Origin: a virus
Reading direction: 5' to 3' (one strand)
Length of the DNA stretch: 64,000 nucleotides
IMG/VR virus record: IMGVR_UViG_3300044953_000377
Coordinates: 1 to 64,000 of that record
Shown here piece after piece: positions 1-64,000 of the stretch (its first letter is position 1; every line of letters begins with the position of its first letter). Both the position numbers and the translations under genes were made by a program. The notes under the pieces are model-generated. The model was not told the DNA's origin and did no database searches. It saw only the letters and a list, made by a program, of their open reading frames with translations.

Positions 1-2
1 TT

Positions 3-383
3 TGGAGATTGGTTAAGAGACAATACTCTTCTTTTGGAGGAGGAAGTCTAGAAGGAGATATAGCTTCTATTACTTCAGAAGGAATTGGTGGATTCGTAAA
101 AGATATATTTACTGATATGGACACTATCCCAGGATTCCCTAAATCATTTAAGACTAAGGATCCTACAAACGGTATACCTATTGAATTTGTAGATGCTAAA
201 GACGCATGTGTCGCTGCAGTTGGTAAATTAAATTCCAATGAGCCAAAATTGGCAGAGAATCTTAAAAATATAAAAGAGGAAGATCTAGAATTACTTGGAG
301 ATCTAATGGAAGAAATCACCGACGGAGTGGTAGCAGAAATTGGAGCTCCGGGAGAAGAAAAAAAAGAAAAATCTGAAGAATAA
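3..383 (+). CDS. C-terminal end of an acidic protein, truncated at the window edge
   Basis: The frame is open from base 3, so the gene most likely begins outside the window; a TTG at position 9 is the only start candidate inside and is not convincing. The visible 126 residues begin with a basic stretch, have a Gly/Ser-rich segment and end in a Lys/Glu-rich tail. It lies directly before the prohead protease, where T4 relatives carry the portal (gp20) or small prohead core genes (gp67, gp68). I see no motif that decides between these, so the role is inferred from position only. Confidence 0.6.
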   Translation, partial: WRLVKRQYSSFGGGSLEGDIASITSEGIGGFVKDIFTDMDTIPGFPKSFKTKDPTNGIPIEFVDAKDACVAAVGKLNSNEPKLAENLKNIKEEDLELLGDLMEEITDGVVAEIGAPGEEKKEKSEE

Positions 384-386
384 TTA

Positions 387-394
387 GATATATA
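387..394 (+). promoter_or_regulatory. GATATATA late-promoter-like element
   Basis: GATATATA ends 10 bases before the ATG of the protease/scaffold gene. It resembles the T4 late promoter core TATAAATA, and the same octamer precedes several other genes in this window. The short distance would leave almost no leader on the mRNA. Confidence 0.4.
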
Positions 395-404
395 AAAAAC
401 AAAA

Positions 405-2495
405 ATGGGAAATAACCTAGATTACGTACTGATATTAGAGAAATCCTCTCACTACCTTAGCACTAAAAAACAAGGTGGCGAATATTTTCTTGAAGGAATC
501 GCTGCTGTTTTTGGTGTTGAAAACTCTAATCATAGAATTTATGAGGAAAATGAATATTTGCCTCATATGGATTATCTTAAAAAGAAAATAGATCAGAACC
601 GATTAGTTGGTGAGTTAGATCACCCTAAGGAGTTTGATGTTTCCCTTAAGAACATATCACACGTTATTACGGATCTTTCCTACGATAAAGGAAACAGAAA
701 TGTAAAAATCAAAGTTAAGCTTTTAGATACACCAGCAGGTAAAATTGCTAAAAGTTTAATCGATGCAGGTATTCCTATTTCTATATCTTCTAGAGCAGCT
801 GGTAACGTTAAAGATAATAAAAAAGTAGAGATTAAGAAAATATTTACCTATGACTTAGTTGCTGATCCAGGATTTGAAAATGCTCAATTAGAAAGGGTTT
901 ATGAAAGTTTAGGATCACATTTACCTTCAAAATCTATTAAAGATTCCATTATTTCTTCCTTAACTAACATAAATGAAAGTTTTGGACTTAGAAAAAATTC
1001 CAACACACAGATATATAGAATAAAAGATACAGAGAAAATCTCTAGACTTTTAAAAGAAAACACAAATAATTCAAGAAACATGGACAATAACTTTGTCACT
1101 GCAGAAGAACTAAACGAATACTCGTTAATCCTTAAAAAAGAAATGGATTCATTGAAAAATGAATTAAGATCTATTTCTAAAGGATCATCTTCTAGATTAT
1201 CATCTAATAACACAGATTCAGGATTGGAAGAAAGAATTCAAAGATTAGAAAAATATTCTGAGTATCTTGCTGAGAATTTAGAATCTGCTATTAAATATGG
1301 AGATTACTTAGCTGAAAATTTAGAAGGATCTATTTCTTATAATAAATATTTAGCCGAAAATTTAGATAAGGCTATTTCTTATGCTAAATACTTAGCTGAG
1401 CACGTTGATGGAAATATTTCATATTCCGAATACATCGCAGAAAATCTTGATAACAATATTGCTTATAGCAAGTATCTTGCAGAAAACTTAGACAAGAATA
1501 TTTCTTACTCTGAATATCTTGCAGAAAACTTAGACAAGAATATTTCTTACTCTGAATATCTTGCAGAAAACTTAGACAAGAACATTTCTTACTCCGAATA
1601 TCTTGCAGAAAACTTAGACAAGAACATTTCTTACTCCGAATATCTTGCAGAAAACTTAGACAAGAACATTTCTTACTCCGAATATCTTGCAGAAAACTTA
1701 GACAAGAACATTACATATTCTGACTACTTAGGAGAAAAATTAAACGAAAATATTAACTATTCAGATTATTTAGGAGAAAAATTAAACGGAAACATTAACT
1801 ATTCAGATTATATCGCTGAAAAGGTTAAATCTGGAATTGATTACACTGAATATTTAGCAGAGTCTATTAATAGAGGAGGAAAAACAACAAGAAAAAATCT
1901 TGCTCAAAACGTAAACGAATCTATTAATGAAGGAAGAAGAACTTCTGGATTCTCTGGAGATTATACAGATCTTTCTTCTAAAGTTGATAAACTTATCGAA
2001 TCTGTTAGCACAGCAAAAACAGATCAGATTATAAACGAAAATAAATACTCCTTCTTAAAGCTTGTCGATGACAGGACTAAGAAAGGATTTTTATCTCTGA
2101 ACGAGGCCGAAAAACAAAAGGTCGTTAAAGCTCTTAAAGGGCAGAACTACAATTCGGGTACGGATGTAGTTCAAATTATGGGATCCGCTTTAACTGAACA
2201 AGTTGAGTCTGGAGAAAAATTCCTTGATATGATTCCGAGTGAATTGGTTCCTGCATGGGAAGGTCTAAATGAATCACAGAGAGCATCTATTATTGCTCAA
2301 AGTAAATTCTATAAATTAGACACTGCTTATCAGATCAATCACTTCTGGAAAACTAGAGGTCTTAATTCTGTAAAACCAGCATCTACTGAATTCTTAAACG
2401 AATCCCGAAACACTAACCCTAATGCTAATATGGGTGTAAGTAACTCTTACATGCAGAATATAGCAGCAGAGTTAGAAAAAAGATTTAAAAAATAA
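405..2495 (+). CDS. prohead protease fused to prohead scaffold (gp21-gp22 fusion)
   Basis: The first 165 or so residues match the T4 gp21 prohead protease family (peptidase S77): GELDHP places the catalytic His at residue 73 and SISSRA at residues 126-131 holds the catalytic Ser (S128 or S129). The rest, about 530 residues, looks like a scaffold: charged, helical, with 15 copies of a 14-residue repeat at residues 284-493. T4 encodes protease (gp21) and scaffold (gp22) as separate genes, so the fusion is unusual. Sites of the type (I/L)xE before S or G occur at the domain junction (INE191-S) and in the C-terminal part (several LNES), so self-processing could release the two halves. It sits immediately before the major capsid gene, 9 bases apart. 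Confidence 0.85.
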   Translation: MGNNLDYVLILEKSSHYLSTKKQGGEYFLEGIAAVFGVENSNHRIYEENEYLPHMDYLKKKIDQNRLVGELDHPKEFDVSLKNISHVITDLSYDKGNRNVKIKVKLLDTPAGKIAKSLIDAGIPISISSRAAGNVKDNKKVEIKKIFTYDLVADPGFENAQLERVYESLGSHLPSKSIKDSIISSLTNINESFGLRKNSNTQIYRIKDTEKISRLLKENTNNSRNMDNNFVTAEELNEYSLILKKEMDSLKNELRSISKGSSSRLSSNNTDSGLEERIQRLEKYSEYLAENLESAIKYGDYLAENLEGSISYNKYLAENLDKAISYAKYLAEHVDGNISYSEYIAENLDNNIAYSKYLAENLDKNISYSEYLAENLDKNISYSEYLAENLDKNISYSEYLAENLDKNISYSEYLAENLDKNISYSEYLAENLDKNITYSDYLGEKLNENINYSDYLGEKLNGNINYSDYIAEKVKSGIDYTEYLAESINRGGKTTRKNLAQNVNESINEGRRTSGFSGDYTDLSSKVDKLIESVSTAKTDQIINENKYSFLKLVDDRTKKGFLSLNEAEKQKVVKALKGQNYNSGTDVVQIMGSALTEQVESGEKFLDMIPSELVPAWEGLNESQRASIIAQSKFYKLDTAYQINHFWKTRGLNSVKPASTEFLNESRNTNPNANMGVSNSYMQNIAAELEKRFKK
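1254..1883 (+). repeat. 15 tandem 42-bp units encoding a 14-residue coiled-coil repeat
   Basis: Fifteen in-register 42-bp units inside the scaffold half of the protease/scaffold gene, with no indels. Consensus residues are YSEYLAENLDKNIS. Units 7-11 (1506-1715) encode identical peptides and are nearly identical in DNA, differing mainly at AAT/AAC and TCT/TCC; outer units are diverged. Fourteen residues are two heptads, so the array probably forms a long coiled coil. The near-identical central units point to recent expansion by unequal recombination or slippage. Confidence 0.95.
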
Positions 2496-2504
2496 TTTAA
2501 TAAA

Positions 2505-4289
2505 ATGCAACTCTTAAACGAAAACGAGATCTACGAAACATGGTCTCCAATTATCGAGAGTAAGACCGGTATGACGGATCGTTCAAAGGTAGAGTGGTTA
2601 TCAAAATATTGCCACTTTCACTCATTAAACGAGTCTGCCGGAGCTTATAACTCTCTAGGCGTACTAAACGGTATGGGTAACGTACTTCCTGCTGGTAACT
2701 ACTCAGGTGGTGCAGCTGGTGCGGGTCCTGCTGGTTTCTACTACAACAACACTTATGACGCTGGTCGTCCATATGTTGGTTCTGGTGATAAATTCCCATC
2801 ATTACTTCCATTGGCTATTCAGGTAGCTGCTAAAACCGTTGGTTTTGACATCGTTCCTGTTATCCCTATGGCTGGTCCTACTGGAGTATTATCTTACTTA
2901 GACTACGTATATGCAGGTGGTACATTAGCTGGTACATCTCAAGATTCTACTAATGTTTACACTGCTAACACACCAGACATGATCAAAGTTCCTACGAATA
3001 TTGCTTCTCCAGCAACTGGTCTTATAGTAGGTAATGTTTATGCAATTGGTGTTGCTCTAAGTGCTCAAGCATATGACTTAGACATTACAGCAACTTCAAT
3101 TATTTACGCAGAATTTATCGGTAACTCACGTATCGATGGTTTCCCAATCTTTAGAGTAATGGGTATCACCAAAGGTAAAGCAGTTTCTGATGCAGTTCCT
3201 GCTGCTGGTACAGCTGATATCTTTAACGCTACTTTTAATTCTTCTAATAATGAAATTACTGTAACTTCAACTGCTGCTTCTACTGCTGGTTCAGCTGTAT
3301 TAGTTAAAACGTTAGAAGATCATATCCAAGGTTTCTCTGGTGCTGGTCCTAACAACACTGACGATTTTCAAGGGCCATACGTAGATGGTACTAAAAACTA
3401 CGATCCTATGTTAAGAGGAGTAGGTGAGACCACTTATTACAAGTCATTAGGACTTTCTACTTTCACTAAGTTCGTAGAAGCTGGTACTTTCCAAGTTGCT
3501 GCTTCTGTTACTACTGAGCAAATCCAAGACCTTAACAAGCAGTTCGGTATCGACGTAGTTTCTATGATCGAGAACGCACTTGTTAACGAGGTTTCTCAAG
3601 CTATTAACAAGCACATCTTATCAAGAGGATTTGCTCTTGGGTGGTCTAACCACTCTCAGTTCTTCATAACTGAAAGTACAAACCTTAACCTTAACTTAGT
3701 AATTGGTGGTGCTGCTACTTACACAGTTCCTGACTACATTGGTAAACAAGGTACTGCTGTAGCAGGTGGTTCTAAACCAGGTGCAGTTGCTGGTCCTGCT
3801 TCAGGTACTTTCGAGAACTTATCAACAGTTCAAAGAAGACTTTACAGCCGTGTCTTAGCTGCTGCTAACGTAGTTGCTAACAGAGGTCGTAGAGGTCCTG
3901 CTAACTTCATCGTTACTAACTCTCAAATCGCGTCTGCTTTACAAGACATCAGTCAGTTCACATTCGCTCCGTTTACTAACACACTTACTCAAAACAACGG
4001 TACTTTATACCCTGTAGGTTCTCTTGCTGGTATGACAGTATATGTTGATCAAAACATGTCATTCGGTGACACTAGAGTATTAGTTGGTAGAAAAGGTGCT
4101 GATGATGAGCCAGGTATGAAATTCATGCCTTACATGATGGCTGAGTCAATTCAGACTATCTCTGAGGGTACTATGTCTCCTAAAATCGCGGTTAAATCCC
4201 GTTACTCTTTAGTTGAGGCTGGTCACCACCCAGAAACAATGTATTTCTGCTTCCACGTTAACACTGGAACTGCTACTGCTATTATCTAA
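2505..4289 (+). CDS. 23: major capsid protein (gp23-like)
   Basis: A 594-residue protein directly after the protease/scaffold gene, with the gp23-type start (LNENEIYETWSPIIES) and a long Gly/Ala/Thr-rich body. T4 gp23 is 521 residues and is trimmed by gp21; here LNE43 followed by SAGAY is a good match to the (I/L)xE cleavage rule and would remove a 43-residue leader. The gene uses C-ending codons and regular GGT/GCT/ACT more than its neighbours, as expected for the most abundant virion protein, and it is followed by a strong terminator. The identification rests on N-terminal pattern, position and composition. Confidence 0.85.
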   Translation: MQLLNENEIYETWSPIIESKTGMTDRSKVEWLSKYCHFHSLNESAGAYNSLGVLNGMGNVLPAGNYSGGAAGAGPAGFYYNNTYDAGRPYVGSGDKFPSLLPLAIQVAAKTVGFDIVPVIPMAGPTGVLSYLDYVYAGGTLAGTSQDSTNVYTANTPDMIKVPTNIASPATGLIVGNVYAIGVALSAQAYDLDITATSIIYAEFIGNSRIDGFPIFRVMGITKGKAVSDAVPAAGTADIFNATFNSSNNEITVTSTAASTAGSAVLVKTLEDHIQGFSGAGPNNTDDFQGPYVDGTKNYDPMLRGVGETTYYKSLGLSTFTKFVEAGTFQVAASVTTEQIQDLNKQFGIDVVSMIENALVNEVSQAINKHILSRGFALGWSNHSQFFITESTNLNLNLVIGGAATYTVPDYIGKQGTAVAGGSKPGAVAGPASGTFENLSTVQRRLYSRVLAAANVVANRGRRGPANFIVTNSQIASALQDISQFTFAPFTNTLTQNNGTLYPVGSLAGMTVYVDQNMSFGDTRVLVGRKGADDEPGMKFMPYMMAESIQTISEGTMSPKIAVKSRYSLVEAGHHPETMYFCFHVNTGTATAII

Positions 4290-4314
4290 TCAGTAATAGT
4301 ATAAGTACATACTC

Positions 4315-4350
4315 AAAAAGGGGGTCTTCTTCGGAAGACTCCCTTTTTTT
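4315..4350 (+). terminator. rho-independent terminator after the major capsid gene
   Basis: A 15-bp stem (AAAAAGGGGGTCTTC with its complement, one G-U pair) closes on a TTCG tetraloop at 4330-4333 and runs into a seven-T tract. It begins 25 bases after the capsid stop codon. A UUCG-closed stem of this length is a very stable intrinsic terminator and may also protect the 3' end of the capsid mRNA. Confidence 0.93.
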
Positions 4351-4368
4351 GTTTTTAATGGTTTTTTG

Positions 4369-4376
4369 GATATATA
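4369..4376 (+). promoter_or_regulatory. GATATATA late-promoter-like element
   Basis: GATATATA lies 19 bases after the capsid terminator and 16 bases before the next ATG. Placed right after a strong terminator, it is well positioned to start a new transcript for the internal-head-protein cluster. Confidence 0.5.
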
Positions 4377-4392
4377 GAATAAAAGGTAAACT

Positions 4393-5445
4393 ATGTTGTT
4401 TGAAAATGCAAGCCAATTCCAAAAAGCAAAACAAACCCTGTTAGATAATAATAGAGACGTAAATAAAACTGCTTATATCCTTAAAAAATCCCCCCTCTTT
4501 GATGATTTATCGGAAGGAGAGATAATATCGCATCTAACCGAGTTAAACGAAGGATTAGGCGATAGTATAATGAACTTCTTAAGTAGTGCTTTCGGAGGAG
4601 ACATTAGTAAATTAAAAACTGTGCTCACCCAGATGAAAGAACAGGAACTTAAGTTCAATAGAGAAGAGTATCAGGTATGGGATGAGTTTTATAGATTATT
4701 AGAAGATCAAAAGGCTTTAGATAAGGATAAAAATAATCCCAATTATCAAACACTTAGTAGAGAACTACAGCAATCAAGAAATGCTTTAAATTTAAGATTG
4801 AAGGAGTTAACAAAAACCCACAACGAGATATTTAATGCTCTAGAGGAAAAGGTTAGAGACTTAACAAAAGATAGTGCAAGAAAGAAAACATATTTTAATG
4901 CACAAAGGGCTAACGATGTTTTGGAAACAAGAAATGATCGATACGAAAAAATAAAATCAATCACAGCAAGAAGTGCTTCGAGATCTCAAGAATTAGAAAA
5001 TTTCTTTAATGTTAGCGTTTCTGATTTAGATAAAGAGAGAACCGAAGCAGAAAGAAAAGCAAAAGTACAGGAAGAAAAATTGAGAAGACAAAGAACGTCT
5101 ACTGAAAATAATCCCCACGATAGTGATGATCCATCTTCTTTACCCTCTAAATTTAAGAAAAGAATAGAGGAAATTTTTTCTTTTCCTGGGGATATTCACT
5201 ACACCAAGATAAGAAAACTAGGCGATTTACAACACGAAATAGTTGATATTATAACAGATGACAATAAGAACATCACTAAAGAAAATCCGCATGGTAATTT
5301 AGGAAAGGATGTAAGGGATGAACTGGTAAGAATGTCAAATGAACTGACATCCAGAATAAAAGATCTTGTAAAAACTAAGGAAGAAAAGATTACCGCAGAA
5401 GAAGCTAAAAATGCAGCTCATAAAATAACATCAAGAAAAAAATGA
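4393..5445 (+). CDS. putative internal head protein, coiled coil
   Basis: A 350-residue, highly charged, Lys/Glu-rich protein with long predicted helices. I do not recognise a family. Near the N-terminus LNE53-GLGDS matches the T4 prohead protease rule (I/L)xE before a small residue; the next gene has a similar IDE-GILSS site, and the following stretches look alike (hydrophobic, Gly-containing, then Lys-rich). It is the first gene after the capsid terminator and overlaps the next gene by 4 bases. I infer a protein packaged in the prohead and trimmed during maturation. Confidence 0.75.
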   Translation: MLFENASQFQKAKQTLLDNNRDVNKTAYILKKSPLFDDLSEGEIISHLTELNEGLGDSIMNFLSSAFGGDISKLKTVLTQMKEQELKFNREEYQVWDEFYRLLEDQKALDKDKNNPNYQTLSRELQQSRNALNLRLKELTKTHNEIFNALEEKVRDLTKDSARKKTYFNAQRANDVLETRNDRYEKIKSITARSASRSQELENFFNVSVSDLDKERTEAERKAKVQEEKLRRQRTSTENNPHDSDDPSSLPSKFKKRIEEIFSFPGDIHYTKIRKLGDLQHEIVDIITDDNKNITKENPHGNLGKDVRDELVRMSNELTSRIKDLVKTKEEKITAEEAKNAAHKITSRKK

Positions 5446-6329
5446 TATCTAGAAACATAAAAAAAATAGAGGAATTTAATCGTATTGATGAAGGGATTCT
5501 TTCTTCTTTATTAGGAGGGGTTAAAAACTTTTTTACCTCTAAAAAAGGAAAGGTTGAAAATATTCTTAAAAAAATAAGAGATGCAAGACACGAGGAGGTT
5601 AGTAACACAATTTCTATAGAAAAAGAAATACAGGGATTACCTAAAGATAACACTCCTGAGTATAGATTTGCATTAACCAACTTAACAAGACAATCCAGAA
5701 CATATGCTGCTTTAAAGGGGCAAGAAATAAACTCTTTAGCCAAAGAAGCCAGAAACATCATGGAGGGGGATCCTAAATTAGAGGCATTTTTTGCGGCAGA
5801 GATGGCCAAAATAGAAGTTGAGACTAAAGAAAAACTTCTTAAAAATTTAGGAGGAATATCAGACTCCGGATTGATAAATCAAATAAATGCAGAATTTGAT
5901 TCTCTAGTTAAAGACGCTAATAGAAAAGCTTCTTTTTATGATGATTACAAGGACAGGGAAAATTATATGCCTTCCATTGAAATACCAGCAAAGATGTCTG
6001 TTGATGTATTATCATTTCTTAATATGCCCTCAAAAGAAGCATCATCTTTTATTAGATCTTTGGATGAAACTAATTTGAACAAGTATTATTCACAAATTAG
6101 GGATTTCTTTTTCGATCTTGAGGACAAATATTCAACATCGATAGAAAGAATAAGAAGAGACAAGAAAAATGCTGAAAAACAAGGTCATGATTGGATTATT
6201 CCTTCACTAGAAAAAGAGGAGATGAATGTTAAATATCATTTAAGAAAAAATATAGACAAGCTTCGATCGAGAGTAAACACTCTTGAAAGAGAAATGAAAA
6301 ATAGAAGATATGCAACACAGACTGCTTAA
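5442..6329 (+). CDS. putative internal head protein with protease-type leader
   Basis: A 295-residue charged, helical protein. Its first 17 residues (MISRNIKKIEEFNRIDE) followed by GILSS look like a T4 capsid-targeting leader: basic/hydrophobic residues, an xEEF core and an IxE cleavage site. T4 internal proteins begin similarly (MKTYQEFIAEA) and are cut by gp21. The start overlaps the previous stop by 4 bases (ATGA), indicating translational coupling. No known domain is visible in the body. Confidence 0.75.
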   Translation: MISRNIKKIEEFNRIDEGILSSLLGGVKNFFTSKKGKVENILKKIRDARHEEVSNTISIEKEIQGLPKDNTPEYRFALTNLTRQSRTYAALKGQEINSLAKEARNIMEGDPKLEAFFAAEMAKIEVETKEKLLKNLGGISDSGLINQINAEFDSLVKDANRKASFYDDYKDRENYMPSIEIPAKMSVDVLSFLNMPSKEASSFIRSLDETNLNKYYSQIRDFFFDLEDKYSTSIERIRRDKKNAEKQGHDWIIPSLEKEEMNVKYHLRKNIDKLRSRVNTLEREMKNRRYATQTA

Positions 6330-6600
6330 ACTTAAAGAATTTGTTTTTGAACAAGAAAGCACCCAACAAAAAACAAAAGAGATACAGGTTAAAACTGATG
6401 CTAAAAAACAAATAATGGATATAGATAAAAAAATATCCGATATTGATCTTGCTATTGCTAATCTACAAAAAAGGGAAAAAGACGGAACTTTATCAAAGAG
6501 CGAATCACTAAACCAGCAAGCACTAGAAATGCAAAAAAAAGTAGCTGAATTTCAAAAAAAAGCAGTTGCTTATAAAAAGATAGAATCCATCCAAAAATAA
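6310..6600 (+). CDS. small Lys/Gln-rich putative internal head protein
   Basis: A 96-residue basic, helical protein that overlaps the previous gene by 20 bases. The first 14 residues (MQHRLLKLKEFVFE) fit the hydrophobic xKEF leader pattern seen in nearby genes, but the residue after the candidate site is Gln, so cleavage is less certain. The rest is Lys/Gln/Ile-rich coiled coil. Function unknown; a DNA-contacting packaged protein is possible. Confidence 0.65.
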   Translation: MQHRLLKLKEFVFEQESTQQKTKEIQVKTDAKKQIMDIDKKISDIDLAIANLQKREKDGTLSKSESLNQQALEMQKKVAEFQKKAVAYKKIESIQK

Positions 6601-6608
6601 GATATATA
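6601..6608 (+). promoter_or_regulatory. GATATATA late-promoter-like element
   Basis: GATATATA begins immediately after the stop codon of the preceding gene and ends 15 bases before the next ATG. Confidence 0.4.
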
Positions 6609-6623
6609 ATAAAAAATCTAAAA

Positions 6624-7166
6624 ATGAATAATAGAAGATTGGAATATAACCCTCTTTTTGAATCGATTACAGATTCAGCTAGAAGGTACGAGACAATATC
6701 AGAGCAAGCTACTGCAGACAAAATGAAATATGCTATAGAATATGCTAGAAGAATAATAGAAACATGCTATACACAATATGTGTATTTTGTCAACTCTATT
6801 CCAGACTCAGTTACTAAAAAAACTGTACTAATGGAGCTAGAAGCATTTCTAAAAAAAGAAAATGAGCAACCGAGCATTGATTTTAAAAATTTCTTTGATT
6901 CAATGATAGCTAAGATGGAGGAGCTTGCAGGAAAAGTATCTGGTAATCAAGCTATTAGAAATCTGGAAAATTTTGAAAAATTACAACAGATTTACAATAA
7001 AATAGAACAAGGTAAAGACGAACTAAAGAACGTTACCGTTCCTGAATACACTAAACAGTATGCAACAGAATACACTTCGGATGATGTTAAGAATGCAGTT
7101 AAATCCTTTGTTAAATTTAGTTCGGAATCTTTATCCCAGATACTAGCTACATCTATGATGAAATGA
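6624..7166 (+). CDS. putative internal head protein with LFE-S leader
   Basis: A 180-residue protein, mostly helical and charged. Residues 1-13 (MNNRRLEYNPLFE) followed by Ser-14 match the leader-plus-LxE pattern shared by this cluster. It follows a GATATATA element. No family recognised; the shared leader and location are the basis for calling it a packaged head protein. Confidence 0.72.
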   Translation: MNNRRLEYNPLFESITDSARRYETISEQATADKMKYAIEYARRIIETCYTQYVYFVNSIPDSVTKKTVLMELEAFLKKENEQPSIDFKNFFDSMIAKMEELAGKVSGNQAIRNLENFEKLQQIYNKIEQGKDELKNVTVPEYTKQYATEYTSDDVKNAVKSFVKFSSESLSQILATSMMK

Positions 7167-7181
7167 TAAAAAAATAAAAAA

Positions 7182-8543
7182 ATGAGAAACTTCAGTAATA
7201 AATTCCTAGGCCTTTTAGAAAGCATGAAATCTTCCAATATGATTATGGAAGATGCTGCTAATGCAACAGGAGAAAAAACAGGACTTAGAGGAGATAGAAC
7301 CTCTACTGGTAAATCGCAGAAAAGATCCGACCGAAGAGAAGCAAGACTCGAAGATAAATTCCTAGAGGGTGACAAATTTGTAATAAGATCATTCATAAAA
7401 GCAATAGAGCTATTACAGGGTCAGATATTAGCAACAAGAATAGATGTTTCTAACACCATAAAAAATAAATTTGCAGGGGCTAAGTATGGCGACGCATCCC
7501 TTAGAGCAGCAGACACTCTTCTTTCTTTAGTTCTAAACATAAAAAGAAGTGCAGAAAAAATGGCTCAGACAGAGGGTTCTAGATTGGAGTTAGCTGCAAA
7601 TGCTGCAGATATAAAATTTTATCGGGACGAATACACAAAATACGAGAATGAATACGAGGAATTAAAAACTCAATGGGCAGATGCACAGAGAAAAGAACAG
7701 CAGGAACAGCCTATTCTTGCAGCAAATCAGAAGATAGAAAGATCATTAAACGTAGCTAAAGAATTCTTTAAACAAGCTCAGGATGAATTTACTGCTAGTT
7801 TTTCACAATTTTTACCTAAAAAGACCGATGATAAACAGGGTCAGCAGGGACAACAATCAGAAGGTGGAGGAGATTTAGGAGCAACCATAAAAGAAAGAAA
7901 TGATGCCTACACAGGAAAAGATGGTGAAATCGTAATGGAGGTTAAAAAATTGATCTACAATAAATTTAAAAAATATAAATCGGTTTCTAGTAGCTCTGAT
8001 TGGAACATTGTTTATAAGAAATGGCCAAAAGTTAGTGGTACATTAAGAGAAAACACAGCTAAGATTATTAAAGCAATAAAAGCAGGATTAGCGAAGGATT
8101 ACAAAGATTTAGCGACAGATAAAACCGGAGACATTACACCTAAATTTTTAGAGATATTAATAGGAATAAAGGAAGGATTATCTTACAATACGAATAAAAT
8201 AGCTTCGTTCGAATCTTTTATGAAAAACAGAATCAACGAGGATTTTGACGAAGAAGCAGCAGGGTCAGTACTTTCTTCTGGATCTTCCGGGTCTGGTAAA
8301 AAATCTTCATCATCGTCTTCATCTTCTTCCCAAAGTGGAAAAAAACAAGCCGTTGCGAATATACCTGCGTACCCTGCTACACCTTTTAAAACGGACGAGC
8401 AAGGTAATAAGTTTAGAGAATGGGTTAATAAAACCCACCCAGATTGGGCAAAAAATAATAACTTAGATGCTTCTGGTTCTAAGGATAATTCATATATTAG
8501 AAAAGCTTATGCTGAATATGGTAAAGATTATAAACCAGAGTAA
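7182..8543 (+). CDS. putative internal head protein, cut short by an in-frame stop
   Basis: A 453-residue reading frame starting with MRNFSNKFLGLLE and Ser-14, an excellent leader plus LLE cleavage site. The body is charged and helical, with a Gln/Gly-rich linker near residue 220 and a poly-Ser linker near residues 365-385, followed by a small compact segment. The TAA at 8541 is followed in the same frame by coding-like sequence as far as 9131, broken only by two more stops, so the original protein was probably about 649 residues with a C-terminal SH3-like domain. As written, the truncated form may still be made and packaged. Confidence 0.7.
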   Translation: MRNFSNKFLGLLESMKSSNMIMEDAANATGEKTGLRGDRTSTGKSQKRSDRREARLEDKFLEGDKFVIRSFIKAIELLQGQILATRIDVSNTIKNKFAGAKYGDASLRAADTLLSLVLNIKRSAEKMAQTEGSRLELAANAADIKFYRDEYTKYENEYEELKTQWADAQRKEQQEQPILAANQKIERSLNVAKEFFKQAQDEFTASFSQFLPKKTDDKQGQQGQQSEGGGDLGATIKERNDAYTGKDGEIVMEVKKLIYNKFKKYKSVSSSSDWNIVYKKWPKVSGTLRENTAKIIKAIKAGLAKDYKDLATDKTGDITPKFLEILIGIKEGLSYNTNKIASFESFMKNRINEDFDEEAAGSVLSSGSSGSGKKSSSSSSSSSQSGKKQAVANIPAYPATPFKTDEQGNKFREWVNKTHPDWAKNNNLDASGSKDNSYIRKAYAEYGKDYKPE

Positions 8544-9131
8544 GGTGAGGTAAAGGTATCCCCTAAGAAGCTTAATAATGCTTAGCTATCACAAATAGTA
8601 TCCAGTATAAAAGCAAATGGAGGAGGTGCAGAAATAAAAATAACATCAGACCTTAATGAGCTATATGTAATGTTCTGGAGAGCAAAGGAATGGGGCGGTA
8701 TATTCAATAATTTCAGAGTGAATTTATACACATCCCGAGGATCAAAATTCGTGGGAACTTATCTAGTAGGAGGGTAAATTAAATTTGACAACTGTAAAAA
8801 AGGAACGCTAAAACAGTTGGTATCCGGAAATATAGGTAATATAGTATCTTCAGAGGCTGCTTCTACTGCTCAAGGTAAAAAGGCTTACGTAAAATCACAA
8901 GGAGAAGGATATGTTAATGTGAGATCTAGTGCAGAAGCTAATACTGGAGCAGTTAATAATTTAATCTATAAACACACGGATAAGAGCACGCCTATTGGAT
9001 TAGTATTATCTAGTACTGTAGCAAAAAGTACAAAAATAGGTGACAAAACCTGGTATAAATTACAATTTCCTACTAAAAAAGGTAGGTATGAGTATGGATG
9101 GGTAAGAGCTGACACTGTAGATTTAAAATAA
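8544..9131 (+). pseudogene. former C-terminal part of the preceding gene, with an SH3b-like domain
   Basis: This stretch stays in the frame of the 7182 gene. Stops are TAA 8541, TAG 8583 and TAA 8775; between them the translation is protein-like, with IKITSDLNELYVMFWRAKEW in the first piece. The last 104 residues (from 8817) resemble a bacterial SH3 domain: VNVRSSAEANTGAV, IGLVLSS, WYKLQF and YGWVRADTVDL. All three stops are one C-to-T change from a Gln codon and there is no frameshift. Either the gene decayed recently, or these stops are read through, or the last part is reinitiated; I favour decay. Confidence 0.65.
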
Positions 9132-9155
9132 TCGAAATTTTTAATTAATTTAGGG

Positions 9156-9162
9156 GTATAAT
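9156..9162 (+). promoter_or_regulatory. GTATAAT promoter-like element
   Basis: GTATAAT follows a T/A-rich stretch and ends 14 bases before the ATG at 9177. The same heptamer precedes the genes at 27671 and 41176. It could be a variant of the late element or a host-type -10 box. Confidence 0.4.
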
Positions 9163-9176
9163 CATAAACAGAGATT

Positions 9177-9713
9177 ATGCCCCTTATTATTGTAGAAGGA
9201 CCCAGAAAATCTGGAAAATCTTATCTAATAGAAAATCAAAAAGAACTTCCCGTTTTTAAATTTGATTTTAATTCAAACTTTACTGCATGGGATTTTGGTA
9301 AACAATCGGAACAAATACATTGGTTTGGATTAGGTAAAGAAGTCATGCTGCATGAATTAAATAACAGCGGATTTTTACCTAAAATGCTAGTAGATCGAGG
9401 AATACTTACTAATTCAGTATGGGGTGTTTTCCAAGGAAGAGTCACTATAAAACAAGCAGAAGCAGATCTAGTAAATTTTAGAAGGAGGGGCTTTTTCAAT
9501 AACGTATCTATAGTATTAGTTAGAGGGGAATGGCAAGAAAAAAGAACTAAGGATATTTGGGATCAGGACGATAAAAGAGGCGAGGAAGAAAGATCCCTTT
9601 TTGATCGGTTTTCTTTAGTTTTAAGAGGACTTGGTGTTAACGTGAAGATCTTTGATAATAAATTCGATTTAAAGTCCGTAGTACGCTTTAAACAAGAAAT
9701 TAGAAATATTTAA
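9177..9713 (+). CDS. P-loop kinase-like protein (nucleotide kinase family)
   Basis: A 178-residue protein with a Walker A motif GPRKSGKS at residues 8-15 and a later LVDRGILTNSVWG segment that resembles the DRx lid/base region of thymidylate or deoxynucleoside kinases. A C-terminal RGLGVNVKIFDNK strand fits the Rossmann-like core. Substrate cannot be read from the sequence; a nucleotide or small-molecule kinase is most likely. It ends 3 bases before the asparagine synthetase gene and probably shares its transcript. Confidence 0.7.
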   Translation: MPLIIVEGPRKSGKSYLIENQKELPVFKFDFNSNFTAWDFGKQSEQIHWFGLGKEVMLHELNNSGFLPKMLVDRGILTNSVWGVFQGRVTIKQAEADLVNFRRRGFFNNVSIVLVRGEWQEKRTKDIWDQDDKRGEEERSLFDRFSLVLRGLGVNVKIFDNKFDLKSVVRFKQEIRNI

Positions 9714-9716
9714 AAT

Positions 9717-11132
9717 ATGTGTGGAATATTAGTAGCAAAAAGACCTAGCGAGGAAAGAATTCTATCTATAGCGCACAGAGGAATCGAATATAATGCAATT
9801 TACAAAGACGAGCTATGTCTTGTACATCACCGATTGCCTATTCAAACAATAGATGGAGATTCTTGGTCACAGCCTATACAAATAGGTGAAGATAGATGGC
9901 TTCTTTTTAACGGGGAGATTTTTAATTATGGAGATTATGAATCAGATACAGCATATCTCCAATCTCTTTTCTCTACGTTTCAGTTTGGTGGACTGGGAAT
10001 TTTAAAATCTCTATATGACCCACATGTGATTTCTTGGGATGGATTTTGGGCTATAGTTTTAGTTGATACTAAAAAGAGAGAGCTTTACGCCTTTACTGAT
10101 CCTTTAGGTAAAAAATGTTTATATAGAAATGACAAAGGAGAAATCTGTTCAGAAATAAAAGGACTTTATGAACCCGATGAAAAAATGGAGTTAGACTATT
10201 CATTCTTTTCTGGTGTAACTAAATATGGATATATTCCTACCGAACAAACTCCCCTTTCTAATATTAAAAAATTAGAACCTAACAGATTCTATAAATGGAG
10301 CTTAGATTATCCATCGATTGTGGAGGTTTCAGATCCATATTATAACTTTCATTTTTTTGAAGCTGGCTTACAAACATATGACGACCGATGCGAATGGCTC
10401 TTTGAAAAAATGGAAAAGTCCGTAGAAAACAGATTGTTATCTAAAAATTATCCAACGTCTCTCCTTTTATCAGGGGGATTAGATTCATCCATAATAGCAG
10501 GACTTTTACTTAAACTTGGGTCAGATGTAAGTTTTTACTCTATATCTAACGGGAAGGACGAAGACTACGTTAAAGCATGTAAGTACTATTGGGGAGTGGA
10601 GTCAAAAAGATTAGACTACAACATAGATCTTGAAAGTGAAGAAGGCAAAATGGGGCTTATAGAGATTTATAAAAAATGGAACGAATCACCAGTAGACATG
10701 GGAAGTGTAGTTCCTCAGTATCATTTATTTGACGCTATTAAGAAAAACTCAAACACTAGGATAGTTATTTCAGGAGATGGAGCAGATGAATTATTTGGAG
10801 GATATCGAAGAATCAACGAGTATGACTCACAGCAGTCTGACATTTTTCATGAGTTGACATACTATCATTTACCAAGATTGGATAAATTATCTATGGCACA
10901 CACATTAGAATTAAGAAGTCCTTTCTTAAATCATGACATAGTTAGATTTGCAATAAATCTTCCCTTTGAAGAAAGAAAGCATAAAAAAATTCTAAAAGAC
11001 ACATTCAAAGGATTAGTCCCGGACTCGGTTATAGAAAGAAGCAAACTTCCATTGAAAAATAATAAAATTGTAGGGGATCAGATAGCTTATAGAAAAGAAA
11101 TCATTAATCTTTTTCTAGGAGTTTCCGTTTGA
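9717..11132 (+). CDS. asnB: asparagine synthetase, glutamine-hydrolysing (AsnB-like)
   Basis: A 471-residue two-domain enzyme. The N-terminus MCGILVAKR exposes catalytic Cys2 of the glutaminase domain, followed by HRGIEYNAIY, HHRLPI and FNGEIFNYG. The synthetase domain carries the PP-loop LLLSGGLDSSI near residues 249-259 and SGDGADELFGGY near 352. Family enzymes form an amide from Asp (or another carboxylate) with Gln as nitrogen donor and ATP. It is shorter than E. coli AsnB (554 residues). Homologues in O-antigen clusters amidate sugar uronic acids, so with the glycan island nearby that substrate is possible. Its 3' end overlaps the convergent ATP-grasp gene by 18 bases. Confidence 0.9.
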   Translation: MCGILVAKRPSEERILSIAHRGIEYNAIYKDELCLVHHRLPIQTIDGDSWSQPIQIGEDRWLLFNGEIFNYGDYESDTAYLQSLFSTFQFGGLGILKSLYDPHVISWDGFWAIVLVDTKKRELYAFTDPLGKKCLYRNDKGEICSEIKGLYEPDEKMELDYSFFSGVTKYGYIPTEQTPLSNIKKLEPNRFYKWSLDYPSIVEVSDPYYNFHFFEAGLQTYDDRCEWLFEKMEKSVENRLLSKNYPTSLLLSGGLDSSIIAGLLLKLGSDVSFYSISNGKDEDYVKACKYYWGVESKRLDYNIDLESEEGKMGLIEIYKKWNESPVDMGSVVPQYHLFDAIKKNSNTRIVISGDGADELFGGYRRINEYDSQQSDIFHELTYYHLPRLDKLSMAHTLELRSPFLNHDIVRFAINLPFEERKHKKILKDTFKGLVPDSVIERSKLPLKNNKIVGDQIAYRKEIINLFLGVSV

Positions 11133-12608
11133 TTTAACTATATTAACACCTGCGATAGGATCGCCTTTAGCATCTTTAGGTGAATATCCCTCCGGTCTAT
11201 CAGTAAATACAAAGTCTTCAGAAGGATCTACCACTAAGCCAGCAGCACTAAGAAAATCCCTATTTAATAAAAGAGGCGTACTTTTCTCTGTTCTATCAAC
11301 TAAAGAGAATTTAACTTTTTTGTAAACAAGCCCATTGAAATCTACGTCAAGATTAACAACTGCTCTTCTGTGTATTTTTTCTCCGACTTCTGCTTTAGAT
11401 TGGCCTACTATTTTATTAATAAATTCCTGATTTCCTAGTTTCCAATGAACACTCCCGTCGACTTCTTCTATGCTGTCAGCGTGTAAGCTACAAGAAGTAG
11501 CTCCGTTTCCTGTATCAAGTTTACCTACGAAAGTTCCTATACCAGAAATAGTAACCATTTCTCTAAATCCAGTAATTTTTTTAGGCTTAACCCAGTTTTT
11601 CTTGTCTAGTAAGAAATCTACAACCATGTCAGTTACTGGTATATCTGCTGTTTTTTCTATTCCAGTTGTTCCAGGAGAAGCATTAACCTCTAAAACATAA
11701 GGTTTTTCTTCACCGTCCCCCTCCCTTGTTTTTTCTACTATTATATCAACTCCACACCATAAACATCCGGTAGCTTTTGCAGATTCAATGGCTATTTTTT
11801 CAATATTCTCACTCAGCTTTACTTTTTCTGTGTCACCACCAAGTGAGAAGTTAGTTCTAAAATCTCCCTTTATTTTTATTCTTTTCATAGCTGCTATGAC
11901 CTTGTATTCTCTACCAGCCATACCATCACTTTCTGCAACAACGTGTATTCTTAAATCGTAATCTGCATCTATTTTTTCTTGTAGTACTATTTCAGTTCCG
12001 GGAGCTAAATACCAAAGTGCCTGTAGAGTAGAAATTAACGAAGGTCTAGAATCTATCATAAAAACACCAATTCCTTTAGTTCCTGATAAGAATTTACAAA
12101 CAACCGGGTATTTTCCACCAACCTCATCTACTGCCTTGTCTATATCTGCCTCGCATGATATTAGTGATGTTCTAGGAACCGGTATTTTAGCTAACTGAAG
12201 TTTTCTTGTTGTTTGTAATTTGTCTTCACACATGATAACAGAATCATATGAGTTAACACATGGAAACCCCAAATCCTCCATCTTTTTGAAGAATCCCTTA
12301 GCTGCGTTATTTTTAATAGATGATCTTCTAGTTAAAACTATCGTTCTATCTAAATATATTTCTTGTTGTTTTCCTCCCCTACTGGAGATTAGAAAAGTAC
12401 CCTTATTTGTTTTTTGTATAGCACTTTTTTCTGTGTCTAATATTATACATCTAACACCCCTTTCTTCACAGATTTTCATTATTTTATCTGTGCTTGGGGC
12501 ATTCTTTAAACTTTTACCAAGTTTTGTAGTTAAGATAACTACAGTTAGAGTCCTTTCTTTTCCTTTTACTCCCTTAAAAACAAACTTTTCTAATAATGAA
12601 GAATCCAT
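11115..12608 (-). CDS. RimK-type ATP-grasp ligase fused to a retropepsin-like domain
   Basis: A roughly 497-residue protein if it starts at the ATG at 12608; an upstream TTG at 12629 is less likely because a TATATA element lies between. The middle is an ATP-grasp domain: VVCKFLSGTKGIGVFM near the ATP-binding strand and VLEVNASPGTTGIEK at about residues 304-318. The C-terminal third carries GKLDTGNGATSCSLHAD (Asp near residue 365), typical of the RimK-linked aspartic-protease-like family once called ATP-dependent zinc protease (PF05618). RimK ligases add amino acids, often Glu, to a carboxylate end. The next gene upstream on this strand encodes a poly-acidic protein. Target unknown. Confidence 0.82.
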   Translation of the reverse strand: MDSSLLEKFVFKGVKGKERTLTVVILTTKLGKSLKNAPSTDKIMKICEERGVRCIILDTEKSAIQKTNKGTFLISSRGGKQQEIYLDRTIVLTRRSSIKNNAAKGFFKKMEDLGFPCVNSYDSVIMCEDKLQTTRKLQLAKIPVPRTSLISCEADIDKAVDEVGGKYPVVCKFLSGTKGIGVFMIDSRPSLISTLQALWYLAPGTEIVLQEKIDADYDLRIHVVAESDGMAGREYKVIAAMKRIKIKGDFRTNFSLGGDTEKVKLSENIEKIAIESAKATGCLWCGVDIIVEKTREGDGEEKPYVLEVNASPGTTGIEKTADIPVTDMVVDFLLDKKNWVKPKKITGFREMVTISGIGTFVGKLDTGNGATSCSLHADSIEEVDGSVHWKLGNQEFINKIVGQSKAEVGEKIHRRAVVNLDVDFNGLVYKKVKFSLVDRTEKSTPLLLNRDFLSAAGLVVDPSEDFVFTDRPEGYSPKDAKGDPIAGVNIVKSNGNS

Positions 12609-12610
12609 AA

Positions 12611-12621
12611 TGTATATATTC
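12611..12621 (-). promoter_or_regulatory. GAATATATACA late-promoter-like element
   Basis: Read on the minus strand this is GAATATATACA, directly before the ATG at 12608. A similar GAATATATA precedes the gp25 gene. It supports the ATG at 12608 as start of the ATP-grasp gene. Confidence 0.4.
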
Positions 12622-12627
12622 TTAAAC

Positions 12628-12659
12628 AAAGAAAAAGCCCAGATTTTAATCTAGGCTTT
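12628..12659 (-). terminator. rho-independent terminator for the acidic-protein operon
   Basis: On the minus strand AAAGCC and AGAT pair with their complements around one mismatch and a four-base loop, followed by TTTTTCTTTG. It lies 27 bases after the stop of the poly-acidic protein gene and before the ATP-grasp gene, separating two minus-strand units. Confidence 0.75.
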
Positions 12660-12685
12660 AATTTATTATAGTCTTTTATTTAATC

Positions 12686-13363
12686 TTATTTTCCAAAGAA
12701 ATTATCAAACCTTATAACTTCAGTTTCAACATTTTCTTCGCCTAGATCTGATTCGTCCTCTTCCTCAACTTCTTCCTCCTCATCATCCTCGTCCTCTTCA
12801 TCCTCGTTGTCGTCCTCTTCATCCTCGTCGTCCTCTTCTTCCTCGTCTTCATCTTCTTCTTCAGAGTCTTCGTCCTCATCTTCGTCCTCATCTTCGTCCT
12901 CATCTTCGTCCTCTTCTTCCTCGTCCTCGTCCTCTTCTTCAAAGTCCTCTTCTTCAGAGTCTTCGTCCTCATCTTCTTCTTCAGAGTCTTCGTCCTTATC
13001 TTCGTCCTCTTCTTCCTCGTCTTCATCTTCTTCTTCAGAGTCTTCGTCCTCATCTTCTTCTTCAGATTCTTCGTCCTCATCTTCGTCCTCATCTTCGTCC
13101 TCTTCTTCCTCGTTCTCTTCTTCAGAGTCTTCGTCCTCATCTTCTTCTTCGGAGTCTTCGTCCTCGTCCTCGTCCTCTTCTTCAGAGTCTTCGTCCTTGT
13201 CCTCTTCTTCGGAGTCTTCGTCCTCGTCCTCTTCTTCGAAGTCCATTTCCTCGTCTTCTTCCTCCTCTTCTATCTCCATATCGTTCCAGAAGTCGTTGTC
13301 TTCAGGTAGTTCTTGAGGCTTTTTATAGCTAAATTCCTCAAAAGTTAATATCTTCCTATCCAT
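12686..13363 (-). CDS. poly-Asp/Glu acidic protein, putative packaged head protein
   Basis: A 225-residue protein; from about residue 28 to 205 it is almost entirely Asp, Glu and some Ser, in units such as EDEDSEEED. The N-terminus MDRKILTFEEFSYKKPQE has the hydrophobic xFEEF leader pattern of nearby proteins, and the C-terminus (EVIRFDNFFGK) is an ordinary sequence. The underlying DNA is a degenerate GAA/GAC/GAT repeat. T4 prohead core proteins include acidic members, so a core or DNA-mimic role is possible. The antisense Ser-rich frame is a by-product of the codon repeats. It is last in a three-gene minus-strand unit ending in a terminator. Confidence 0.8.
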   Translation of the reverse strand: MDRKILTFEEFSYKKPQELPEDNDFWNDMEIEEEEEDEEMDFEEEDEDEDSEEEDKDEDSEEEDEDEDEDSEEEDEDEDSEEENEEEEDEDEDEDEDEESEEEDEDEDSEEEDEDEEEEDEDKDEDSEEEDEDEDSEEEDFEEEDEDEEEEDEDEDEDEDEDEDEDSEEEDEDEEEEDDEDEEDDNEDEEDEDDEEEEVEEEDESDLGEENVETEVIRFDNFFGK

Positions 13364-13376
13364 TTTTTTTATTTTT

Positions 13377-13628
13377 TTATTCAGTTACTCCTATAGAAGC
13401 TCCGCTTCCTGTTTCAGTTGCTCCATATCCAGGATAGTCTATTTTAGATGTCTTATTAAAAACAGCATCTTTATATCCTACATAGTCATATGCAGACTCC
13501 GGGGTGATCTTATGAAATCCAGTTCTATCTTCTTTACTAAGGTTATCGGGATTCCATGGATCATTTGCGACCTTCATAAAGTCCTTATAGCTTAATATTT
13601 CTCTTTTTTTTACGTTTCTTTGGTTCAT
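13377..13628 (-). CDS. small protein of unknown function
   Basis: An 83-residue protein, 2 bases after the 13631 gene and 13 bases before the poly-acidic gene on the same strand. Its N-terminus (REILSYKDFMKVA) again shows the hydrophobic-xKDF pattern. The rest is Tyr/Gly/Asp-rich with no recognised domain. Confidence 0.65.
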   Translation of the reverse strand: MNQRNVKKREILSYKDFMKVANDPWNPDNLSKEDRTGFHKITPESAYDYVGYKDAVFNKTSKIDYPGYGATETGSGASIGVTE

Positions 13629-13630
13629 AC

Positions 13631-14368
13631 TTACTTATTGAATTGTAGAACACTGGATAAACCAGATTTCATTGCTTTTGTATATATATCAGGATTTCTT
13701 TCACCCGCTGCCTGTATTTCATTTTGAATTTTTTGCTTGTCTGCAGTTGTCACGCTAGAAGTTGATAATACATCGCCTAATTTAAATCCACATATCTTAT
13801 CAGAAATCATTTTTTCAATGTTATTCATAAATTTAGTGTTGTTAATAGCATTAGTTAAAGCTTCTCTTAATCCTGCTGCTATAGTACCACCAAATCCAGT
13901 ATTAGTATCTAATTGCATACCTAATCGTGGTAATAAATATTCTATTCCTCTTTCTTGTAATGTTTCAGATAAACCTTCTACTATAGCTACCGCCCAGTTC
14001 TTACATGAACCTGACCCAAAATATTTACCAAGCTCTGTCCAATGCACCTGCTCGATTACGTTTCTGATTACTTGATAAAAGAATGTGGGTTGTCCGTTCT
14101 CATCCATTCCGTTAATACCAAATTTTTGAGCCGCCCAGTCTATAATATAATCTTTGAAAGTATCTGTAAAACCTCCCCCTAAAGATCTAAAAAATGAGGT
14201 AAATATATTTTCATTTATTTCACTCTCGGTAAGTCCTTCTGATTGCATTCTAAGATATTCGTTTTCTAGCATTGCCATTTCTTCCCTATAATGACTGATG
14301 TCTAAATTACGTCCCTCAGATTCGTTCCTGGACTCTAATATAAATTTTGAATAACTACGAATAACCAT
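13631..14368 (-). CDS. putative internal head protein with ILE-S leader
   Basis: A 245-residue protein, first of a minus-strand operon with its own promoter-like element. MVIRSYSKFILE followed by Ser-13 is one of the clearest leader/cleavage matches in the window. The body has helical segments and a Gly-rich, mildly hydrophobic middle (SLGGGFTDTFKDYI; GFGGTIAAGLREAL). No family recognised. The leader places it with the plus-strand internal-protein candidates although it is transcribed from the other strand. Confidence 0.75.
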   Translation of the reverse strand: MVIRSYSKFILESRNESEGRNLDISHYREEMAMLENEYLRMQSEGLTESEINENIFTSFFRSLGGGFTDTFKDYIIDWAAQKFGINGMDENGQPTFFYQVIRNVIEQVHWTELGKYFGSGSCKNWAVAIVEGLSETLQERGIEYLLPRLGMQLDTNTGFGGTIAAGLREALTNAINNTKFMNNIEKMISDKICGFKLGDVLSTSSVTTADKQKIQNEIQAAGERNPDIYTKAMKSGLSSVLQFNK

Positions 14369-14386
14369 TGGGTTTTACTTTTATAG

Positions 14387-14394
14387 TATATATC
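14387..14394 (-). promoter_or_regulatory. GATATATA late-promoter-like element (minus strand)
   Basis: GATATATA on the minus strand ends 18 bases before the ATG at 14368. A plus-strand copy of the same octamer at 14414-14421 drives the divergent gene, so this 60-base gap looks like a divergent promoter pair. Confidence 0.5.
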
Positions 14395-14413
14395 ATTTTA
14401 TCTTAAAGAATCC

Positions 14414-14421
14414 GATATATA
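14414..14421 (+). promoter_or_regulatory. GATATATA late-promoter-like element (plus strand)
   Basis: GATATATA ends 7 bases before the ATG at 14429. It is the partner of the minus-strand copy at 14387-14394. Confidence 0.45.
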
Positions 14422-14428
14422 TGATGAA

Positions 14429-14833
14429 ATGCCTAGAATTTTAAAGATCGATAATTTTGAAAAAGACTTCAAGCCAGAGTACGGATTAGACTCGGATGGC
14501 TCTTGTTATATAGTAAAATCACCTTTCTATATAGAGATAATATCATCCTATGAAATAGAGGAATTAGGTACACCTCCTAAGATTAAACCCGTGTGGAGCA
14601 GAATAAAGCTTATGCAAAATGATATAATAAGTGTAACTAAATCTGGCTGTTTTGCGCAATTAAAAGATTATGACGGATTTGTTGAATGTAAGCCAGAAAA
14701 TCTATCCAGAGAGGGGGAACCTAAATTTGATAGATTTCCTAAAGAAATGCTAAGAAAAATAGGGAAGGATATTATAAATTCTAAACCAATGACTTTTGAG
14801 GAGAGAGGTAAAATAATTATTGCTAGAACATGA
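14429..14833 (+). CDS. protein of unknown function
   Basis: A 134-residue soluble protein with alternating strands and helices; no domain recognised. Its start (MPRILKIDNFEKDFKPE) loosely resembles the local leader pattern but has no clear cleavage site. It overlaps the next gene by 4 bases, suggesting coupled translation with that leader-bearing protein. Confidence 0.65.
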   Translation: MPRILKIDNFEKDFKPEYGLDSDGSCYIVKSPFYIEIISSYEIEELGTPPKIKPVWSRIKLMQNDIISVTKSGCFAQLKDYDGFVECKPENLSREGEPKFDRFPKEMLRKIGKDIINSKPMTFEERGKIIIART

Positions 14834-15387
14834 GAAGAATATTTAGCTTCGCTCAATTTATAAATGAAAGCAGTGCTGCTGGCAATATGGACAGAACATA
14901 CAGTGTTCCTTTTGCTTACACTTCTAATGATCCTAAAGATGGATACAACAGTAAAACCTTCGTTGATGATCTTGAATCTATTTTTATAGAAAAACCAGAA
15001 CTTAAGGAAGAGATCACTAAATTTATATCGACCACAATGAAAGTATCTTCCGTAGAACAGCTTTCATCCAAGCCTTTTTCTGAAATAATTAAAATAATAC
15101 CGGAAATAGAAAGAATTATAGAAGCGGGGGAATACGAACCGGAGGAAGCTATGCCTGGGGGTGCTATTTTGTTTATTAGAAATAAGATGTTAAAAAGTGG
15201 CTTTGGAGCAGATTTTTATCTCAATAGTCACGGAACAAAAATTGAAGTAGTTACCGAAGATGAGAAGGGAATGGAAAAGGTTTATATGTTTAAATCAGAT
15301 AAATTTCCTTTTGAAAGATTCAATTTTACAGATGAGGAAAAGCAGGAAACTGAGGATCTTATTAATCAAAGAAAGTCTAACTCTTAA
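14830..15387 (+). CDS. putative internal head protein with INE-S leader
   Basis: A 185-residue protein. MRRIFSFAQFINE followed by Ser-14 closely mirrors T4 internal-protein leaders (xxYQEFIAEA) and fits the (I/L)xE rule. The remainder is a mixed helical/strand domain I do not recognise. Its 3' end overlaps the convergent gene at 15377 by 11 bases. Confidence 0.75.
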   Translation: MRRIFSFAQFINESSAAGNMDRTYSVPFAYTSNDPKDGYNSKTFVDDLESIFIEKPELKEEITKFISTTMKVSSVEQLSSKPFSEIIKIIPEIERIIEAGEYEPEEAMPGGAILFIRNKMLKSGFGADFYLNSHGTKIEVVTEDEKGMEKVYMFKSDKFPFERFNFTDEEKQETEDLINQRKSNS

Positions 15388-16108
15388 ACCTATTCATTAT
15401 CATATCTATAGATTTTTCTTTACTTAGCTCTGTCCCTGTTTCCATATCGATCTCTTTAGAGACTTCAGCAACAAGAACACAGTCATACTGATCTGAAAAA
15501 TCTTTTATATTGCTTTTTAAAAACCTTTTTATTTTAGAAATATCTTTTGTTGTTTCACAAAGAGGATCCAATAACTCCGTCATAAGAAGTGCCACATTTT
15601 CTTTTTGTGATATTTTTACTATTGAAAAAAACCATGTAAATATTCTCATTGTTTTTTCGCCTTTCTTTCTAATTACTAAAAACCCTTGATCCCATAAATT
15701 ATATTTGGAGCAGTAACTTTCTACATCTACTAAAGAATTGTACTTCTTAAAAAAATCATTATTTTCCTCGATAAAATTATCAATCGTGCTAATTGAGTTC
15801 TTAGCAATTTCTTCTATTTCCCTAGTATAATCTAAATTTTTGTCTAGCATATTATATAAATAATCCTTGTCTTCCTCAGTCATTTTAGCTAAGGTCTTTG
15901 GGCTAAACTCTGTGTTTTTGATAAAGCTCTCTAAATCTTTCCTAATTGACAGAAGTGTTTTAAAATATCTTTCAAATCCTGGTTTATTAAAGTTTTCTTT
16001 AACCTTCATAAGATAGACCATTAGAACATAGTACTTATACTCTAAATCTATTGGATCTTCTAAAAACCAGTATGGTCTCATTTCTGATATGTATGGGCTC
16101 TTTTCCAT
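15377..16108 (-). CDS. helical protein of unknown function
   Basis: A 243-residue mostly helical protein with several Lys/Glu-rich segments and no leader of the local type. No family recognised. It is transcribed alone on the minus strand from the intergenic region that also faces the glycan island. Confidence 0.6.
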   Translation of the reverse strand: MEKSPYISEMRPYWFLEDPIDLEYKYYVLMVYLMKVKENFNKPGFERYFKTLLSIRKDLESFIKNTEFSPKTLAKMTEEDKDYLYNMLDKNLDYTREIEEIAKNSISTIDNFIEENNDFFKKYNSLVDVESYCSKYNLWDQGFLVIRKKGEKTMRIFTWFFSIVKISQKENVALLMTELLDPLCETTKDISKIKRFLKSNIKDFSDQYDCVLVAEVSKEIDMETGTELSKEKSIDMIMNRFKS

Positions 16109-16115
16109 TTATTAT

Positions 16116-16124
16116 TATATATAG
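16116..16124 (-). promoter_or_regulatory. TATATA late-promoter-like element (minus strand)
   Basis: Read on the minus strand, CTATATATAATAATAA runs into the ATG at 16108. It is a variant of the element seen before other transcription units. Confidence 0.35.
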
Positions 16125-16219
16125 AAAAACACTAAATTATTCACATAAAAAAATATTTTTAAAAACCTGAAACTATCCTGCGTACAAGGACTAAAATTTT
16201 TACCTTGTAAATCCCAGGC

Positions 16220-16227
16220 TATAAATA
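16220..16227 (+). promoter_or_regulatory. TATAAATA, exact T4 late promoter core
   Basis: TATAAATA is identical to the T4 late promoter -10 element recognised by the phage sigma factor gp55. It ends 18 bases before the ATG at 16246, at the front of the long plus-strand glycan island, which suggests late expression of the island. The surrounding 16109-16245 gap shows nothing else. Confidence 0.55.
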
Positions 16228-16245
16228 CTATCTTATTTTAATCCT

Positions 16246-16359
16246 ATGAGCCCCCAGTTTTTAGTTATAGCACATTACACAGAAAACACTTTATACGAAG
16301 CACTCGCTGGCAATCTTAAGCAGACTTTGGCAAAATTTAAAATAAAATTCATTACATAA
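16246..16359 (+). pseudogene. N-terminal fragment of a glycosyltransferase-like gene
   Basis: A 37-residue frame (MSPQFLVIAHYTENTLYEAL and onward) ending in TAA. Its pattern, a hydrophobic strand followed by xYTENTLYE and then a helix and KFKIKFIT, matches the first 35 residues of the glycosyltransferase-like proteins at 16772 and 18129 (xIIAYCTNDPYYLGL, FISFYSGDSYYE). It stops abruptly where an HNH endonuclease gene begins, so it is probably the stub of a gene broken by that insertion. It could also be a short expressed peptide. Confidence 0.55.
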
Positions 16360-16782
16360 TGAAAAAGAAAAGAAGCCAAACAGAAGAACAAAAAATAAGA
16401 CGAGCAGAAAGTATTAAAGCTTGGAATATTTTAAACAAAAATCATATAGCTGAAAAAAGAAAAGAATATAGCAATAAAAATCGGGATAAAATAGCTAAAT
16501 ATCAAAAGGAATATAGAGAAAAAAAAAGGATATACTAAAAAATCAAAAACATATGAGATATTAGGATGCTCATATGCGGATTTTAAAATGTATATAGAGA
16601 ATAAATTCTTCGAAGGAATGACACGGGAAAATCACGGAGAATGGCATTTAGATCATAAAATCCCAGTATCATCCGCTAAAGACGAGAATACACTAATTAA
16701 ATTAAATCATTATTCAAATTTTCAGCCATTATGGGCAAAAGATAATATTAAAAAAGGAAATAAATTAAACTATGAGATATAA
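16359..16782 (+). pseudogene. HNH homing endonuclease with a frameshift in an A9 run
   Basis: The ATG at 16359 opens a 59-codon Lys/Arg-rich frame that stops at 16538. The +1 frame carries on from the A9 run at 16519-16527 to 16782 with a typical phage HNH core: EWHLDHKIPVSSA, then LNHYSNFQPLWAKDN and KKGNK. Joining the frames restores one protein of about 140 residues. A single change in the A run explains the break; transcriptional slippage on A9 could still yield some full-length enzyme, and a homopolymer sequencing error is possible. Its last 11 bases overlap the next gene. Confidence 0.85.
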
Positions 16783-17392
16783 AATTATAGCATATTGTAC
16801 GAATGATCCTTATTATTTAGGTCTTTCTAAAAAATTTGTAGAATCTTGTAATAATTTTAATCTACCATATCATTTAGATATTATAGAATCATTAGGTGAC
16901 TGGTGTTTAAATACACATTGGAAAGCAAAATTTATTTATAATTGTATGAATAGCATCGACTCTGAATATCTTTTATATGTTGATGTTGATGCAATTTTTA
17001 GAAAATATCCTATTCTTTTAGATTCTATAAATTGTGACATTGCCTATAGAACAGAAAATTTCAGATGGAGATCTGATGAGGCATTATCGGGTACTGTGTT
17101 TTTTAAGAATAACAACAATGTAAAGAATCTTGTTAGTCGATGGATAGAATTAAATGAATCCAATCCTGCAGAAAGGATGAAACCAGAAACATGGGAGCAA
17201 AAAAATATGCAAAGAGCTCAAAGAGAGATGCCTGAAATAGATTATTTTAATCTACCTCCTGAATATACATATATTACAGATCACACTAAAACAATGTATC
17301 CAGGATTATTTCCCGTCATTGAGCATTTTCAAGCTTCTAGAGAGACTCATAGAAATACGAATCAAAAATCCAATTTAAGAATAAGAAGATAA
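16772..17392 (+). CDS. glycosyltransferase-like protein with DxD motif
   Basis: A 206-residue protein with GT-A features: an N-terminal strand (YKIIAYCTNDPYYLGL), a mid-protein LLYVDVDAIF with D71-V-D73 that would bind a metal and nucleotide-sugar, and a later EALSGTVFFKNN acceptor-side segment. It resembles the proteins at 18129 and 18764 and is probably a paralogue. Donor and acceptor are unknown. The stop (TAA) overlaps the next ATG by one base. Confidence 0.75.
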   Translation: MRYKIIAYCTNDPYYLGLSKKFVESCNNFNLPYHLDIIESLGDWCLNTHWKAKFIYNCMNSIDSEYLLYVDVDAIFRKYPILLDSINCDIAYRTENFRWRSDEALSGTVFFKNNNNVKNLVSRWIELNESNPAERMKPETWEQKNMQRAQREMPEIDYFNLPPEYTYITDHTKTMYPGLFPVIEHFQASRETHRNTNQKSNLRIRR

Positions 17393-18129
17393 TGAAATTA
17401 AAATATGCCGTAGTAAGCTCTAATTCAAACCCAGAGTATCTAGACTTTTGGCCATATGTTGCAAAGGCATGGAAAACCCTTATAGGATTAGACCCCATAC
17501 TTCTTTATATAGATAATAATCCGCCACCTGGATGGGTTCATGAACACGGGAAGGTTTATTATTTAGTAGCAAGAAGTGACTGGGATATTGTTCAGCAATC
17601 GCAGTGTATAAGATTTTGGGCAGCTAATATTTTAGATAAACCCTTTATCATATCAGATATGGATATGCTTCCTATATCTCGCGATTACTATATAAATCAT
17701 GCAGAATACATAGGTGATACCGGATTAATATCTTATAGCTCTGATATCATTAAATATAGATGGTACAGAACAAATCCACAATATCCAATGTGTTATCTTG
17801 CTGGAGATCCCAAAAGTTTTTCGGATCTTCTAGATTTAAATGAAGAAAGCCATTTGGAGTTTCTTTTAAGATTGAAAAAAATGAATCTGCGAAGTGGAAC
17901 TGATCAGAAGTTTTTTTATAATCAAACACTAAGAAAATCTGGATACTATATTAAACATCTTGAAAGAGGCTGGATAGAAGAAAAATACGCTACTGGTAGG
18001 TTGGATAAGGTAATATGGCCTAAAAACGACTATAATGCGCATGAATATATAGATTGCCATTTACCAAGGCCATATATTAACAATAGAAATATCTGTGATG
18101 TTTTATTTAATAAATTGAATATTAGCTAA
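17392..18129 (+). CDS. glycosyltransferase-like protein with DMD motif
   Basis: A 245-residue protein beginning KYAVVSSNSNPEYLDFWPYV with FIISDMDMLPIS near residues 86-97, a DxD motif following a hydrophobic strand as in GT-A folds. The protein at 26778 begins almost the same way (IIVSSDDSDFLNFWPVVSQA), so the two are paralogues at opposite ends of the island. Specific sugar unknown. Confidence 0.72.
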   Translation: MKLKYAVVSSNSNPEYLDFWPYVAKAWKTLIGLDPILLYIDNNPPPGWVHEHGKVYYLVARSDWDIVQQSQCIRFWAANILDKPFIISDMDMLPISRDYYINHAEYIGDTGLISYSSDIIKYRWYRTNPQYPMCYLAGDPKSFSDLLDLNEESHLEFLLRLKKMNLRSGTDQKFFYNQTLRKSGYYIKHLERGWIEEKYATGRLDKVIWPKNDYNAHEYIDCHLPRPYINNRNICDVLFNKLNIS

Positions 18130-18767
18130 TGAAGCCTATTTTTATATCTTTTTATTCAGGGGATTCATATTACGAAAGATGTTCTCAAGTACTTCTTAGT
18201 AAATGTAAGTCTCTTGGGATAGAAATAGATATAAAAAGATCTGGCGGATATGCAGAGTATTGGAAAAATACATTATATAAGCCCTCTTTTATATATGATA
18301 AATTAAATCTACTAAAAAAAGATTTGGTTTGGATAGACATCGATACTGATATACTCGAATATCACAGTGAATTTAAAAAGTGGGATTCTGACATACTTTT
18401 TGCTAGTCACACTGGTGATCTGCAAGGAATTAAAGCATCCCCAATTTGTATTAAATACAATGAAAGATCTATGGAATTTTTAAAGTATTTAAAAGATTTA
18501 TGTTTAGAAAAAATAACAAAGAATGAGATAGATTTTGATCACGATGTTCTTAAATACGTTGCTCTCCCTAAATTTAAGAATAAATTATGGGTAGATATAA
18601 TGAGGGGCGACGGATTTAGAAGCGATGATTTTAGTAATGGCAAAATTATAAATAATGGGATATCTAGAGTTAGAGATAAGAATATCTACGTTAGGGAGGT
18701 ACTTAGAAAAAATATTAAAAGGACTAAAGAATTTGATTCGTGCTCATTAAAAGATTTTTTAATATGA
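18129..18767 (+). CDS. glycosyltransferase-like protein with DIDTD motif
   Basis: A 212-residue protein with VWIDIDTDI at about residues 68-76 after a KPSFIYDKL helix, the same layout as the next protein (KPVFIKEII, VWIDGDTHI). These two look like a tandem duplication. A late DFDHDVLKY segment (near residue 138) is likewise shared as ELDHDAIKH. Confidence 0.72.
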   Translation: MKPIFISFYSGDSYYERCSQVLLSKCKSLGIEIDIKRSGGYAEYWKNTLYKPSFIYDKLNLLKKDLVWIDIDTDILEYHSEFKKWDSDILFASHTGDLQGIKASPICIKYNERSMEFLKYLKDLCLEKITKNEIDFDHDVLKYVALPKFKNKLWVDIMRGDGFRSDDFSNGKIINNGISRVRDKNIYVREVLRKNIKRTKEFDSCSLKDFLI

Positions 18768-19639
18768 AAAGAAGCATTAAAGTAACTAGACAATTAATAA
18801 ATAGGGGATTTAATCCTCGTATGTCTAAAATTTTCAGTAGCAATACTGATACTAATCAAGAAAAACCTAAAGAGACCAAAGAAGAAAAACCTAAGGAGGA
18901 CTGGGAAGAAAAATCTAATCATCACACGGAAGAAAAAGATATGAGTTTATTTAGACCTATAGAAAACCCAAGAGAGAGAACACATATAAATGAATGGAAA
19001 AACATAACAGGGAAAGAAACTATATTTGTTTCTTTTATTTCTGATCCTATTGGCAGTGATTTTTATTCTTCTAGAATAGAGGGACTGGTAAAAAAATTAA
19101 ATGAATTTGGATCTGATTACATAGTTAGACAATATCCTTCAGATAGGCATTATTTTCAGAACTGCTGTTTTAAGCCCGTTTTTATAAAAGAAATTATAGA
19201 AAAATACGATAAGAATATTGTTTGGATTGACGGAGATACTCACATTAAAAAATGTCTAGGCCTTTTTACTTTAGATGGCGATTATGATATTGGATTAGTT
19301 TCTTATACTGATGATATAAGTTCTTTTGTTGCTTCTCCTATATTTTTTAGGAACACCTTACAATCAAAAGCATTAATAGATGCTTGGGAAAAACACTGTA
19401 CCCTTAAAATTGAAAATGGAATATGTGAGTTAGATCACGATGCAATAAAGCATTCAATAATTCCTCAGTTTAAAGATGTATTAAAGATTAAACTGAACGA
19501 CGGAAATTATCATAGGGGAGATATCATAGAAAACGTTAATTCAAGTGTGCCTGAAAAAAGAATAGTGATACAAGAAATGGCATCAATAAATTCTAAAAGA
19601 CCTTTTAATCTTACTAACAAAGACTTTAACATAGTATGA
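18764..19639 (+). CDS. glycosyltransferase-like protein with DGDT motif and charged N-terminal linker
   Basis: About 291 residues from the ATG at 18764, which overlaps the previous stop by 4 bases (ATGA) as most neighbours do; an in-frame ATG at 18740 would add 8 residues and is less likely. After a basic start there is a Lys/Glu/Pro-rich disordered linker to about residue 80, absent from its paralogue at 18129, then the same catalytic domain with WIDGDTHI near residue 156. The linker might anchor the enzyme to a partner. Confidence 0.7.
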   Translation: MKRSIKVTRQLINRGFNPRMSKIFSSNTDTNQEKPKETKEEKPKEDWEEKSNHHTEEKDMSLFRPIENPRERTHINEWKNITGKETIFVSFISDPIGSDFYSSRIEGLVKKLNEFGSDYIVRQYPSDRHYFQNCCFKPVFIKEIIEKYDKNIVWIDGDTHIKKCLGLFTLDGDYDIGLVSYTDDISSFVASPIFFRNTLQSKALIDAWEKHCTLKIENGICELDHDAIKHSIIPQFKDVLKIKLNDGNYHRGDIIENVNSSVPEKRIVIQEMASINSKRPFNLTNKDFNIV

Positions 19640-20481
19640 AAAAATTAAAAACTAATTGGGCTCCATTTCCTTATGAATATTCATCATGTTCCAATTTTAA
19701 GCCAGAGGATTTTGAATGGTCTAGAACGGAGGGGATAGCTAATATTGCTATCGATCATCAGATAATGTCGCATAATTTTCCATTAAGCGAGAAAAATTTT
19801 GGATGGTTTTGCGAGTCCAGTGAAATTCTTCCCGAATTAAAAGAGTATTTGAAATCAAACACATCAACACTCAGAAGAAAATTTAAAAATATATTTACTG
19901 CCGATCAAGAAATAATATTATGGGATCCATCTTTTTTTATTTTTAATCCTCCGGGGTCAAATTTACCGTGGACCCCTAAAAGTAATTATAGGATACCTGA
20001 AAAGAGCAAAGTTTGTTCAATGATTTGTAGCTCTAAAAGCATGACAAGTGGACATAAGATGAGATTGGCTATTGCAGAAAAGCATTACGGAATATTTGAT
20101 CTTTTCGGCGGTGCCTACGGTAGTTCTAGAATAGGATCTGGATTAGGGCCCAACGGAGATTGGTGGAGATCAAAAGAAGAGGCACTCGCCCCCTATATGT
20201 TTTCTATTGTTTTTGAAAATGCTAAGGTTGATAAGTATTATACTGAGAAAATAACTGATTGTTTTGCTTTAGGTGTGATACCTATTTACTGGGGAACTGA
20301 TAAAATATCCGAGGACTTTAATCCTGGCGGGATTATTAAATGGGAGGACAATTTTGATTTTAGCTCGCTTACTAGGGACCTATATGATTCCAAGATTTCA
20401 TATATAAAAGAAAATCTAGAAAGAGTTAAAGAATTAAAATCTGCAGATTCTCAGATTTTCAACAAGATAAAAAACTTATGA
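19636..20481 (+). CDS. alpha-fucosyltransferase-like protein (family GT10)
   Basis: A 281-residue protein whose C-terminal half has the GT10 signature: FSIVFENAKVDKYYTEK at about residues 189-205 followed by ITDCFALGVIPIYWG. GT10 enzymes move L-fucose from GDP-fucose onto GlcNAc or related sugars, as in Helicobacter Lewis antigens. The same island encodes both steps that make GDP-L-fucose from GDP-mannose, which strongly supports the assignment. The start overlaps the previous stop by 4 bases and the next gene does the same at the end. Confidence 0.85.
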   Translation: MKKLKTNWAPFPYEYSSCSNFKPEDFEWSRTEGIANIAIDHQIMSHNFPLSEKNFGWFCESSEILPELKEYLKSNTSTLRRKFKNIFTADQEIILWDPSFFIFNPPGSNLPWTPKSNYRIPEKSKVCSMICSSKSMTSGHKMRLAIAEKHYGIFDLFGGAYGSSRIGSGLGPNGDWWRSKEEALAPYMFSIVFENAKVDKYYTEKITDCFALGVIPIYWGTDKISEDFNPGGIIKWEDNFDFSSLTRDLYDSKISYIKENLERVKELKSADSQIFNKIKNL

Positions 20482-21200
20482 CCAAATTAAACATAGTAGC
20501 TGCATCTAGGCAAAGGCCTGTAAGGATGTATAATGTGGTTAAAAAATGGTTAGATAATGCGGTTAATCCGGAGTTTATAAGGGCAATCATATCAATAGAT
20601 TCTGATGACCCAATGTCTGATCAATATTTCAATCTACTAAATCCCTTATCTACTGAGTACAATACAAAAATTTCCGTGATAATTAATCCTAATACATGTA
20701 CAGTAGAAGCTATAAACTCAATTAAACCTCATATAGATGGAGAGCTTATTTTGGTATTTTCTGATGATACTGATTGCTTTGGATCTTGGGATAAGCAGCT
20801 GTTAGATTTTTCTTCTGAACTATCGGGAAAATATGTAATAAAAACATCCGATGGTATAGGTAAGGATCTTATTACGATGCCTATATTTTCTAAAGATTAT
20901 TTAGATTGCTTTCCTTACATATATCATCCTTCATACAAGCATATGTTTTGTGACACTGAGCTCACTTGTGTAGCTAGTATGCTTGGATGTGTAATAAACG
21001 GGGAACATTTTGAATTCCAGCATTTGCATTATTCTAGATCGCATCACGATAAAGATTCTGTTGATGATAAAAATCAGTCCACATTTTATGAAGGAATGGA
21101 AATATTTAAAAGAAGACTTGAAAATAATTTCGATCTTTCACCTAAAGAAGTAAAAGGAAAAATACCAAAACAGATAATAAAATGGATTGCTCGAAAGTAA
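20478..21200 (+). CDS. glycosyltransferase-like protein (GT2-type) with SDDTD motif
   Basis: A 240-residue protein with an N-terminal strand (LNIVAASRQRP), a helix, then LILVFSDDTDCFGSWD at about residues 89-104, the DxD site of GT-A/GT2 folds, and a His-rich HLHYSRSHHDKDS segment near residue 180. Sugar and acceptor unknown. It overlaps the next gene by 19 bases. Confidence 0.68.
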   Translation: MTKLNIVAASRQRPVRMYNVVKKWLDNAVNPEFIRAIISIDSDDPMSDQYFNLLNPLSTEYNTKISVIINPNTCTVEAINSIKPHIDGELILVFSDDTDCFGSWDKQLLDFSSELSGKYVIKTSDGIGKDLITMPIFSKDYLDCFPYIYHPSYKHMFCDTELTCVASMLGCVINGEHFEFQHLHYSRSHHDKDSVDDKNQSTFYEGMEIFKRRLENNFDLSPKEVKGKIPKQIIKWIARK

Positions 21201-21844
21201 ACCTTAGTAATGTAACTTTAGTTTGTATTGATGGGAGGGATGAGTGTGAAGACAGGACATCACTATACAGGGATATATTTAGGTATACCTTAAATCATTT
21301 TAATTTTAATAGGGTTTTTTTCTTTAGCCACATCCCCTATGATTTTAAAGGTGTGGAAACAATAAGTATATGGAAACTAGGTAATGTTGGTGAGTATTCT
21401 AACTTCTGTATGAAAATATTAAATAGATATATTAATACAGATTTTTGTATGATTATGCAGGACGACGGATTTATCATAAATCCTAATTTATGGGATGATC
21501 AGTTTTTGACATATGACTATATAGGTGCTCCCTGGCCTATAGGGCTAGGAACTACAACTGCTGAAACTCAAGTTGGCAACGGCGGGTTTTCAATAAGGAG
21601 TAAAAGATTTCTTGAATTTAGTTCGAGCCTTTTTCCGACTATGCAAAACGAAGACAAGTATATACTAGATACAAATAGGAGGGCACTAAATTCAGCTAAC
21701 TTAAAAATAGCACCAGTTGAATTAGCTAAAAAGTTCTCTGTCGAGATAAGTATAGATAATAAGCATGTACTAAAAAATTGTTTTGGATTTCATGCAAAAC
21801 ATCTATTACCTGAAGCAGTAAAATATATAAAACAAAAAAAATGA
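21182..21844 (+). CDS. DUF5672-type glycosyltransferase-like protein
   Basis: A 220-residue protein with the hallmark string of this family: MIMQDDGFIINPNLWDD near residue 90, DYIGAPWP, and VGNGGFSIRSKRFL. Family members occur in polysaccharide clusters and are treated as glycosyltransferases. It overlaps the next start by 4 bases. Confidence 0.78.
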   Translation: MDCSKVNLSNVTLVCIDGRDECEDRTSLYRDIFRYTLNHFNFNRVFFFSHIPYDFKGVETISIWKLGNVGEYSNFCMKILNRYINTDFCMIMQDDGFIINPNLWDDQFLTYDYIGAPWPIGLGTTTAETQVGNGGFSIRSKRFLEFSSSLFPTMQNEDKYILDTNRRALNSANLKIAPVELAKKFSVEISIDNKHVLKNCFGFHAKHLLPEAVKYIKQKK

Positions 21845-22419
21845 GTAAAGAAATAAGAGCATTTAACACAGATTATAAACTTGCGGAAAGATTTATATTT
21901 ATAAAAAATAAATATGAAATAAAAACTGCAATAGAGACCGGTACATATCACGGGGATACTACTTCTTGGCTGGCTGAAAATTTTGAAAATGTTTATACAG
22001 TAGAATATGATAAAAGATATCTGGATGTCGCTCAGAATAAAATATCACAATATGATAATATAAAAAGTTATCTGGGTAGTAGTACTGATTACCTCGGAAA
22101 ATTTTTAGAGGAATGTAAGGATAAAGGAGAAATTATAATTTTTCTAGACGCACATTGGTATGCTAATCCAGTTTTACAGGAACTAGAAAGAATAAAAGAG
22201 TCGGGGTTAAAACCAATTATAGCTATTCATGATTTTAAGGTACCCGGAAGGCCAGATCTTGGTTATGATGAATATCCTAATCAGGATATAGTTTACGATT
22301 GGGAATGGATAAAGGAAAGAATAGAATCTATATATGGCATTGGCCAATTTGATATTGAATATAATACATATTCCGATCAAAATATGAGGGGATGTATATT
22401 CTTATTACCTAAAAAATAA
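21841..22419 (+). CDS. class I SAM-dependent methyltransferase-like protein
   Basis: A 192-residue protein with AIETGTYHGDTTSWLA near residue 30 (Gly-rich SAM loop), VYTVEYDKRYLDVA as the acidic second strand, and IIIFLDAHWYANPVL near residue 100. This layout is common in sugar or cell-surface methyltransferases. The target is probably a glycan, judging from the neighbours. Confidence 0.7.
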   Translation: MSKEIRAFNTDYKLAERFIFIKNKYEIKTAIETGTYHGDTTSWLAENFENVYTVEYDKRYLDVAQNKISQYDNIKSYLGSSTDYLGKFLEECKDKGEIIIFLDAHWYANPVLQELERIKESGLKPIIAIHDFKVPGRPDLGYDEYPNQDIVYDWEWIKERIESIYGIGQFDIEYNTYSDQNMRGCIFLLPKK

Positions 22420-22424
22420 AAAAA

Positions 22425-23117
22425 ATGATAAAATTAAACGATTACAGAAGAAGCGTGTACTCACAGTCCGGAGAAGACGGTATATTAGAAAAACTATTTC
22501 AAACTCTAGGAATATCAGAGGGACAATTTTGTGAATTTGGCGCTTCTGACGGTATGTCATATTGTAACACTAGAAAATTAAGAGAAGAGGGATGGAGTGG
22601 TGTATTGATTGGAGGTGATCCTTCATACTCTGAGAGAATAAAAAATAATCTGAAGGATTTTAAAAACGTACAGATAATAGAGTCTTTCATCAGCTGTGAA
22701 AATGGGAATACCCTTGACGATTTACTTAAAGATACGGAATTAAAAAATAATTTTGATTTTATCTCTATTGATATAGACGGAAACGATCTATAGATATGGA
22801 AATCTATACAAAAATATGAGCCTAAGGTTGTTATGGTAGAGTATAATTCAAACTATCCCTCGACATCTAGCCTTTGTATAAAATATGATAAGGATCATAG
22901 ACATCAGCTAGATGCCTATTATAGTGCAACTGCGGGGGCATATAAAAAATTAGCCGACGAGAGGGGATATAAATTAGTAGGATTTACCGAAGGACTAAAT
23001 CTCGTGTTCTGTAAAAAAGATATCTCTTCTTATTTATATGAATATCCTTTAGAGGAAATACCTTTGTTAAGAGTATGTCCAGTAATAGAAGGAAGGGATC
23101 TTTTAATATATGAATAA
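22425..23117 (+). pseudogene. FkbM-like methyltransferase gene interrupted by one TAG codon
   Basis: The frame runs 22425-22790, meets TAG at 22791-22793 and continues in the same frame to 23117. Upstream are FCEFGASDGMSYCNT (SAM site) and FISIDIDGND; the TAG falls right after DGNDL, and IWKSIQKYEPKVVMVEY follows as the normal next strand of such enzymes. The intact protein would be about 230 residues. The TAG could come from CAG (Gln) by one C-to-T change. Read-through or reinitiation at the ATG at 22833 cannot be excluded, but the second half alone lacks the SAM site. Confidence 0.8.
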
Positions 23118-23788
23118 TGAAAGTAATATCCTTTTCCTTATGGGGACAGAATGAGAGATACTTTTTAGGTGCATTTAGAAATTGCGAGCTTGCTACGAAG
23201 TGGTATCATGGATGGAAATGTTACTTTTATGTAAGATCAGATTCCAATAGTGAATATGTTAATAAATTAAGATCATACGAAAATTCTGTCGTGATAGAAA
23301 TAAATTCTATTGATGATAAAAGAGGATTATTCTGGAGATTTATGCCTGCATTCGACAAATCTATAGATGTAACTATCGTAAGGGATTGCGATTCTCGTTT
23401 ATCTGAGAGAGAAGCATTAGCAGTTGATAAATGGTTAAAAAGCGATAAGGTATTCCATATCATGAGGGATCATCCTTATCATAATACTGAAATTCTAGGT
23501 GGTATGTGGGGGGTTAAAAATAAATCTGTCGATTTGGGCGAGGTTTTAACTCTAGATATAATCTCTAGCTATAGGGACGAATATCAAGAAGACCAGAGGT
23601 ATCTTAGAGAAAAAATATGGCCATTAGTTAAGGATGATTCAATCATTCATGATGAATTCTTTGGGGGTATTAAATTTCCTAAGGAAAGGAATAACTATGA
23701 CGACTTTGTAGGGCAGCAATATAATGACATGGATTTACCAGTAAAAGAAAATTCTGATATACTTAAAAAATACCTAGAATCCAAATGA
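23117..23788 (+). CDS. glycosyltransferase-like protein with RDCDSR motif
   Basis: A 223-residue protein starting KVISFSLWGQNERYFLGAFR and carrying VTIVRDCDSRLSERE near residues 85-99, a DxD-type motif after a hydrophobic strand. Proteins of this pattern occur in viral and bacterial polysaccharide clusters; exact activity is unknown. It shares a one-base overlap with the previous stop and a 4-base overlap with the next gene. Confidence 0.65.
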   Translation: MKVISFSLWGQNERYFLGAFRNCELATKWYHGWKCYFYVRSDSNSEYVNKLRSYENSVVIEINSIDDKRGLFWRFMPAFDKSIDVTIVRDCDSRLSEREALAVDKWLKSDKVFHIMRDHPYHNTEILGGMWGVKNKSVDLGEVLTLDIISSYRDEYQEDQRYLREKIWPLVKDDSIIHDEFFGGIKFPKERNNYDDFVGQQYNDMDLPVKENSDILKKYLESK

Positions 23789-24630
23789 AAGTAGTTATCA
23801 TACAAGAAGCTGGTAGACATGAGGAGAATAGAAATTTTAGAGAGTGTCTTAGCTTACAAAGAGCTTTTATATACAATGGTCATGAATGCGATGTTTGGGG
23901 ATTAGGACATTCAAATTATAGCATTATACCAGACTGGAATTCATATGGCCTTATAATGAACATAGAGAACTATGACTCAATAGGATGGGTACCAGATCTT
24001 ATCCAGTTCAATGTTCCGATTAAGATTCTATGGAGCATAGATGCTCATTGCAGAGGTACAGAAATATATGAAAATACTTTTACCCAAGGAAGATATAACT
24101 TTCTTCTCTATTCTACTAGAGACTTCGTTAATAAGGATTATCATTTATGGTTTCCTAATTGCTTTGATGATGATCTGATAAAAAAACTTGAGATAGAAAA
24201 GAAATATAAAATAGGATTTTGCGGAAATTACGTAAACCGTAAGGAACTGCTTGATTGGATGCAGTCTAGGTATCATATGAAGCATGATATATTTGTTATA
24301 GGTGAATCTATGGTAAGATCTATAAATGAATACCATATACACTTCAATAAAAACATGCTAAATGATATAAATTACAGAAATTTTGAAACCATCGGAACAG
24401 GGACTACGCTTCTTACAAGTTACAATTCTGACTACGAATTACTCGGATTTGAACACGGTAAGAATTGTTTAATCTATAGAAGTAACGAAGATATTATAAG
24501 AATAATGGACTTTATTTATAATGATACTGATAGAATCCAAAAAATAGGGAAGGAGGGATATGAATTATCTAAGAATCACACTTATAAAATAAGAGTTAAA
24601 CAACTAATTGATCAGATATGGAAAAAATGA
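23785..24630 (+). CDS. GT-B-type glycosyltransferase-like protein (group 1, CgeB-like)
   Basis: A 281-residue protein. The N-terminal half has Rossmann-like strands (KVVIIQEAG, YGLIMNIEN); the C-terminal half has KIGFCGNYVNRKELL, NYRNFETIGTGTTLLTS and FEHGKNCLIYRSNEDI, the donor-binding pattern of group 1 glycosyltransferases of the CgeB/spore-protein type. It is the only clear GT-B protein in the island. Confidence 0.75.
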   Translation: MKVVIIQEAGRHEENRNFRECLSLQRAFIYNGHECDVWGLGHSNYSIIPDWNSYGLIMNIENYDSIGWVPDLIQFNVPIKILWSIDAHCRGTEIYENTFTQGRYNFLLYSTRDFVNKDYHLWFPNCFDDDLIKKLEIEKKYKIGFCGNYVNRKELLDWMQSRYHMKHDIFVIGESMVRSINEYHIHFNKNMLNDINYRNFETIGTGTTLLTSYNSDYELLGFEHGKNCLIYRSNEDIIRIMDFIYNDTDRIQKIGKEGYELSKNHTYKIRVKQLIDQIWKK

Positions 24631-25178
24631 TATTTAGGTTCGATGATGTCTGCATAAATGCTGACATGGATCTCATTAACGATATGACAGATTTTCTTTT
24701 TGTAAGATTCCCTGACTGCGAAGTTTTATGGGGGGTTTCACCGCTAGTCAATGATATGTCAAAAGAAGAAACTAATGTGGGTAAACAAAGGATATTTCCT
24801 AAGATATTAAATGCCTATTCAGATCATAGAAAATTTTACTCTGTTGATAAAGCAGGCCTTCCTAAATTACACACTAAAGCTAAAATGGCTTCTCATGGCC
24901 TTTTACATGTTGATCATAGATTACTAACTAAAGAAGCTCAAGAGATGAGTATATTGGTTAGCTCTAGCTTGGCAAAAGCAAATGTGTTTATACCTCCTTT
25001 TAATAAATGGAATGCTGATACAGAGAGTATATGCAATGAGCACGGAATAGAGCTAATTAAATTTGAGGATGGATGGCTTTGTATGGAGTACAATAAATTT
25101 AATCCATTTCACAAAAAATGGTATCTACACGCAAGAGAATTTAACCTTGATCAATTTATTAAATGGTTCGATGCTTAA
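24627..25178 (+). CDS. polysaccharide deacetylase-like protein
   Basis: About 183 residues if it starts at 24627 (ATGA overlap with the previous gene); an ATG at 24618 adds three residues. MIFRFDDVCINAD carries the Asp-Asp of NodB-type deacetylases, MASHGLLHVDHR carries the His-x3-His metal ligands, and VFIPPFNKWN matches the FxPPxxxxN strand. The family removes acetyl groups from sugars using a divalent metal. A glycan substrate made by this island is the natural inference. Confidence 0.75.
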   Translation: MIFRFDDVCINADMDLINDMTDFLFVRFPDCEVLWGVSPLVNDMSKEETNVGKQRIFPKILNAYSDHRKFYSVDKAGLPKLHTKAKMASHGLLHVDHRLLTKEAQEMSILVSSSLAKANVFIPPFNKWNADTESICNEHGIELIKFEDGWLCMEYNKFNPFHKKWYLHAREFNLDQFIKWFDA

Positions 25179-25736
25179 TTTAGATAAAATCTATAGGGAT
25201 AAATTTCAATCTAATAACGAGGTTAAATCCTTAGGATGGGGAAGTAAATACTCACAAGAGAAAAGATTTGAAGTTTTATTAGAAATACCAGGTTTTAAAA
25301 AAACGGATAGTGTTCTCGATGTAGGATGTGGATATGGTGATTTATCAAAGCATATTGAAAACTATACCGGGATCGATTTAAGAAAAAGTGCAATAGATGT
25401 AGCATGTAAAAAATATGGTGATTCTAAATTCTTTCATTGTGATATTTTTTCTATAGATTCCACCTATGATTGGGTATTTGGATCTGGTATATTTTGTTTT
25501 ACTAAGGATTGGAAAAAATATACAGAACTACATATTAATAGAATGTACTCAATATCCAATAAAGGTACTGCATTCAATTTCCTCTCTTATAAAATAAAAT
25601 AAATGGTAAAAAAATGAGAGGTATGAAGTATGCTAAAATACAAGAAGCTGTTTCTATAGTTTATCCTATATGCAAAAAATTCTCAGTTAGACGTGACTAT
25701 TTAGATAATGACTTTACAATATACTTACATAAATGA
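25171..25736 (+). pseudogene. SAM methyltransferase gene with a single frameshift
   Basis: The ATG at 25171 (8-base overlap with the previous gene) opens 143 codons with SVLDVGCGYGDLS, YTGIDLRKSAIDVA and a natural break at FNFLSYKIK, where TAA (25600) stops it. The next frame is open from 25593 and ends at 25736 with FSVRRDYLDNDFTIYLHK, which is the usual C-terminus of this methyltransferase type. One base change in the A/T-rich run around 25590-25603 reunites a protein of about 188 residues. The tail overlaps the next start by 4 bases, the spacing expected of the original gene end. Confidence 0.78.
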
Positions 25737-26218
25737 AAAAAGAATTAATAGACCATAAATGGGGAGGATCTGGGATAGAAAAGGAACTTTTTGATTTTAT
25801 TCTTAAAAGATTCCCTGAAGGATCTACAATAATAGAATTAGGATCTGGATATTGCAGTACTAAAGCATTCTCATTATACTATGACACATATTCTATAGAT
25901 GAGAATGCTGATTATATAAACATCTTTGATGGAGTAAAATACCTTCATTCACCAAAAAAAGATGGGTGGTACGACAGAGATAGTGTGAAAGATTTTCTAC
26001 CAATCGAATACTCTCTTGTTTTTGTCGACGGCCCTTCTGGTGAAGGTAATAGAGACGGATTAATAAGAAATCTAGATTTATTTAGAAGTGATGCTTCTTT
26101 TATTTTTAATGACACATATAGGGATCCTGAAAAAAATCTAGCAGTCGAGATATCCAGAATCTTAAATAGACCTGTAAAATTTTATGAGACGTCAGATTTT
26201 TGGGGTTATATAAAATAA
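25733..26218 (+). CDS. SAM methyltransferase-like protein
   Basis: A 161-residue protein with STIIELGSGYCSTKAFSLY near residue 30, YSIDENADYINIF as second strand and YSLVFVDGPSGEGNRDG near residue 98. It has a Rossmann methyltransferase core with a minimal C-terminal part. It follows the broken methyltransferase with a 4-base overlap. Confidence 0.65.
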   Translation: MKKELIDHKWGGSGIEKELFDFILKRFPEGSTIIELGSGYCSTKAFSLYYDTYSIDENADYINIFDGVKYLHSPKKDGWYDRDSVKDFLPIEYSLVFVDGPSGEGNRDGLIRNLDLFRSDASFIFNDTYRDPEKNLAVEISRILNRPVKFYETSDFWGYIK

Positions 26219-26223
26219 AATCC

Positions 26224-26781
26224 ATGACAATATCGATACATCAGCCTAACTTTTTTCCTTATTATCCTTTCTTTCAGAAAATGAATGATTCTGACATTTT
26301 TGTAATACTTAAGCATTGTCAGTTCGAAAAGAATAATTATCAAAACAGATTTAATAAAGATGGAAGGTGGCACACAATGTCAGTAAATAAAGGTTTATAT
26401 CCGATAAATACTAAAGTATACATTAATCCTGAAAAAGATTGGGAAAGAATAAAGAATAATCTATCTGATTACAAGAATATTTTAAACCAATTTGATGATT
26501 GTATTAGTTCTAATCTATCCGAGACTAATATATCAATAATAATGAAAATAAGAGACATTCTTGGAATTAAAACTAAAATCCTGTTAGATTATCCTACAGA
26601 TCTTTTATCTACTGAAAGACTTGTAAATATATGTATAAAGAACGGTGCTAATAAGTACATCTCTGGAATTTCCGGATCTAAATATCTAGATTTGAATTTA
26701 TTTAAGGAAAATAATATAGATGTTGTTTTTCAAAACCCAGATGAGATGATAAGTAAGCCTATAATAGAATTTTTAAAATGA
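26224..26781 (+). CDS. WbqC-like family protein
   Basis: About 185 residues from the ATG at 26224. The N-terminus ISIHQPNFFPYYPFFQKM is the family hallmark (WbqC, PF08889), followed by SDIFVILKHCQFEKNNYQNR. WbqC-like proteins are found in O-antigen and capsule clusters, with a proposed glycine- or amino-acid-transfer role. The 6 codons upstream of this ATG that would overlap the previous gene are unlikely to be used. Overlaps the next gene by 4 bases. Confidence 0.85.
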   Translation: MTISIHQPNFFPYYPFFQKMNDSDIFVILKHCQFEKNNYQNRFNKDGRWHTMSVNKGLYPINTKVYINPEKDWERIKNNLSDYKNILNQFDDCISSNLSETNISIIMKIRDILGIKTKILLDYPTDLLSTERLVNICIKNGANKYISGISGSKYLDLNLFKENNIDVVFQNPDEMISKPIIEFLK

Positions 26782-27629
26782 TTAATAGAATAATAGTAAG
26801 TTCTGATGATTCAGATTTTCTAAATTTCTGGCCAGTTGTTTCTCAAGCGTGGAAAAAGTTCTTTCCCGAGGCTAAAATAACATTAGCTTTTGTTACGGAT
26901 AGAGATAACGTAGATTTTTTGAATAAATTAGAGTCCTTTGGTGATGTTTATTTATTTCCGAGAGATAAATCCGTTCCATCTGCAAACCAAGCTAAAATAT
27001 GCAGGCACATTTTAGCATGTCTATTTTATGATGAAGTCTCTATGATAGAAGATATAGATACTGTTCCTATGCAGAGGAAGTTTATTGAGAAAATAGCATA
27101 TGAATATGAAGATGGAAAAATACTTTTTGTTGGTAAAGAAGTTTATAATAATACACCCGACGAGGGAAAAATTCCAATTAGTAACATGACTGGTAGAGGA
27201 TCAGATTTCTCTGTTATTTTTGACCCTAATTCTATCATTAGAAAAAGCATAGAAGGTAAAAGATTTACTGAAGATATATTTAAAATTTGGGATGAATGGA
27301 AATTGCTGAACGTTTTCGACCAAAAAGAATCAATTTTAAATACCCCGGATCCTTTAGGAATAAGAGGATTTTCTGATGAATCGATGATTAGAGCATTAAT
27401 AGAGAAAACATCATCACATAGTATTACCAAAAAAATAAACAGATCCGTTGATATAAGAGATAAATGGATTGACAGATCCTGGTGGAGTATAGACGAAGTA
27501 AAAATGAAAAATGAGCACTACGTTCTATGTAATTTTTTAAGACCTTTTAGATCTAATTATATTATGTGTAAACCGGTTATAGATTTTATATTTGAAAAAA
27601 ATATGGAATCTTACCCTTTCCTTATCTAG
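26778..27629 (+). CDS. glycosyltransferase-like protein with EDIDT motif
   Basis: A 283-residue paralogue of the protein at 17392: IIVSSDDSDFLNFWPVVSQA at the start, and VSMIEDIDTVPMQRKF near residues 88-103 at the place of its DMD motif. The C-terminal half is longer, with ILFVGKEVYNN and a Trp-rich WIDRSWWSIDE stretch near residue 235. It ends the first run of overlapping genes; a 41-base gap follows. Confidence 0.7.
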   Translation: MINRIIVSSDDSDFLNFWPVVSQAWKKFFPEAKITLAFVTDRDNVDFLNKLESFGDVYLFPRDKSVPSANQAKICRHILACLFYDEVSMIEDIDTVPMQRKFIEKIAYEYEDGKILFVGKEVYNNTPDEGKIPISNMTGRGSDFSVIFDPNSIIRKSIEGKRFTEDIFKIWDEWKLLNVFDQKESILNTPDPLGIRGFSDESMIRALIEKTSSHSITKKINRSVDIRDKWIDRSWWSIDEVKMKNEHYVLCNFLRPFRSNYIMCKPVIDFIFEKNMESYPFLI

Positions 27630-27650
27630 AAACTATTTTTTAATTTTTTT

Positions 27651-27657
27651 GTATAAT
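27651..27657 (+). promoter_or_regulatory. GTATAAT promoter-like element before the fucose genes
   Basis: GTATAAT follows a seven-T run and ends 13 bases before the ATG at 27671. It sits in one of the few gaps in the island, so the nucleotide-sugar genes may have their own promoter. Confidence 0.45.
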
Positions 27658-27670
27658 TTTAAAATCGATA

Positions 27671-28597
27671 ATGAAAGTTTGCGTATTAGGATCTAGTGGA
27701 TTAGTTGGATCCAATCTATACAAAAAATATTTAGAGAAATATCCAGAGGATAGCATCTTAGCTCCTAAGAGATATAATTTGAATTTAACTTCTTGGAAGG
27801 ATACCATAGATTACTTTTTAACACATAAGCCTGACGTTGTTTTTCTTTGTGCTGCCAAAGTTGGTGGTATAAAAGCAAATAATGATAATAAAGCTAGTTT
27901 TATAACTACTAACCTAAAGATACAAACAAATGTTATTGAATCTTGTCATTTGTCGGGTGTTAAAAAATTAGTTTTTCTTGGATCTTCTTGCATATACCCT
28001 AAAAATTGTCCGCAGCCTATAAAGGAAGAATATCTTTTAACTGGACCTTTAGAAGAAACTAATGATGCTTATGCTATAGCAAAGATAGCTGGTATTAAGA
28101 TGTGTCAATCGTATAGACAGCAGTACGGCACAGATTATATCTCTGTTATGCCTTGTAATCTTTATGGGCCAGGTGATAATTTTGATCTTAATACAAGTCA
28201 CGTTCTCCCCGCTCTAATTAGAAAATTTCACGAGGCTAAAAAAAATAATCTCCCTGAGGTTGAAGTGTGGGGTACTGGAAAACCAATGAGGGAATTTTTA
28301 TACGTTGAAGATTTAGCTGAAGCGCTTATTTATTTATCAGAAAATTATTCTTCGGATAAAATAATAAACGTGGGATCAGGGGAAGACATTTCTATATCAG
28401 ATCTTTCTAATCTCATAGCTAAGGTTGTTGACTATACTGGATCTATAAGATTCAATACGGATTACCCCGATGGGACTTATCGTAAAGTTATGGATGTTTC
28501 TAGAATTTTTGAAATAGGATGGAGACCTAAACATAGCATAGAAGAGGGGATTAAAAAAACTTATGAATATTATCTATACCGATATGACCGGAAATAA
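27671..28597 (+). CDS. fcl: GDP-L-fucose synthase
   Basis: A 308-residue short-chain dehydrogenase/epimerase. GSSGLVGSNLYKKY is the NAD(P) loop; FLCAAKVGGIKANN, FLGSSCIYPKNCPQPI (with catalytic Ser), and the Tyr-x3-Lys in DAYAIAKIAG are all as in the fcl/WcaG family, including VWGTGKPMREFLYVEDLAEA. The enzyme epimerises and reduces GDP-4-keto-6-deoxymannose to GDP-L-fucose, the donor for the GT10 protein at 19636. Length is normal. Confidence 0.95.
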   Translation: MKVCVLGSSGLVGSNLYKKYLEKYPEDSILAPKRYNLNLTSWKDTIDYFLTHKPDVVFLCAAKVGGIKANNDNKASFITTNLKIQTNVIESCHLSGVKKLVFLGSSCIYPKNCPQPIKEEYLLTGPLEETNDAYAIAKIAGIKMCQSYRQQYGTDYISVMPCNLYGPGDNFDLNTSHVLPALIRKFHEAKKNNLPEVEVWGTGKPMREFLYVEDLAEALIYLSENYSSDKIINVGSGEDISISDLSNLIAKVVDYTGSIRFNTDYPDGTYRKVMDVSRIFEIGWRPKHSIEEGIKKTYEYYLYRYDRK

Positions 28598-28614
28598 TAA
28601 TTTAATAGATATAA

Positions 28615-28755
28615 AAAAATAAGGGAATTTGCTTTTGTACGGAATCTTTTAATATTGATGATCTATTAATAATACAAAATAAATTTTATGAAATAGGAAT
28701 AAAATCTTCTATACATAAAAATAAAAGGATATATCTGGACAAAAAAATAAAATAA
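28615..28755 (+). pseudogene. remnant of a LAGLIDADG homing endonuclease
   Basis: The 200-base gap between fcl and gmd contains an open frame with no ATG encoding about 46 residues. FCTESFNIDDLLIIQNKF, then IKSSIHKNKRIYL, resembles the C-terminal domain of LAGLIDADG_2 enzymes (LCTDSFTxEE..., then a Lys-rich RIYI strand). Only this tail remains, so it is a degraded mobile-gene scar between two genes of one pathway. The rest of the gap shows nothing. Confidence 0.6.
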
Positions 28756-28797
28756 TTTTTTATAAAATAATTGAAGACGGAAAAATAAAAATACAGG

Positions 28798-29844
28798 ATG
28801 AGTACAAATATAAATTCTTATAGCGGAAATAAAACTGCTTTAATACTAGGATTATCAGGGCAGGATGGGAGTTATCTTGCTGAACTTCTTTTAGAAAAAG
28901 GGTACGAGGTACACGGAACAATCCGAAGATCGTCATCATTTAATACATGGAGGATAGACCATCTCAGAAAAAATCCAATGTTTAAGTGGCACTATGCTGA
29001 TGTTACAGATCCTGTTTCTATTGGTAATTTGATTTCTGCAATTAATCCTGACGAGCTTTATAATTTAGCAGCACAAAGTCATGTTAAGATATCTTTTGAA
29101 ATCCCTTATTATACTGGACAAGTAGATGCTATAGGAACATTGAATGTTTTAGAAGCAATAAGAACACATTCTCCAAAAACAAAACTATACCAAGCTTCAA
29201 CTTCTGAATTATATGGTAAAGTACAAGAAATTCCACAGAAAGAAAGTACACCTTTTTATCCCCGAAGCCCTTATGGAGTTGCTAAACTATATGGATTTTG
29301 GATAATAAAAAATTACAGGGAAGCATACAATATATTTGCTTGTAATGGAATATTATTCAACCACACTTCTCCTAGGAGAGGCGAAAACTTTGTGGAAAAA
29401 AAGATAGTCGATGGGCTGGTTGATATCAGTCTTGGAAAATCTAATATTTTAAGACTAGGAAATCTGAATTCTTCCAGAGATATAGGACATGCTAAAGAAT
29501 ATGTTGAAGGTATGTGGAGAATGCTACAACAAGAAACTCCTGCAGATTTTGTTCTAGCTACTGGTGTTTCCTACACGATAAGGGAGATATTAGAAATGAC
29601 TGCTATTAAATTAGGGATGGAGATCGAATTCTCTGGCGAAGGAATTAATGAGATAGGGATTAGAAAAGACAATGGCAATAAAATAATAGAAATTGACAGT
29701 AAATATTTTAGACCATCTGAGGTTGATCTATTGATAGGAGATGCTACGGAAGCTAAAAAGATATTAGGATGGGAACCAAAGTTATCTTTATCCGATATAA
29801 TAGATGAAATTATAGAAGATAAAATAAAATCTTATGGACTATAA
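28798..29844 (+). CDS. gmd: GDP-mannose 4,6-dehydratase
   Basis: A 348-residue enzyme with the full family pattern: LILGLSGQDGSYLAELL, GTIRRSSSFNTWRIDHL, YNLAAQSHVKISFE, the Tyr-x3-Lys in RSPYGVAKLYGFW, FNHTSPRRGENFVEKKI and YFRPSEVDLLIGD. It converts GDP-mannose to GDP-4-keto-6-deoxymannose, the substrate of fcl. GDP-mannose must come from the host. It overlaps the next gene by 11 bases. Confidence 0.96.
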   Translation: MSTNINSYSGNKTALILGLSGQDGSYLAELLLEKGYEVHGTIRRSSSFNTWRIDHLRKNPMFKWHYADVTDPVSIGNLISAINPDELYNLAAQSHVKISFEIPYYTGQVDAIGTLNVLEAIRTHSPKTKLYQASTSELYGKVQEIPQKESTPFYPRSPYGVAKLYGFWIIKNYREAYNIFACNGILFNHTSPRRGENFVEKKIVDGLVDISLGKSNILRLGNLNSSRDIGHAKEYVEGMWRMLQQETPADFVLATGVSYTIREILEMTAIKLGMEIEFSGEGINEIGIRKDNGNKIIEIDSKYFRPSEVDLLIGDATEAKKILGWEPKLSLSDIIDEIIEDKIKSYGL

Positions 29845-30412
29845 TCTGTTAATAGAAAAAGAGATAGAATATCTAAGGAATATTCCAGTTGATAGGGTAA
29901 GTGACATAGTCAATCAAATACACTGGTCGTTATCATCAGGAAGAATAATAACTTCAGGTATGGGAAAAGCAGGTCAGATAGCACACACGTTTGCAACCAC
30001 TCTTTCGTCTACTGGTACTCCTGCATTTTTTCTCCATCCCTCCGAGGCACAGCATGGGGATCTTGGTATAGTTCAGCCCGGAGATATAATTATAGTTTTT
30101 AGTAATTCAGGAAAGACTAGAGAAGTTATTGAGCTCATAGATCTTATTCATAATCTTGAATATAAAAATTACATATATGCAGTAGTTGGAACCAAAACCG
30201 AAGATATCTCTATAAAATGTGCAGACTACATTGAATTTGGTCCTGTCGAGGAAATATGCCCTATTGGACTAACCCCGACAACTTCCACTACCTGTATGTC
30301 TGTTATATCTGATCTAATCGTAGTCGGTCTGATGGATAAGAATAATTTTACTAAGAAAGAATATTCAAAACTACATCATGGGGGATATCTCGGCGACAAA
30401 TCAAGAAAATAA
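29834..30412 (+). CDS. kdsD: D-arabinose 5-phosphate isomerase, SIS domain only
   Basis: A 192-residue protein with the KdsD/KpsF SIS core: SGMGKAGQIAHTFATTLSST near residue 42, FFLHPSEAQHGDLG, IIVFSNSGKTREVIEL and PTTSTTCMSVISDL, ending in KLHHGGYLG where the family has HPGGxLG. It makes arabinose 5-phosphate from ribulose 5-phosphate, the first step to KDO. Typical KdsD is about 320 residues with two C-terminal CBS domains; these are missing here, as in some other short homologues. The next gene, kdsA, overlaps it by 35 bases. Confidence 0.88.
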   Translation: MDYNLLIEKEIEYLRNIPVDRVSDIVNQIHWSLSSGRIITSGMGKAGQIAHTFATTLSSTGTPAFFLHPSEAQHGDLGIVQPGDIIIVFSNSGKTREVIELIDLIHNLEYKNYIYAVVGTKTEDISIKCADYIEFGPVEEICPIGLTPTTSTTCMSVISDLIVVGLMDKNNFTKKEYSKLHHGGYLGDKSRK

Positions 30413-31181
30413 GATACTAATAGCAGGACCTTGTGTTATCCAAAGTTGGGACACGTGTTTTGAGATAGCAACAGAGGTTAGGAGATGTGGACTTCTCCAT
30501 AATTTCCAAACAATATTTAAAGCAAGTTTTGATAAGGCTAATAGAACATCTACTGATGGCTTTAGAGGGATAGGTATAGATAAGGGTTTAGAAGTGCTAA
30601 GAAATATAAAAGCTCGTTTAAACATAGACATAATAACAGACGTGCACGAAACTAACCAGGTTGAAAAAGTGGCTTCTGTTGTTGATTATTTACAAATTCC
30701 TGCATTTCTATGTAGACAAACAGATCTAATAGAAGCTTGCGCTAAAACGGGTTTACCGGTTTTAATTAAGAAAGGTCAATTTCTTTCTCCTGAATCTTGT
30801 AAATTCATAGAGGACAAATTTTATAATTTCGGTGGCAACGAGTTAATGATAGGCGAAAGAGGAAATACTTTTGGATATAATGATCTTATAGTTGATGCAA
30901 CATCGATAACAAGATTAAAAAAATCATGCGGAAGATCTAAAATAATTATGGACTGTACTCACAGTTTGCAAAGGCCTAATGGGACTAACGGGAAAACTGA
31001 AGGAAGAGGTGAAATGATAGAGGACATGGTTAAGTTTGCTTCTGTTATGAATGCTGATGGATTATTTATAGAAACTCATCCCTATCCTAATCTTTCTCCT
31101 TCTGATTCGGAAAATATGCTAGAACTTAATAAATTAGAGGGAATAATTAAAAAATCTAGATTAATATATGACACCCACTAA
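30378..31181 (+). CDS. kdsA: 3-deoxy-D-manno-octulosonate 8-phosphate synthase
   Basis: A 267-residue enzyme, normal length. ILIAGPCVIQSWDTCFEIA at residues 13-31, FKASFDKANRTS, GLEVLRNIKARLNIDIITDV, LQIPAFLCRQTDLIEA, PVLIKKGQFLSPE and IMDCTHSLQRPNG are all characteristic of KdsA. It condenses arabinose 5-phosphate with phosphoenolpyruvate to KDO-8-phosphate. Cys19 and the DCTHS pattern are compatible with a metal-type KdsA. Phosphatase and CMP-KDO synthetase are not in this window, so the host may complete the path. Confidence 0.95.
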   Translation: MGDISATNQENKILIAGPCVIQSWDTCFEIATEVRRCGLLHNFQTIFKASFDKANRTSTDGFRGIGIDKGLEVLRNIKARLNIDIITDVHETNQVEKVASVVDYLQIPAFLCRQTDLIEACAKTGLPVLIKKGQFLSPESCKFIEDKFYNFGGNELMIGERGNTFGYNDLIVDATSITRLKKSCGRSKIIMDCTHSLQRPNGTNGKTEGRGEMIEDMVKFASVMNADGLFIETHPYPNLSPSDSENMLELNKLEGIIKKSRLIYDTH

Positions 31182-31878
31182 ATTACTAGATATCGTTGTA
31201 ATTAGCTATGCTAAGGACGATTATTGTAAAAATCTTACTAGAAGTTGTATAGCATCTATACTAAACTCAGAGAGCAATGCTATTAAAGATTTTAATATCA
31301 TAGTGGTAGAATCTGAACCTGGTGTTAAATGGGAGGATTTAGCTGAAAATGTAAAAACATATGAAGCTCCTCTCCCTTATGGATATCACAAATTTTTAAA
31401 TTTCGGTAGGAAGCAAGGAAATTCACCGTGGGTTGCTCTATGTAATAATGACCTGGAGTTTACTAAAGGATGGTTTACCAATATCATTAATGCTTCTAAA
31501 AATGTTCCTAGTGCAGTGTCTTTTTCTCCCATTTGCCCTAAAACCCAGACTCTTTATGGAATATATGAAAATACTGGATTAATCGAGGGATATGAAATAA
31601 GAAAGCATATATCAGGATGGTGTATAGTACATAAAAGGGAAATATACGATGCTATAGGAGATCTTGATGAAAGATTTCACCATTGGTTCTGCGATAATGA
31701 TTACTCAATGGAATTAATGAAAAATAGGATTAGACACCTACTAGTAACAAATTCAGTTGTTGTGCATCACGATAAAAACATAGGTAAGACAACAGAAAGA
31801 GTTGTAAGGGATTACGATTTAATGTATAAAATGACTAGCGGATCTTACCCTGTATTTAAGGAAAAATGGAACTTATAA
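31168..31878 (+). CDS. GT2-type glycosyltransferase
   Basis: A 236-residue GT-A protein: LDIVVISYAKDDYCKNL at the start, WVALCNNDLEFTKGW near residues 88-102 (NND in place of DxD), HISGWCIVHKREIYDAIG and FHHWFCDNDYSMELMK as the acceptor/catalytic-base region. These are standard for rhamnosyl/Glc-type GT2 enzymes. It overlaps kdsA by 14 bases. Confidence 0.82.
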   Translation: MTPTKLLDIVVISYAKDDYCKNLTRSCIASILNSESNAIKDFNIIVVESEPGVKWEDLAENVKTYEAPLPYGYHKFLNFGRKQGNSPWVALCNNDLEFTKGWFTNIINASKNVPSAVSFSPICPKTQTLYGIYENTGLIEGYEIRKHISGWCIVHKREIYDAIGDLDERFHHWFCDNDYSMELMKNRIRHLLVTNSVVVHHDKNIGKTTERVVRDYDLMYKMTSGSYPVFKEKWNL

Positions 31879-31888
31879 AAATATAGAT

Positions 31889-32509
31889 ATGACTAGATAT
31901 GACATAATAAACAGGATTATTAAAAACAGAGGATATAAAAATTATCTTGAGATTGGTGTGAAAGATGGTGCATGCTTTAAGGAGATTTGCTGTGAAAATA
32001 AAACGGGAGTAGATCCTGCTCCAATTTCCACAGACACTACCCACATAATGACATCAGATTCTTTTTTCAATTCTCTAGAGCCGGATCAAAAATTTGATAT
32101 TATCTTTATTGATGGTTTACATTTGGAATATCAGGTAGATAGGGACATTGAAAACTCTTTAAATTATCTATCTGAAGGGGGAACTATTGTTTTACATGAC
32201 TGTAATCCACCAACTAAATCTCATGCGGAAGAGGGACCAGTTTTTACTGCGCCTGCAAATGGGAATTGGAACGGAACGGTATATCTTTCTTTAGTAAAAT
32301 TGAGACTTTACAGGAACGATCTAAAATTGGTAACTGTTGACACTGACTGGGGAGTAGGAATATTAACTAGAGACGCTAGTGAAACACTTGATGTATTTCC
32401 TAGCGAGGCTACAACCTGGGATTTTTTTACACGAAACAGACATATCGTATTAGATTTAATATCTCCTGAGGAATTTGAAGAAAATTATCCCGTTGATGAA
32501 ACAGAATAG
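31889..32509 (+). CDS. class I SAM methyltransferase (Methyltransf_24 type)
   Basis: A 206-residue protein with KNYLEIGVKDGACFKEI near residue 16, KTGVDPAPISTDTTH, FDIIFIDGLHLEYQVDRDIE near residue 70 and GGTIVLHDCNPPTKSH near residue 101. The IDGxH and LHDxxP strings are typical of sugar or peptide methyltransferases in polysaccharide clusters. It is the last gene of the glycan island and ends in TAG. Confidence 0.82.
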   Translation: MTRYDIINRIIKNRGYKNYLEIGVKDGACFKEICCENKTGVDPAPISTDTTHIMTSDSFFNSLEPDQKFDIIFIDGLHLEYQVDRDIENSLNYLSEGGTIVLHDCNPPTKSHAEEGPVFTAPANGNWNGTVYLSLVKLRLYRNDLKLVTVDTDWGVGILTRDASETLDVFPSEATTWDFFTRNRHIVLDLISPEEFEENYPVDETE

Positions 32510-32809
32510 TTGGAAATTATTTATGAAATAAATCGTATAAAATGTAGTATGAATCTAGAGGATGGTTTTAAGATAGTTATTTCTAGAGAGAAAGGTAAAT
32601 CTTATATAGAAATAACTAGACACAAGGATTCCTATATGAGAAATATACTTATAATAAATAGCTTTGGTAGTAAAAGATATGAAGGGACTTGGATAATAGA
32701 AAAAGATTTAGATGTCTGGATTTCTGCTTTAGCAAGGGAGGGATTTACAAAGATAAAAAATATAGAAGATGTGGAATCTCCTAAAAAAAGTACTAAAAAG
32801 AAAAAATAA
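32510..32809 (+). CDS. small protein of unknown function
   Basis: A 99-residue frame beginning with a TTG immediately after the stop of the previous gene; an ATG at 32549 (86 residues) is the likelier start. It has alternating short strands (FKIVISREKG, SYIEITRH, YEGTWIIEKD) and a Lys-rich tail. The frame is the same as the upstream methyltransferase, separated only by TAG, so a fusion broken by a stop codon is an alternative. No family recognised. Confidence 0.55.
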   Translation: MEIIYEINRIKCSMNLEDGFKIVISREKGKSYIEITRHKDSYMRNILIINSFGSKRYEGTWIIEKDLDVWISALAREGFTKIKNIEDVESPKKSTKKKK

Positions 32810-32813
32810 TAAT

Positions 32814-33395
32814 ATGGAAAACATAGAAGAGATAGATGTTGAGTTTCTTGACAGAGAGCTTAAACCTTTTCTTTATAAATGGACTAAAGGAGATAATTCC
32901 GGTACTGTTTGTGAATACGAGAGAATATTTAAAGATACAACAACGGGAATAATATGGATAAACTTTAAGGGAGGCACAAGAATAAATTATGCACTGATAA
33001 ATGAATATATGATGCAGATAGATTCTTCTTCTATAGTTCATAATGAGCCATTAGTACAAAATAGTAATCTTCCTGTTAAAAACGTGATGCTTTCAGAAGC
33101 TAAGGCTAAAGTTTCAGATTTAGAAAATCCTATAGTTTCTCTTTTACAAAAGCAAAAACCCAACTGGGTAGGGGTTGGGATTAATCTTAAGTTAAATCTT
33201 CCTACAAAAAATCTCTATAATGTTCTAACATCATCTTTCGATGATGCAGAAGAGGAAATTATAGAATTTGTTGTTAGGGATTTAGATATTGAAATAATAA
33301 AAGAGAGCCTGAGGATAAATATAAAGGATATATATAAATCAAATGGAACTTTACGAAAAAGCGGAACAATTAGTAATACAAAAAACGAGGAATAG
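32814..33395 (+). CDS. protein of unknown function
   Basis: About 193 residues from the ATG at 32814, which follows the previous stop by 4 bases. It has a compact N-terminal part with GTVCEYERIFKDT and IIWINFKGGTRINYALI, a central linker and an acidic C-terminus. The 3' end overlaps the Nudix-like gene by 53 bases, an unusually long overlap. No domain recognised. Confidence 0.6.
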   Translation: MENIEEIDVEFLDRELKPFLYKWTKGDNSGTVCEYERIFKDTTTGIIWINFKGGTRINYALINEYMMQIDSSSIVHNEPLVQNSNLPVKNVMLSEAKAKVSDLENPIVSLLQKQKPNWVGVGINLKLNLPTKNLYNVLTSSFDDAEEEIIEFVVRDLDIEIIKESLRINIKDIYKSNGTLRKSGTISNTKNEE

Positions 33396-33906
33396 AGAGG
33401 TCGTAGAAATAGATGGCCATGTATTTATTAGACAGATAAATCCCGGGGTTATTATAATGCCCTACACTTTAAATGAGGAGGGATTTCCATCTAAAATAGG
33501 AATCATATCTGAAGTATTGGATCAACGTCCCGGAGGAATGGCAAAAACTCTAATAACCGGTTCACAAGATGATAAGGATTCTAACATATACCAAACAGCT
33601 GTTAGAGAAATGGAGGAGGAATCGGGATTCCTAGTCGAGGATCTTAAAAGATGGCAGTTCTTAGGGAGTTTATATACATCAAAAATGGTAATTAATTCTA
33701 ATCCATGTTTTGCTGTGAATATTACCGGATTAGTTTCAGGAGAAAAAAAGACAGATGGCTCTAAAGCGGAGAAAGACACTAAGTTTGAACTTGTATCTAT
33801 AGATGAGGCTCTAAATTTAGGGGATTCTTTAGTTAGTACACTATTCATAAAAACATTCAAAGATATTTTTAGCACTAAAGAGGAAAAAGATGAATCTACC
33901 AAATAG
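33343..33906 (+). CDS. Nudix hydrolase-like protein
   Basis: A 187-residue protein with a Nudix-box-like segment: GSQDDKDSNIYQTAVREMEE and then ESGF near residues 73-96. The REMEEESGF half matches the REUxEExGU rule exactly, but the first half has one extra residue and Ser/Asp where the first conserved Glu is expected, so activity may be altered. An upstream PGGMAKTLITG fits the strand before the box. Phage Nudix proteins act on nucleotides, ADP-ribose or capped RNA; the substrate here is not evident. Confidence 0.7.
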   Translation: MELYEKAEQLVIQKTRNREVVEIDGHVFIRQINPGVIIMPYTLNEEGFPSKIGIISEVLDQRPGGMAKTLITGSQDDKDSNIYQTAVREMEEESGFLVEDLKRWQFLGSLYTSKMVINSNPCFAVNITGLVSGEKKTDGSKAEKDTKFELVSIDEALNLGDSLVSTLFIKTFKDIFSTKEEKDESTK

Positions 33907-34063
33907 AAAAGAGAGAAGGAAAGCAGCAAAAGAGATGGGACTTCTGGGCAAGAAAAAAGAAGTTAGTGAGGATGCTAAAGAAAGAGCTAAAGTGATGGGT
34001 AATCTAATTAGACTCAGAAATTTGACCGAGCAAAGAAATAGAAAAAAAATAACTGATTTATAG
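33890..34063 (+). CDS. small basic protein of unknown function
   Basis: A 57-codon frame starting at ATG 33890, overlapping the Nudix-like gene by 17 bases and sharing its last base with the next start. It is rich in Lys and Arg (NRKERRKAAKEMGLLGKKKE; LIRLRNLTEQRNRKK) and probably binds nucleic acid or an acidic protein. Overlaps at both ends are the main support that it is a gene. Confidence 0.55.
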   Translation: MNLPNRKERRKAAKEMGLLGKKKEVSEDAKERAKVMGNLIRLRNLTEQRNRKKITDL

Positions 34064-34389
34064 TGTCCAATAAATCTTTTATAATTCCTAAAGCAGACAA
34101 GTTAAAGTCCTTCAATCAGGATTCTTGTGAAAATTTCCACGTGATAGATGTTAATCTGTGGTTCAAGAATAACAATCTTACCCCTTCATCTATGAATGAA
34201 ATAAGACAGTACATTTTTGAAGAATGGTTACACAAGAAAATAACTAGTTCCAAACCTAAGATCTCTACTGGATCAAAACTTGTTATAATTTATGATAGTC
34301 CTACGGATCATTTTATGGATCTTTTAAAACATAAAATCTTAGAAATTTTAGATTACGATTTTTGTGATATTATTTTAATGGACGAATAA
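34063..34389 (+). CDS. protein of unknown function, GTG start
   Basis: A 108-residue protein starting with GTG at 34063, which shares its first base with the preceding TAG. There is a strand-helix layout (FHVIDVNLWFKNN, KLVIIYDSPTDHFMDLL) and an acidic end. No family recognised. It precedes the tail module. Confidence 0.55.
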   Translation: MSNKSFIIPKADKLKSFNQDSCENFHVIDVNLWFKNNNLTPSSMNEIRQYIFEEWLHKKITSSKPKISTGSKLVIIYDSPTDHFMDLLKHKILEILDYDFCDIILMDE

Positions 34390-34397
34390 AAGCTCGG

Positions 34398-34404
34398 GTA
34401 TATA
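34398..34404 (+). promoter_or_regulatory. GTATATA late-promoter-like element
   Basis: GTATATA, followed by CTAT, ends 4 bases before the ATG at 34409 at the front of the tail module. The position is very close to the start, so a transcript from it would be nearly leaderless. Confidence 0.35.
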
Positions 34405-34408
34405 CTAT

Positions 34409-36319
34409 ATGGCAGAAGAACCCAAGCATATATTACAAAAAGGTGTAGCTTTAAATGATATAAAAAACCTCCAGGACGCTGGTGAGGTAGTAAGTGATGT
34501 CCAGTATTATAATAGCAAGATTATATATGCTTTTCCTAGTGATAAAGCTTTTGCTACTTATGAGCTTTCCGAATTAAGATATCTTCCTAAAAGTTTATTC
34601 TATGATGCAGCCACTTCGGATGGGGTATATAGGGGACTTTTTGCTTATTATGTTTTGGGAGGTTCTAAAGATAGAGTTAAATATCATGCTTCGGAGCTAA
34701 ACACTGAGAATGGTGGTTTATCTAAGATAACTCCTATCGGGTCAAGAAATCCCACTGCTAGCCAAATAATAAAAACAGTTACAGGAGGGGGAAAGACGCC
34801 AAACTATTTAAATCCTACTAGCCCTTATAGAGGACAAATATACAACGTGAAGGATTTTATTTTCTGTAAATATTACGGTATTATTCCAAACAACCGAATG
34901 TTAACTCTACGGAGGTTTGCGCATCCAACATTAGATTCTTTAAGAGTTATAGCTAATCCTATGGTTGGTGATTTTAGCGCAGTCAGTGGCGCTTCTGGAT
35001 CATTGATACCTCAGTACGATATACCAAATGAGCCAATAAAAGATCTAGGTATATTACAAGATACTGATGCTACCTTCAACACTTCTCTTCCTGTTGCACA
35101 GTTGGTCACCTTTTTTGGAGCAGATACGGGTAATATTCTTGCTACTATATTAGGAATAGACACAGGGTTAAATTTCTCTCAAGAAACGCAGGAGCCAATG
35201 AAGAACGAGCAGACGGGAGATCCTGGTTTAATGAACACTCCTTACGGAGATTTAATAAAAGCGGCAGTAACTAGCGGAACTAATAGCATAGGAGCGGAGG
35301 ATATAGAATCCATTGATAAATTAATAGGTACCATAGTTGCTCCCGAAAAAAACATAAACAGATTACAGAGAGCTCTTTTAGACGAGGCAGTAACTGCTGA
35401 CGGGCCGCTTTCTAAAAAAATATTTGTCAACCTAAACACAGTAAATAAAGTTGCAATTAGACAACAGGGATTTAATGGTGGAACTAGTAGTTTCACCCTG
35501 AATTTTCATTACACTCTTAGTTCTGCGGGTGAGGTTAATTCTAAATTATTATTCCTTGATTTAATGGCTAATGTATTATCTGTTGGTACTGACTATGGGC
35601 AGTTTTTAACTCCTGAGATAAGAATACAACAAACTGCAGTAGGTATGGGATTCCCTGGAGGTCCTGCTGGATATGCAAAATCCATAACAGATCCTATTAA
35701 TTATATAAGGGACGTGGTAGGAAAAATGCTATCCGCCGGCGAGGTTAACAAAGCCAAGGCACAAGAGGAGGAGGTAAACAAGGGGGTTTCTGCTGTTTAT
35801 GCTGACGTTCAGAAATTTATAAGTAACTCTGACACATTTAAGTTTGAGGGAACACAGCTTTCTAAATCGATTGCCGTTATGCTTTCTGAGGCATTCCTTA
35901 AAAAGATATACTATAGTCCAATCATGTTAAGTGGATATCCAACTGGAGAATGGCATTTAACAATAGGTAATCCTTTGAATCCTATAGCCATGATGGGAAA
36001 TTTAGTTTGTAACAATGTTAAAATAAACTTTAACGATGATTTAGGACCTGATGATTTTCCAACTGAAATGACTGTTTCGTTACAGCTTTTGCCAGGAAGA
36101 CAAAGACATAGAGGTGACTGGGAATCTATGTTTAATAGAGGTAACGGAAGATTGTATCTTGGTCAGTTAGTTAGCAGCAAAGAAACGACTAATGCCTTTG
36201 TTAATACGCAAGGTAACTTCGTTAATAATACTGCAGGGCAAAACATTTACAATATAGTGGAGGAAAATATAAACCCTCTTACAGGAACAGAAACTAATGC
36301 ACAAGGTCCAGGAGGATAG
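34409..36319 (+). CDS. virion structural protein, probably tail or baseplate
   Basis: A 636-residue protein at the head of the baseplate genes. The middle has KDFIFCKYYGIIPNNRMLTL and RRFAHPTLDSLRVIANPMVG; the end has MMGNLVCNNVKINFNDDLGP, PTEMTVSLQLLPGRQRHRGD and MFNRGNGRLYLGQL, a pattern of regular strands typical of virion proteins. I cannot name the T4 counterpart. The position just before gp53 suggests a tail or baseplate component. Confidence 0.65.
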   Translation: MAEEPKHILQKGVALNDIKNLQDAGEVVSDVQYYNSKIIYAFPSDKAFATYELSELRYLPKSLFYDAATSDGVYRGLFAYYVLGGSKDRVKYHASELNTENGGLSKITPIGSRNPTASQIIKTVTGGGKTPNYLNPTSPYRGQIYNVKDFIFCKYYGIIPNNRMLTLRRFAHPTLDSLRVIANPMVGDFSAVSGASGSLIPQYDIPNEPIKDLGILQDTDATFNTSLPVAQLVTFFGADTGNILATILGIDTGLNFSQETQEPMKNEQTGDPGLMNTPYGDLIKAAVTSGTNSIGAEDIESIDKLIGTIVAPEKNINRLQRALLDEAVTADGPLSKKIFVNLNTVNKVAIRQQGFNGGTSSFTLNFHYTLSSAGEVNSKLLFLDLMANVLSVGTDYGQFLTPEIRIQQTAVGMGFPGGPAGYAKSITDPINYIRDVVGKMLSAGEVNKAKAQEEEVNKGVSAVYADVQKFISNSDTFKFEGTQLSKSIAVMLSEAFLKKIYYSPIMLSGYPTGEWHLTIGNPLNPIAMMGNLVCNNVKINFNDDLGPDDFPTEMTVSLQLLPGRQRHRGDWESMFNRGNGRLYLGQLVSSKETTNAFVNTQGNFVNNTAGQNIYNIVEENINPLTGTETNAQGPGG

Positions 36320-36335
36320 ACATAAATTATAAAAG

Positions 36336-36941
36336 ATGCTAACAATAGATATTATAAATGATAAGCCCTTCTTTACCAATCCTAACACGCAGGATAGGTA
36401 TGTAGACTTATTGACACCATCATGGGTTGCTAGAGCGGTAAGATACTCTATAAAAGCAATAGCCTTTGTTACGGACGAAACAAAAATGAGACCTGATTTA
36501 GTTTCTATGCAATATCTAGGTGACACATCTAGATTAGGAACTCTGTTAAAGCTTAATAATATATCCAACCCATTAAGTGTTAATTCAGGGGAGATACTAT
36601 TAGTACCGGGCGATCAGATGGTCACTGATCTATTTCAAAGCGGTAAGGCAGTTTCTTCACAAAAGCAAAAAGCAAGATCTTTTAGAAAAGAACTACAAGA
36701 TAAAATATCTCAGGTTAGCAAAGATCGTTTAGAATATCTTAACGCTAAAAACGTGTCCAATCTAGCAGAAGTTCCCCTTCCCCCTAATTTACTACAAGAG
36801 GGACAGCAACAAATACTTGTTACTGAGGGAAGACTGATATTTGGTCCTGATATAGGACAATGTAGAAGTAAAGCAAAGAAAAACGTTTCCGTTACAGACA
36901 TAAAAACAAAATTAGCACAAAAGAACATTTTTAGAAGATAA
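36336..36941 (+). CDS. 53: baseplate wedge protein gp53-like, with LysM-like domain
   Basis: A 201-residue protein, close to T4 gp53 (196). Residues about 50-88 have the gp53/LysM pattern: TKMRPDLVSMQYLGDTSRLG, LLKLNNISNPLSVNSGEILL, VPGD. A Lys/Gln-rich helical part and a basic C-terminus follow. In T4 gp53 joins neighbouring wedges in the baseplate. The gene is followed 3 bases later by the hub-like gene. Confidence 0.75.
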   Translation: MLTIDIINDKPFFTNPNTQDRYVDLLTPSWVARAVRYSIKAIAFVTDETKMRPDLVSMQYLGDTSRLGTLLKLNNISNPLSVNSGEILLVPGDQMVTDLFQSGKAVSSQKQKARSFRKELQDKISQVSKDRLEYLNAKNVSNLAEVPLPPNLLQEGQQQILVTEGRLIFGPDIGQCRSKAKKNVSVTDIKTKLAQKNIFRR

Positions 36942-36944
36942 AAT

Positions 36945-38567
36945 ATGCCTGCAGAAATAAACATAAGGAAGGCTATATTACAGTACAGAAATCCTGATAT
37001 ATTTCTGGATGAGCTTAGTGTAATTGACACATCTAATCAAGACGGAGACTCCCAATTAAACGACCAAAAGAATGGAAACGTACAGAAGAAGTATTTTGGA
37101 TCAACCACTCCTTTGGTTAGGATAAACACGGAAATAATAAGTGGTATAAAGTACTTTAAATTAGATCTTACAGGATTTAAACCTACCCTTCTTTTTAGAT
37201 TTGAAACGATAGATCAGAAATTTATATTTACATCCTATCCTAAAGATGGAGACCTAGTTTCCATATACATAAGACCCTATGGTGAAATGTTTAAACCAAT
37301 AAGGATAGACTTTATAATAAATGAAGTTATAGCACCTTTTAACGGAGGTCCTTACACTGATTATACTCCATCTACTGGTAAATATCAGACATACACCATA
37401 ATGGCTGAAGTTAGGATACCTAAGCTTTATAAGCATATATGTAAAAGTTTTAACGGGAATAGTTCGGATGCACTTTTAAAAATATCAGAGGATCTAGGAT
37501 TGGGGTATGCTTCAAACGAAGCAAAAACTAACGATTCTATGAATTGGGTATCTCCTAATCTTGACTATCAAACTCTAATAAAAGATATAGTAAACAATGC
37601 TTGGTTAAGCGAAGAGGACTATTTTGATTGTTGGATAGATCAATATTACAATATAAATTTAATAAATCTAAAAAAACAATTTGATGATATAAATCCTAAT
37701 CTAGAAAACATGAGAATGGCTTACGGAGCGGACTCCTTTGGGGATGTTTTTTCTGGCGGCGGAGCACCAGAGACACACGAGGTAGAATTTCCCCTTTTAC
37801 TTACAAACTCTACTCAGTTTAGTAAGTCCCCTCTTTTTATTAGCGACCTTTCTTTAGAACAAAATGCTGGTAGTATAAACAAAGACCTAGGATACTTCCA
37901 GAAGATACAGTTCTACGATAGCAAACTTGTTTCGGATAAGCCAAAGAATAAATTTGTTGAGTATGACATAGAGTCTATTACGAATAAAAATTTAGGATCA
38001 AGGGACACTTTAAATAAAGGAAGATTAGGAGAGAACACTTATAAAGAGGAAATAAAAAAGACCTATGTTGGAACTATGTATTTTGAAAACGTACATGAAA
38101 ACTTTCAACAAGCTTCAATCCAAAATATCCTAAACAGAAACGATTCTTATAAGATAATACTTAGAGTTAAAAATAGGTCATGGACTCCTTTTTTATATAG
38201 GGGGCAAACATTTCCTGTAGCGATTTTTTCTGAGGGCAATCCAGAGGTAAGTGCATCCTCTAGTTACAGCCCAGTAGGGGATCAAAAAAAATCCCTTGCC
38301 AATGATCCAGATAAAAGAACTATAAATGCTTTTCTTTCTGGTAATTATGTTGTTCTTGGATTTACTATAGAATATGACGAGGAAGGAATATACCAAACGA
38401 TGTTACTAGGAAAGAAACAATGGGCACTAAATCCTGGATTGGCTTCAGAACCTATTCCTTTAGATCCTAAGATATTCGATGCTGATTTCAATGATTTGGC
38501 TAAGAGTGTTTCCTTTACTGTTCAAGAAAATACACAAAAGCTGAAAGGCGACATATATAATAATTAA
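36945..38567 (+). CDS. baseplate hub-like protein (gp27 / late-control-D type)
   Basis: A 540-residue protein between gp53 and the spike. KYFKLDLTGFKPTLLFRFET and GDLVSIYIRPYGEMFKPIRI resemble the tail-tube-like domains of hub proteins; GYASNEAKTNDSMNWVSPNL, DYQTLIKDIVNNAWLSEEDY and FDCWIDQYYNINLINL fit the middle domain of gpD/gp27-type hubs. The role inferred is the ring that links tail tube and spike. Assignment rests on pattern and on the spike gene two genes downstream. Confidence 0.6.
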   Translation: MPAEINIRKAILQYRNPDIFLDELSVIDTSNQDGDSQLNDQKNGNVQKKYFGSTTPLVRINTEIISGIKYFKLDLTGFKPTLLFRFETIDQKFIFTSYPKDGDLVSIYIRPYGEMFKPIRIDFIINEVIAPFNGGPYTDYTPSTGKYQTYTIMAEVRIPKLYKHICKSFNGNSSDALLKISEDLGLGYASNEAKTNDSMNWVSPNLDYQTLIKDIVNNAWLSEEDYFDCWIDQYYNINLINLKKQFDDINPNLENMRMAYGADSFGDVFSGGGAPETHEVEFPLLLTNSTQFSKSPLFISDLSLEQNAGSINKDLGYFQKIQFYDSKLVSDKPKNKFVEYDIESITNKNLGSRDTLNKGRLGENTYKEEIKKTYVGTMYFENVHENFQQASIQNILNRNDSYKIILRVKNRSWTPFLYRGQTFPVAIFSEGNPEVSASSSYSPVGDQKKSLANDPDKRTINAFLSGNYVVLGFTIEYDEEGIYQTMLLGKKQWALNPGLASEPIPLDPKIFDADFNDLAKSVSFTVQENTQKLKGDIYNN

Positions 38568-38573
38568 AAGGAT

Positions 38574-41153
38574 ATGGCAAATTTTTTATCGGATCTTAAA
38601 AGCGGCCCTTTGGGAAGTAAGCTAATTCCTGACGGTGACGCTCTTAAAAGAAAAGTAGACGGGCAAAGGGAAACTTTCTTAAAGGGTGTATCAACTACTA
38701 AGCATGGTAAAAAAGAGGATCCCACTTATTTACATTTTAGATTTATCTTTGATTTCGGAGAAACCTCTATAATGGATCCGGAAACTTTCCTTGCGCCATC
38801 TCCATTATTTAGACCAACTGATCGCACAGCTAATCAGGACGAAATAATCAGTTTTGCAAGAGCTAATGGAGTTGCAGAACAGGACATACCTAATTATATT
38901 AGAGCTCTAACAGAGAACGAAGCAAAATCTGGGAATGGAAATTTTTATAGTGGCACTGATTTTTTCTACGGAAGTAAATTTGAAGTAAAATCTAGAGCAC
39001 AGCAGGGGGCTTTTAATATAAACGGGGGAGGTGTAGGATACATGGGTGCTCAGAGATTTCTTGCACAGAGATCTGTCAAGAGACAGCAAATGCTTGAAGC
39101 ATTTAAAAAAGGTTTAAGATTCATAAACGAAAAATGCCCCTATTACTTTCAATCAATTAGCGGATTGGAACAGCTATTAAAGGTTGATATAAAAAATCTA
39201 CATAAACCTGCAGGTAAGCCACAAAGAATGGGCACGTTAGCAATAGATTGTTTAGAATCTATTGATATGAGGATATTTTCATTATCTGAACTTTACAGAA
39301 AAGCAATATATGACTACACATATCATCGGGTAATGTTACCGGAAAATCTTAGGAAATTTAGAATGTGGCTTGTTGTTTCGGAGATAAGAAATATACAAAT
39401 GAGTTACGGAATAAATGATATCTTGAACCCTTTTTCTATTCCATCGGTTGCACAAGCAGCAAATTTTGTAGACAGTTTTAATAGTCAAACCGGATTTTTA
39501 GATAATACGGGAGGACTACTACAAAAATCAACAAATGCTTTAGGTATAACGCAAGAAGAACCGCAAGACAAATTTGGATCATACACTCTAGGACCATATG
39601 CTTTTATTTACCAGTTTGATCAATGTGAATTTGATTTTGATGATTCATATCCATCTTTCAGTTTAATAGATAATAAAGGGGGATCTGCTGTTACTAATAA
39701 ATTTAAAATACACGTAGGAAGGGTTAAAGATTACAAAATACAATTCAATGCTTTATCCGATATTATCAAGAAAGAAGACAACATAAAATCCATGGTTCTT
39801 TCCGATGTATGGGGATCTAAAACAAGTGGATATACCAACTACGACTATACAGGAACTGAAGGATTAAATCCAGTTACTTTTGATGATAAGGCTAATCCTG
39901 CTGAATATTTTGCTAGCTTAGCTTCTAATTTTATAACTAACAGTGTGGCTGATTTAAAAGACCAAGGTGTACAATTATTACAAGGAGCTTTATTGGGCAA
40001 CATTTATGGGTTAGGTGGTATTAACGTTGGGGCTGCAACAAGAAATGTTCAATCCCTAGTTAACACATTAAAAGAAGGAATACCAAACCCCTTTGCTGAT
40101 AACACACCACAGGCACAGGGCCTAGGTGGACCAGATCAGAGACAATACCCAACTATTAAGGAAGATGTTTATCTTGGAGTTCCTAACCCTAATCAACAAA
40201 ATCTAGGAACTGCGTATAATAGCCAAACAGGAACACCCGGAACTGCTAGTGGTGATGTGTATTCTAATAATCCGGGATCAGATTTAGGATTACCGGATAG
40301 ACAATATCCTGTTCCTGGTGGTGATGAATATAAGAACGTACCTGGTTCTGACTCGGGTGTACCCGGAAGAGTCTATCCTACGATAGAACAAGATATCTAC
40401 ACTACTAATCCTGGAGCAGATGCAGGATTACCAGATAGACAATATCCAACATCCCAAAGTGATGAGTATAATGATGTACCCGGGAGTAGTTTGGGTGTAC
40501 CTGGTAGAATCTATCCAGAGCCAAACGATGATGCTTACGAGAACAACCCTGGCTCTGATCTAGGTCTTCCCGAGCGTCAATATCCTCAAGCAAATGATGA
40601 TGTTTATTCCGATCCTTCCGTGGTGGATACTAGTAATATTGGAAGTGTTTACCCTGATACTAATAACACTTATGGAAATTTAAGCGACAAGGAATATGAC
40701 GAACCACAAAACATTATTCCGGGAAATATAGGTGATGTGTATCCAGAAACAGTTAATAGCTATGGTAATTTAAACGATAAAGAATATACAGAGCCTGGAT
40801 CTTCTTCTACGGAAAACATAGGGGATGTTTACGAGAATACAGAAAATAATTATCCAGGATTAAACGAGAAGGTTTATGTAAATCCAGCTCCAAGAGAAGA
40901 AAACTTAGGCGAGGTATATAAGGATACTAAAAATGAATATCCTAGTGTTAATGATATTTCATATGATCTCCCATCTAATGTCAATAACATATTAAATGAG
41001 GATGTCTATAAAAGTGTACCCGGGAGTGATCTAGGAACTCCTGGAAGAAATTACAAATCTATAAATGAATCTCTATATAGAAGATCAAATGGACCTATCA
41101 ATATATCTAATATAGGAAGAGTATATCCTACTACAGGAAATGAAAACAATTAG
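38574..41153 (+). CDS. virion structural protein with long Tyr/Pro/Gly repeat tail
   Basis: An 859-residue protein in two parts. Residues 1-520 are folded and include FIYQFDQCEFDFDDSYPSFS, similar in style to tail or baseplate proteins. Residues about 520-859 are a low-complexity tail of repeats such as PGSDLGLPDRQYP and NIGDVYPETVNSYGNL, each ending in a Tyr. The tail is probably extended and exposed or threads through the baseplate. It sits between hub and spike genes. Confidence 0.7.
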   Translation: MANFLSDLKSGPLGSKLIPDGDALKRKVDGQRETFLKGVSTTKHGKKEDPTYLHFRFIFDFGETSIMDPETFLAPSPLFRPTDRTANQDEIISFARANGVAEQDIPNYIRALTENEAKSGNGNFYSGTDFFYGSKFEVKSRAQQGAFNINGGGVGYMGAQRFLAQRSVKRQQMLEAFKKGLRFINEKCPYYFQSISGLEQLLKVDIKNLHKPAGKPQRMGTLAIDCLESIDMRIFSLSELYRKAIYDYTYHRVMLPENLRKFRMWLVVSEIRNIQMSYGINDILNPFSIPSVAQAANFVDSFNSQTGFLDNTGGLLQKSTNALGITQEEPQDKFGSYTLGPYAFIYQFDQCEFDFDDSYPSFSLIDNKGGSAVTNKFKIHVGRVKDYKIQFNALSDIIKKEDNIKSMVLSDVWGSKTSGYTNYDYTGTEGLNPVTFDDKANPAEYFASLASNFITNSVADLKDQGVQLLQGALLGNIYGLGGINVGAATRNVQSLVNTLKEGIPNPFADNTPQAQGLGGPDQRQYPTIKEDVYLGVPNPNQQNLGTAYNSQTGTPGTASGDVYSNNPGSDLGLPDRQYPVPGGDEYKNVPGSDSGVPGRVYPTIEQDIYTTNPGADAGLPDRQYPTSQSDEYNDVPGSSLGVPGRIYPEPNDDAYENNPGSDLGLPERQYPQANDDVYSDPSVVDTSNIGSVYPDTNNTYGNLSDKEYDEPQNIIPGNIGDVYPETVNSYGNLNDKEYTEPGSSSTENIGDVYENTENNYPGLNEKVYVNPAPREENLGEVYKDTKNEYPSVNDISYDLPSNVNNILNEDVYKSVPGSDLGTPGRNYKSINESLYRRSNGPINISNIGRVYPTTGNENN
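40140..41140 (+). repeat. degenerate Tyr/Pro/Gly repeat region
   Basis: About fifteen degenerate units of roughly 20-22 codons with alternating Tyr landmarks: first a DxYxxxPGSDxGxPGRxYP type, then a NIGDVYxxTxNxYGNLN type, then one last PGSD unit near 41020. DNA of the units has diverged but phase is kept. Confidence 0.8.
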
Positions 41154-41163
41154 TAATATTTAG

Positions 41164-41170
41164 GTATAAT
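41164..41170 (+). promoter_or_regulatory. GTATAAT promoter-like element
   Basis: GTATAAT ends 5 bases before the ATG of the spike gene, in a 22-base gap. Confidence 0.35.
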
Positions 41171-41175
41171 TAAAA

Positions 41176-42081
41176 ATGGGATTAGTAGACAGAAATAAAC
41201 TAGAGAAACCTAATACGGAGATATCGCATTATCTTGGTGTAGTTGTGGATAATAAAGATCCGGAATTTAAAGGAAGGGCTAAAGTTCGTGTATTTGGTAT
41301 TTTCGATGAGCTAGCTAATGCTGATCTTCCTTGGTCACATCAGAGATTTGAACAAAGCTACGGTCTGGGCGGAGGATCGGGAAGAATATCCGTGCCTAAA
41401 TTAGGATCGGTAGTGCATGTTCAATTTAACAACGGAAACTATTACAGTCCGGAATATAAAGCAGTACAGGAACTATCTCCTGATTTAATAGACGAAATTA
41501 GAGCTAGTTACGACGGAGCTCATTCTTTAATCTATGATGGTATAGAAAGGCTAAAGATGTACTATACTGTGGAGAAGGGATTAGTAATAGATTTAAAGGA
41601 GTCTAAGATAATAATAAGAAATGATAATTCTATACTAATTACCCATGCTGATGACACTGCATCGATTGAACTTAAAGGAGGTAAGATAACTAAGTATGCT
41701 GACCAAGAAATAGAAAACACTGCGGTAACTAGAATTAAGCACAGCTCCGAAGAGGTTTGGATGGATGGAAAAACTACCAATCTGGGGCACTCACCTTTGT
41801 TCTCAGCAGTTTGTGCGGAACCTTTGTGGGATTTCTTAAAAAAATTAGCTATATCAGTCGATAGTAAAATGCCAGCTACACCAGGGGTTAACTCAACTTT
41901 AGCATCTAGCTTCGAACAATTAGCAACAAGTCAGACCGTGAGGGTTACTAGAGAAAATGCTCCAGACTTTCCGACTGTACCTGCTGATGCTAACTCTCCT
42001 GTTGGTATACCTAATACGGGAACATCAGGAACATCAGGCACCAGTGGAACGTCAGGAACTAGCGGAATAACTGGAGTATGA
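41176..42081 (+). CDS. 5: baseplate central spike protein (gp5-like OB-fold)
   Basis: A 301-residue protein. The N-terminus has the gp5/VgrG OB-fold pattern: SHYLGVVVDNKDPEFKGRAK, VRVFGIFDE, then ISVPKLGSVVHVQFNNGNYY. Residues about 130-205 alternate short strands (GLVIDLKESKIIIRNDNSIL, ASIELKGGKITKYADQEIEN) as in a beta-helix needle. The T4 lysozyme domain is absent. A GTSGTSG array (42021-42063) forms the C-terminus before GITGV. The spike punctures the outer membrane in T4-type phages. Confidence 0.85.
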   Translation: MGLVDRNKLEKPNTEISHYLGVVVDNKDPEFKGRAKVRVFGIFDELANADLPWSHQRFEQSYGLGGGSGRISVPKLGSVVHVQFNNGNYYSPEYKAVQELSPDLIDEIRASYDGAHSLIYDGIERLKMYYTVEKGLVIDLKESKIIIRNDNSILITHADDTASIELKGGKITKYADQEIENTAVTRIKHSSEEVWMDGKTTNLGHSPLFSAVCAEPLWDFLKKLAISVDSKMPATPGVNSTLASSFEQLATSQTVRVTRENAPDFPTVPADANSPVGIPNTGTSGTSGTSGTSGTSGITGV

Positions 42082-42082
42082 T

Positions 42083-45000
42083 ATGGCAGGAAGTATAGAA
42101 TCTAGAATAGATGATTTATTAGGCAAGGATTTTTCCGAGATGACTACCGAGGAGATATTAAATATAATATCTGGTGGAAGTGATTTTAATATTCCTTATG
42201 AAGATCTACAATCTAAAGAGGGATTTGAAAAAGAGTTAGATAAAAGCCAAAAAGAGGTTAACTCTATTATAGAAAGTTTAAATCCCCAAAAGCCGCCTAT
42301 TCCTATAAAAGATATAGAAGATCTTTCCTGTAATTATGAAGGCGATGATTTATATAGCAGGATAATTTTAGAAACGCTCAAAAGGGAAGATATTAAGGTG
42401 TATAATGAACTTTTGGAGTCTGATGAATACAAAGGTAATCTACCTGTTTCGGAAAGAGATCTAGGGGTAAAAATAGCAGGCAACAGGGACCTTGGATTTT
42501 CTAAAAAAATACCTTCAGAAGGAATTACAAAATATCTTAGAAGCAAAAATCCTGAATTTTTAGAAAAAACAAACGAAAAAATATTTGATAATCTGGATCC
42601 TTTGTTATTGGGTAAACCTTCTAATTCTGGATCTAGAAAGAAAAGAAAAATGAATGTATTGGGATTTGAAATTCCTTTACAATTTATAATGAACGGAACT
42701 CAAATAGTTCACGTTAAAATTGGTGATGGAGAAATAAACTTAGACGGTGCATTAGAAAAAATAAACAGCATTCTAAAAACACAGAATAGTAATACTAATC
42801 CCTGTGATTTCAAAGACGTAGACGAAAATACATCCTCTGAAAGAATAGATGCTTTTGATGCTAACTTTTATCCCGACGGAGACGACCCAATAATAGATGA
42901 TGACTGTTTACCAGGTATACCTGAAGATCCTATAACTGGCGATCCTATTCTAACAAAATCTAGTTTTGATGAAACATTGGAAGATTTTTGTGATCCTCCA
43001 GTCTACGAATTTAGGAGAGAGGAAGTTAATGACCCCGAACCTCCTAGCGTGGATGTTGATGCTATAGATGCCTGTGTTTCTTCAGCTTTGGATGCAGGTA
43101 AAAAATTAGAAGAGGATGTAAAGCTTTTAGCTAGATGGCAAATGATAGAGAGAAATCTAGAGGAGATACTTTATCACTATGAAGCTATATACGAATATCA
43201 AAAATCATTATATGATAATTGGCTTTCAAGAGTACCAAAAAACGAGGGAGGAGATCCTACAGATCTTCAAATTGGAATTTCTATATTGACCTATAGGGAT
43301 CAGATTTCTATATACCAGAAAGAGTTAATAGATCAGATACAGAAATACAACGACGATAAGACTATATTTCTTGAGAATAATAACATATTCACTGAAGAGC
43401 TATTCCTTTTAGATGTTTATGCTACAGAGCTAAGTGATAGTGATACAGAACAACTTTTTAATGATCAGATAGATGCAGGACTATCTCCTGTTACATATAA
43501 TGATTCCACACAATCTTGGCCTGTTACTGAAGCGGTTCTTAGATTTAAAGAAAACGTAGAGGATATAAGATCTATCATGATAGAAGGCAACTTTATATCT
43601 GTTATAGAAAATAAAATACAAGAAACACAGGATCTACTAGACGCAGCGATATCAACACTAGCACAAAGAAAAAATGCTCCTGTTTCGGTAGAAGATGTAG
43701 AGAAATCTTTTCTTCCTCCGAATACTGCTACCTCAGATGTTTATGGACAGGGGAATTCTGCTCTAAACATAAACGAGAGAGTTTTTAAAAGTCCTTTACA
43801 ACTAAGTTTAACAACCGAGTCATATGCTTATGATTCTTATGGATATGATTTCTTAGAAGCACTAAAAGAATTTTCAGTAAGATATAAAACAAACTTTGTT
43901 AAATCTAGGGGGGAATTACAATTTGAGTTATCTTTCATTACCGATTATGGGTTTCCTTTACCTTATAAAAAAACAAAAAAACCCGCTAAGATAAGTTTTA
44001 AAGGAGCTTCTTCGCAGCCCCTATCTGAAGTAACAGAACCGGATGAAGAAAAAATAAAAATAGGAAACGAGCACGCAGAAAACGGTGGACTGCTTAGTGA
44101 TTATTCTCCCGAATATTTAAAATCTTATCAGTTCTTAAAGATTAACAATATAAGGAATGGATTTCCCGACGTAGCTAAATTCTATGACTTTATAGAAAAG
44201 ATAATAAAAAAGAATGATTCTAAAGAAAGCATAATTGAAAAAATAGTTGAAGACAGAGGAATACTTTATGGAAATCTTATAGAGAAGTCATCTTTTAATT
44301 GGCTATTCTTTACAGCAGAAGAAAGGGGAGATAATGATGCTAGGGATCCTTCTAAAACGAGACCTGCTAGTTTTAGTGCAGAAGGAGAGCCAACTCCGGT
44401 ATTCACAGATTTCTATAGTAATTTTAAAACTAAATGGAATGCTAAATATCTGGAGAATAAAAATCTCTATATAAATCCCGCTTTACAAAATCTCAGAACA
44501 CAAGCTATCAGAGCAGGTGAAGGATTAGCAAAGACTTTACCTGCTTCTGACGTTATAGGTATTAGAATTTTAGAAAACTATTTAGATGTAAAGAGAAAAT
44601 ATGAGCAGATAAAAGAAATTATGCTTATTTCTGCACAGAAAATACACGAGATAAACGAGACGATTAGTCCGGAGAACGTAGGTAAAAGATTTTCTGATAT
44701 AAAATGTGCAGGAGCTAACACCCCTCCTGCTGAAGACGATAGGGAGAACTGTCCTCCTGTTTGTTGTGGAGAACCCGGATCTGATTTTAAAACTGACAAC
44801 TATTTACTATCATCTCCGCCAAGCTCAGATTGCCCGACAATGTTTCAGAGATGTTGGTGGAAACAGTTCTGTAAGGATGTTACTAAAGTTGGTATACTTC
44901 CTTATCCTAACGGGCTTCCTCCAATAGAGGATCCTAAATATTTTCTAGCACAAGGGCCCACTATTAGGTTAGGATTTAAATATTGGCCGGTTGGGTACCT

Positions 45001-47185
45001 ACCTCCTGCGTTTCTTCCTATTCCTATTCCTAATCCAATAGACGGTAATCCATATATTAGGATTCCTTTACCTATGATTTGGACTATAGTTCCCCCGATA
45101 CTTATACCTCTTCCTTTTAATTTGGGAATACTTGTAATTTTTATACCTTTCATCGGGGGATTTATGCCTACCCCTTTAGTTTATATCAAGGAGTTTATAA
45201 CAGGTAGTTCACTTTTCTTAACCGGTATCAGAGGACCTAGATTTATACCAAGAAAATCTGATCCTAAAATAAAAGATCCATTAGAGAAAATAAAACAAGT
45301 ATTATCTTTTGGAATACCCGATAAATTGATTCCTTTACCAGGCTTCGGGCTAGATAATTTAGATTCAACCGCTAGAGTTTTGGGTGATATAAAATCTAAT
45401 ATTTCTAAAATATTTGATAGTGTTCCTCCTCCTGGTAACGTCCAAAAAATACGAGATCTACAAGAAAAAGAAAGAGCACTAAAAACAAGGCTAAGAGAAA
45501 AAGAGAGAGAATATAAAAATAAATCTGCTCTTATAGATTTACCTCCACCTGACATTTCTGCAGAGACAGAAGAACTAAAAGCAATAGTAAGACAGAGGAA
45601 ACATGCCCTAAAATCGGTAATAAATGATTATCTAAACAGAAGTATCCCTGATCCTAAATCAATATATTTTCCTAAGGATAAAGACAAGCTAAAGATAGAC
45701 ATTCCTGGTATAATAAAATCCCTTAGAATATTAAAGGAAATGAGAGCTAGTTTAGTCCCAGTTGATTGCCCTGATTACATAAACTTTAAGGACGAGATGA
45801 GAGAGGTGTTAAAGCTAATGAGAGTAGTTTGCCCTCCTAAGTACATAATACAAAATTTCGAAGTTGCTAATTCTAGTAAGATATTCATGAGGAAGGATAA
45901 GGATCCTAGAATTATGTCCGATGAAGAGTTTAGTAATTTAGTAAAAGAAATAAGGGGGGCATCATTATTAATAACTAGTGTTATTCTTAGGGGTAATAAA
46001 TTCTCAGTAATTAAAAAAGTTAGAGATGGTGCTTTTTCTGTAGTCGAAAGTGGAGAATTTGAAGGTGTATTTAAGTTCCCAGAAATTAAAATAACTAATT
46101 CTGCTCCTGGAGCTCTTAAATTTTTAAGAAAGAAAAATCCTATTATAGAGGCCATGAAGATAAGAATAATGGATGGCTTATCTAAGATAGATTACACTAC
46201 AGAAGATTTTTCTAGATATGTTAGATATGAAGGTGAAGATCCCATTTTAATAATTAGAGTGAAAGATCTTAAAAAATTAGTTTCTAAAAAACTAGGACTG
46301 AGCAGGATAGGACCTTTTGATCCAGTTAGACCCTTAGACGAAGAAGAACCGCTTATATCAAGATTTCCTTATCCAAAAGGTCCCTTATCTTGTCTCGGTT
46401 CACTTAATGGCGGATTTGGTAATGCTGTGGCTGCTTTTGAACTCCCAACAGTGTTTCCTCCAAAGCAAGATCAATTAACACAAATTTCTGGACTTGGCGG
46501 GACTATACAGATTACTATTCCAGGATCTGAGATAAAATCTTTTCTTATTGAAGGCCTTACAAAAGCATTGGATGCTGGAGCATTAGAGAAACTATTACCA
46601 GAAATAAACGATGCTAATTCTCCTAAATTTTTAAATCTTGAACCTAGCGACATACAGAAGTTAAGTAAGAATCTAGTTACAAATCTGATAAATCCGGATT
46701 CCCCTGACGTTCCTCCTTTTTTAAATGTATTAAATGTTCCAGTTTTTCCACCTGCTAGACCAACAGATATGATTGAGCAGGCTTTAATAGGATTAGGTGC
46801 ACCTCCTCCAGCTAGAATAGTTTATAGCTTATTTTGGGCTTATTTTAAAAGTCTTCCTAAAACTCCTTTATCTGATAAAATAGTTTTACCAGTTGTTACT
46901 GCTTCATCTGAGTTAATTTCTAAAATACCTTGGGCCCTTGCTGTACTTATTGGTAGGAATGTTCTAAACATAATAAATCCTATAGCAATGAGTGATGACC
47001 ATCCAGTTTGGAGAAGAATGAGCCTTAAGAATACATACTATGTTATTTATATAGATGAATTTTTAAGAAGCGCAGCTGATGTATCTGGATTATTTAAATT
47101 TTTCTTTGGAGCTGCAGATCCAGTATATCCTGTGCCAGAACTCCCTGAAGAACTCAATAAAGCTTTTAACATAAAAAAATATTAA
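42083..47185 (+). CDS. very large virion protein of unknown role (1700 residues)
   Basis: A 1700-residue protein, one base after the spike gene stop. It has acidic N-terminal and middle segments with coiled-coil helices (residues about 340-560 and 1130-1180), a Cys-rich patch near 890-920 (NCPPVCCGE; MFQRCWWKQFCKD), and a striking Pro/Ile/Leu-rich hydrophobic stretch at about 967-1034 (PIPIPNPIDGNPYIRIPLP and onward). That stretch could insert into a membrane or form a tape-like element. I do not recognise a family; context says baseplate or tail, and ejection into the host envelope is possible. Confidence 0.7.
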   Translation: MAGSIESRIDDLLGKDFSEMTTEEILNIISGGSDFNIPYEDLQSKEGFEKELDKSQKEVNSIIESLNPQKPPIPIKDIEDLSCNYEGDDLYSRIILETLKREDIKVYNELLESDEYKGNLPVSERDLGVKIAGNRDLGFSKKIPSEGITKYLRSKNPEFLEKTNEKIFDNLDPLLLGKPSNSGSRKKRKMNVLGFEIPLQFIMNGTQIVHVKIGDGEINLDGALEKINSILKTQNSNTNPCDFKDVDENTSSERIDAFDANFYPDGDDPIIDDDCLPGIPEDPITGDPILTKSSFDETLEDFCDPPVYEFRREEVNDPEPPSVDVDAIDACVSSALDAGKKLEEDVKLLARWQMIERNLEEILYHYEAIYEYQKSLYDNWLSRVPKNEGGDPTDLQIGISILTYRDQISIYQKELIDQIQKYNDDKTIFLENNNIFTEELFLLDVYATELSDSDTEQLFNDQIDAGLSPVTYNDSTQSWPVTEAVLRFKENVEDIRSIMIEGNFISVIENKIQETQDLLDAAISTLAQRKNAPVSVEDVEKSFLPPNTATSDVYGQGNSALNINERVFKSPLQLSLTTESYAYDSYGYDFLEALKEFSVRYKTNFVKSRGELQFELSFITDYGFPLPYKKTKKPAKISFKGASSQPLSEVTEPDEEKIKIGNEHAENGGLLSDYSPEYLKSYQFLKINNIRNGFPDVAKFYDFIEKIIKKNDSKESIIEKIVEDRGILYGNLIEKSSFNWLFFTAEERGDNDARDPSKTRPASFSAEGEPTPVFTDFYSNFKTKWNAKYLENKNLYINPALQNLRTQAIRAGEGLAKTLPASDVIGIRILENYLDVKRKYEQIKEIMLISAQKIHEINETISPENVGKRFSDIKCAGANTPPAEDDRENCPPVCCGEPGSDFKTDNYLLSSPPSSDCPTMFQRCWWKQFCKDVTKVGILPYPNGLPPIEDPKYFLAQGPTIRLGFKYWPVGYLPPAFLPIPIPNPIDGNPYIRIPLPMIWTIVPPILIPLPFNLGILVIFIPFIGGFMPTPLVYIKEFITGSSLFLTGIRGPRFIPRKSDPKIKDPLEKIKQVLSFGIPDKLIPLPGFGLDNLDSTARVLGDIKSNISKIFDSVPPPGNVQKIRDLQEKERALKTRLREKEREYKNKSALIDLPPPDISAETEELKAIVRQRKHALKSVINDYLNRSIPDPKSIYFPKDKDKLKIDIPGIIKSLRILKEMRASLVPVDCPDYINFKDEMREVLKLMRVVCPPKYIIQNFEVANSSKIFMRKDKDPRIMSDEEFSNLVKEIRGASLLITSVILRGNKFSVIKKVRDGAFSVVESGEFEGVFKFPEIKITNSAPGALKFLRKKNPIIEAMKIRIMDGLSKIDYTTEDFSRYVRYEGEDPILIIRVKDLKKLVSKKLGLSRIGPFDPVRPLDEEEPLISRFPYPKGPLSCLGSLNGGFGNAVAAFELPTVFPPKQDQLTQISGLGGTIQITIPGSEIKSFLIEGLTKALDAGALEKLLPEINDANSPKFLNLEPSDIQKLSKNLVTNLINPDSPDVPPFLNVLNVPVFPPARPTDMIEQALIGLGAPPPARIVYSLFWAYFKSLPKTPLSDKIVLPVVTASSELISKIPWALAVLIGRNVLNIINPIAMSDDHPVWRRMSLKNTYYVIYIDEFLRSAADVSGLFKFFFGAADPVYPVPELPEELNKAFNIKKY

Positions 47186-47241
47186 CTTCTTGGAAATTTT
47201 AAGGCAATTTTACACTACAAACAACGATAAACCAAAATAAC

Positions 47242-48351
47242 ATGAAAAACAAAAATTTTAGTTCCTTCGATTATGACACACCTGAAAGAGAAAGATTAGA
47301 AGCTATGTATAACGGAACCTTTCCGGAGGAAAATAAAAAAATAACAGGAAAGGACATACAGAACAATTCTTCTGAGCAGATAACCATAACATCTGTTGAT
47401 AACGAAAGGGGTGTTTCCTTAGGAGAAACCCCCTTTGGTCAGACTATTATAATCGACACCAAGAAGGAAAAAAAAAAGATGAGAAAGCTAGGATATCCCG
47501 TCATGGAAATAAATCCTGGACAGTCTATAGATGTTGTAATACACAAAGATTCATCCGGAGCATTTAACGGATCTATTTCTGCTGGATACGAAAAAGCACT
47601 TAAAAGAGAATTGCACAGATCGGTCAAAGAAGAAGATTGCGCATTTAAAGTTAGAGTTAAAAATGTTTGTAACGGTGGATTCATGGTTGATCTATCTGGA
47701 ATAGAGTGTTTCCTTCCAGGAAGTCTAGCTGCAGCAAACAGAATTATGAATTTTGCTGGCTATATTGGTAAAGAACTCATGATAATGGTTGAGATATATG
47801 ATCAAAAAAGAGATATCTTTGTTGTATCGTTTAAAAAATATCTTAGAAAAATTATAGATAAGGAGGTACAGAATCTTTCATTCTCCACTAAATATCAAGG
47901 AGTTGTTATCGGACTATCCAACAATGGAGTATTTGTTGAATGGGGCGAGATCTACACTGGTATAATTCCAATTGATGATTCTAACAGGGAGCATCTAGAA
48001 AAATATCAATCTGGGGACAATATAGAATTCTATGTGATTGATATTAAAAATCCACAAAGAATAAACTTATCTGCCATACAGCCAAATGAAAGAATGAAGA
48101 ATATCCAAGAAATAAAGGATACTTCCTCCGAAGTTTTAGGAGAAAATACCGATTTGAAAATATATAAAGGAGAGGTTACTAAAATTAAAACTTTCGGGGT
48201 TTTTGTAAAAATGGAAAACGGATTAATCGGCCTTATCGAAAAGGAGAAATTAGTAAGCTCTATTAAAGAATACGAGGTTGGGCAATCGGTGGATTTCTCG
48301 ATCTTAAGTGTAGATAGTTCTACTCTTAAAATACAATTAATTGAGAAATAA
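47242..48351 (+). CDS. S1-domain RNA-binding protein
   Basis: A 369-residue protein with three S1-type OB folds: about residues 130-200 (CAFKVRVKNVCNGGFMVDLS), 213-280 (YQGVVIGLSNNGVFVEWGEI) and 306-369 (YKGEVTKIKTFGVFVKMENG). Each has the V-x-G-F/GVFV signature of ribosomal protein S1. The N-terminal 125 residues are charged and lack a domain. Bacteroidota mRNAs mostly lack Shine-Dalgarno sites, and S1 helps load such mRNAs; a phage S1-like protein could steer ribosomes to phage mRNAs, though its place amid baseplate genes is unexplained. Confidence 0.85.
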   Translation: MKNKNFSSFDYDTPERERLEAMYNGTFPEENKKITGKDIQNNSSEQITITSVDNERGVSLGETPFGQTIIIDTKKEKKKMRKLGYPVMEINPGQSIDVVIHKDSSGAFNGSISAGYEKALKRELHRSVKEEDCAFKVRVKNVCNGGFMVDLSGIECFLPGSLAAANRIMNFAGYIGKELMIMVEIYDQKRDIFVVSFKKYLRKIIDKEVQNLSFSTKYQGVVIGLSNNGVFVEWGEIYTGIIPIDDSNREHLEKYQSGDNIEFYVIDIKNPQRINLSAIQPNERMKNIQEIKDTSSEVLGENTDLKIYKGEVTKIKTFGVFVKMENGLIGLIEKEKLVSSIKEYEVGQSVDFSILSVDSSTLKIQLIEK

Positions 48352-48354
48352 AAG

Positions 48355-49797
48355 TTGGCTAATTTACTTACTAATGATTTTTTCTACTCTACTAAGCTAG
48401 GATTTGAATTTGAGTTTTACAGCAACTTAAATAGAAATGAGATAGCAAACCAATTAGGAAAGGTATTAGGAAAAAAAGTACTTCTCTTTAAAAAATACCA
48501 TTCTAGCTTAAAACCTACTAAGGACATTTTTAAGTTAGAACCGGATTACTCAGGAGGATCCAAGATGGTTGAATTCATCACGGGCCCTCTTCCTTATTTT
48601 GAGGCTATAGTAATTCTGATTAAAACCTTAAAATGGATAGATGAGAATGGCTACACAGATAAGAAATGTGCTTTTCAATTTGGATTAAGCGTCGACGCAT
48701 CCATATATCCGGATGTGCCTCCGATGAATCAGCTTAATATTCTTAAGTATATTTTAGGATTCGATGAAAACTTTATATACAAAAGATTTCCGGAAAGATC
48801 TGGATCTTTGTATGCTAAATCAATTAAAAGAATAGTTCCTGTTAACAAATTTGTTGACCCTACTAATGTGTCTTTTATAGACAGGAATTTATTTGAGGTA
48901 CCCTTGGAAAAAAATATGGGTATCAATTTCTTAAAACTTCCAGAGGGATATTTTGAGGTTAGATACCTAGGTGGAAAAGACTACCAGAAAAGATACACAG
49001 CACTAAAAGAAGTAATAGACTATATAATCACTTATACTGTAGACGTTTTAAGATTTAATACTGGATTCACAGAAAACGACTTAAAAGTGTTAAGAATGTT
49101 CTTAAATGAAATTTATAAGAACTCATCAACCTTTATAGATCCGGACACGTTCCAGAAAAATTATCCACATATGAATATCATGGTAGATCTTCGATCTGAC
49201 CCTCAAATATTAAGGTCCTTTTTTATTACAATAAGAGAGGTTCTTTATGATTTGATAGTGGAAAATAATATAAAGGAAGGACTTATAAATTATGATAGTT
49301 CATTAGGTAAATTTCAGCTTAAGGATATAAAAACAACTAGGGCGTATCTTCTTAAGGATTATGATATTCTTGAGGGTGAAATAGCTGGTAATATATTAAA
49401 TTGTAGGATGTTTACTTGCAAATTAAACGACTGTACAATAGAAGAATGTGATCTAATAACAAACAACGAAATAAATCGATCTAAGATAATGATTTCAGAT
49501 CTTTATTTCACTAATAAAGTGCATGATAGTTATATTGACAATAAAGATAAGGAAATAAATTGTGAGGTATTTGGGGGAATAATAAGATCCGGATTTATTG
49601 GAAAATTGGCTAGTATATCACCAGAAACCGAAGTTGTTAATGACACAGAAGATGATAAGAAGTTGAAAGGAAGTTTGAAAAAGAAACAATTCCCTAATAG
49701 GAACGAAGGAGATAGCCCAGCACAGCCTGCTAGATTCTCTGATAATAATTCTAAGCCTTCTGGTATACCTGGAATAAATTCCAAATCAAATAATTAA
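48355..49797 (+). CDS. amidoligase-like protein
   Basis: A 480-residue protein with a TTG start right after the S1 gene. KLGFEFEFYSNLNRNEIANQ is the opening strand of amidoligase/GCS-type enzymes (GxExE), followed by LEPDYSGGSKMVEFITGPLP (the ExDxSxxGxExxTxPL pattern) and CAFQFGLSVDAS, where family members have xHxHxs. The central His-x-His is weakly conserved here, so activity is uncertain. Family enzymes form amide or isopeptide bonds. A Cys-rich segment (residues about 345-365) and a Pro/Ser-rich tail follow. Confidence 0.65.
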   Translation: MANLLTNDFFYSTKLGFEFEFYSNLNRNEIANQLGKVLGKKVLLFKKYHSSLKPTKDIFKLEPDYSGGSKMVEFITGPLPYFEAIVILIKTLKWIDENGYTDKKCAFQFGLSVDASIYPDVPPMNQLNILKYILGFDENFIYKRFPERSGSLYAKSIKRIVPVNKFVDPTNVSFIDRNLFEVPLEKNMGINFLKLPEGYFEVRYLGGKDYQKRYTALKEVIDYIITYTVDVLRFNTGFTENDLKVLRMFLNEIYKNSSTFIDPDTFQKNYPHMNIMVDLRSDPQILRSFFITIREVLYDLIVENNIKEGLINYDSSLGKFQLKDIKTTRAYLLKDYDILEGEIAGNILNCRMFTCKLNDCTIEECDLITNNEINRSKIMISDLYFTNKVHDSYIDNKDKEINCEVFGGIIRSGFIGKLASISPETEVVNDTEDDKKLKGSLKKKQFPNRNEGDSPAQPARFSDNNSKPSGIPGINSKSNN

Positions 49798-49803
49798 ATA
49801 GCC

Positions 49804-50583
49804 ATGACCGAAGCAGATTTAATCCAGGAAATAAGAGATGACATCTCTCATTCCTGTGCCTTACCATATAACCTAAACGAGCAGGAGATAAAAAGAATTA
49901 TAAAAAGGGCGAGATCTTATTTTTATGATAACTATCAATATGCAGTAGAGGATAGAATATTTGTTTTGGGAAAAGAATTATTTTCTACCCAATCTTTTAG
50001 AGCTACTAGACAAATACAAATGCCATCATGCGTTAGATCTATTTACGAGGTTAGGGAGGTAAACGGATCCGGTTTAATTGGTACACCCGATAAAGATTTT
50101 GGGGATTCTAAATTATTAGGATCGGAACTTATGTTATCTCCGTTTGCAGGAGACAACTTGGTTTATAGAACAGTACTTTATTCTTTCTTTGATCTTGCTA
50201 AGGCATATTTGTTAGAAACATATGCTTTTAACTACAACAAGAACACAAAGAGGCTTACTATTCTTGGTAGAGATCCTAATAGAATATATCAAACAGATGG
50301 AGGAACTTCCACAACGCAATTTACGGGTACTGATGTGGGCGTAAGAGCTTACATAGATATTTCAGAAGAAAGTCTATATGATGATGAGTTATTTGTTAGA
50401 TACTGTCTTGCAGAAGCTAAGATTAACATTGGTAGATTGTTGGGAACATTTGAATATAATCTCCCAGGAGGGGTTAGAGTTAACTATAATAATATACAAA
50501 CTCTAGGTACAACTGAAAAACAGGAAATTATCCAAATGATAAAAGACGAGAATACTCCTTCATACTTCTTGCAGTGGAATTAA
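49804..50583 (+). CDS. virion structural protein of unknown role
   Basis: A 259-residue protein next to gp25 and gp6 genes. The start (LIQEIRDDISHSCALPYNLN, then IIKRARSYFYDNYQYA) and the mid LFVRYCLAEAKINIGRLLG suggest a folded helical/strand protein. A baseplate or neck role is inferred from position only. Confidence 0.55.
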   Translation: MTEADLIQEIRDDISHSCALPYNLNEQEIKRIIKRARSYFYDNYQYAVEDRIFVLGKELFSTQSFRATRQIQMPSCVRSIYEVREVNGSGLIGTPDKDFGDSKLLGSELMLSPFAGDNLVYRTVLYSFFDLAKAYLLETYAFNYNKNTKRLTILGRDPNRIYQTDGGTSTTQFTGTDVGVRAYIDISEESLYDDELFVRYCLAEAKINIGRLLGTFEYNLPGGVRVNYNNIQTLGTTEKQEIIQMIKDENTPSYFLQWN

Positions 50584-50605
50584 TTTATTATGTTATTAAT
50601 CCTTG

Positions 50606-50614
50606 GAATATATA
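50606..50614 (+). promoter_or_regulatory. GAATATATA late-promoter-like element
   Basis: GAATATATA in a 38-base gap ends 7 bases before the ATG at 50622, the front of the gp25-gp6 unit. Confidence 0.4.
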
Positions 50615-50621
50615 GATCAAG

Positions 50622-50993
50622 ATGGCAAGATATTCCGAAATTTATCCAAGAAATCCTGACGACCCAAATTACAAAGAGGGGCTTTTACATACTGACGATG
50701 AGGTAGAGATTCTCATAGGTATGATAAAAAACTGTATGTTAACTAGGCCTGGTGAAGTTCTTGGAGATCCTTATTTTGGGATAGACTTAGAAGGTCTTAT
50801 TTTTGATCTAGAAGTGGATCAGAACACACTAACTAGAGCAGTAGATCTACACTTACTTACATACGTACCCTTAGCTTATTCCCTTTTTAATGTTGAATTT
50901 CAGGTGGGTTTTATTAAAGGAGAAACTAGGGACGCTTGTGTTATAGATTTCGCAATAAAAGGAAATCCTATATTAGGAATTAAAATATTATAA
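50622..50993 (+). CDS. 25: baseplate wedge protein gp25-like
   Basis: A 123-residue protein of typical gp25 length (T4: 132). EVEILIGMIKNCMLTRPGEV followed by LGDPYFGIDLEGLIFDL is the family core (IxxxIxxxLxTxxGExxxxPxFG), and the C-terminus has the usual strand pair. It is part of the wedge core with gp6. Two bases separate it from the next gene. Confidence 0.88.
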   Translation: MARYSEIYPRNPDDPNYKEGLLHTDDEVEILIGMIKNCMLTRPGEVLGDPYFGIDLEGLIFDLEVDQNTLTRAVDLHLLTYVPLAYSLFNVEFQVGFIKGETRDACVIDFAIKGNPILGIKIL

Positions 50994-50995
50994 AG

Positions 50996-52693
50996 ATGGA
51001 TTTATTATCAAAAAACAGAGCAAAGATATCGGATTTATTATCTCAAACATTTGAGCTAATTCAAGCAAGGTATGGAATGTCTAATCAGTTGTTCACAGTC
51101 GCTTCTGTGTGGGGACAGATAATATTTGTATTAGACAACCTTTCCCAATTTGTCTTATTCTTTATAGAGGATTCGATAACGGAGTTAAATATAAACACGG
51201 CTACAAGGGAATCATCAATATATGGACTGGCAACTTTAGCTGGACACAATCCCACCAGGAACATATCTGCTAAAGGAGAAGTTAGTATAAAATGGAATGG
51301 TAAAAATATAGAAGATATAGGGGGGAGTGCAGTTCTTATACCTAGTAACGCTCAAATAAAATGTGTGAATAATGGTAAAATTTATCTACTTAAATTTCCA
51401 CAAGAATATACAAGATTAAACCTGGACAGCACTTCACAGTTATCCTGTTCAATAATGGAGGGCACGCTTGCAGTTAATCGATATACTGGAGGAGGAGGAC
51501 TCCTTCAAAGTTTTAATATCTCATCTAGAGGTACTTCCGGTATAGAAAACTTTGAGGTTTATGTTAAAGTTAATGGGGTAGAATGGAAAAGATACGATTC
51601 CTTATATGATATACCAAGAAACGGATTAGGGTACCTAGTAAAAAGTTCAATTATATCAGGTATTGATATTTTCTTTGGTAATAGAGATTTTGGATTACCC
51701 CCTGCTGCAGGAACTGTGATAGAGGTTACTTATCTTGAATCTGCTGGAGCTAATGGTAATATAAATGTTGAAAATTCTTCTCAAGTTATATTTAATTTCG
51801 ATTCAGAAGGTACTGATTTATTTGGAAACACTATTAGCCTATCTGAAGTTCTACAAGTTACATGTACTATTGCACCACAGATGGGGGCAAACCAAGAGTC
51901 TGTAGATTTAACAAGATTAATAGCTCCTAAGACATCTAGAAGTTTTGTTTTAGCCAACCCAACTAACTACATAACATTTTTTGAAAAATTTGGACAGTTT
52001 TCAATAATAGAGGCTTTCACAACATTTGATGACCAGTATATCGATGATGATAATGTCATATACTTAATACTGGTTCCAGATATCCAGCTAACACTAAAAA
52101 GTAACGAGACTTATTTTGATATCCCTGTTTCTAGATTTAAATTAACACAGCCACAAAGAGATAGGATATACCAGCTTCTTGATGAAAGCGGACAAAAGAT
52201 AGTTACCACCGAGGTTAAAATATTAGACCCCGTTATAAAAAGGTACGTCGTAAATATAGCATTAACAATGTTTGAAGGTAATGATCCTGACACATTAAAA
52301 ACAACTATAACAAACACCCTCAGCGACTATTTCCTTAATATCAGAAGGAGAGATAAAATACCTAAGTCCGATTTAATTGCCGCTGTTGAAGAAATAGAAG
52401 GAGTTGATTCGGTTTTTCTTTACTTTGTTGGCGAAGAAAACGAAGCTGCTAAGGCACAGAATCCTAATGCACCAGAGATAGGATTTGACGAATTTGGAGA
52501 CATAATAATAGGCAAGGACGAAATAGTTGTTATATCTGGAGGATGGGACGACAGAAATGGTATATTCTACGATCTTGGAGCAGGTATGGAAACTCTCTCA
52601 TCTATAAATATAGACATAAGAGCGATTGTTCCTTATACATATAATTCAAGAGTAAATGGATTACTTAAGAGTTCTTTAAAAACAGGAAACTAA
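50996..52693 (+). CDS. 6: baseplate wedge protein gp6-like (J-like)
   Basis: A 565-residue protein following gp25, as in many contractile-tail systems. It has an N-terminal helical part (QTFELIQARYGMSNQLFTVA) with TRESSIYGLATLAGHNPTR, a Gly/Ser-rich middle and, near residue 420, YVVNIALTMFEGNDPDTLKT, the gpJ/gp6 C-terminal fold, followed by IPKSDLIAAVEEIEGVDSVF. T4 gp6 is 660 residues. The family builds the wedge core. Confidence 0.85.
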   Translation: MDLLSKNRAKISDLLSQTFELIQARYGMSNQLFTVASVWGQIIFVLDNLSQFVLFFIEDSITELNINTATRESSIYGLATLAGHNPTRNISAKGEVSIKWNGKNIEDIGGSAVLIPSNAQIKCVNNGKIYLLKFPQEYTRLNLDSTSQLSCSIMEGTLAVNRYTGGGGLLQSFNISSRGTSGIENFEVYVKVNGVEWKRYDSLYDIPRNGLGYLVKSSIISGIDIFFGNRDFGLPPAAGTVIEVTYLESAGANGNINVENSSQVIFNFDSEGTDLFGNTISLSEVLQVTCTIAPQMGANQESVDLTRLIAPKTSRSFVLANPTNYITFFEKFGQFSIIEAFTTFDDQYIDDDNVIYLILVPDIQLTLKSNETYFDIPVSRFKLTQPQRDRIYQLLDESGQKIVTTEVKILDPVIKRYVVNIALTMFEGNDPDTLKTTITNTLSDYFLNIRRRDKIPKSDLIAAVEEIEGVDSVFLYFVGEENEAAKAQNPNAPEIGFDEFGDIIIGKDEIVVISGGWDDRNGIFYDLGAGMETLSSINIDIRAIVPYTYNSRVNGLLKSSLKTGN

Positions 52694-52695
52694 AA

Positions 52696-52941
52696 ATGGA
52701 AAAACAAAGCTGGTACGAATTTATAAAAACACAAAACGACCAAAGGTCTAATGTTGGTTTTGATTATGAGGGTAAGATATTCGAAAATACTTTATCTAAT
52801 CCTATATTACAGGGGGACGCAAATAGAATGGATATACTAGCTAGTATTGAAAGGACAGTTTACTACTGGTTTGAAACTGCTAAGTATATAAAGAACCATG
52901 TTAATTATACAGTTTCTAAAAATAATAAATACGTAAGATAG
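52696..52941 (+). CDS. small protein between gp6 and the giant tail protein
   Basis: An 81-residue protein, 2 bases after gp6. It has helical segments (MDILASIERTVYYWFETAKY) and a basic end. Start MEKQSWYEFIKTQN loosely resembles the leader pattern but lacks the (I/L)xE site. Probably a small baseplate component. Confidence 0.6.
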   Translation: MEKQSWYEFIKTQNDQRSNVGFDYEGKIFENTLSNPILQGDANRMDILASIERTVYYWFETAKYIKNHVNYTVSKNNKYVR

Positions 52942-52942
52942 G

Positions 52943-55900
52943 ATGACTCTTCAAAATCTTTTATTCTTCGATAAAAAAGGCGACCAATACATTTTTAAAT
53001 GGAACAGTACCAATTGGGAAGGATCAGTTCTTTTTCCTATAGTTTCCGAGAAACTGTTTGAGGTACAGCACATCTTTATAATAGAAAAATTTTTAGATCT
53101 TTCAGCAGAAATAAAATATGGATTTCCACACTCTCATGGGACTAGTCCGGGAACACCCGTATGGAGAACAAGATGGGAATCTAATTATGATGGAAAAACT
53201 GATGTATCTAATATCATATACACTTATGAATTAGGAGTTGATGGTGAACTAGATGCACCAGTGCTAGTTAAGACAAATAGTGTAGAATTTTATCCTGAAG
53301 TAGTACCAGGGGACACGGTAGATTCCCCAAGTGGTATAGTTGTTACTAGCGATATTAATGAGTCATCGATGCAAATTAATATAGCTTTAAATTCGGATAC
53401 GGAAGGAATATATGATCGAACTTTTATTCTGGAAGATTATACTGATCCTAATAATCCAGTTACCATTTTAAAGTTGGGATTTCACGGTGAGGTTGAGGGA
53501 GAAGATAGTAGACTTGCAGTCCTGCTAAGAAACTTCGGCAGGGAGTTTAATCAATCGGATGCTTTAATAGTAAGAGAGGGGGACATCAAAGAGCAGTTTC
53601 CTGATTACGAAATAATTAATAATAAAAGAAAGGAGTTACTATTAACGGGTGAAAGTATATTCCCTTATCTCGGATCATACAAATCTCTATTTAACGCTAT
53701 AAAGTTTTTTGGATATTATGATTTAAGAATCAAGGAGTACTGGCTTAATATAAAGAAAGATGAAGCAGACACACTAACTCCTCTTCAACAAAACCAAAAA
53801 ATATTAAATGAATTAAGTATCCCTAATATAGAGGGACAAAGTAGATTGGAACTTATAAGTAGTTTGATTAAGGATGAAAACGAGGGAAAATTTAAACAAA
53901 TAGAAATATACGGTAAAAGAAAGGATGGAACTTTTGGATTAAAAAAACAATTTGAACAATTATTTCCGTCTAAATCTTTTAAGAAGACTTCACTATTTGG
54001 ACTTTTTTACGATATAAATAGAGTAGTAGAAGACCAGGATGAAGATCAGTACGGATATCCTATAGTAGAAGATGCGTTTGCTTTTAGTCCGGAGGAAGTA
54101 CTTATAAAGCTATTTGGATTAAAAGAAAGATTGAAGAGAGATTATCTACCACTTAACGCTAGGATAATTGATATAACTGGAGAGGGCGTATACTTTAATA
54201 TCTACAAAACTAGAGGATGGACAGATCAATTAGACATAAGTGAGATAAAGGGCGGTATAAAAGTAGACTTCAGTGTGTTCCCTCAAGATGGATACATTGA
54301 AGATCTTAGACCTTTTTATATTAAACCTAATCAATCAGGCCTTTTGTACCCAGCAGTAAACGGAACAGAGGAGGGTATAAGTTATTATGGAAATACGGTA
54401 GACCCGTATTCTAATTTTCAAGAATATTCTCTATCTGCAATTCCTGCTTTAGAAAGTGCAGTACAATCTTTTTACGATGATGTAAAAAACGGAACAATGC
54501 CTAAATTTTTAGGGGATGGTGACTATGATTATCCGGGGTATAAGTTATTTTCAAATGGCTCAGAACATGTGTTTCCTGCTGGATGTCCTCTAATAATTAA
54601 AAATAATACTTTTGTTCTACCTTGGGACGATGTGAGTGGAAGTTGGAATTCTTTTGATACAACAATAACTAGCACATCTTTACAGATAGCTAGTTACACT
54701 AGCACTACTTCTAATAATCCCGGTACTCCTTTACAGACTGTTAACAGTACTACCACTTTTACTTTACCAACAACTTTTCCTTCCAGCGTAACAATTAATA
54801 TAGGAGCAGGAAATGACTGGTTTGATACCGCGTCTCCACAAGTTTTGTTTGTTAGAGTGGAATCTGTAAGTTCTCCTGGTAATCTGGTACTTGGATATTG
54901 TAGTGCAGGAGATTATAACACACTGACAGGGGACCTTTATATTCAAATGATGTACACTAGGGGTTCTGGTGAATATTCAAACTGGAAAGTTACTCCTACT
55001 AATGTGGGATTTAGCACATACACTTTTGATTATTATGAAAATTTTATACATTCAAATGGATTTTATTCTTGGAATAGAATACCTTATCTAGATTTCTATG
55101 AAATTGAGTGGACTATATACAAAGACGGCGATTCAAGCCCATATTTTTTCCAGATAAGAGGGGGTCTTCCTGAATTAGAAACCATAGTTCATTTTGTACC
55201 TTATGTTGGGAATTACAATGTTAAGTGCAGAGTTTGGGACACTTTAAATTCTATTTCTTTAGGAATAAAAAGATCTATACTGAAAGTGGATCGAAGATCA
55301 ATAGAGCTAAACACCATCACTAGATTTAGAGAATCTGAAATATACAACTGGGATAATTCTCCTTTAAAATGGGAAAGCTATCCCTCACAATGGATTTTTC
55401 CAGTAGAGAATACGAATAAGATCCTGGATATTTCAGATGTAATAGAAAACTATCCAGAATACTCTAATAATTTTAATGAGGGCCAACAGTGTGAAGTTCT
55501 AAGCAAAATCCCAGAAGTAAAAGCAACAATAGAATTCGAAATAGGAGTTTCCCTGATCGATATTAATAATATTCTTAGCACTTATAATGGATCTGGATAT
55601 TCTTTAGCTATAGTAACAACAAATATTCCTCACGGATATTCCTCTGGCGACACTGTGTGGATATATGATTCTACTGGAGCACCTTATGGACAATATCCAA
55701 TAACAGTAACTGGTACTACTACATTTGAGATACCAGAGATAGTTATCACTGCTATAACTGGTGGATATGTTTATGGATCTGGTAATATTAAAATTACCTC
55801 CGACTCAATATTAATAGCGGATTGTAATTTTCAGGGGGATCTTAATGCTACTACGAGTTTAATTTATAGTACGATAAATTCTTCTCCGCTGAATCCTAAA

Positions 55901-58900
55901 TACAAGGTTATAAATCTAATAGATTCAACAACACCAGGATATAAAAAATTCACTCTTCAGGCCCCTAATAACAGCGGGAATTTATGGAACGGTAAAATTT
56001 TAAATGTACAAGTTACTGGATCAATACTTACGTCATTAACATCTGGTGCTTTTTCTGGAGGTTCTAACGAGACTGAAGAATACTTAGAATATAATTTTAC
56101 AAATCTTCCTAATAAAAATATAAGATTCTGGGGAACTAAGAGTCTTTCGTGGGATACTTTCGAAGATTTTCAGTTCGATAAAGCTTATGCCCATACATGG
56201 GATATGTACGATTACCACAATGACTGGTTAGGTGGATTTAGTTTATATTCTTTACAATATGGAGACAGGGTTAGGGTAACTAAAGATTCATTGGGAATAG
56301 TATTTGGTGAAACCGATTCACCTGGCAATAACTATTTGGACTTAAGTGAAGCTGCTAGTCAATTAAAAAATTCAGTAGATGATAACATAAAAAGGTTCGA
56401 CTACACAGTTAGAGGATTTTCTGAACTTCCTAATAATTTTTACCAAAACAATACTCCTATTTCTCCAGATCTTAGTACCAATCCAGGTCCTAAAAACATA
56501 ACATCTAAATTCTACAAAGTTCCTACATATTCTCCTATTCTTTTTCAACCTACCGGAATAGCTTGGGACGCTGATGGAGATATATGGGTTACTGGTGAGG
56601 ATGTTATTAAATTCGACGGTGCCAACTATACAACTTATGATTCTTCCAATAGCGTTATGCCCGGAGTTTCTATTCTTACTAATTGTATAGAGATGGACAG
56701 GAATGATGTTAAGTGGATAGGAATAGAAAATAGCTTAACACCACTAGTTAAAATAAACGAGAAAGATCCGACAGATAGCTTTGCTTACTCTGTTAGTGAC
56801 TTCGTTGATAATGGAGGAAACCCTGTTAGTCCTATAACAGCTTCTAGTATAAATGCAATAGAAATAAACCCACAAAGCGGAGATATATTTGCAGCATTTA
56901 CTTGTAACTCATCTCCTTCTTTCGATGGACTTTTATTCTATGATTCTCATGCTAAATCATGGTCTCTTTACACAACATCTAATTCAGATATTCCTTCAGA
57001 TAATATTAGGGATCTTAGATTAGAATACTACGGAATGAATAAATGGTACCTGTGGATAGCAACAGATGCTGGATTATCTAGATTTAACGGAATAGATTTT
57101 AAAAATTATACAAGCACTAATTCTGGATTACCCGATAACGATGTTTATTCGATAGAACTAGATAAATTGGATCACAAGTGGATCGGCACTGGATCAGCCC
57201 TAGCTTACTGGGATCATATTAGATGGGCAGTATGGAATCCTTCTACAAATCCCGAATTATCCGCTGGTAAGTTTGGAAATATAGTTGAGACAGGCAATGC
57301 TAATATATGGTTTACTATAGACCAAACAGCATCTCCAGGAGGGACTGAATTATACTTCTTCGATGGATATTTCTTTACTAAGGTTTTATATAGAAATGAT
57401 GGAGTGTCTTTAATAAATCCTTGTAATGTTTCTCATGGAAAAACACTACTCTCAGCTCCATGGAAAACTATTAAGAATGGAGAAACAACATATCCAAAAA
57501 ATCTTCTCTTCGTTACTGACAATGGAGAGATAGGAAAGCTTGATTATATTATACCACATATCCATGCAACATCTAAATCCGTAGGGACTAATGGATGGGA
57601 TTTTGTTTACCATGACACATCAACTCCATTACCTTCAGTAGAATACATTAATAACAGTGGAATTGGAACATCCCAATTAGGATTTAGCTTTATAGTTGGC
57701 CCTTTTAATGACAATATCACACTGAACTCAGATTACACTAGACCTGACATGCCTAATGTTGACAGATACTCTTGGTATAAGCCTATTTGGCAGCGTTATA
57801 GCATCGATCGTCTTAAAGATCAGTTTCCATCTTTAAATATCGACGATGTCTTTTTATACGCTCCTCTACGAGATATTCTAAACGAAAAAGCAAACAAAGA
57901 ACCCTATTGGAGAAACTCACAGATTGAAAGAATAGCACAGAAGAAATCAAGGGATCTTTTTGAAAACTTTGAATGGGTTATAACTCTAGGAAACAGCAGT
58001 CCAGATCAGGGTGTAAAAGTCACAGTTGACAACGAGGGAGATATTATAGCAATCGGCGATTTTACTGGTACTATATTCATGGGTGAGGTTAATAATATTG
58101 GTACACAAGACATTTATTTAAACAGTCTAGATCAAGGAGTGTACATCGCTAAATATAATAAAGGAGGGGTTATTCAATGGGCAACATCTATATCTTCGAC
58201 ATCTCCACAAGGTCCTATTTATGCCAGATCCGTTATAACTGATTCTAATGGTAATATCTACGTTGCTTGTGACAATAATCTTACAGGATTTATTGAAATA
58301 AATAAATATGATTCCGATGGTATTTTATTAAATACAATTACTGTCACTGTTACTCCAGATCAATTCCTAGGTGATATAAAAGTAGACAAGTATGAAAATA
58401 TTTATATCTGTGGAGCATTTGAGGGAACACTTACATTAGGTACATACACACTTACTTCTACCGGACAAGAATCTGCTTTCGTTGCAAAAATAGATCCTTC
58501 CTTAACATTTGTGTGGGCTAAACAACTCACCACTACAACATATTCTAAAGCTTATGAGCTAGCAGTTCTTAAGGAGGAATATCTATATCTAACCGGAGTT
58601 TTTGACACACAAATTAATCTTGGTCCTATAACGCTAAACGGTATAGGGAATCATGATATGTTTGTCGCTAAATTTTATACAGGGGACGGAACATGCTTAT
58701 GGGGGGATAGCTTTGCTTATGATGCTAGCACATCATTTGGGAACACCTCTATATGTATAGATCCTAAAGGTCATGTATTAGTTACCGGATCTTATGAGGG
58801 AACTATAGAAATAGAAAACCAGAAGATATCATCATTCCCAGGAACAACTGATATCTTTGTACTTAAACTTCTTTCCACTGGAAAATTAATTTGGTTAAAA

Positions 58901-59716
58901 ATGTGTGGAGGTCAAGGAGGAGACACTGCTTACGATATAGAAAGTGACTCCGAGGAAAACGTTTATATAACAGGATCATATACTTCCCCCGCATATTTTT
59001 CACCGGAAGAAATAGAATCAAGAGGGGGTACGGACATATACCTCACAAAGTTTAATAAAGAAGGTCTGCTAGTAGACATAGTTACTGCCGGTGGAATCAA
59101 TAACGATTCTGGAGCGGATCTTGTGTTAGACGCGGAAGAAAACATTTATATAACTGGATACTTTGAGGGTGAATCCGAATTTTCACCTTATGTTGTTCTT
59201 TCACCTCCGGGGGGTTCTTTAGATTCTTTCCTAGGTAAAATACCTAAACAAAGATTCCAGAGTGGGTTAAAGATAGGGAGCGTTCAATCTTGGCTAGGAT
59301 CGCATTCTTGGTCTTGGAAGGAGGAAAAATTATATGATAGGGAGTTTGAAATTCCACTTGCCACTACTATATTTATAAATCCTATCGATTCATTAATCCC
59401 CGGTAAAAAGAATCATATCTGGACTCTTATTGACACGGAGACTGAAGAAACAATAGTGAAGCTAAGAAGAACACCATACTTTATATGGACTTTCTTAAAA
59501 CCTGGTTTCTATACTATCTACTGTGAACTTCAAGATGCAAACGGAAATATCTACCAGACTGAACACGAAGGAAAGATAAGAGTAATAGATCACAAAGAAG
59601 CTTTCGCCGGGGATTTAAAACCGGAAGTTGTAAATCCGGAAGACTACTTACTAAGATCCATCTATTATGATAGAAAAGAATTAGGATTCCCTCCTTATTA
59701 TAAATTTGAGATTTAG
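52943..59716 (+). CDS. giant baseplate/tail protein with two predicted beta-propellers
   Basis: A 2257-residue protein at the gp7 position. Residues about 1-460 look like a wedge/structural part. Residues about 1195-1560 carry repeats of two-component-regulator-propeller type (GIAWDADGDIWVTGED, KWIGIE, LWIATDAGLSRFNGIDF, HKWIGTGSALAYWD). Residues about 1675-2105 carry SBBP-like repeats (GNIYVACDNN, YENIYICGAFEGTLTLG, YLYLTGVFDTQINLG, GHVLVTGSYEGT, NVYITGSYTSP, NIYITGYFEGE). The last 150 residues include an immunoglobulin/PKD-like strand set. Propellers commonly bind sugars or proteins, so host contact is plausible. T4 gp7 (1032 residues) lacks them. Confidence 0.82.
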   Translation: MTLQNLLFFDKKGDQYIFKWNSTNWEGSVLFPIVSEKLFEVQHIFIIEKFLDLSAEIKYGFPHSHGTSPGTPVWRTRWESNYDGKTDVSNIIYTYELGVDGELDAPVLVKTNSVEFYPEVVPGDTVDSPSGIVVTSDINESSMQINIALNSDTEGIYDRTFILEDYTDPNNPVTILKLGFHGEVEGEDSRLAVLLRNFGREFNQSDALIVREGDIKEQFPDYEIINNKRKELLLTGESIFPYLGSYKSLFNAIKFFGYYDLRIKEYWLNIKKDEADTLTPLQQNQKILNELSIPNIEGQSRLELISSLIKDENEGKFKQIEIYGKRKDGTFGLKKQFEQLFPSKSFKKTSLFGLFYDINRVVEDQDEDQYGYPIVEDAFAFSPEEVLIKLFGLKERLKRDYLPLNARIIDITGEGVYFNIYKTRGWTDQLDISEIKGGIKVDFSVFPQDGYIEDLRPFYIKPNQSGLLYPAVNGTEEGISYYGNTVDPYSNFQEYSLSAIPALESAVQSFYDDVKNGTMPKFLGDGDYDYPGYKLFSNGSEHVFPAGCPLIIKNNTFVLPWDDVSGSWNSFDTTITSTSLQIASYTSTTSNNPGTPLQTVNSTTTFTLPTTFPSSVTINIGAGNDWFDTASPQVLFVRVESVSSPGNLVLGYCSAGDYNTLTGDLYIQMMYTRGSGEYSNWKVTPTNVGFSTYTFDYYENFIHSNGFYSWNRIPYLDFYEIEWTIYKDGDSSPYFFQIRGGLPELETIVHFVPYVGNYNVKCRVWDTLNSISLGIKRSILKVDRRSIELNTITRFRESEIYNWDNSPLKWESYPSQWIFPVENTNKILDISDVIENYPEYSNNFNEGQQCEVLSKIPEVKATIEFEIGVSLIDINNILSTYNGSGYSLAIVTTNIPHGYSSGDTVWIYDSTGAPYGQYPITVTGTTTFEIPEIVITAITGGYVYGSGNIKITSDSILIADCNFQGDLNATTSLIYSTINSSPLNPKYKVINLIDSTTPGYKKFTLQAPNNSGNLWNGKILNVQVTGSILTSLTSGAFSGGSNETEEYLEYNFTNLPNKNIRFWGTKSLSWDTFEDFQFDKAYAHTWDMYDYHNDWLGGFSLYSLQYGDRVRVTKDSLGIVFGETDSPGNNYLDLSEAASQLKNSVDDNIKRFDYTVRGFSELPNNFYQNNTPISPDLSTNPGPKNITSKFYKVPTYSPILFQPTGIAWDADGDIWVTGEDVIKFDGANYTTYDSSNSVMPGVSILTNCIEMDRNDVKWIGIENSLTPLVKINEKDPTDSFAYSVSDFVDNGGNPVSPITASSINAIEINPQSGDIFAAFTCNSSPSFDGLLFYDSHAKSWSLYTTSNSDIPSDNIRDLRLEYYGMNKWYLWIATDAGLSRFNGIDFKNYTSTNSGLPDNDVYSIELDKLDHKWIGTGSALAYWDHIRWAVWNPSTNPELSAGKFGNIVETGNANIWFTIDQTASPGGTELYFFDGYFFTKVLYRNDGVSLINPCNVSHGKTLLSAPWKTIKNGETTYPKNLLFVTDNGEIGKLDYIIPHIHATSKSVGTNGWDFVYHDTSTPLPSVEYINNSGIGTSQLGFSFIVGPFNDNITLNSDYTRPDMPNVDRYSWYKPIWQRYSIDRLKDQFPSLNIDDVFLYAPLRDILNEKANKEPYWRNSQIERIAQKKSRDLFENFEWVITLGNSSPDQGVKVTVDNEGDIIAIGDFTGTIFMGEVNNIGTQDIYLNSLDQGVYIAKYNKGGVIQWATSISSTSPQGPIYARSVITDSNGNIYVACDNNLTGFIEINKYDSDGILLNTITVTVTPDQFLGDIKVDKYENIYICGAFEGTLTLGTYTLTSTGQESAFVAKIDPSLTFVWAKQLTTTTYSKAYELAVLKEEYLYLTGVFDTQINLGPITLNGIGNHDMFVAKFYTGDGTCLWGDSFAYDASTSFGNTSICIDPKGHVLVTGSYEGTIEIENQKISSFPGTTDIFVLKLLSTGKLIWLKMCGGQGGDTAYDIESDSEENVYITGSYTSPAYFSPEEIESRGGTDIYLTKFNKEGLLVDIVTAGGINNDSGADLVLDAEENIYITGYFEGESEFSPYVVLSPPGGSLDSFLGKIPKQRFQSGLKIGSVQSWLGSHSWSWKEEKLYDREFEIPLATTIFINPIDSLIPGKKNHIWTLIDTETEETIVKLRRTPYFIWTFLKPGFYTIYCELQDANGNIYQTEHEGKIRVIDHKEAFAGDLKPEVVNPEDYLLRSIYYDRKELGFPPYYKFEI

Positions 59717-59733
59717 TCTAGAGGGAATTTAAT

Positions 59734-60408
59734 TCAGGTCGTATATTCCCTATAAACGTTTAATATATCTGGTACTATAGGGTGTCTATGATTTTTCTTA
59801 AGGGTGATAACCTTAACTCCATTAACCCTTGCAGAAATAGTGTTCATAAAATCCAAGCCTGATTCTTTCTTGTTTTTTAGGTCAATCTGCGATGTATCCC
59901 CACATATGATGATCTTAGAACCAATCCCAAGTCTTCCCAATACCATTTCCATTTGATTCATAGTTACGTTCTGTGCTTCATCTACAATCACGCAAGAATT
60001 AACAAGAGTTCTACCCCTCATGAAAGGAAAGGGTAAAATCTCTATGATCCCATCGCTAAACAATTTTTCAACTTTATCTTTCTCGTAAACCATTTCAAGG
60101 TTTGAGTAAATTGGTGCCAACCACGGATCCATCTTTTCTTTTAAATCCCCAGGGAGAAATCCTATATCTTCCTTTGCCACTGTGGGTCTAGTAATAACTA
60201 GTTTTTCGATTTCCCTATTAAATAGCATATCCAAAGATATTTGTACTGCTAGCAATGTTTTTCCAGATCCAGCAGCTCCTTTAAGAACGTTGACTGGATT
60301 TTCTAAAATAGTAGCTTTTGCATCTTTTTGTTCTTCGTTTAGATTGATTTTAAATTTAATGGGGTTTTTAGGTTTCCTTTTTTGTGTCCAGTTGCTTCCT
60401 GTATCCAT
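59734..60408 (-). CDS. phoH: PhoH-like P-loop ATPase
   Basis: A 224-residue ATPase. Walker A GAAGSGKT at residues 44-51, KLVITRPTVAKEDIGFLPGD downstream, Walker B VIVDEAQN near 140-147, then IIICGDTSQIDL and the arginine-containing KKNHRHP. This is the standard PhoH core, frequent in T4-type and marine phages, linked to RNA metabolism. It stands alone on the minus strand among late genes. Its stop region is 18 bases from the convergent giant gene. Confidence 0.9.
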   Translation of the reverse strand: MDTGSNWTQKRKPKNPIKFKINLNEEQKDAKATILENPVNVLKGAAGSGKTLLAVQISLDMLFNREIEKLVITRPTVAKEDIGFLPGDLKEKMDPWLAPIYSNLEMVYEKDKVEKLFSDGIIEILPFPFMRGRTLVNSCVIVDEAQNVTMNQMEMVLGRLGIGSKIIICGDTSQIDLKNKKESGLDFMNTISARVNGVKVITLKKNHRHPIVPDILNVYREYTT

Positions 60409-60425
60409 AAGATTTTTTTTATTTT

Positions 60426-60448
60426 GAGAAACATATCCAATGTTTCTC
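60426..60448. other. perfect 9-bp hairpin upstream of phoH
   Basis: GAGAAACAT and ATGTTTCTC form a perfect 9-bp stem around a 5-base loop (ATCCA), 18 bases before the phoH ATG on the minus strand. No T-run follows on either strand, so it is not an obvious terminator; a 5' UTR structure or operator for phoH is possible. Confidence 0.5.
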
Positions 60449-60492
60449 TGTTTAATAATTAACCCTGTCTTTTCTTAAAGTATTAAATACAG

Positions 60493-60500
60493 GATATATA
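60493..60500 (+). promoter_or_regulatory. GATATATA late-promoter-like element
   Basis: GATATATA (context AGGATATATATC) ends 19 bases before the ATG at 60520, in the divergent gap between phoH and the fibre-like gene. This is one of the best-spaced copies. Confidence 0.55.
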
Positions 60501-60519
60501 TCAAAAAAAGAAAATTCAA

Positions 60520-61437
60520 ATGGCAATAACAATTACCGAAATCCTTGGAACGGATTCTATTTCAGGATCAAGATTAACCATTAATGCTAACTTTTTGCTT
60601 CTAGAGAACGCTTACAACGATTTAGAAAACACTTTTAATATCAATGTGTTAACTGGATCATTAGACGTTTCTAGCGCATCTAGCGGGCAAATAAAATCTA
60701 AATCACTTCTAACTAACAGCTTGGCGATGCCAGCCTCTGGATCACCTACCATTGAAATATATGGTACAGGAGCAAGCGGAGGTTCTATTGTGTTCACAAA
60801 CACAGTGGCAGGAGCTACTGGTATTTTTTCGAACGTTCTCCAGGTTAATAATCTTTCTGCTTCAGGAGCAGCAACATTCGGGGCAACCGCAACTTTCCAA
60901 AGTGTGCTTAATGTAGATGGAAGAATGACTATAGGAGCTTCTGGTAATTTTGTAAATACAAACAGAAAAGCTACCGTTGGATCAACCACAGCTTTTCCTT
61001 CTGCACCAGGTGCAGGTGTTACTGGAACATATTCCAGTCCTTATCAATTAAATTTAACTGAAAATGTTATCTATATACAATCAGACTTTGTTTCAGGCGC
61101 GACTGCTGATGTTGCAAACTCTACAGGATTTTTCTTTTATGCAGCAACAGGCAATGGAGCAACTGCTTCTGATATCCCTGCTGGTTACACAGTAACTCTA
61201 GTAGATGCTGCCACGACTGCCGGAATAATATCAACGGGAGTTACCGGGCCTTCACCTTACTATTACACAGGATTTTCCACAGGGGACGGATCTTATTCAG
61301 ATCCTATTATACAAACACCAGGTAACCAATACAAGTCATCAATCACACTTATGTGGGAGCCAAGAATAGATCAAGGAGCAGCAACACAAAAAGGATCTTG
61401 GGTGATTGTTAATTCCACACAAGGCTTTACATTCTAA
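60520..61437 (+). CDS. putative tail fibre or adhesin protein
   Basis: A 305-residue protein rich in Gly, Ala, Ser and Thr. It starts with ITITEILGTDSISGSRLTIN and a short helix, continues as regular beta repeats (NNLSASGAATFGATATFQSV) typical of trimeric fibres, and ends in a compact domain with KSSITLMWEPRIDQGAAT. No family named. The location after the baseplate genes supports a fibre or receptor-contact role. Confidence 0.6.
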   Translation: MAITITEILGTDSISGSRLTINANFLLLENAYNDLENTFNINVLTGSLDVSSASSGQIKSKSLLTNSLAMPASGSPTIEIYGTGASGGSIVFTNTVAGATGIFSNVLQVNNLSASGAATFGATATFQSVLNVDGRMTIGASGNFVNTNRKATVGSTTAFPSAPGAGVTGTYSSPYQLNLTENVIYIQSDFVSGATADVANSTGFFFYAATGNGATASDIPAGYTVTLVDAATTAGIISTGVTGPSPYYYTGFSTGDGSYSDPIIQTPGNQYKSSITLMWEPRIDQGAATQKGSWVIVNSTQGFTF

Positions 61438-61453
61438 TAAAGAAAAATAATCG

Positions 61454-63637
61454 ATGGCAAAGACACCTTTTATAAGACCTATAGCAGTTCAAGGAGGCAC
61501 ATTTTATACATTTTCTTCTTCTGCGGAGGATTTATCTTTAACCTTTAATAATTCATTAAAGAAATTTACTTTTTCTAAATATGCTTTATTAAAACTTCCG
61601 GAATTTGGAACTCCTACATACGGGGAGAACACCTTTCAGTTTAATGCTATCGATACAACTTTTTTAGATGCTGCCGCTGGAGACTTTATATTAACAAATC
61701 CAAATAACCTAAGTCCTTCCCCTGAAATATCATTTCAAAACTACTGCTTAAACTTAGAATCAACTATTATTTCTGATCCTAATTATAACCAGGATTTAAA
61801 AAGAAATGTATCTGAAAGAGTTTTTTGGAAATGGGTTAAAGAACTAGGAGGTGTTAGATACAGGACAGCAAACACAAATGAAGTAGTAGCTTCTTTAAAC
61901 CAAACACTAATAACCACAAAAGACGGTTATCCATATTCAGATAAAAGATGGGTAGAAGAAGACACTTTACTAACAGGAAACGGTACGCCTAATTCTAGAT
62001 ATGAAAGGATAGTTCAGTACATAGGTGATATAGACGTTGTAAATTCAGTACAGAATTCAGAGAACGCATACTCTGAAGTCTATATCCATGTTCCTACCGG
62101 AGACGGAGGTACTCCATACGTTTTATTTAAAACTATAGCGGACGAAAATTATTATCCAGATAGAACCTGGACACACTTACCTCCGGATCCAACAGATACG
62201 GAGTATTTACAAGGAAGAGATTCTGCTTCAGGACTATACGGACCTAATGGATTACCAAAATTAGCAATATTTGATCAGGATGTTTTAGGAGAACCTGGAG
62301 TTAGTGGAACATCAGCAACAGGATCTTTTACAAATAACTGGTATTCCCCAAGAGACGAGGCAAACTCGTATTTTAGTGATCCTACTTTTTTTGATAATAG
62401 TAATTACGAGATTGAAAAATATGTAGCTGCTTCAGGACCTGGAGGTTACTCGGTAACATATAAGAGAAATAATCTAGACGGGGTTCAAATAGATTTTGAT
62501 CCAGCTTCATATAGAGCTATTCAAAACTATGTAGGTATTTCAACTATCGAAGAATGGAATGGAACGCCTATTACAACTTCTTTCGAGTTTAACGCAGTTT
62601 TGGTTTATTATGATGTTTACGATCCTAATAACCCTACAGATTCAGAAACTAATCTCTATGGGATTCTTTTCCTGAACGATCCTGAGCCTGTTTCCCTAAA
62701 CGCAGGTAAGCTCCCTTCATTTAAGAAGTTTAAACCCGATCTGATTACTAAACTTAATGGTAATTCATACGGATTTAAAATAAATCTAAAGTTTGATACC
62801 GATGTAGAAAGCACAGGAGTTGAGCAGGCTATTAACGACTACTCTTCTTTCTCTCTTTCTATCTTTATGGATGCTGCTACAGTTTTACAGGATGCTGCTA
62901 AAAATCTTAATGATAGAACATTACAGATAGCTGGTATGCAGAATGATATTAATAATCTTAAAGATCTAATAATAAACACTGACGACAGCGCGGAGATAAA
63001 AGCAAGATTGGACGTGGTCGAAGCTTCTTTACAAGCAAACCAAGCACTTTTTGATAACACCCAGGATATTATAAGCCTTATAGAAAACAACACTGATACT
63101 ATTAACAACATATTACAAAATCAGACTTCTATTAATATGTCTTATAATCTTGATCTATTAAAAGACGGGGACGGGACATCTGTAGATAGGAGCACTCCTA
63201 ATATATTGAAGGTTAATGTTACTCAACAGGATTACAACATTTCTAATAATTCTTTATTTACTATAAATCCTGTAGCAGGAAACACTGTTCCTCTTTCAAT
63301 TTATACTAACTATTTAAAACATAAAAATAACGGAGTTTCAATAACAGCTAATAATGATATCGTTATAAGAATAGATGACAGTATAAACAAATGGAAAAAA
63401 GGACAGGTTTTAAGACTTGTTATAGGAGACGATATAGATCTAGGAAATTATTCACTTGTTATTCTAACTGACGCATTAGGTGAATATCCTAAATCAGCAC
63501 CTTCAGGAGTACCATATTCATCTGTAGTTGCAGGATTTCTTAATACACAGTTTTCTGGATCTAATTATAAACCAATTTTTGATATTGTTTGTATAGACGA
63601 TAAGAACTTAATATTTGAAGTTGATCAAATAAAATAA
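61454..63637 (+). CDS. large virion structural protein
   Basis: A 727-residue protein. Near residue 115, NVSERVFWKWVKELGGVRYR recalls a pattern seen in virion proteins of T4-like phages. Residues about 485-560 form a coiled coil (MQNDINNLKDLIINTDDSAE, then LDVVEASLQANQALFDNTQD). The C-terminal domain is strand-rich. Probably tail or fibre-associated. It lies 16 bases after the previous gene. Confidence 0.62.
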   Translation: MAKTPFIRPIAVQGGTFYTFSSSAEDLSLTFNNSLKKFTFSKYALLKLPEFGTPTYGENTFQFNAIDTTFLDAAAGDFILTNPNNLSPSPEISFQNYCLNLESTIISDPNYNQDLKRNVSERVFWKWVKELGGVRYRTANTNEVVASLNQTLITTKDGYPYSDKRWVEEDTLLTGNGTPNSRYERIVQYIGDIDVVNSVQNSENAYSEVYIHVPTGDGGTPYVLFKTIADENYYPDRTWTHLPPDPTDTEYLQGRDSASGLYGPNGLPKLAIFDQDVLGEPGVSGTSATGSFTNNWYSPRDEANSYFSDPTFFDNSNYEIEKYVAASGPGGYSVTYKRNNLDGVQIDFDPASYRAIQNYVGISTIEEWNGTPITTSFEFNAVLVYYDVYDPNNPTDSETNLYGILFLNDPEPVSLNAGKLPSFKKFKPDLITKLNGNSYGFKINLKFDTDVESTGVEQAINDYSSFSLSIFMDAATVLQDAAKNLNDRTLQIAGMQNDINNLKDLIINTDDSAEIKARLDVVEASLQANQALFDNTQDIISLIENNTDTINNILQNQTSINMSYNLDLLKDGDGTSVDRSTPNILKVNVTQQDYNISNNSLFTINPVAGNTVPLSIYTNYLKHKNNGVSITANNDIVIRIDDSINKWKKGQVLRLVIGDDIDLGNYSLVILTDALGEYPKSAPSGVPYSSVVAGFLNTQFSGSNYKPIFDIVCIDDKNLIFEVDQIK

Positions 63638-63642
63638 AAAAA

Positions 63643-64000
63643 ATGTCGAATACTAAAAATTCATTTTCATCATTAATAGCACAGTTTCTTAGGCTACAGA
63701 AAAACTCTCTGGAGATTATAAATAAGCTTAATGATGTGACAACATCTTCCAAGGATTCTGTTGAAGTGGAATTCTTGATGGATGATAACACTTCTGAAAA
63801 TATACAAATACCATCTTTCGGATATTTAAAAACTGAGATAAACAGACTAGATCAAAACATAAAAGCTTTATCTGGATTAGAAGACAATAGAGCAAACGTT
63901 AGAAATCCGGACGGCACAGTTGCTAAGATATATCAAGCTAAAACATTAAAGGACCCATCATCTCCTGCTAGCTTACAGGTTCCTTCTACCTTCCAAGCTA
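63643..64000 (+). CDS. structural protein, truncated by the window end
   Basis: The ATG at 63643 starts a frame open to the window end (119 codons). It begins SFSSLIAQFLRLQKNSLEII and has FGYLKTEINRLDQNIKALSG near residue 59, helical, compatible with a fibre- or baseplate-associated protein. Same operon as the preceding gene, 5 bases apart. Confidence 0.65.
   Translation, partial: MSNTKNSFSSLIAQFLRLQKNSLEIINKLNDVTTSSKDSVEVEFLMDDNTSENIQIPSFGYLKTEINRLDQNIKALSGLEDNRANVRNPDGTVAKIYQAKTLKDPSSPASLQVPSTFQA

Follow-up and report, generated by a model that had tools for sequence, protein, structure and literature searches.

A glycan-gene island with an exchanged centre in a large freshwater phage, a candidate serotype-like locus

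In a large freshwater phage, whose hosts are probably Bacteroidota bacteria, a 16-kb island of glycan-building genes keeps its ends among relatives and exchanges its centre. The middle sections found at this site in near-identical sister phages are entirely different, so these phages seem to swap a sugar coat in the way that bacteria swap serotypes; the coat would be that of the particle or, with lower probability, that of the host cell. The window analysed comprises 64,000 nucleotides (positions 1-64,000 of the IMG/VR record IMGVR_UViG_3300044953_000377) and all sequences compared with it are metagenomic contigs. Replacement of the centre between near-identical phages is, as judged from sequence comparison, the behaviour of a serotype locus, and we lean towards regarding the island as a phage-borne, serotype-like locus whose glycan would be made by soluble enzymes.

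Co-directional and mostly overlapping genes occupy exactly positions 16772-32509, as an earlier note on this DNA had described, with support from profiles and folds; its figure of about 18 genes was too low, as we counted 23 open reading frames corresponding to about 22 genes, two of them broken. The glycosyltransferases, methyltransferases, WbqC-like protein and nucleotide-sugar enzymes it listed were borne out by profile matches (GT10, DUF5672, Glyco_trans_1_2, GT2, FkbM, WbqC, SIS/KdsD, Fcl, Gmd, KdsA), and its deacetylase (24618-25178), a motif likeness seen by eye, matched nothing in Pfam, PHROG or NCBIfam. At least six glycosyltransferases were recognised by profile or fold, together with FkbM-type and other methyltransferases, WbqC, and genes for GDP-fucose (gmd, fcl) and Kdo-8-phosphate (a KdsD-type isomerase, KdsA); the record yielded no CMP-Kdo synthetase. 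No Pfam family matched the two conserved left-edge genes, GT1 and GT2, which were assigned the GT-A fold from predicted structures. The cluster of the paralogous pair next to them is also present in G003, G004, G007 and G013, and the broken FkbM-type gene has an uninterrupted homologue in G007. Stop-codon reassignment in the broken genes was rejected because TAA, TGA and TAG all terminate genes and the stops within gene 7182-9131 are of two kinds. The insert between fcl and gmd is a possible homing endonuclease remnant, by a LAGLIDADG likeness seen by eye, without database support.

Table 1. Features of the glycan island and its left edge (positions in the window; strand as read,. for the exchanged centre as a whole).
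Feature	Position	Strand	Evidence
Conserved non-coding leader, upstream of original GT1 start	16109..16245	+	conserved in relatives
Stub (37 codons) of resident GT1 allele, MSPQ type, at usual GT1 start position	16246..16356	+	
Decayed free-standing endonuclease, Endo VII-like	16359..16782	+	PHROG 1035 endonuclease VII, E 1.7e-11
GT1, conserved left-edge glycosyltransferase, GT-A fold, VDVD motif	16772..17392	+	AlphaFold2 pLDDT 87; alignment; top PDB match PBCV-1 glycosyltransferase
GT2, conserved left-edge glycosyltransferase, GT-A fold	17392..18129	+	pLDDT 81; GT6/LARGE1-type matches
Exchanged centre (cassette)	18130..27670	.	no homology to G001; flanks 91-92% identical on both sides
Two overlapping paralogous genes, probable glycosyltransferases	18129-18767, 18740-19639	+	one cluster; no Pfam match
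GT10 fucosyltransferase	19636..20481	+	PF00852 8.5e-7; PDB alpha-1,3-fucosyltransferase 3e-11
Putative glycosyltransferase	20478-21200	+	without profile match
DUF5672	21182-21844	+	profile match
Methyltransferase-like	21841..22419	+	weak Methyltransf_24
FkbM-type methyltransferase, broken	22425..23117	+	in-frame TAG at 22791
Probable glycosyltransferase	23117-23788	+	without profile match
Glyco_trans_1_2	23785-24630	+	PF13524 5e-16
Possible polysaccharide deacetylase	24618..25178	+	by eye only
SAM methyltransferase (Methyltransf_11/12), broken	25171..25732	+	frameshift near 25600
Protein without significant profile	25733..26218	+	
WbqC-like protein	26200..26781	+	PF08889 5e-28
Putative glycosyltransferase, final gene of exchanged centre	26778..27629	+	no Pfam match; G007 homologue
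Fcl, GDP-L-fucose synthase	27671..28597	+	NCBIfam NF047922 433 bits, under 500-bit cut-off; best match
Insert of 200 bp separating fcl from gmd, not present in relatives	28598..28797	+	fcl/gmd overlap in 6/7 relatives with both called
Gmd, GDP-mannose 4,6-dehydratase	28798..29844	+	TIGR01472 485 bits, above cut-off 415
Single-SIS-domain arabinose-5-phosphate isomerase, KdsD/KpsF type	29834..30412	+	PDB 3ETN 2e-55; TIGR00393 2e-41, under cut-off
KdsA, Kdo-8-phosphate synthase	30378..31181	+	NF003543 315 bits, above cut-off 242
GT2-family glycosyltransferase, conserved right edge	31168..31878	+	PF00535 6e-5; PHROG 22332 glycosyltransferase 1e-16; present in most relatives with the island
Methyltransferase (Methyltransf_24), right edge	31889..32509	+	PF13578 1e-10

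The head protease and the major capsid protein are encoded upstream of the island and baseplate proteins downstream of it. This neighbourhood had been described as running in the same direction, which holds in part, as the seven genes at 11115-16108, between the head genes and the island, include five on the minus strand. No tRNA genes and no Rfam families were detected in the window. The Lak, PTm1 and MaF61 phages are distant relatives of the window phage, and the PTm1 and MaF61 isolates have no annotated glycan island close to the compared regions. The major capsid protein is related to those of Bacteroidota phages, and the closest bacterial relatives of KdsA (at about 48%) are mostly Bacteroidota, which is consistent with a Bacteroidota host and not decisive; a search of bacterial assemblies with the major capsid protein gave no match.

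Ten relatives carry the island at the same site and 11 more distant ones do not, the two sets separating cleanly in the tree of the major capsid protein. Conserved are the left end (GT1-GT2) and the right end (fcl-gmd-KdsD-KdsA followed by the GT2-family and Methyltransf_24 genes), and the centre between them is exchanged. Over roughly 45 kb, relatives G002 and G003 share about 98-99% identity (mostly 97-100% per 500-bp window, with nothing detectable at G003 15.0-21.5 kb), yet their 6.4/9.5-kb centres are without shared homology; six flank proteins are 99% identical and the number of centre genes in common is zero. Related centres also occur, as 11 centre genes are shared by G001 and G002 (79%) and 11 by the window and G007 (66%). 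That the exchange is a metagenomic mis-join, a concern with material consisting entirely of contigs, is scarcely credible: the G003 cassette recurs, 99.9% identical and with the same flank, in an independent contig, the G002 cassette is related to that of G001 at the same site, and the breakpoints, at the 3' end of GT2 and the 5' end of fcl, coincide in both the G002/G003 and the window/G001 pairs. The variable C-terminal domain of the head-block gene 7182-9131 occurs in types that do not follow the cassette types, and coupling between the two was rejected. The combination seen here had been suspected to be undescribed, which is right in part: glycan clusters are known from other phages (P-SSM2, pelagimyophages), but we found no description in the literature of a whole cassette being exchanged at one fixed position within the virion block.

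The left edge carries a scar in which a cut-off GT1 allele, a decayed endonuclease and a second GT1 allele follow one another. The stub of the first allele matches the N-terminus of GT1 in many relatives at 58-81% identity and starts, as in relatives, 137 bp past the end of the minus-strand gene. The endonuclease remnant is 59-81% identical to an intact 209-aa gene in G004, and the gene adjoins GT1 in both G004 and the window. This arrangement of truncated allele, decayed nuclease and second allele suggests an exchange driven by homing. It resembles the free-standing homing endonucleases of T4 (seg/mob) and F-CphI, with its Endo VII motif, where the nuclease lies beside its target, the resident allele is truncated and a second one supplied; here homing is read from the scar, and the window copy is decayed.

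A T4-type late promoter had been proposed to open the island. The leader that precedes the original GT1 start reads TGAAACT ... GACTAAAATTTTTAC-n3-GTAAATCCC and includes TATAAATA at 16220, a core that occurs 13 times on the plus and 12 times on the minus strand of 148 kb, mostly within genes (one intergenic copy seen versus 2.1 expected), and most relatives have TATGAATA or TATGAACA at this position. As TATAAATA is at chance frequency and is not conserved although the leader is, the late promoter was rejected, and the argument from late expression to glycosylation of the virion fails with it; the chlorovirus glycosyltransferases, moreover, are expressed early from scattered genes (PMC5408694). 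An RNA hairpin in the leader was also rejected, as no covariation was found.

Glycosylation of the virion is still the better of the two readings, and we place the acceptor, with modest confidence, on the phage particle. It is favoured by the lack of membrane proteins and of export or ligation machinery, by the resemblance of the GT1 fold to that of a viral capsid glycosyltransferase, and by the exchange of the centre between phages whose sampled tail genes are near-identical; in the G002/G003 and window/G001 pairs the tail comparison reaches to about 60 kb, and fibres beyond lie past the contig ends. Membrane helices were predicted in none of 230 island proteins, compared with seven of 160 phage ORFs, so that no candidate for a gtrABC-type membrane flippase or glucosyltransferase was seen among them. 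Wzx, Wzy and phosphoglycosyltransferase (PF02397, PF01943, PF04932) were absent in 14 island-bearing records, with positive controls. The PBCV-1 capsid glycosyltransferase ranked first in the PDB search with GT1 (TM 0.69-0.71, 14-16% identity, a similarity of fold only) and among viral models those of giant algal and protist viruses matched best (TM 0.79); since the GT-A fold recurs widely (the search gave 301 PDB matches at E<=0.001), the PBCV-1 match serves as a lead only.

In an alternative reading, which we regard as rather doubtful, the enzymes would act during infection on the host's LPS core or on some other envelope precursor that faces the cytosol. This would prevent attachment of co-infecting phages or trapping of progeny, and cassette diversity would track host surface diversity. 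Kdo, supplied by KdsA and KdsD, and fucose are LPS sugars too, and the closest solved relative of the SIS enzyme is annotated for capsule formation. Glycosyltransferases of the LPS core are also soluble or peripheral, and the lack of membrane proteins is thus compatible with an LPS core. Remodelling of the host surface is also the preferred reading of P-SSM2-type and pelagimyophage clusters (PMC7824862, PMC7029224). It is weakened by the absence of flippase, polymerase, ligase and phosphoglycosyltransferase in the 14 records and of any membrane helix, and by G012 and G027, whose island interiors differ although their tail-fibre regions are 95-99% identical.

Near-neutral gain and loss of accessory or stuffer cargo, much of it decaying, would account for the two broken genes among about 22, and stuffer DNA was raised for cyanophage LPS clusters by Sullivan et al. 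2010 (PMC3037559). We consider it improbable, since the right-edge genes retain 77-94% amino acid identity among the window, G001, G002 and G003, edge genes extend to lineages whose flanks are only about 45% identical, and most cassette genes are open. Even less probable is a role of the glycosyltransferases in decorating modified bases of the phage genome: phage enzymes acting on DNA are known, and this role comes first in the list given by the moraphage authors (PMC12619734), but neither a thymidylate synthase nor a dCMP-hydroxymethylase family was found in the possibly incomplete record, with positive controls. The search of the record for TET/JBP was uninformative, because the controls were as silent as the record.

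On the virion reading, the conserved ends would make an invariant inner part of the glycan and the cassette its outer part; assembly would take place in the cytosol, with a structural protein of the phage as acceptor, comparable to the capsid protein of chloroviruses. Wholesale or partial replacement of the cassette between near-identical phages changes which glycosyltransferases and modifying enzymes are encoded. It would proceed by homologous recombination in the conserved ends during co-infection, aided at least once by the free-standing homing endonuclease of Endo VII type next to GT1. Several cassettes would be kept in circulation by diversifying selection, whether from grazers, from co-infecting phages or through surface binding or particle stability. 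More tentatively, and somewhat short of probable, the whole may amount to a phage coat-serotype system with a self-made virion glycan of constant inner and exchangeable outer part, in which near-identical phages of one habitat switch coat in a single recombination event promoted by edge homing endonucleases.

Bacterial O-antigen and capsule serotype loci have conserved ends, sugar-nucleotide genes at one end and an exchanged centre, and recombine via their flanks. The island works like such a locus without being a member, as it lacks Wzx, Wzy, a ligase and an initiating phosphoglycosyltransferase (14 records). With the T4-like cyanophages P-SSM2, S-SSM7 and S-SM2 it has in common a multi-gene cluster for glycosyltransferases and sugar nucleotides in a large tailed phage, and with cyanophage S-SRM01 a gmd of 63% identity. 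The cyanophage LPS-type clusters are polymorphic between related viruses (PMC7824862) and sit near hli or phoH and tRNAs (PMC3037559), a location not found here, where phoH (59734) is 27 kb away; they differ also from the fixed virion-block site, the Lak/PTm1-related lineage, the conserved edges and the whole-cassette exchange between near-identical phages. Chloroviruses encode their own GMD/GMER and soluble glycosyltransferases (PMC5408694), and the island likewise has its own GDP-L-fucose synthesis (Gmd above the cut-off, Fcl below), methyltransferases and glycosyltransferases without predicted membrane segments, the PBCV-1 A064R glycosyltransferase being the closest solved fold to GT1; PBCV-1, however, is a eukaryotic virus with scattered genes, whereas the present locus is single, clustered and exchangeable. 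Pelagimyophages have a hypervariable, glycosyltransferase-rich host-recognition cluster in a T4-like phage, but this is a tail-fibre module described as diverging gradually and not by complete replacement (PMC7029224), whereas the window island lies apart from the fibres and is fully replaced. Moraphages, aquatic Lak-related jumbo phages associated with Bacteroidota, have core glycosyltransferases of four groups and variable islands still unexplained; the part of that paper available here does not describe the present locus, its conserved edges or cassette exchange (PMC12619734).

Glycan clusters in phages were recognised as early as P-SSM2, and their target has stayed open. The natural near-isogenic pairs, about 98% identical outside the cassette, have the same particle genes and different glycan genes and thus allow a direct comparison. 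If the glycan is on the virion, phages would have serotypes, like bacteria and chloroviruses, which would bear on their dealings with grazers, surfaces, immune systems and other phages; if it is on the host, superinfection exclusion could be tested cleanly with the same pairs. In both cases it would become easier to understand why jumbo phages retain extensive islands of sugar genes.

A search with the capsid protein yielded 80 related loci; a downstream anchor gene was sought in 25 relatives, 21 of which had a readable capsid-to-anchor interval. With the window included, this interval was ~24-37 kb in 11 of the 22 genomes and ~13-17 kb in the other 11. Every long interval owes its extra DNA to a glycan island, always at one site and bounded by a minus-strand gene and a gene pair, while in the short-interval genomes the site holds a ~145-aa gene and usually also a ~308-aa gene. 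Island-bearing and island-less groups lie on opposite sides of one split in the capsid-protein tree, so a single gain or loss of the island suffices. The run of mostly overlapping glycan genes described in the earlier note is present in the window, but comprises 23 plus-strand ORFs rather than about 18, most overlapping their neighbours by a few bases. Profile matches were obtained for a GT10 fucosyltransferase, DUF5672, a Glyco_trans_1_2 enzyme, a GT2-family enzyme, several methyltransferases and WbqC, and for the sugar-precursor genes Fcl, Gmd (over cut-off), a KdsD/KpsF-type isomerase and KdsA (over cut-off). Two methyltransferases are broken, the FkbM one by an in-frame TAG at 22791 and another by a frameshift near 25600. 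The first two island genes, GT1 and GT2, had no Pfam match; their AlphaFold2 models (pLDDT 87 and 81) have a GT-A glycosyltransferase fold.

Coordinates of features in the window and in related phage genomes (metagenomic contigs, G numbers; locus pieces, L numbers)
Feature	Position	Observation
Repeat-bearing genes	1261-1822; 12686-13363	Repeats within the genes; matches between relatives are numerous, self-similar and overlapping, which suggests that the genes vary in length
Major capsid protein	2505-4289	
Interrupted head-block gene	7182-9131	Three in-frame stops (8541, 8583, 8775), frame still conserved beyond them; uninterrupted in G001-G003 (647-673 aa); C-terminal domain is the sole other non-homologous G002/G003 patch
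Asparagine-synthase-like amidotransferase	9717-11132	In virion block; kept in 21/21 relatives (51-98% identity), island or none
RimK-type ATP-grasp domain, then putative zinc-protease-like domain	11115-12629 (minus)	Adjoins conserved unknown genes
Left bounding gene	15377-16108 (minus)	
Non-coding leader	16109-16245	Kept in 15 distinct relatives (TGAAACT; GACTAAAATTTTTAC-n3-GTAAATCCC); unique within record; no covariation, no Rfam match
GT1 stub	16246-16356	37 codons
Decayed Endo VII-like nuclease	16359-16782	
Island	16772-32509	
GT1; GT2	16772-17392; 17392-18129	
Island centre	18130-27670	
Insert at fcl/gmd junction	28598-28797	200 bp; its one reading frame resembles a LAGLIDADG endonuclease end (by eye)
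Right-edge GT2-family gene	31168-31878	
Right bounding gene pair	32769-33906	
Anchor gene	34409-36319	
Homologue of the 145-aa gene of island-less relatives	record 144337-144855 (L086)	E 4e-9
GT2 of G003	L102:12574-13347	In-frame 13-residue duplication; other relatives without
Endonuclease-like protein of G010	L115:10681-11628	316 aa; adjoins right island edge (by eye; no family match)
KdsB-like cytidylyltransferase and HAD-like gene of G014	L184:6754-7993	Outside the island; a GT2-family gene (54% identity with 31168-31878) lies ~2 kb downstream

Apart from some lineage-specific losses, the genes at both ends of the island are conserved, GT1 and GT2 at the left and fcl, gmd, KdsD, KdsA, the GT2-family gene and a methyltransferase at the right. 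The centre is not conserved among relatives. G002 and G003 have flank proteins 99% identical and no centre genes in common; 11 centre genes are common to G001 and G002 (flanks 85%), at 79%, and 11 to the window and G007 (flanks 70%), at 66%. Per 500 bp, DNA of G003 and G002 is mostly 97-100% identical over two stretches, one between the capsid gene and g3 14.5 kb and one between ~22 kb and 53 kb; similarity is not detectable at g3 15.0-21.5 kb, and the one further gap, of 0.7 kb, lies in a head-block gene. The same exchange pattern separates the window from G001 (flank identity 91-92%), with breakpoints at the GT2 3' end and the fcl 5' end. In a third pair, G012/G027, part of the centre is replaced and ~97 kb including the fibre region is mostly 95-99% identical. 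Mis-assembly as the source of the exchange is argued against because an independent contig carries the G003 cassette, 99.9% identical, beside the same flank.

At the normal GT1 start position, the window carries a stub of one GT1 allele, followed by the decayed nuclease and then by the other allele's GT1 in full. G004 (flanks ~65% identical) is arranged likewise, its nuclease being intact at 209 aa, and its GT1 is 83% identical to that of the window. This order is the expected residue of intronless homing with co-conversion (PMC2988022), and the described homing endonuclease F-CphI has an Endo VII motif (PMC6083498). Such homing would account for the left-edge exchange; it could also drive exchange of the whole centre.

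Head genes precede the island and baseplate genes follow it, as the earlier note had placed them, but 5 of the 7 genes at 11115-16108 lie on the opposite strand and the island is therefore not just a section of a single structural operon. The T4-type late promoter proposed at its start did not hold up. The record has 13 plus-strand and 12 minus-strand copies of TATAAATA, most of them within genes; intergenic DNA has one plus-strand copy against 2.1 expected, and at the 16220 copy relatives mostly have TATGAATA or TATGAACA, inside a longer conserved leader. Given these counts and the lack of conservation, only the position of the island therefore argues for late expression.

A simple hydropathy test of 230 island proteins (11 phages) found no membrane helix, against 7 positives among 160 ORFs of the record. 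In 14 island-bearing records, searches whose controls were positive found no family for an initiating phosphoglycosyltransferase, Wzx flippase or Wzy/ligase. These results make a Wzx/Wzy or gtr-type product unlikely, and a cytosolic acceptor, i.e. a virion protein or lipid A-core, more likely. The top solved match of the modelled GT1 is the PBCV-1 glycosyltransferase A064R, which acts on the PBCV-1 capsid glycan, and its top viral models are from Tetraselmis virus 1 and Fadolivirus (TM 0.79). Chloroviruses encode GMD, GMER and soluble glycosyltransferases (PMC5408694); their likeness to the island in fold and pathway is analogy, not proof. With moderate confidence, we lean towards glycosylation of the virion by the island enzymes. 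Remodelling of the host surface by these enzymes is a more doubtful possibility, to which the Kdo-8-phosphate genes of the island lend some weight, as they also point to LPS chemistry; CMP-Kdo synthetase was not found in this record, and the KdsB-like gene of G014 is located outside the island.

The record is linear and 148,217 bp long, the window being its first 64 kb. Its major capsid protein shares 39-42% identity with its counterparts in the uncultured huge phage LR756500 and the Prevotella Lak phages, and other matches include Tenacibaculum phages, Flavobacterium phage MaF61, Chryseobacterium phages and Sphingomonas phage PAU; because of these matches, Bacteroidota hosts are likely, not proven. 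The nearest bacterial relatives of KdsA are mostly Bacteroidota (~48% identity). The nearest solved relative of the sugar-phosphate isomerase (E 2e-55) is PDB 3ETN, a Bacteroides fragilis protein labelled as a phosphosugar isomerase involved in capsule formation. Aquatic moraphages (PMC12619734) may be a related published lineage.

The suggestion that the combination may be undescribed stands in part: glycan clusters of this general kind are known in cyanophages and pelagimyophages (PMC3037559, PMC7824862, PMC7029224), and near-identical phages are known to differ by cassette replacement at other genes (PMC7468147), but the openly accessible papers that were searched yielded no account of a virion-block glycan locus with conserved edges and a centre replaced wholesale between near-identical phages. 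A Pfam scan of 64 centre proteins from relatives matched FkbM and other methyltransferases, GT2 and GT11 glycosyltransferases, hexapeptide transferases, epimerases, short-chain dehydrogenases, PhyH, two aminotransferase families, a dehydroquinate synthase-like enzyme, a cytidylyltransferase and WbqC; polysaccharide pyruvyl transferase is present in G002. Such genes would alter the chemistry of a glycan in the manner of serotype genes.

Follow-up and report, generated by a model that had tools for sequence, protein, structure and literature searches.

A phage-encoded four-domain homolog of ribosomal protein bS1 that probably acts on the host 30S subunit

The window analyzed here, a 64,000-nucleotide stretch of the IMG/VR virus record IMGVR_UViG_3300044953_000377, contains a gene (47242..48351, + strand; the open reading frame, strand and coordinates are exact) that encodes a 369-aa protein with S1 domains and is located among genes for tail and baseplate proteins. 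Is this protein a phage version of ribosomal protein bS1, a component of the virion, or an RNA-binding protein of some other kind? The S1 domain is not ribosome-specific, and a 2019 survey of viruses left S1 out for this reason (PMC6375957); the 2020 analysis of huge phages reported possible rpS1 proteins in phages poor in Shine-Dalgarno (SD) sites and noted that a true phage rpS1 is hard to confirm (PMC7162821).

A Pfam search identifies S1 domains in three stretches of the protein (E=4.7e-20), and this family matches all 45 aligned phage relatives. An AlphaFold2 model built from 45 phage sequences contains four S1/OB folds and an N-terminal helix. Thus, the original prediction of three S1 folds in a protein among baseplate genes holds for the folds and the location but not for their count, the undercount being due to a degenerate first domain that escapes Pfam. 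The pLDDT of the model is 82 and the pTM is 0.55, so that the individual folds are surer than their mutual arrangement. The N-terminal helix (residues 13-28, 47278..47325, + strand; residues 13-26 in the model) resembles the helix that precedes domain D1 in Bacteroidota bS1 and is followed by the degenerate OB1 (residues 43-111, 47368..47574, +), which occupies the position of D1 in an alignment with Bacteroidota bS1, OB2 (residues 134-196, 47641..47829, +), OB3 (residues 213-279, 47878..48078, +) and OB4 (residues 306-369, 48157..48348, +). The protein ends after OB4 and so has only part of the six-domain set of Gram-negative bS1. The dN/dS ratio of the gene (0.07-0.13) indicates purifying selection.

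Several searches converge on bS1. A phmmer search against PDB ranks bS1 first (2e-21), with an alignment that spans late D1 through D4; among all NCBIfam families, rpsA is the best match, above every other S1-domain family, although the score against the rpsA equivalog TIGR00717 (91.4 bits) is far under its cut-off of 577 bits. Among solved structures, Foldseek matches the model best to bS1 from a 30S mRNA-delivery complex (2.5e-22); the whole-chain TM-scores are modest (0.37), which is to be expected when domains are flexibly linked. The S1/OB array is colinear with D1-D4 of bS1 by phmmer, alignment, AlphaFold2 and Foldseek alike. A comparison with virion proteins yields no PHROG match below 0.1, and the top folds found by Foldseek are those of bS1. 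Taken together, the sequence comparisons and the model give good support to the view that the phage protein is a true derivative of bS1 that lacks D5-D6 rather than a generic S1-domain protein. A direct origin from Bacteroidota was considered and rejected given that E. coli S1 gives the protein a higher score (79.6 bits) than the best of the Bacteroidota S1 proteins compared (65.4 bits). The FDWD motif of the host proteins was not used as evidence either: an F[DN]W motif is present in all 80 Bacteroidota bS1 proteins sampled and the motif is found also in Lak phage, but the phage clade of the window carries only FDYD- or FEYE-like variants, and the divergent clade lacks the motif.

In E. coli, S1 contacts uS2 through a helix whose F5 and F9 stack on F32 of uS2 and through K43, which enters the zinc pocket of uS2, and F120 and F130 of its second OB domain face the SD region (PMC10123108). 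Aligned Bacteroidota bS1 proteins contain a helix of the LExxYDxTL type directly before D1. A profile of this host helix scores 14.2 bits on residues 15-28 of the phage protein, compared to a maximum of 12.1 bits in 1320 shuffles and 6.6 bits in tiles of other phage proteins. Thus, a helix of the uS2-docking type, complete with an aromatic residue, is present, and the signal fades in the divergent clade (1.9 bits in one member, L084). The motif of the N-terminal helix seems to be duplicated in tandem (GYEPEVRELLNEKYTDYFEENF and QYKPDEFTALNDLYENYYSKNF) in two S1 proteins, L088 (407 aa) and L102 (415 aa). Y23, F147 and F157 of the phage protein, which correspond to F9, F120 and F130 of E. coli S1, are invariant where aligned. 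The loop-2 lysine equivalent to K43 is not kept in the phage clade, where G66-Q67 are invariant instead, and is retained in several huge phages (L113-L116). On the other side of the putative interface, Bacteroidota uS2 retains the aromatic residue at position 32, H18 and the zinc-pocket residues (E. coli numbering, mapped by eye).

Conservation is highest in OB2, with a mean column identity of 84%. In OB3 and OB4, the positions that we take to form the RNA surface, as judged from the PNPase S1 domain and an alignment by eye, include F231, D267 and R273 of OB3 and F318 and F321 of OB4, all of which are invariant among the aligned phage S1 proteins; the classical S1 RNA-surface histidine is missing in both domains.

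The S1 gene holds a fixed place among tail and baseplate genes in all relatives of its clade. Upstream, all on the + strand, are a gp5-like baseplate OB protein (41176..42081; Pfam Phage_base_V, 1.3e-4; PHROG baseplate, 2.9e-14) and a 1700-aa protein without a family match (42083..47185) that directly adjoins S1 here and in most relatives. Downstream, on the same strand, are an amidoligase-like protein directly adjacent to S1 (48355..49797; Pfam Amidoligase_2, 0.0012, below the cut-off, and synteny), an Ad2-like neck or head-tail adaptor protein (49804..50583; PHROG, 7e-9), a weak match to the gp25-like baseplate wedge protein (50622..50993; PHROG, 0.0012) and a gp6/baseplate-J-like wedge protein (50996..52693; PHROG, 1.8e-27). 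IMG/VR relatives with identities between 95% and about 43% retain this gene order, although some have additional genes inserted and a few lack a detectable 1700-aa protein. In the 462-kb record LR756500 (31% identity), S1 is still located between the gp5-like and amidoligase-like genes, and the 1700-aa and gp25-like proteins were not detected at this locus. With the neck protein (49804-50583) as bait, chosen to avoid bias from an S1-based search, S1 is present in 71 of the 71 contigs with enough upstream sequence. The amidoligase-like gene (48355-49797, +) always adjoins S1 in this clade and is far from S1 in other huge phages. Further downstream (52943-59716, +), a 2257-aa protein, perhaps a tail-tip or host-contact protein, contains a region (residues 1660-2075) that resembles SBBP beta-propeller repeats (E=3e-31, below the family cut-off).

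With respect to the host, relatives of the capsid protein come from phages that infect Prevotella, Tenacibaculum, Flavobacterium and Chryseobacterium (one, PAU, is listed under Sphingomonas), so that the S1-bearing freshwater clade probably infects Bacteroidota, and the proposal of a host group lacking SD sites is reasonable, if indirect. The predicted A-rich leaders are real as well: among 116 genes with confined starts (first ATG with a nearby upstream stop), A makes up 58% of positions -15 to -2 compared to 38% further upstream. SD-like 5-mers occur in two of these leaders, with 0.9 expected from shuffles and two in a control stretch, that is, without enrichment. The 56-nt gap before the S1 start codon (47186..47241, +) is itself A-rich and has no SD-like site near the ATG. 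However, in MaF61 and PTm1, Bacteroidota phages without a detectable S1, the leaders are equally SD-less and A-rich (A content of 52% and 58%, in small samples of 35 and 36 genes). A-rich leaders thus appear to be general among phages of this kind and uninformative on S1; their use as an S1-specific signal is rejected by this comparison, and the original proposal that S1 directs ribosomes to phage mRNAs through them is not supported. That phage rpS1 and the lack of SD sites go together, as published, could be explained simply by a shared host group. A different signal, GATATATA, is found directly upstream of many start codons (22 of the 116 leaders, with about one expected from shuffles) and occurs 30 times on the + strand and 6 times on the - strand of the whole record (e.g., at 387, 4369, 6601, 33327 and 60493, +); it is not present upstream of the S1 gene. 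This motif is possibly a phage promoter that yields short A-rich leaders. The promoter motifs TAnnTTTG and T4 TATAAATA are not enriched.

These features are best compatible with the part of the original prediction under which the phage protein replaces or competes with host S1, a claim strengthened by the colinear D1-D4, the docking-type helix, the invariant OB2 and RNA-surface residues, and the position in the tail/baseplate operon. In E. coli, D1-D3 constitute the minimal active S1, which keeps 30S binding and most of the initiation activity, D4 helps, and loss of D5-D6 has a limited effect (PMC3858243); by this token, D1-D4 would be enough for the phage protein. Bacteroidia ribosomes hide the anti-SD, with the help of bS6, and addition of Flavobacterium johnsoniae bS1 roughly doubles initiation on an SD-less message (PMC9976891). 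Under the proposed mechanism, S1 would be produced as part of the tail/baseplate operon at the time of virion protein synthesis, probably late, the timing being read solely from operon position. Docking on uS2 of the host would involve the N-terminal helix and OB1, with OB2 placed at the channel through which mRNA exits and OB3-OB4 predicted to bind single-stranded mRNA. On 30S subunits, the phage protein may then substitute for host bS1 or add to its supply, and it may assist initiation on messages that lack SD sites. As judged from sequence and model, it is probable, with a substantial margin of doubt, that this bS1 without D5-D6 takes the host S1 site on the 30S subunit and acts in initiation, probably late in infection. 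This reading is weakened by the score under the rpsA cut-off, the loss of K43, the fading of the helix and the missing histidine in OB3 and OB4, and also by the fact that related cultivated phages manage without S1.

The same docking features would serve in a decoy that takes the place of host bS1 and, being without D5-D6, hampers messages dependent on these domains, favoring phage messages by subtraction. Such host shut-off appears unlikely given the invariant RNA-surface residues of OB3 and OB4 and the limited effect of D5-D6 loss in E. coli (PMC3858243). The fixed site among tail and baseplate genes throughout the clade could instead mean that an OB-rich protein was co-opted for the structure or assembly of the virion or baseplate. 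The S1 homolog of Lak phage, however, is encoded close to genes for an RNA ligase and a DnaB-like helicase, a replication and RNA context that makes a purely structural role unlikely. Within 15 kb of S1, none of the tail genes of the window was detected in Lak or in any of four other huge phages. Furthermore, bS1-specific features are retained, and five cultivated relatives by capsid protein (PTm1, pT24, MaF61, PAU and MA9V-1) have no S1-profile match; S1 therefore does not mark the capsid clade as a whole. The case for a purely structural role is thus weakened, and a virion component is considered quite improbable. Least probable is an RNA-binding factor acting off the ribosome, e.g., in phage mRNA turnover or stability: S1 domains are also found in PNPase and RNases, and T4 is reported to affect RNA decay through host S1 (PMC9409239), but the phage protein has no nuclease domain and keeps the docking-type helix along with OB1-OB2.

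The replacement of host bS1 might be one element of a larger arrangement. The opposite strand of the window (11115-12629, -) encodes a RimK-family glutamate ligase whose score of 146 bits exceeds the subfamily cut-off and whose C-terminal region is retropepsin-like. In E. coli, RimK modifies ribosomal protein bS6, and given the part of bS6 in hiding the anti-SD in Bacteroidia (PMC9976891), a link of the phage ligase to translation is possible. The 148-kb record, possibly an incomplete one, yielded no bS21 partner; bS21 genes (L204-L209) come from four huge-phage records and from two IMG/VR contigs in which S1 is encoded as well. A specialized late 30S platform, in which the D1-D4 S1 replaces host bS1 together with the RimK-family ligase and, in some relatives, phage bS21, and which re-tunes mRNA selection on SD-ignoring ribosomes, is a speculative and rather doubtful extension.

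Phage S1 as a kind is already known. The protein shares with bacterial bS1 (rpsA) the D1-D4 order, the pre-D1 helix, the OB2 core GGF...FLPGS and the RNA-surface aromatics, and differs in being phage-encoded, in the absence of D5-D6 and the K43 contact, and in scoring far under the rpsA cut-off. The possible rpS1 of huge phages (PMC7162821), with homologs found in Lak and other huge-phage records, is likewise a phage-encoded S1-domain protein associated with hosts and leaders without SD sites, whereas the S1 gene of the window belongs to a T4-like clade whose contigs measure about 100-245 kb, lies in a tail/baseplate operon and encodes four domains. Lak S1 differs from it both in location and in the absence of a detectable D4, which is not hidden by TAG recoding because the stop codon is TAA. 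Two BFVD entries, an S1 motif protein of Virus NIOZ-UU157 and a 30S ribosomal protein S1 of an uncultured marine phage, resemble the protein of the window in length (373-380 aa) and in fold (Foldseek, 1.6e-30 and 9.5e-27), both designations being database names only. The bS1 of Microcystis phage PhiMa05 is also phage-encoded and proposed to replace the host protein, but comes within a larger set of ribosomal proteins traced to a Vampirovibrio-like source (PMC13157829). The bS21 of Bacteroidetes myoviruses, another phage-encoded 30S platform protein, is located near structural genes and expressed late in the same kind of host, but is a different protein (PMC9723584). What is new here is a clade-wide core S1 gene in T4-like phages, its D1-D4 architecture and the evidence against a generic S1-domain reading.

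Given that the ribosome-clamping part of S1 is retained, these phages can probably load their own S1 onto host ribosomes. A compact four-domain S1 that has a docking-type helix and occurs in all testable members of a freshwater clade opens the way to a test of 30S remodeling via S1 by phages, in bacteria whose ribosomes do without SD pairing.
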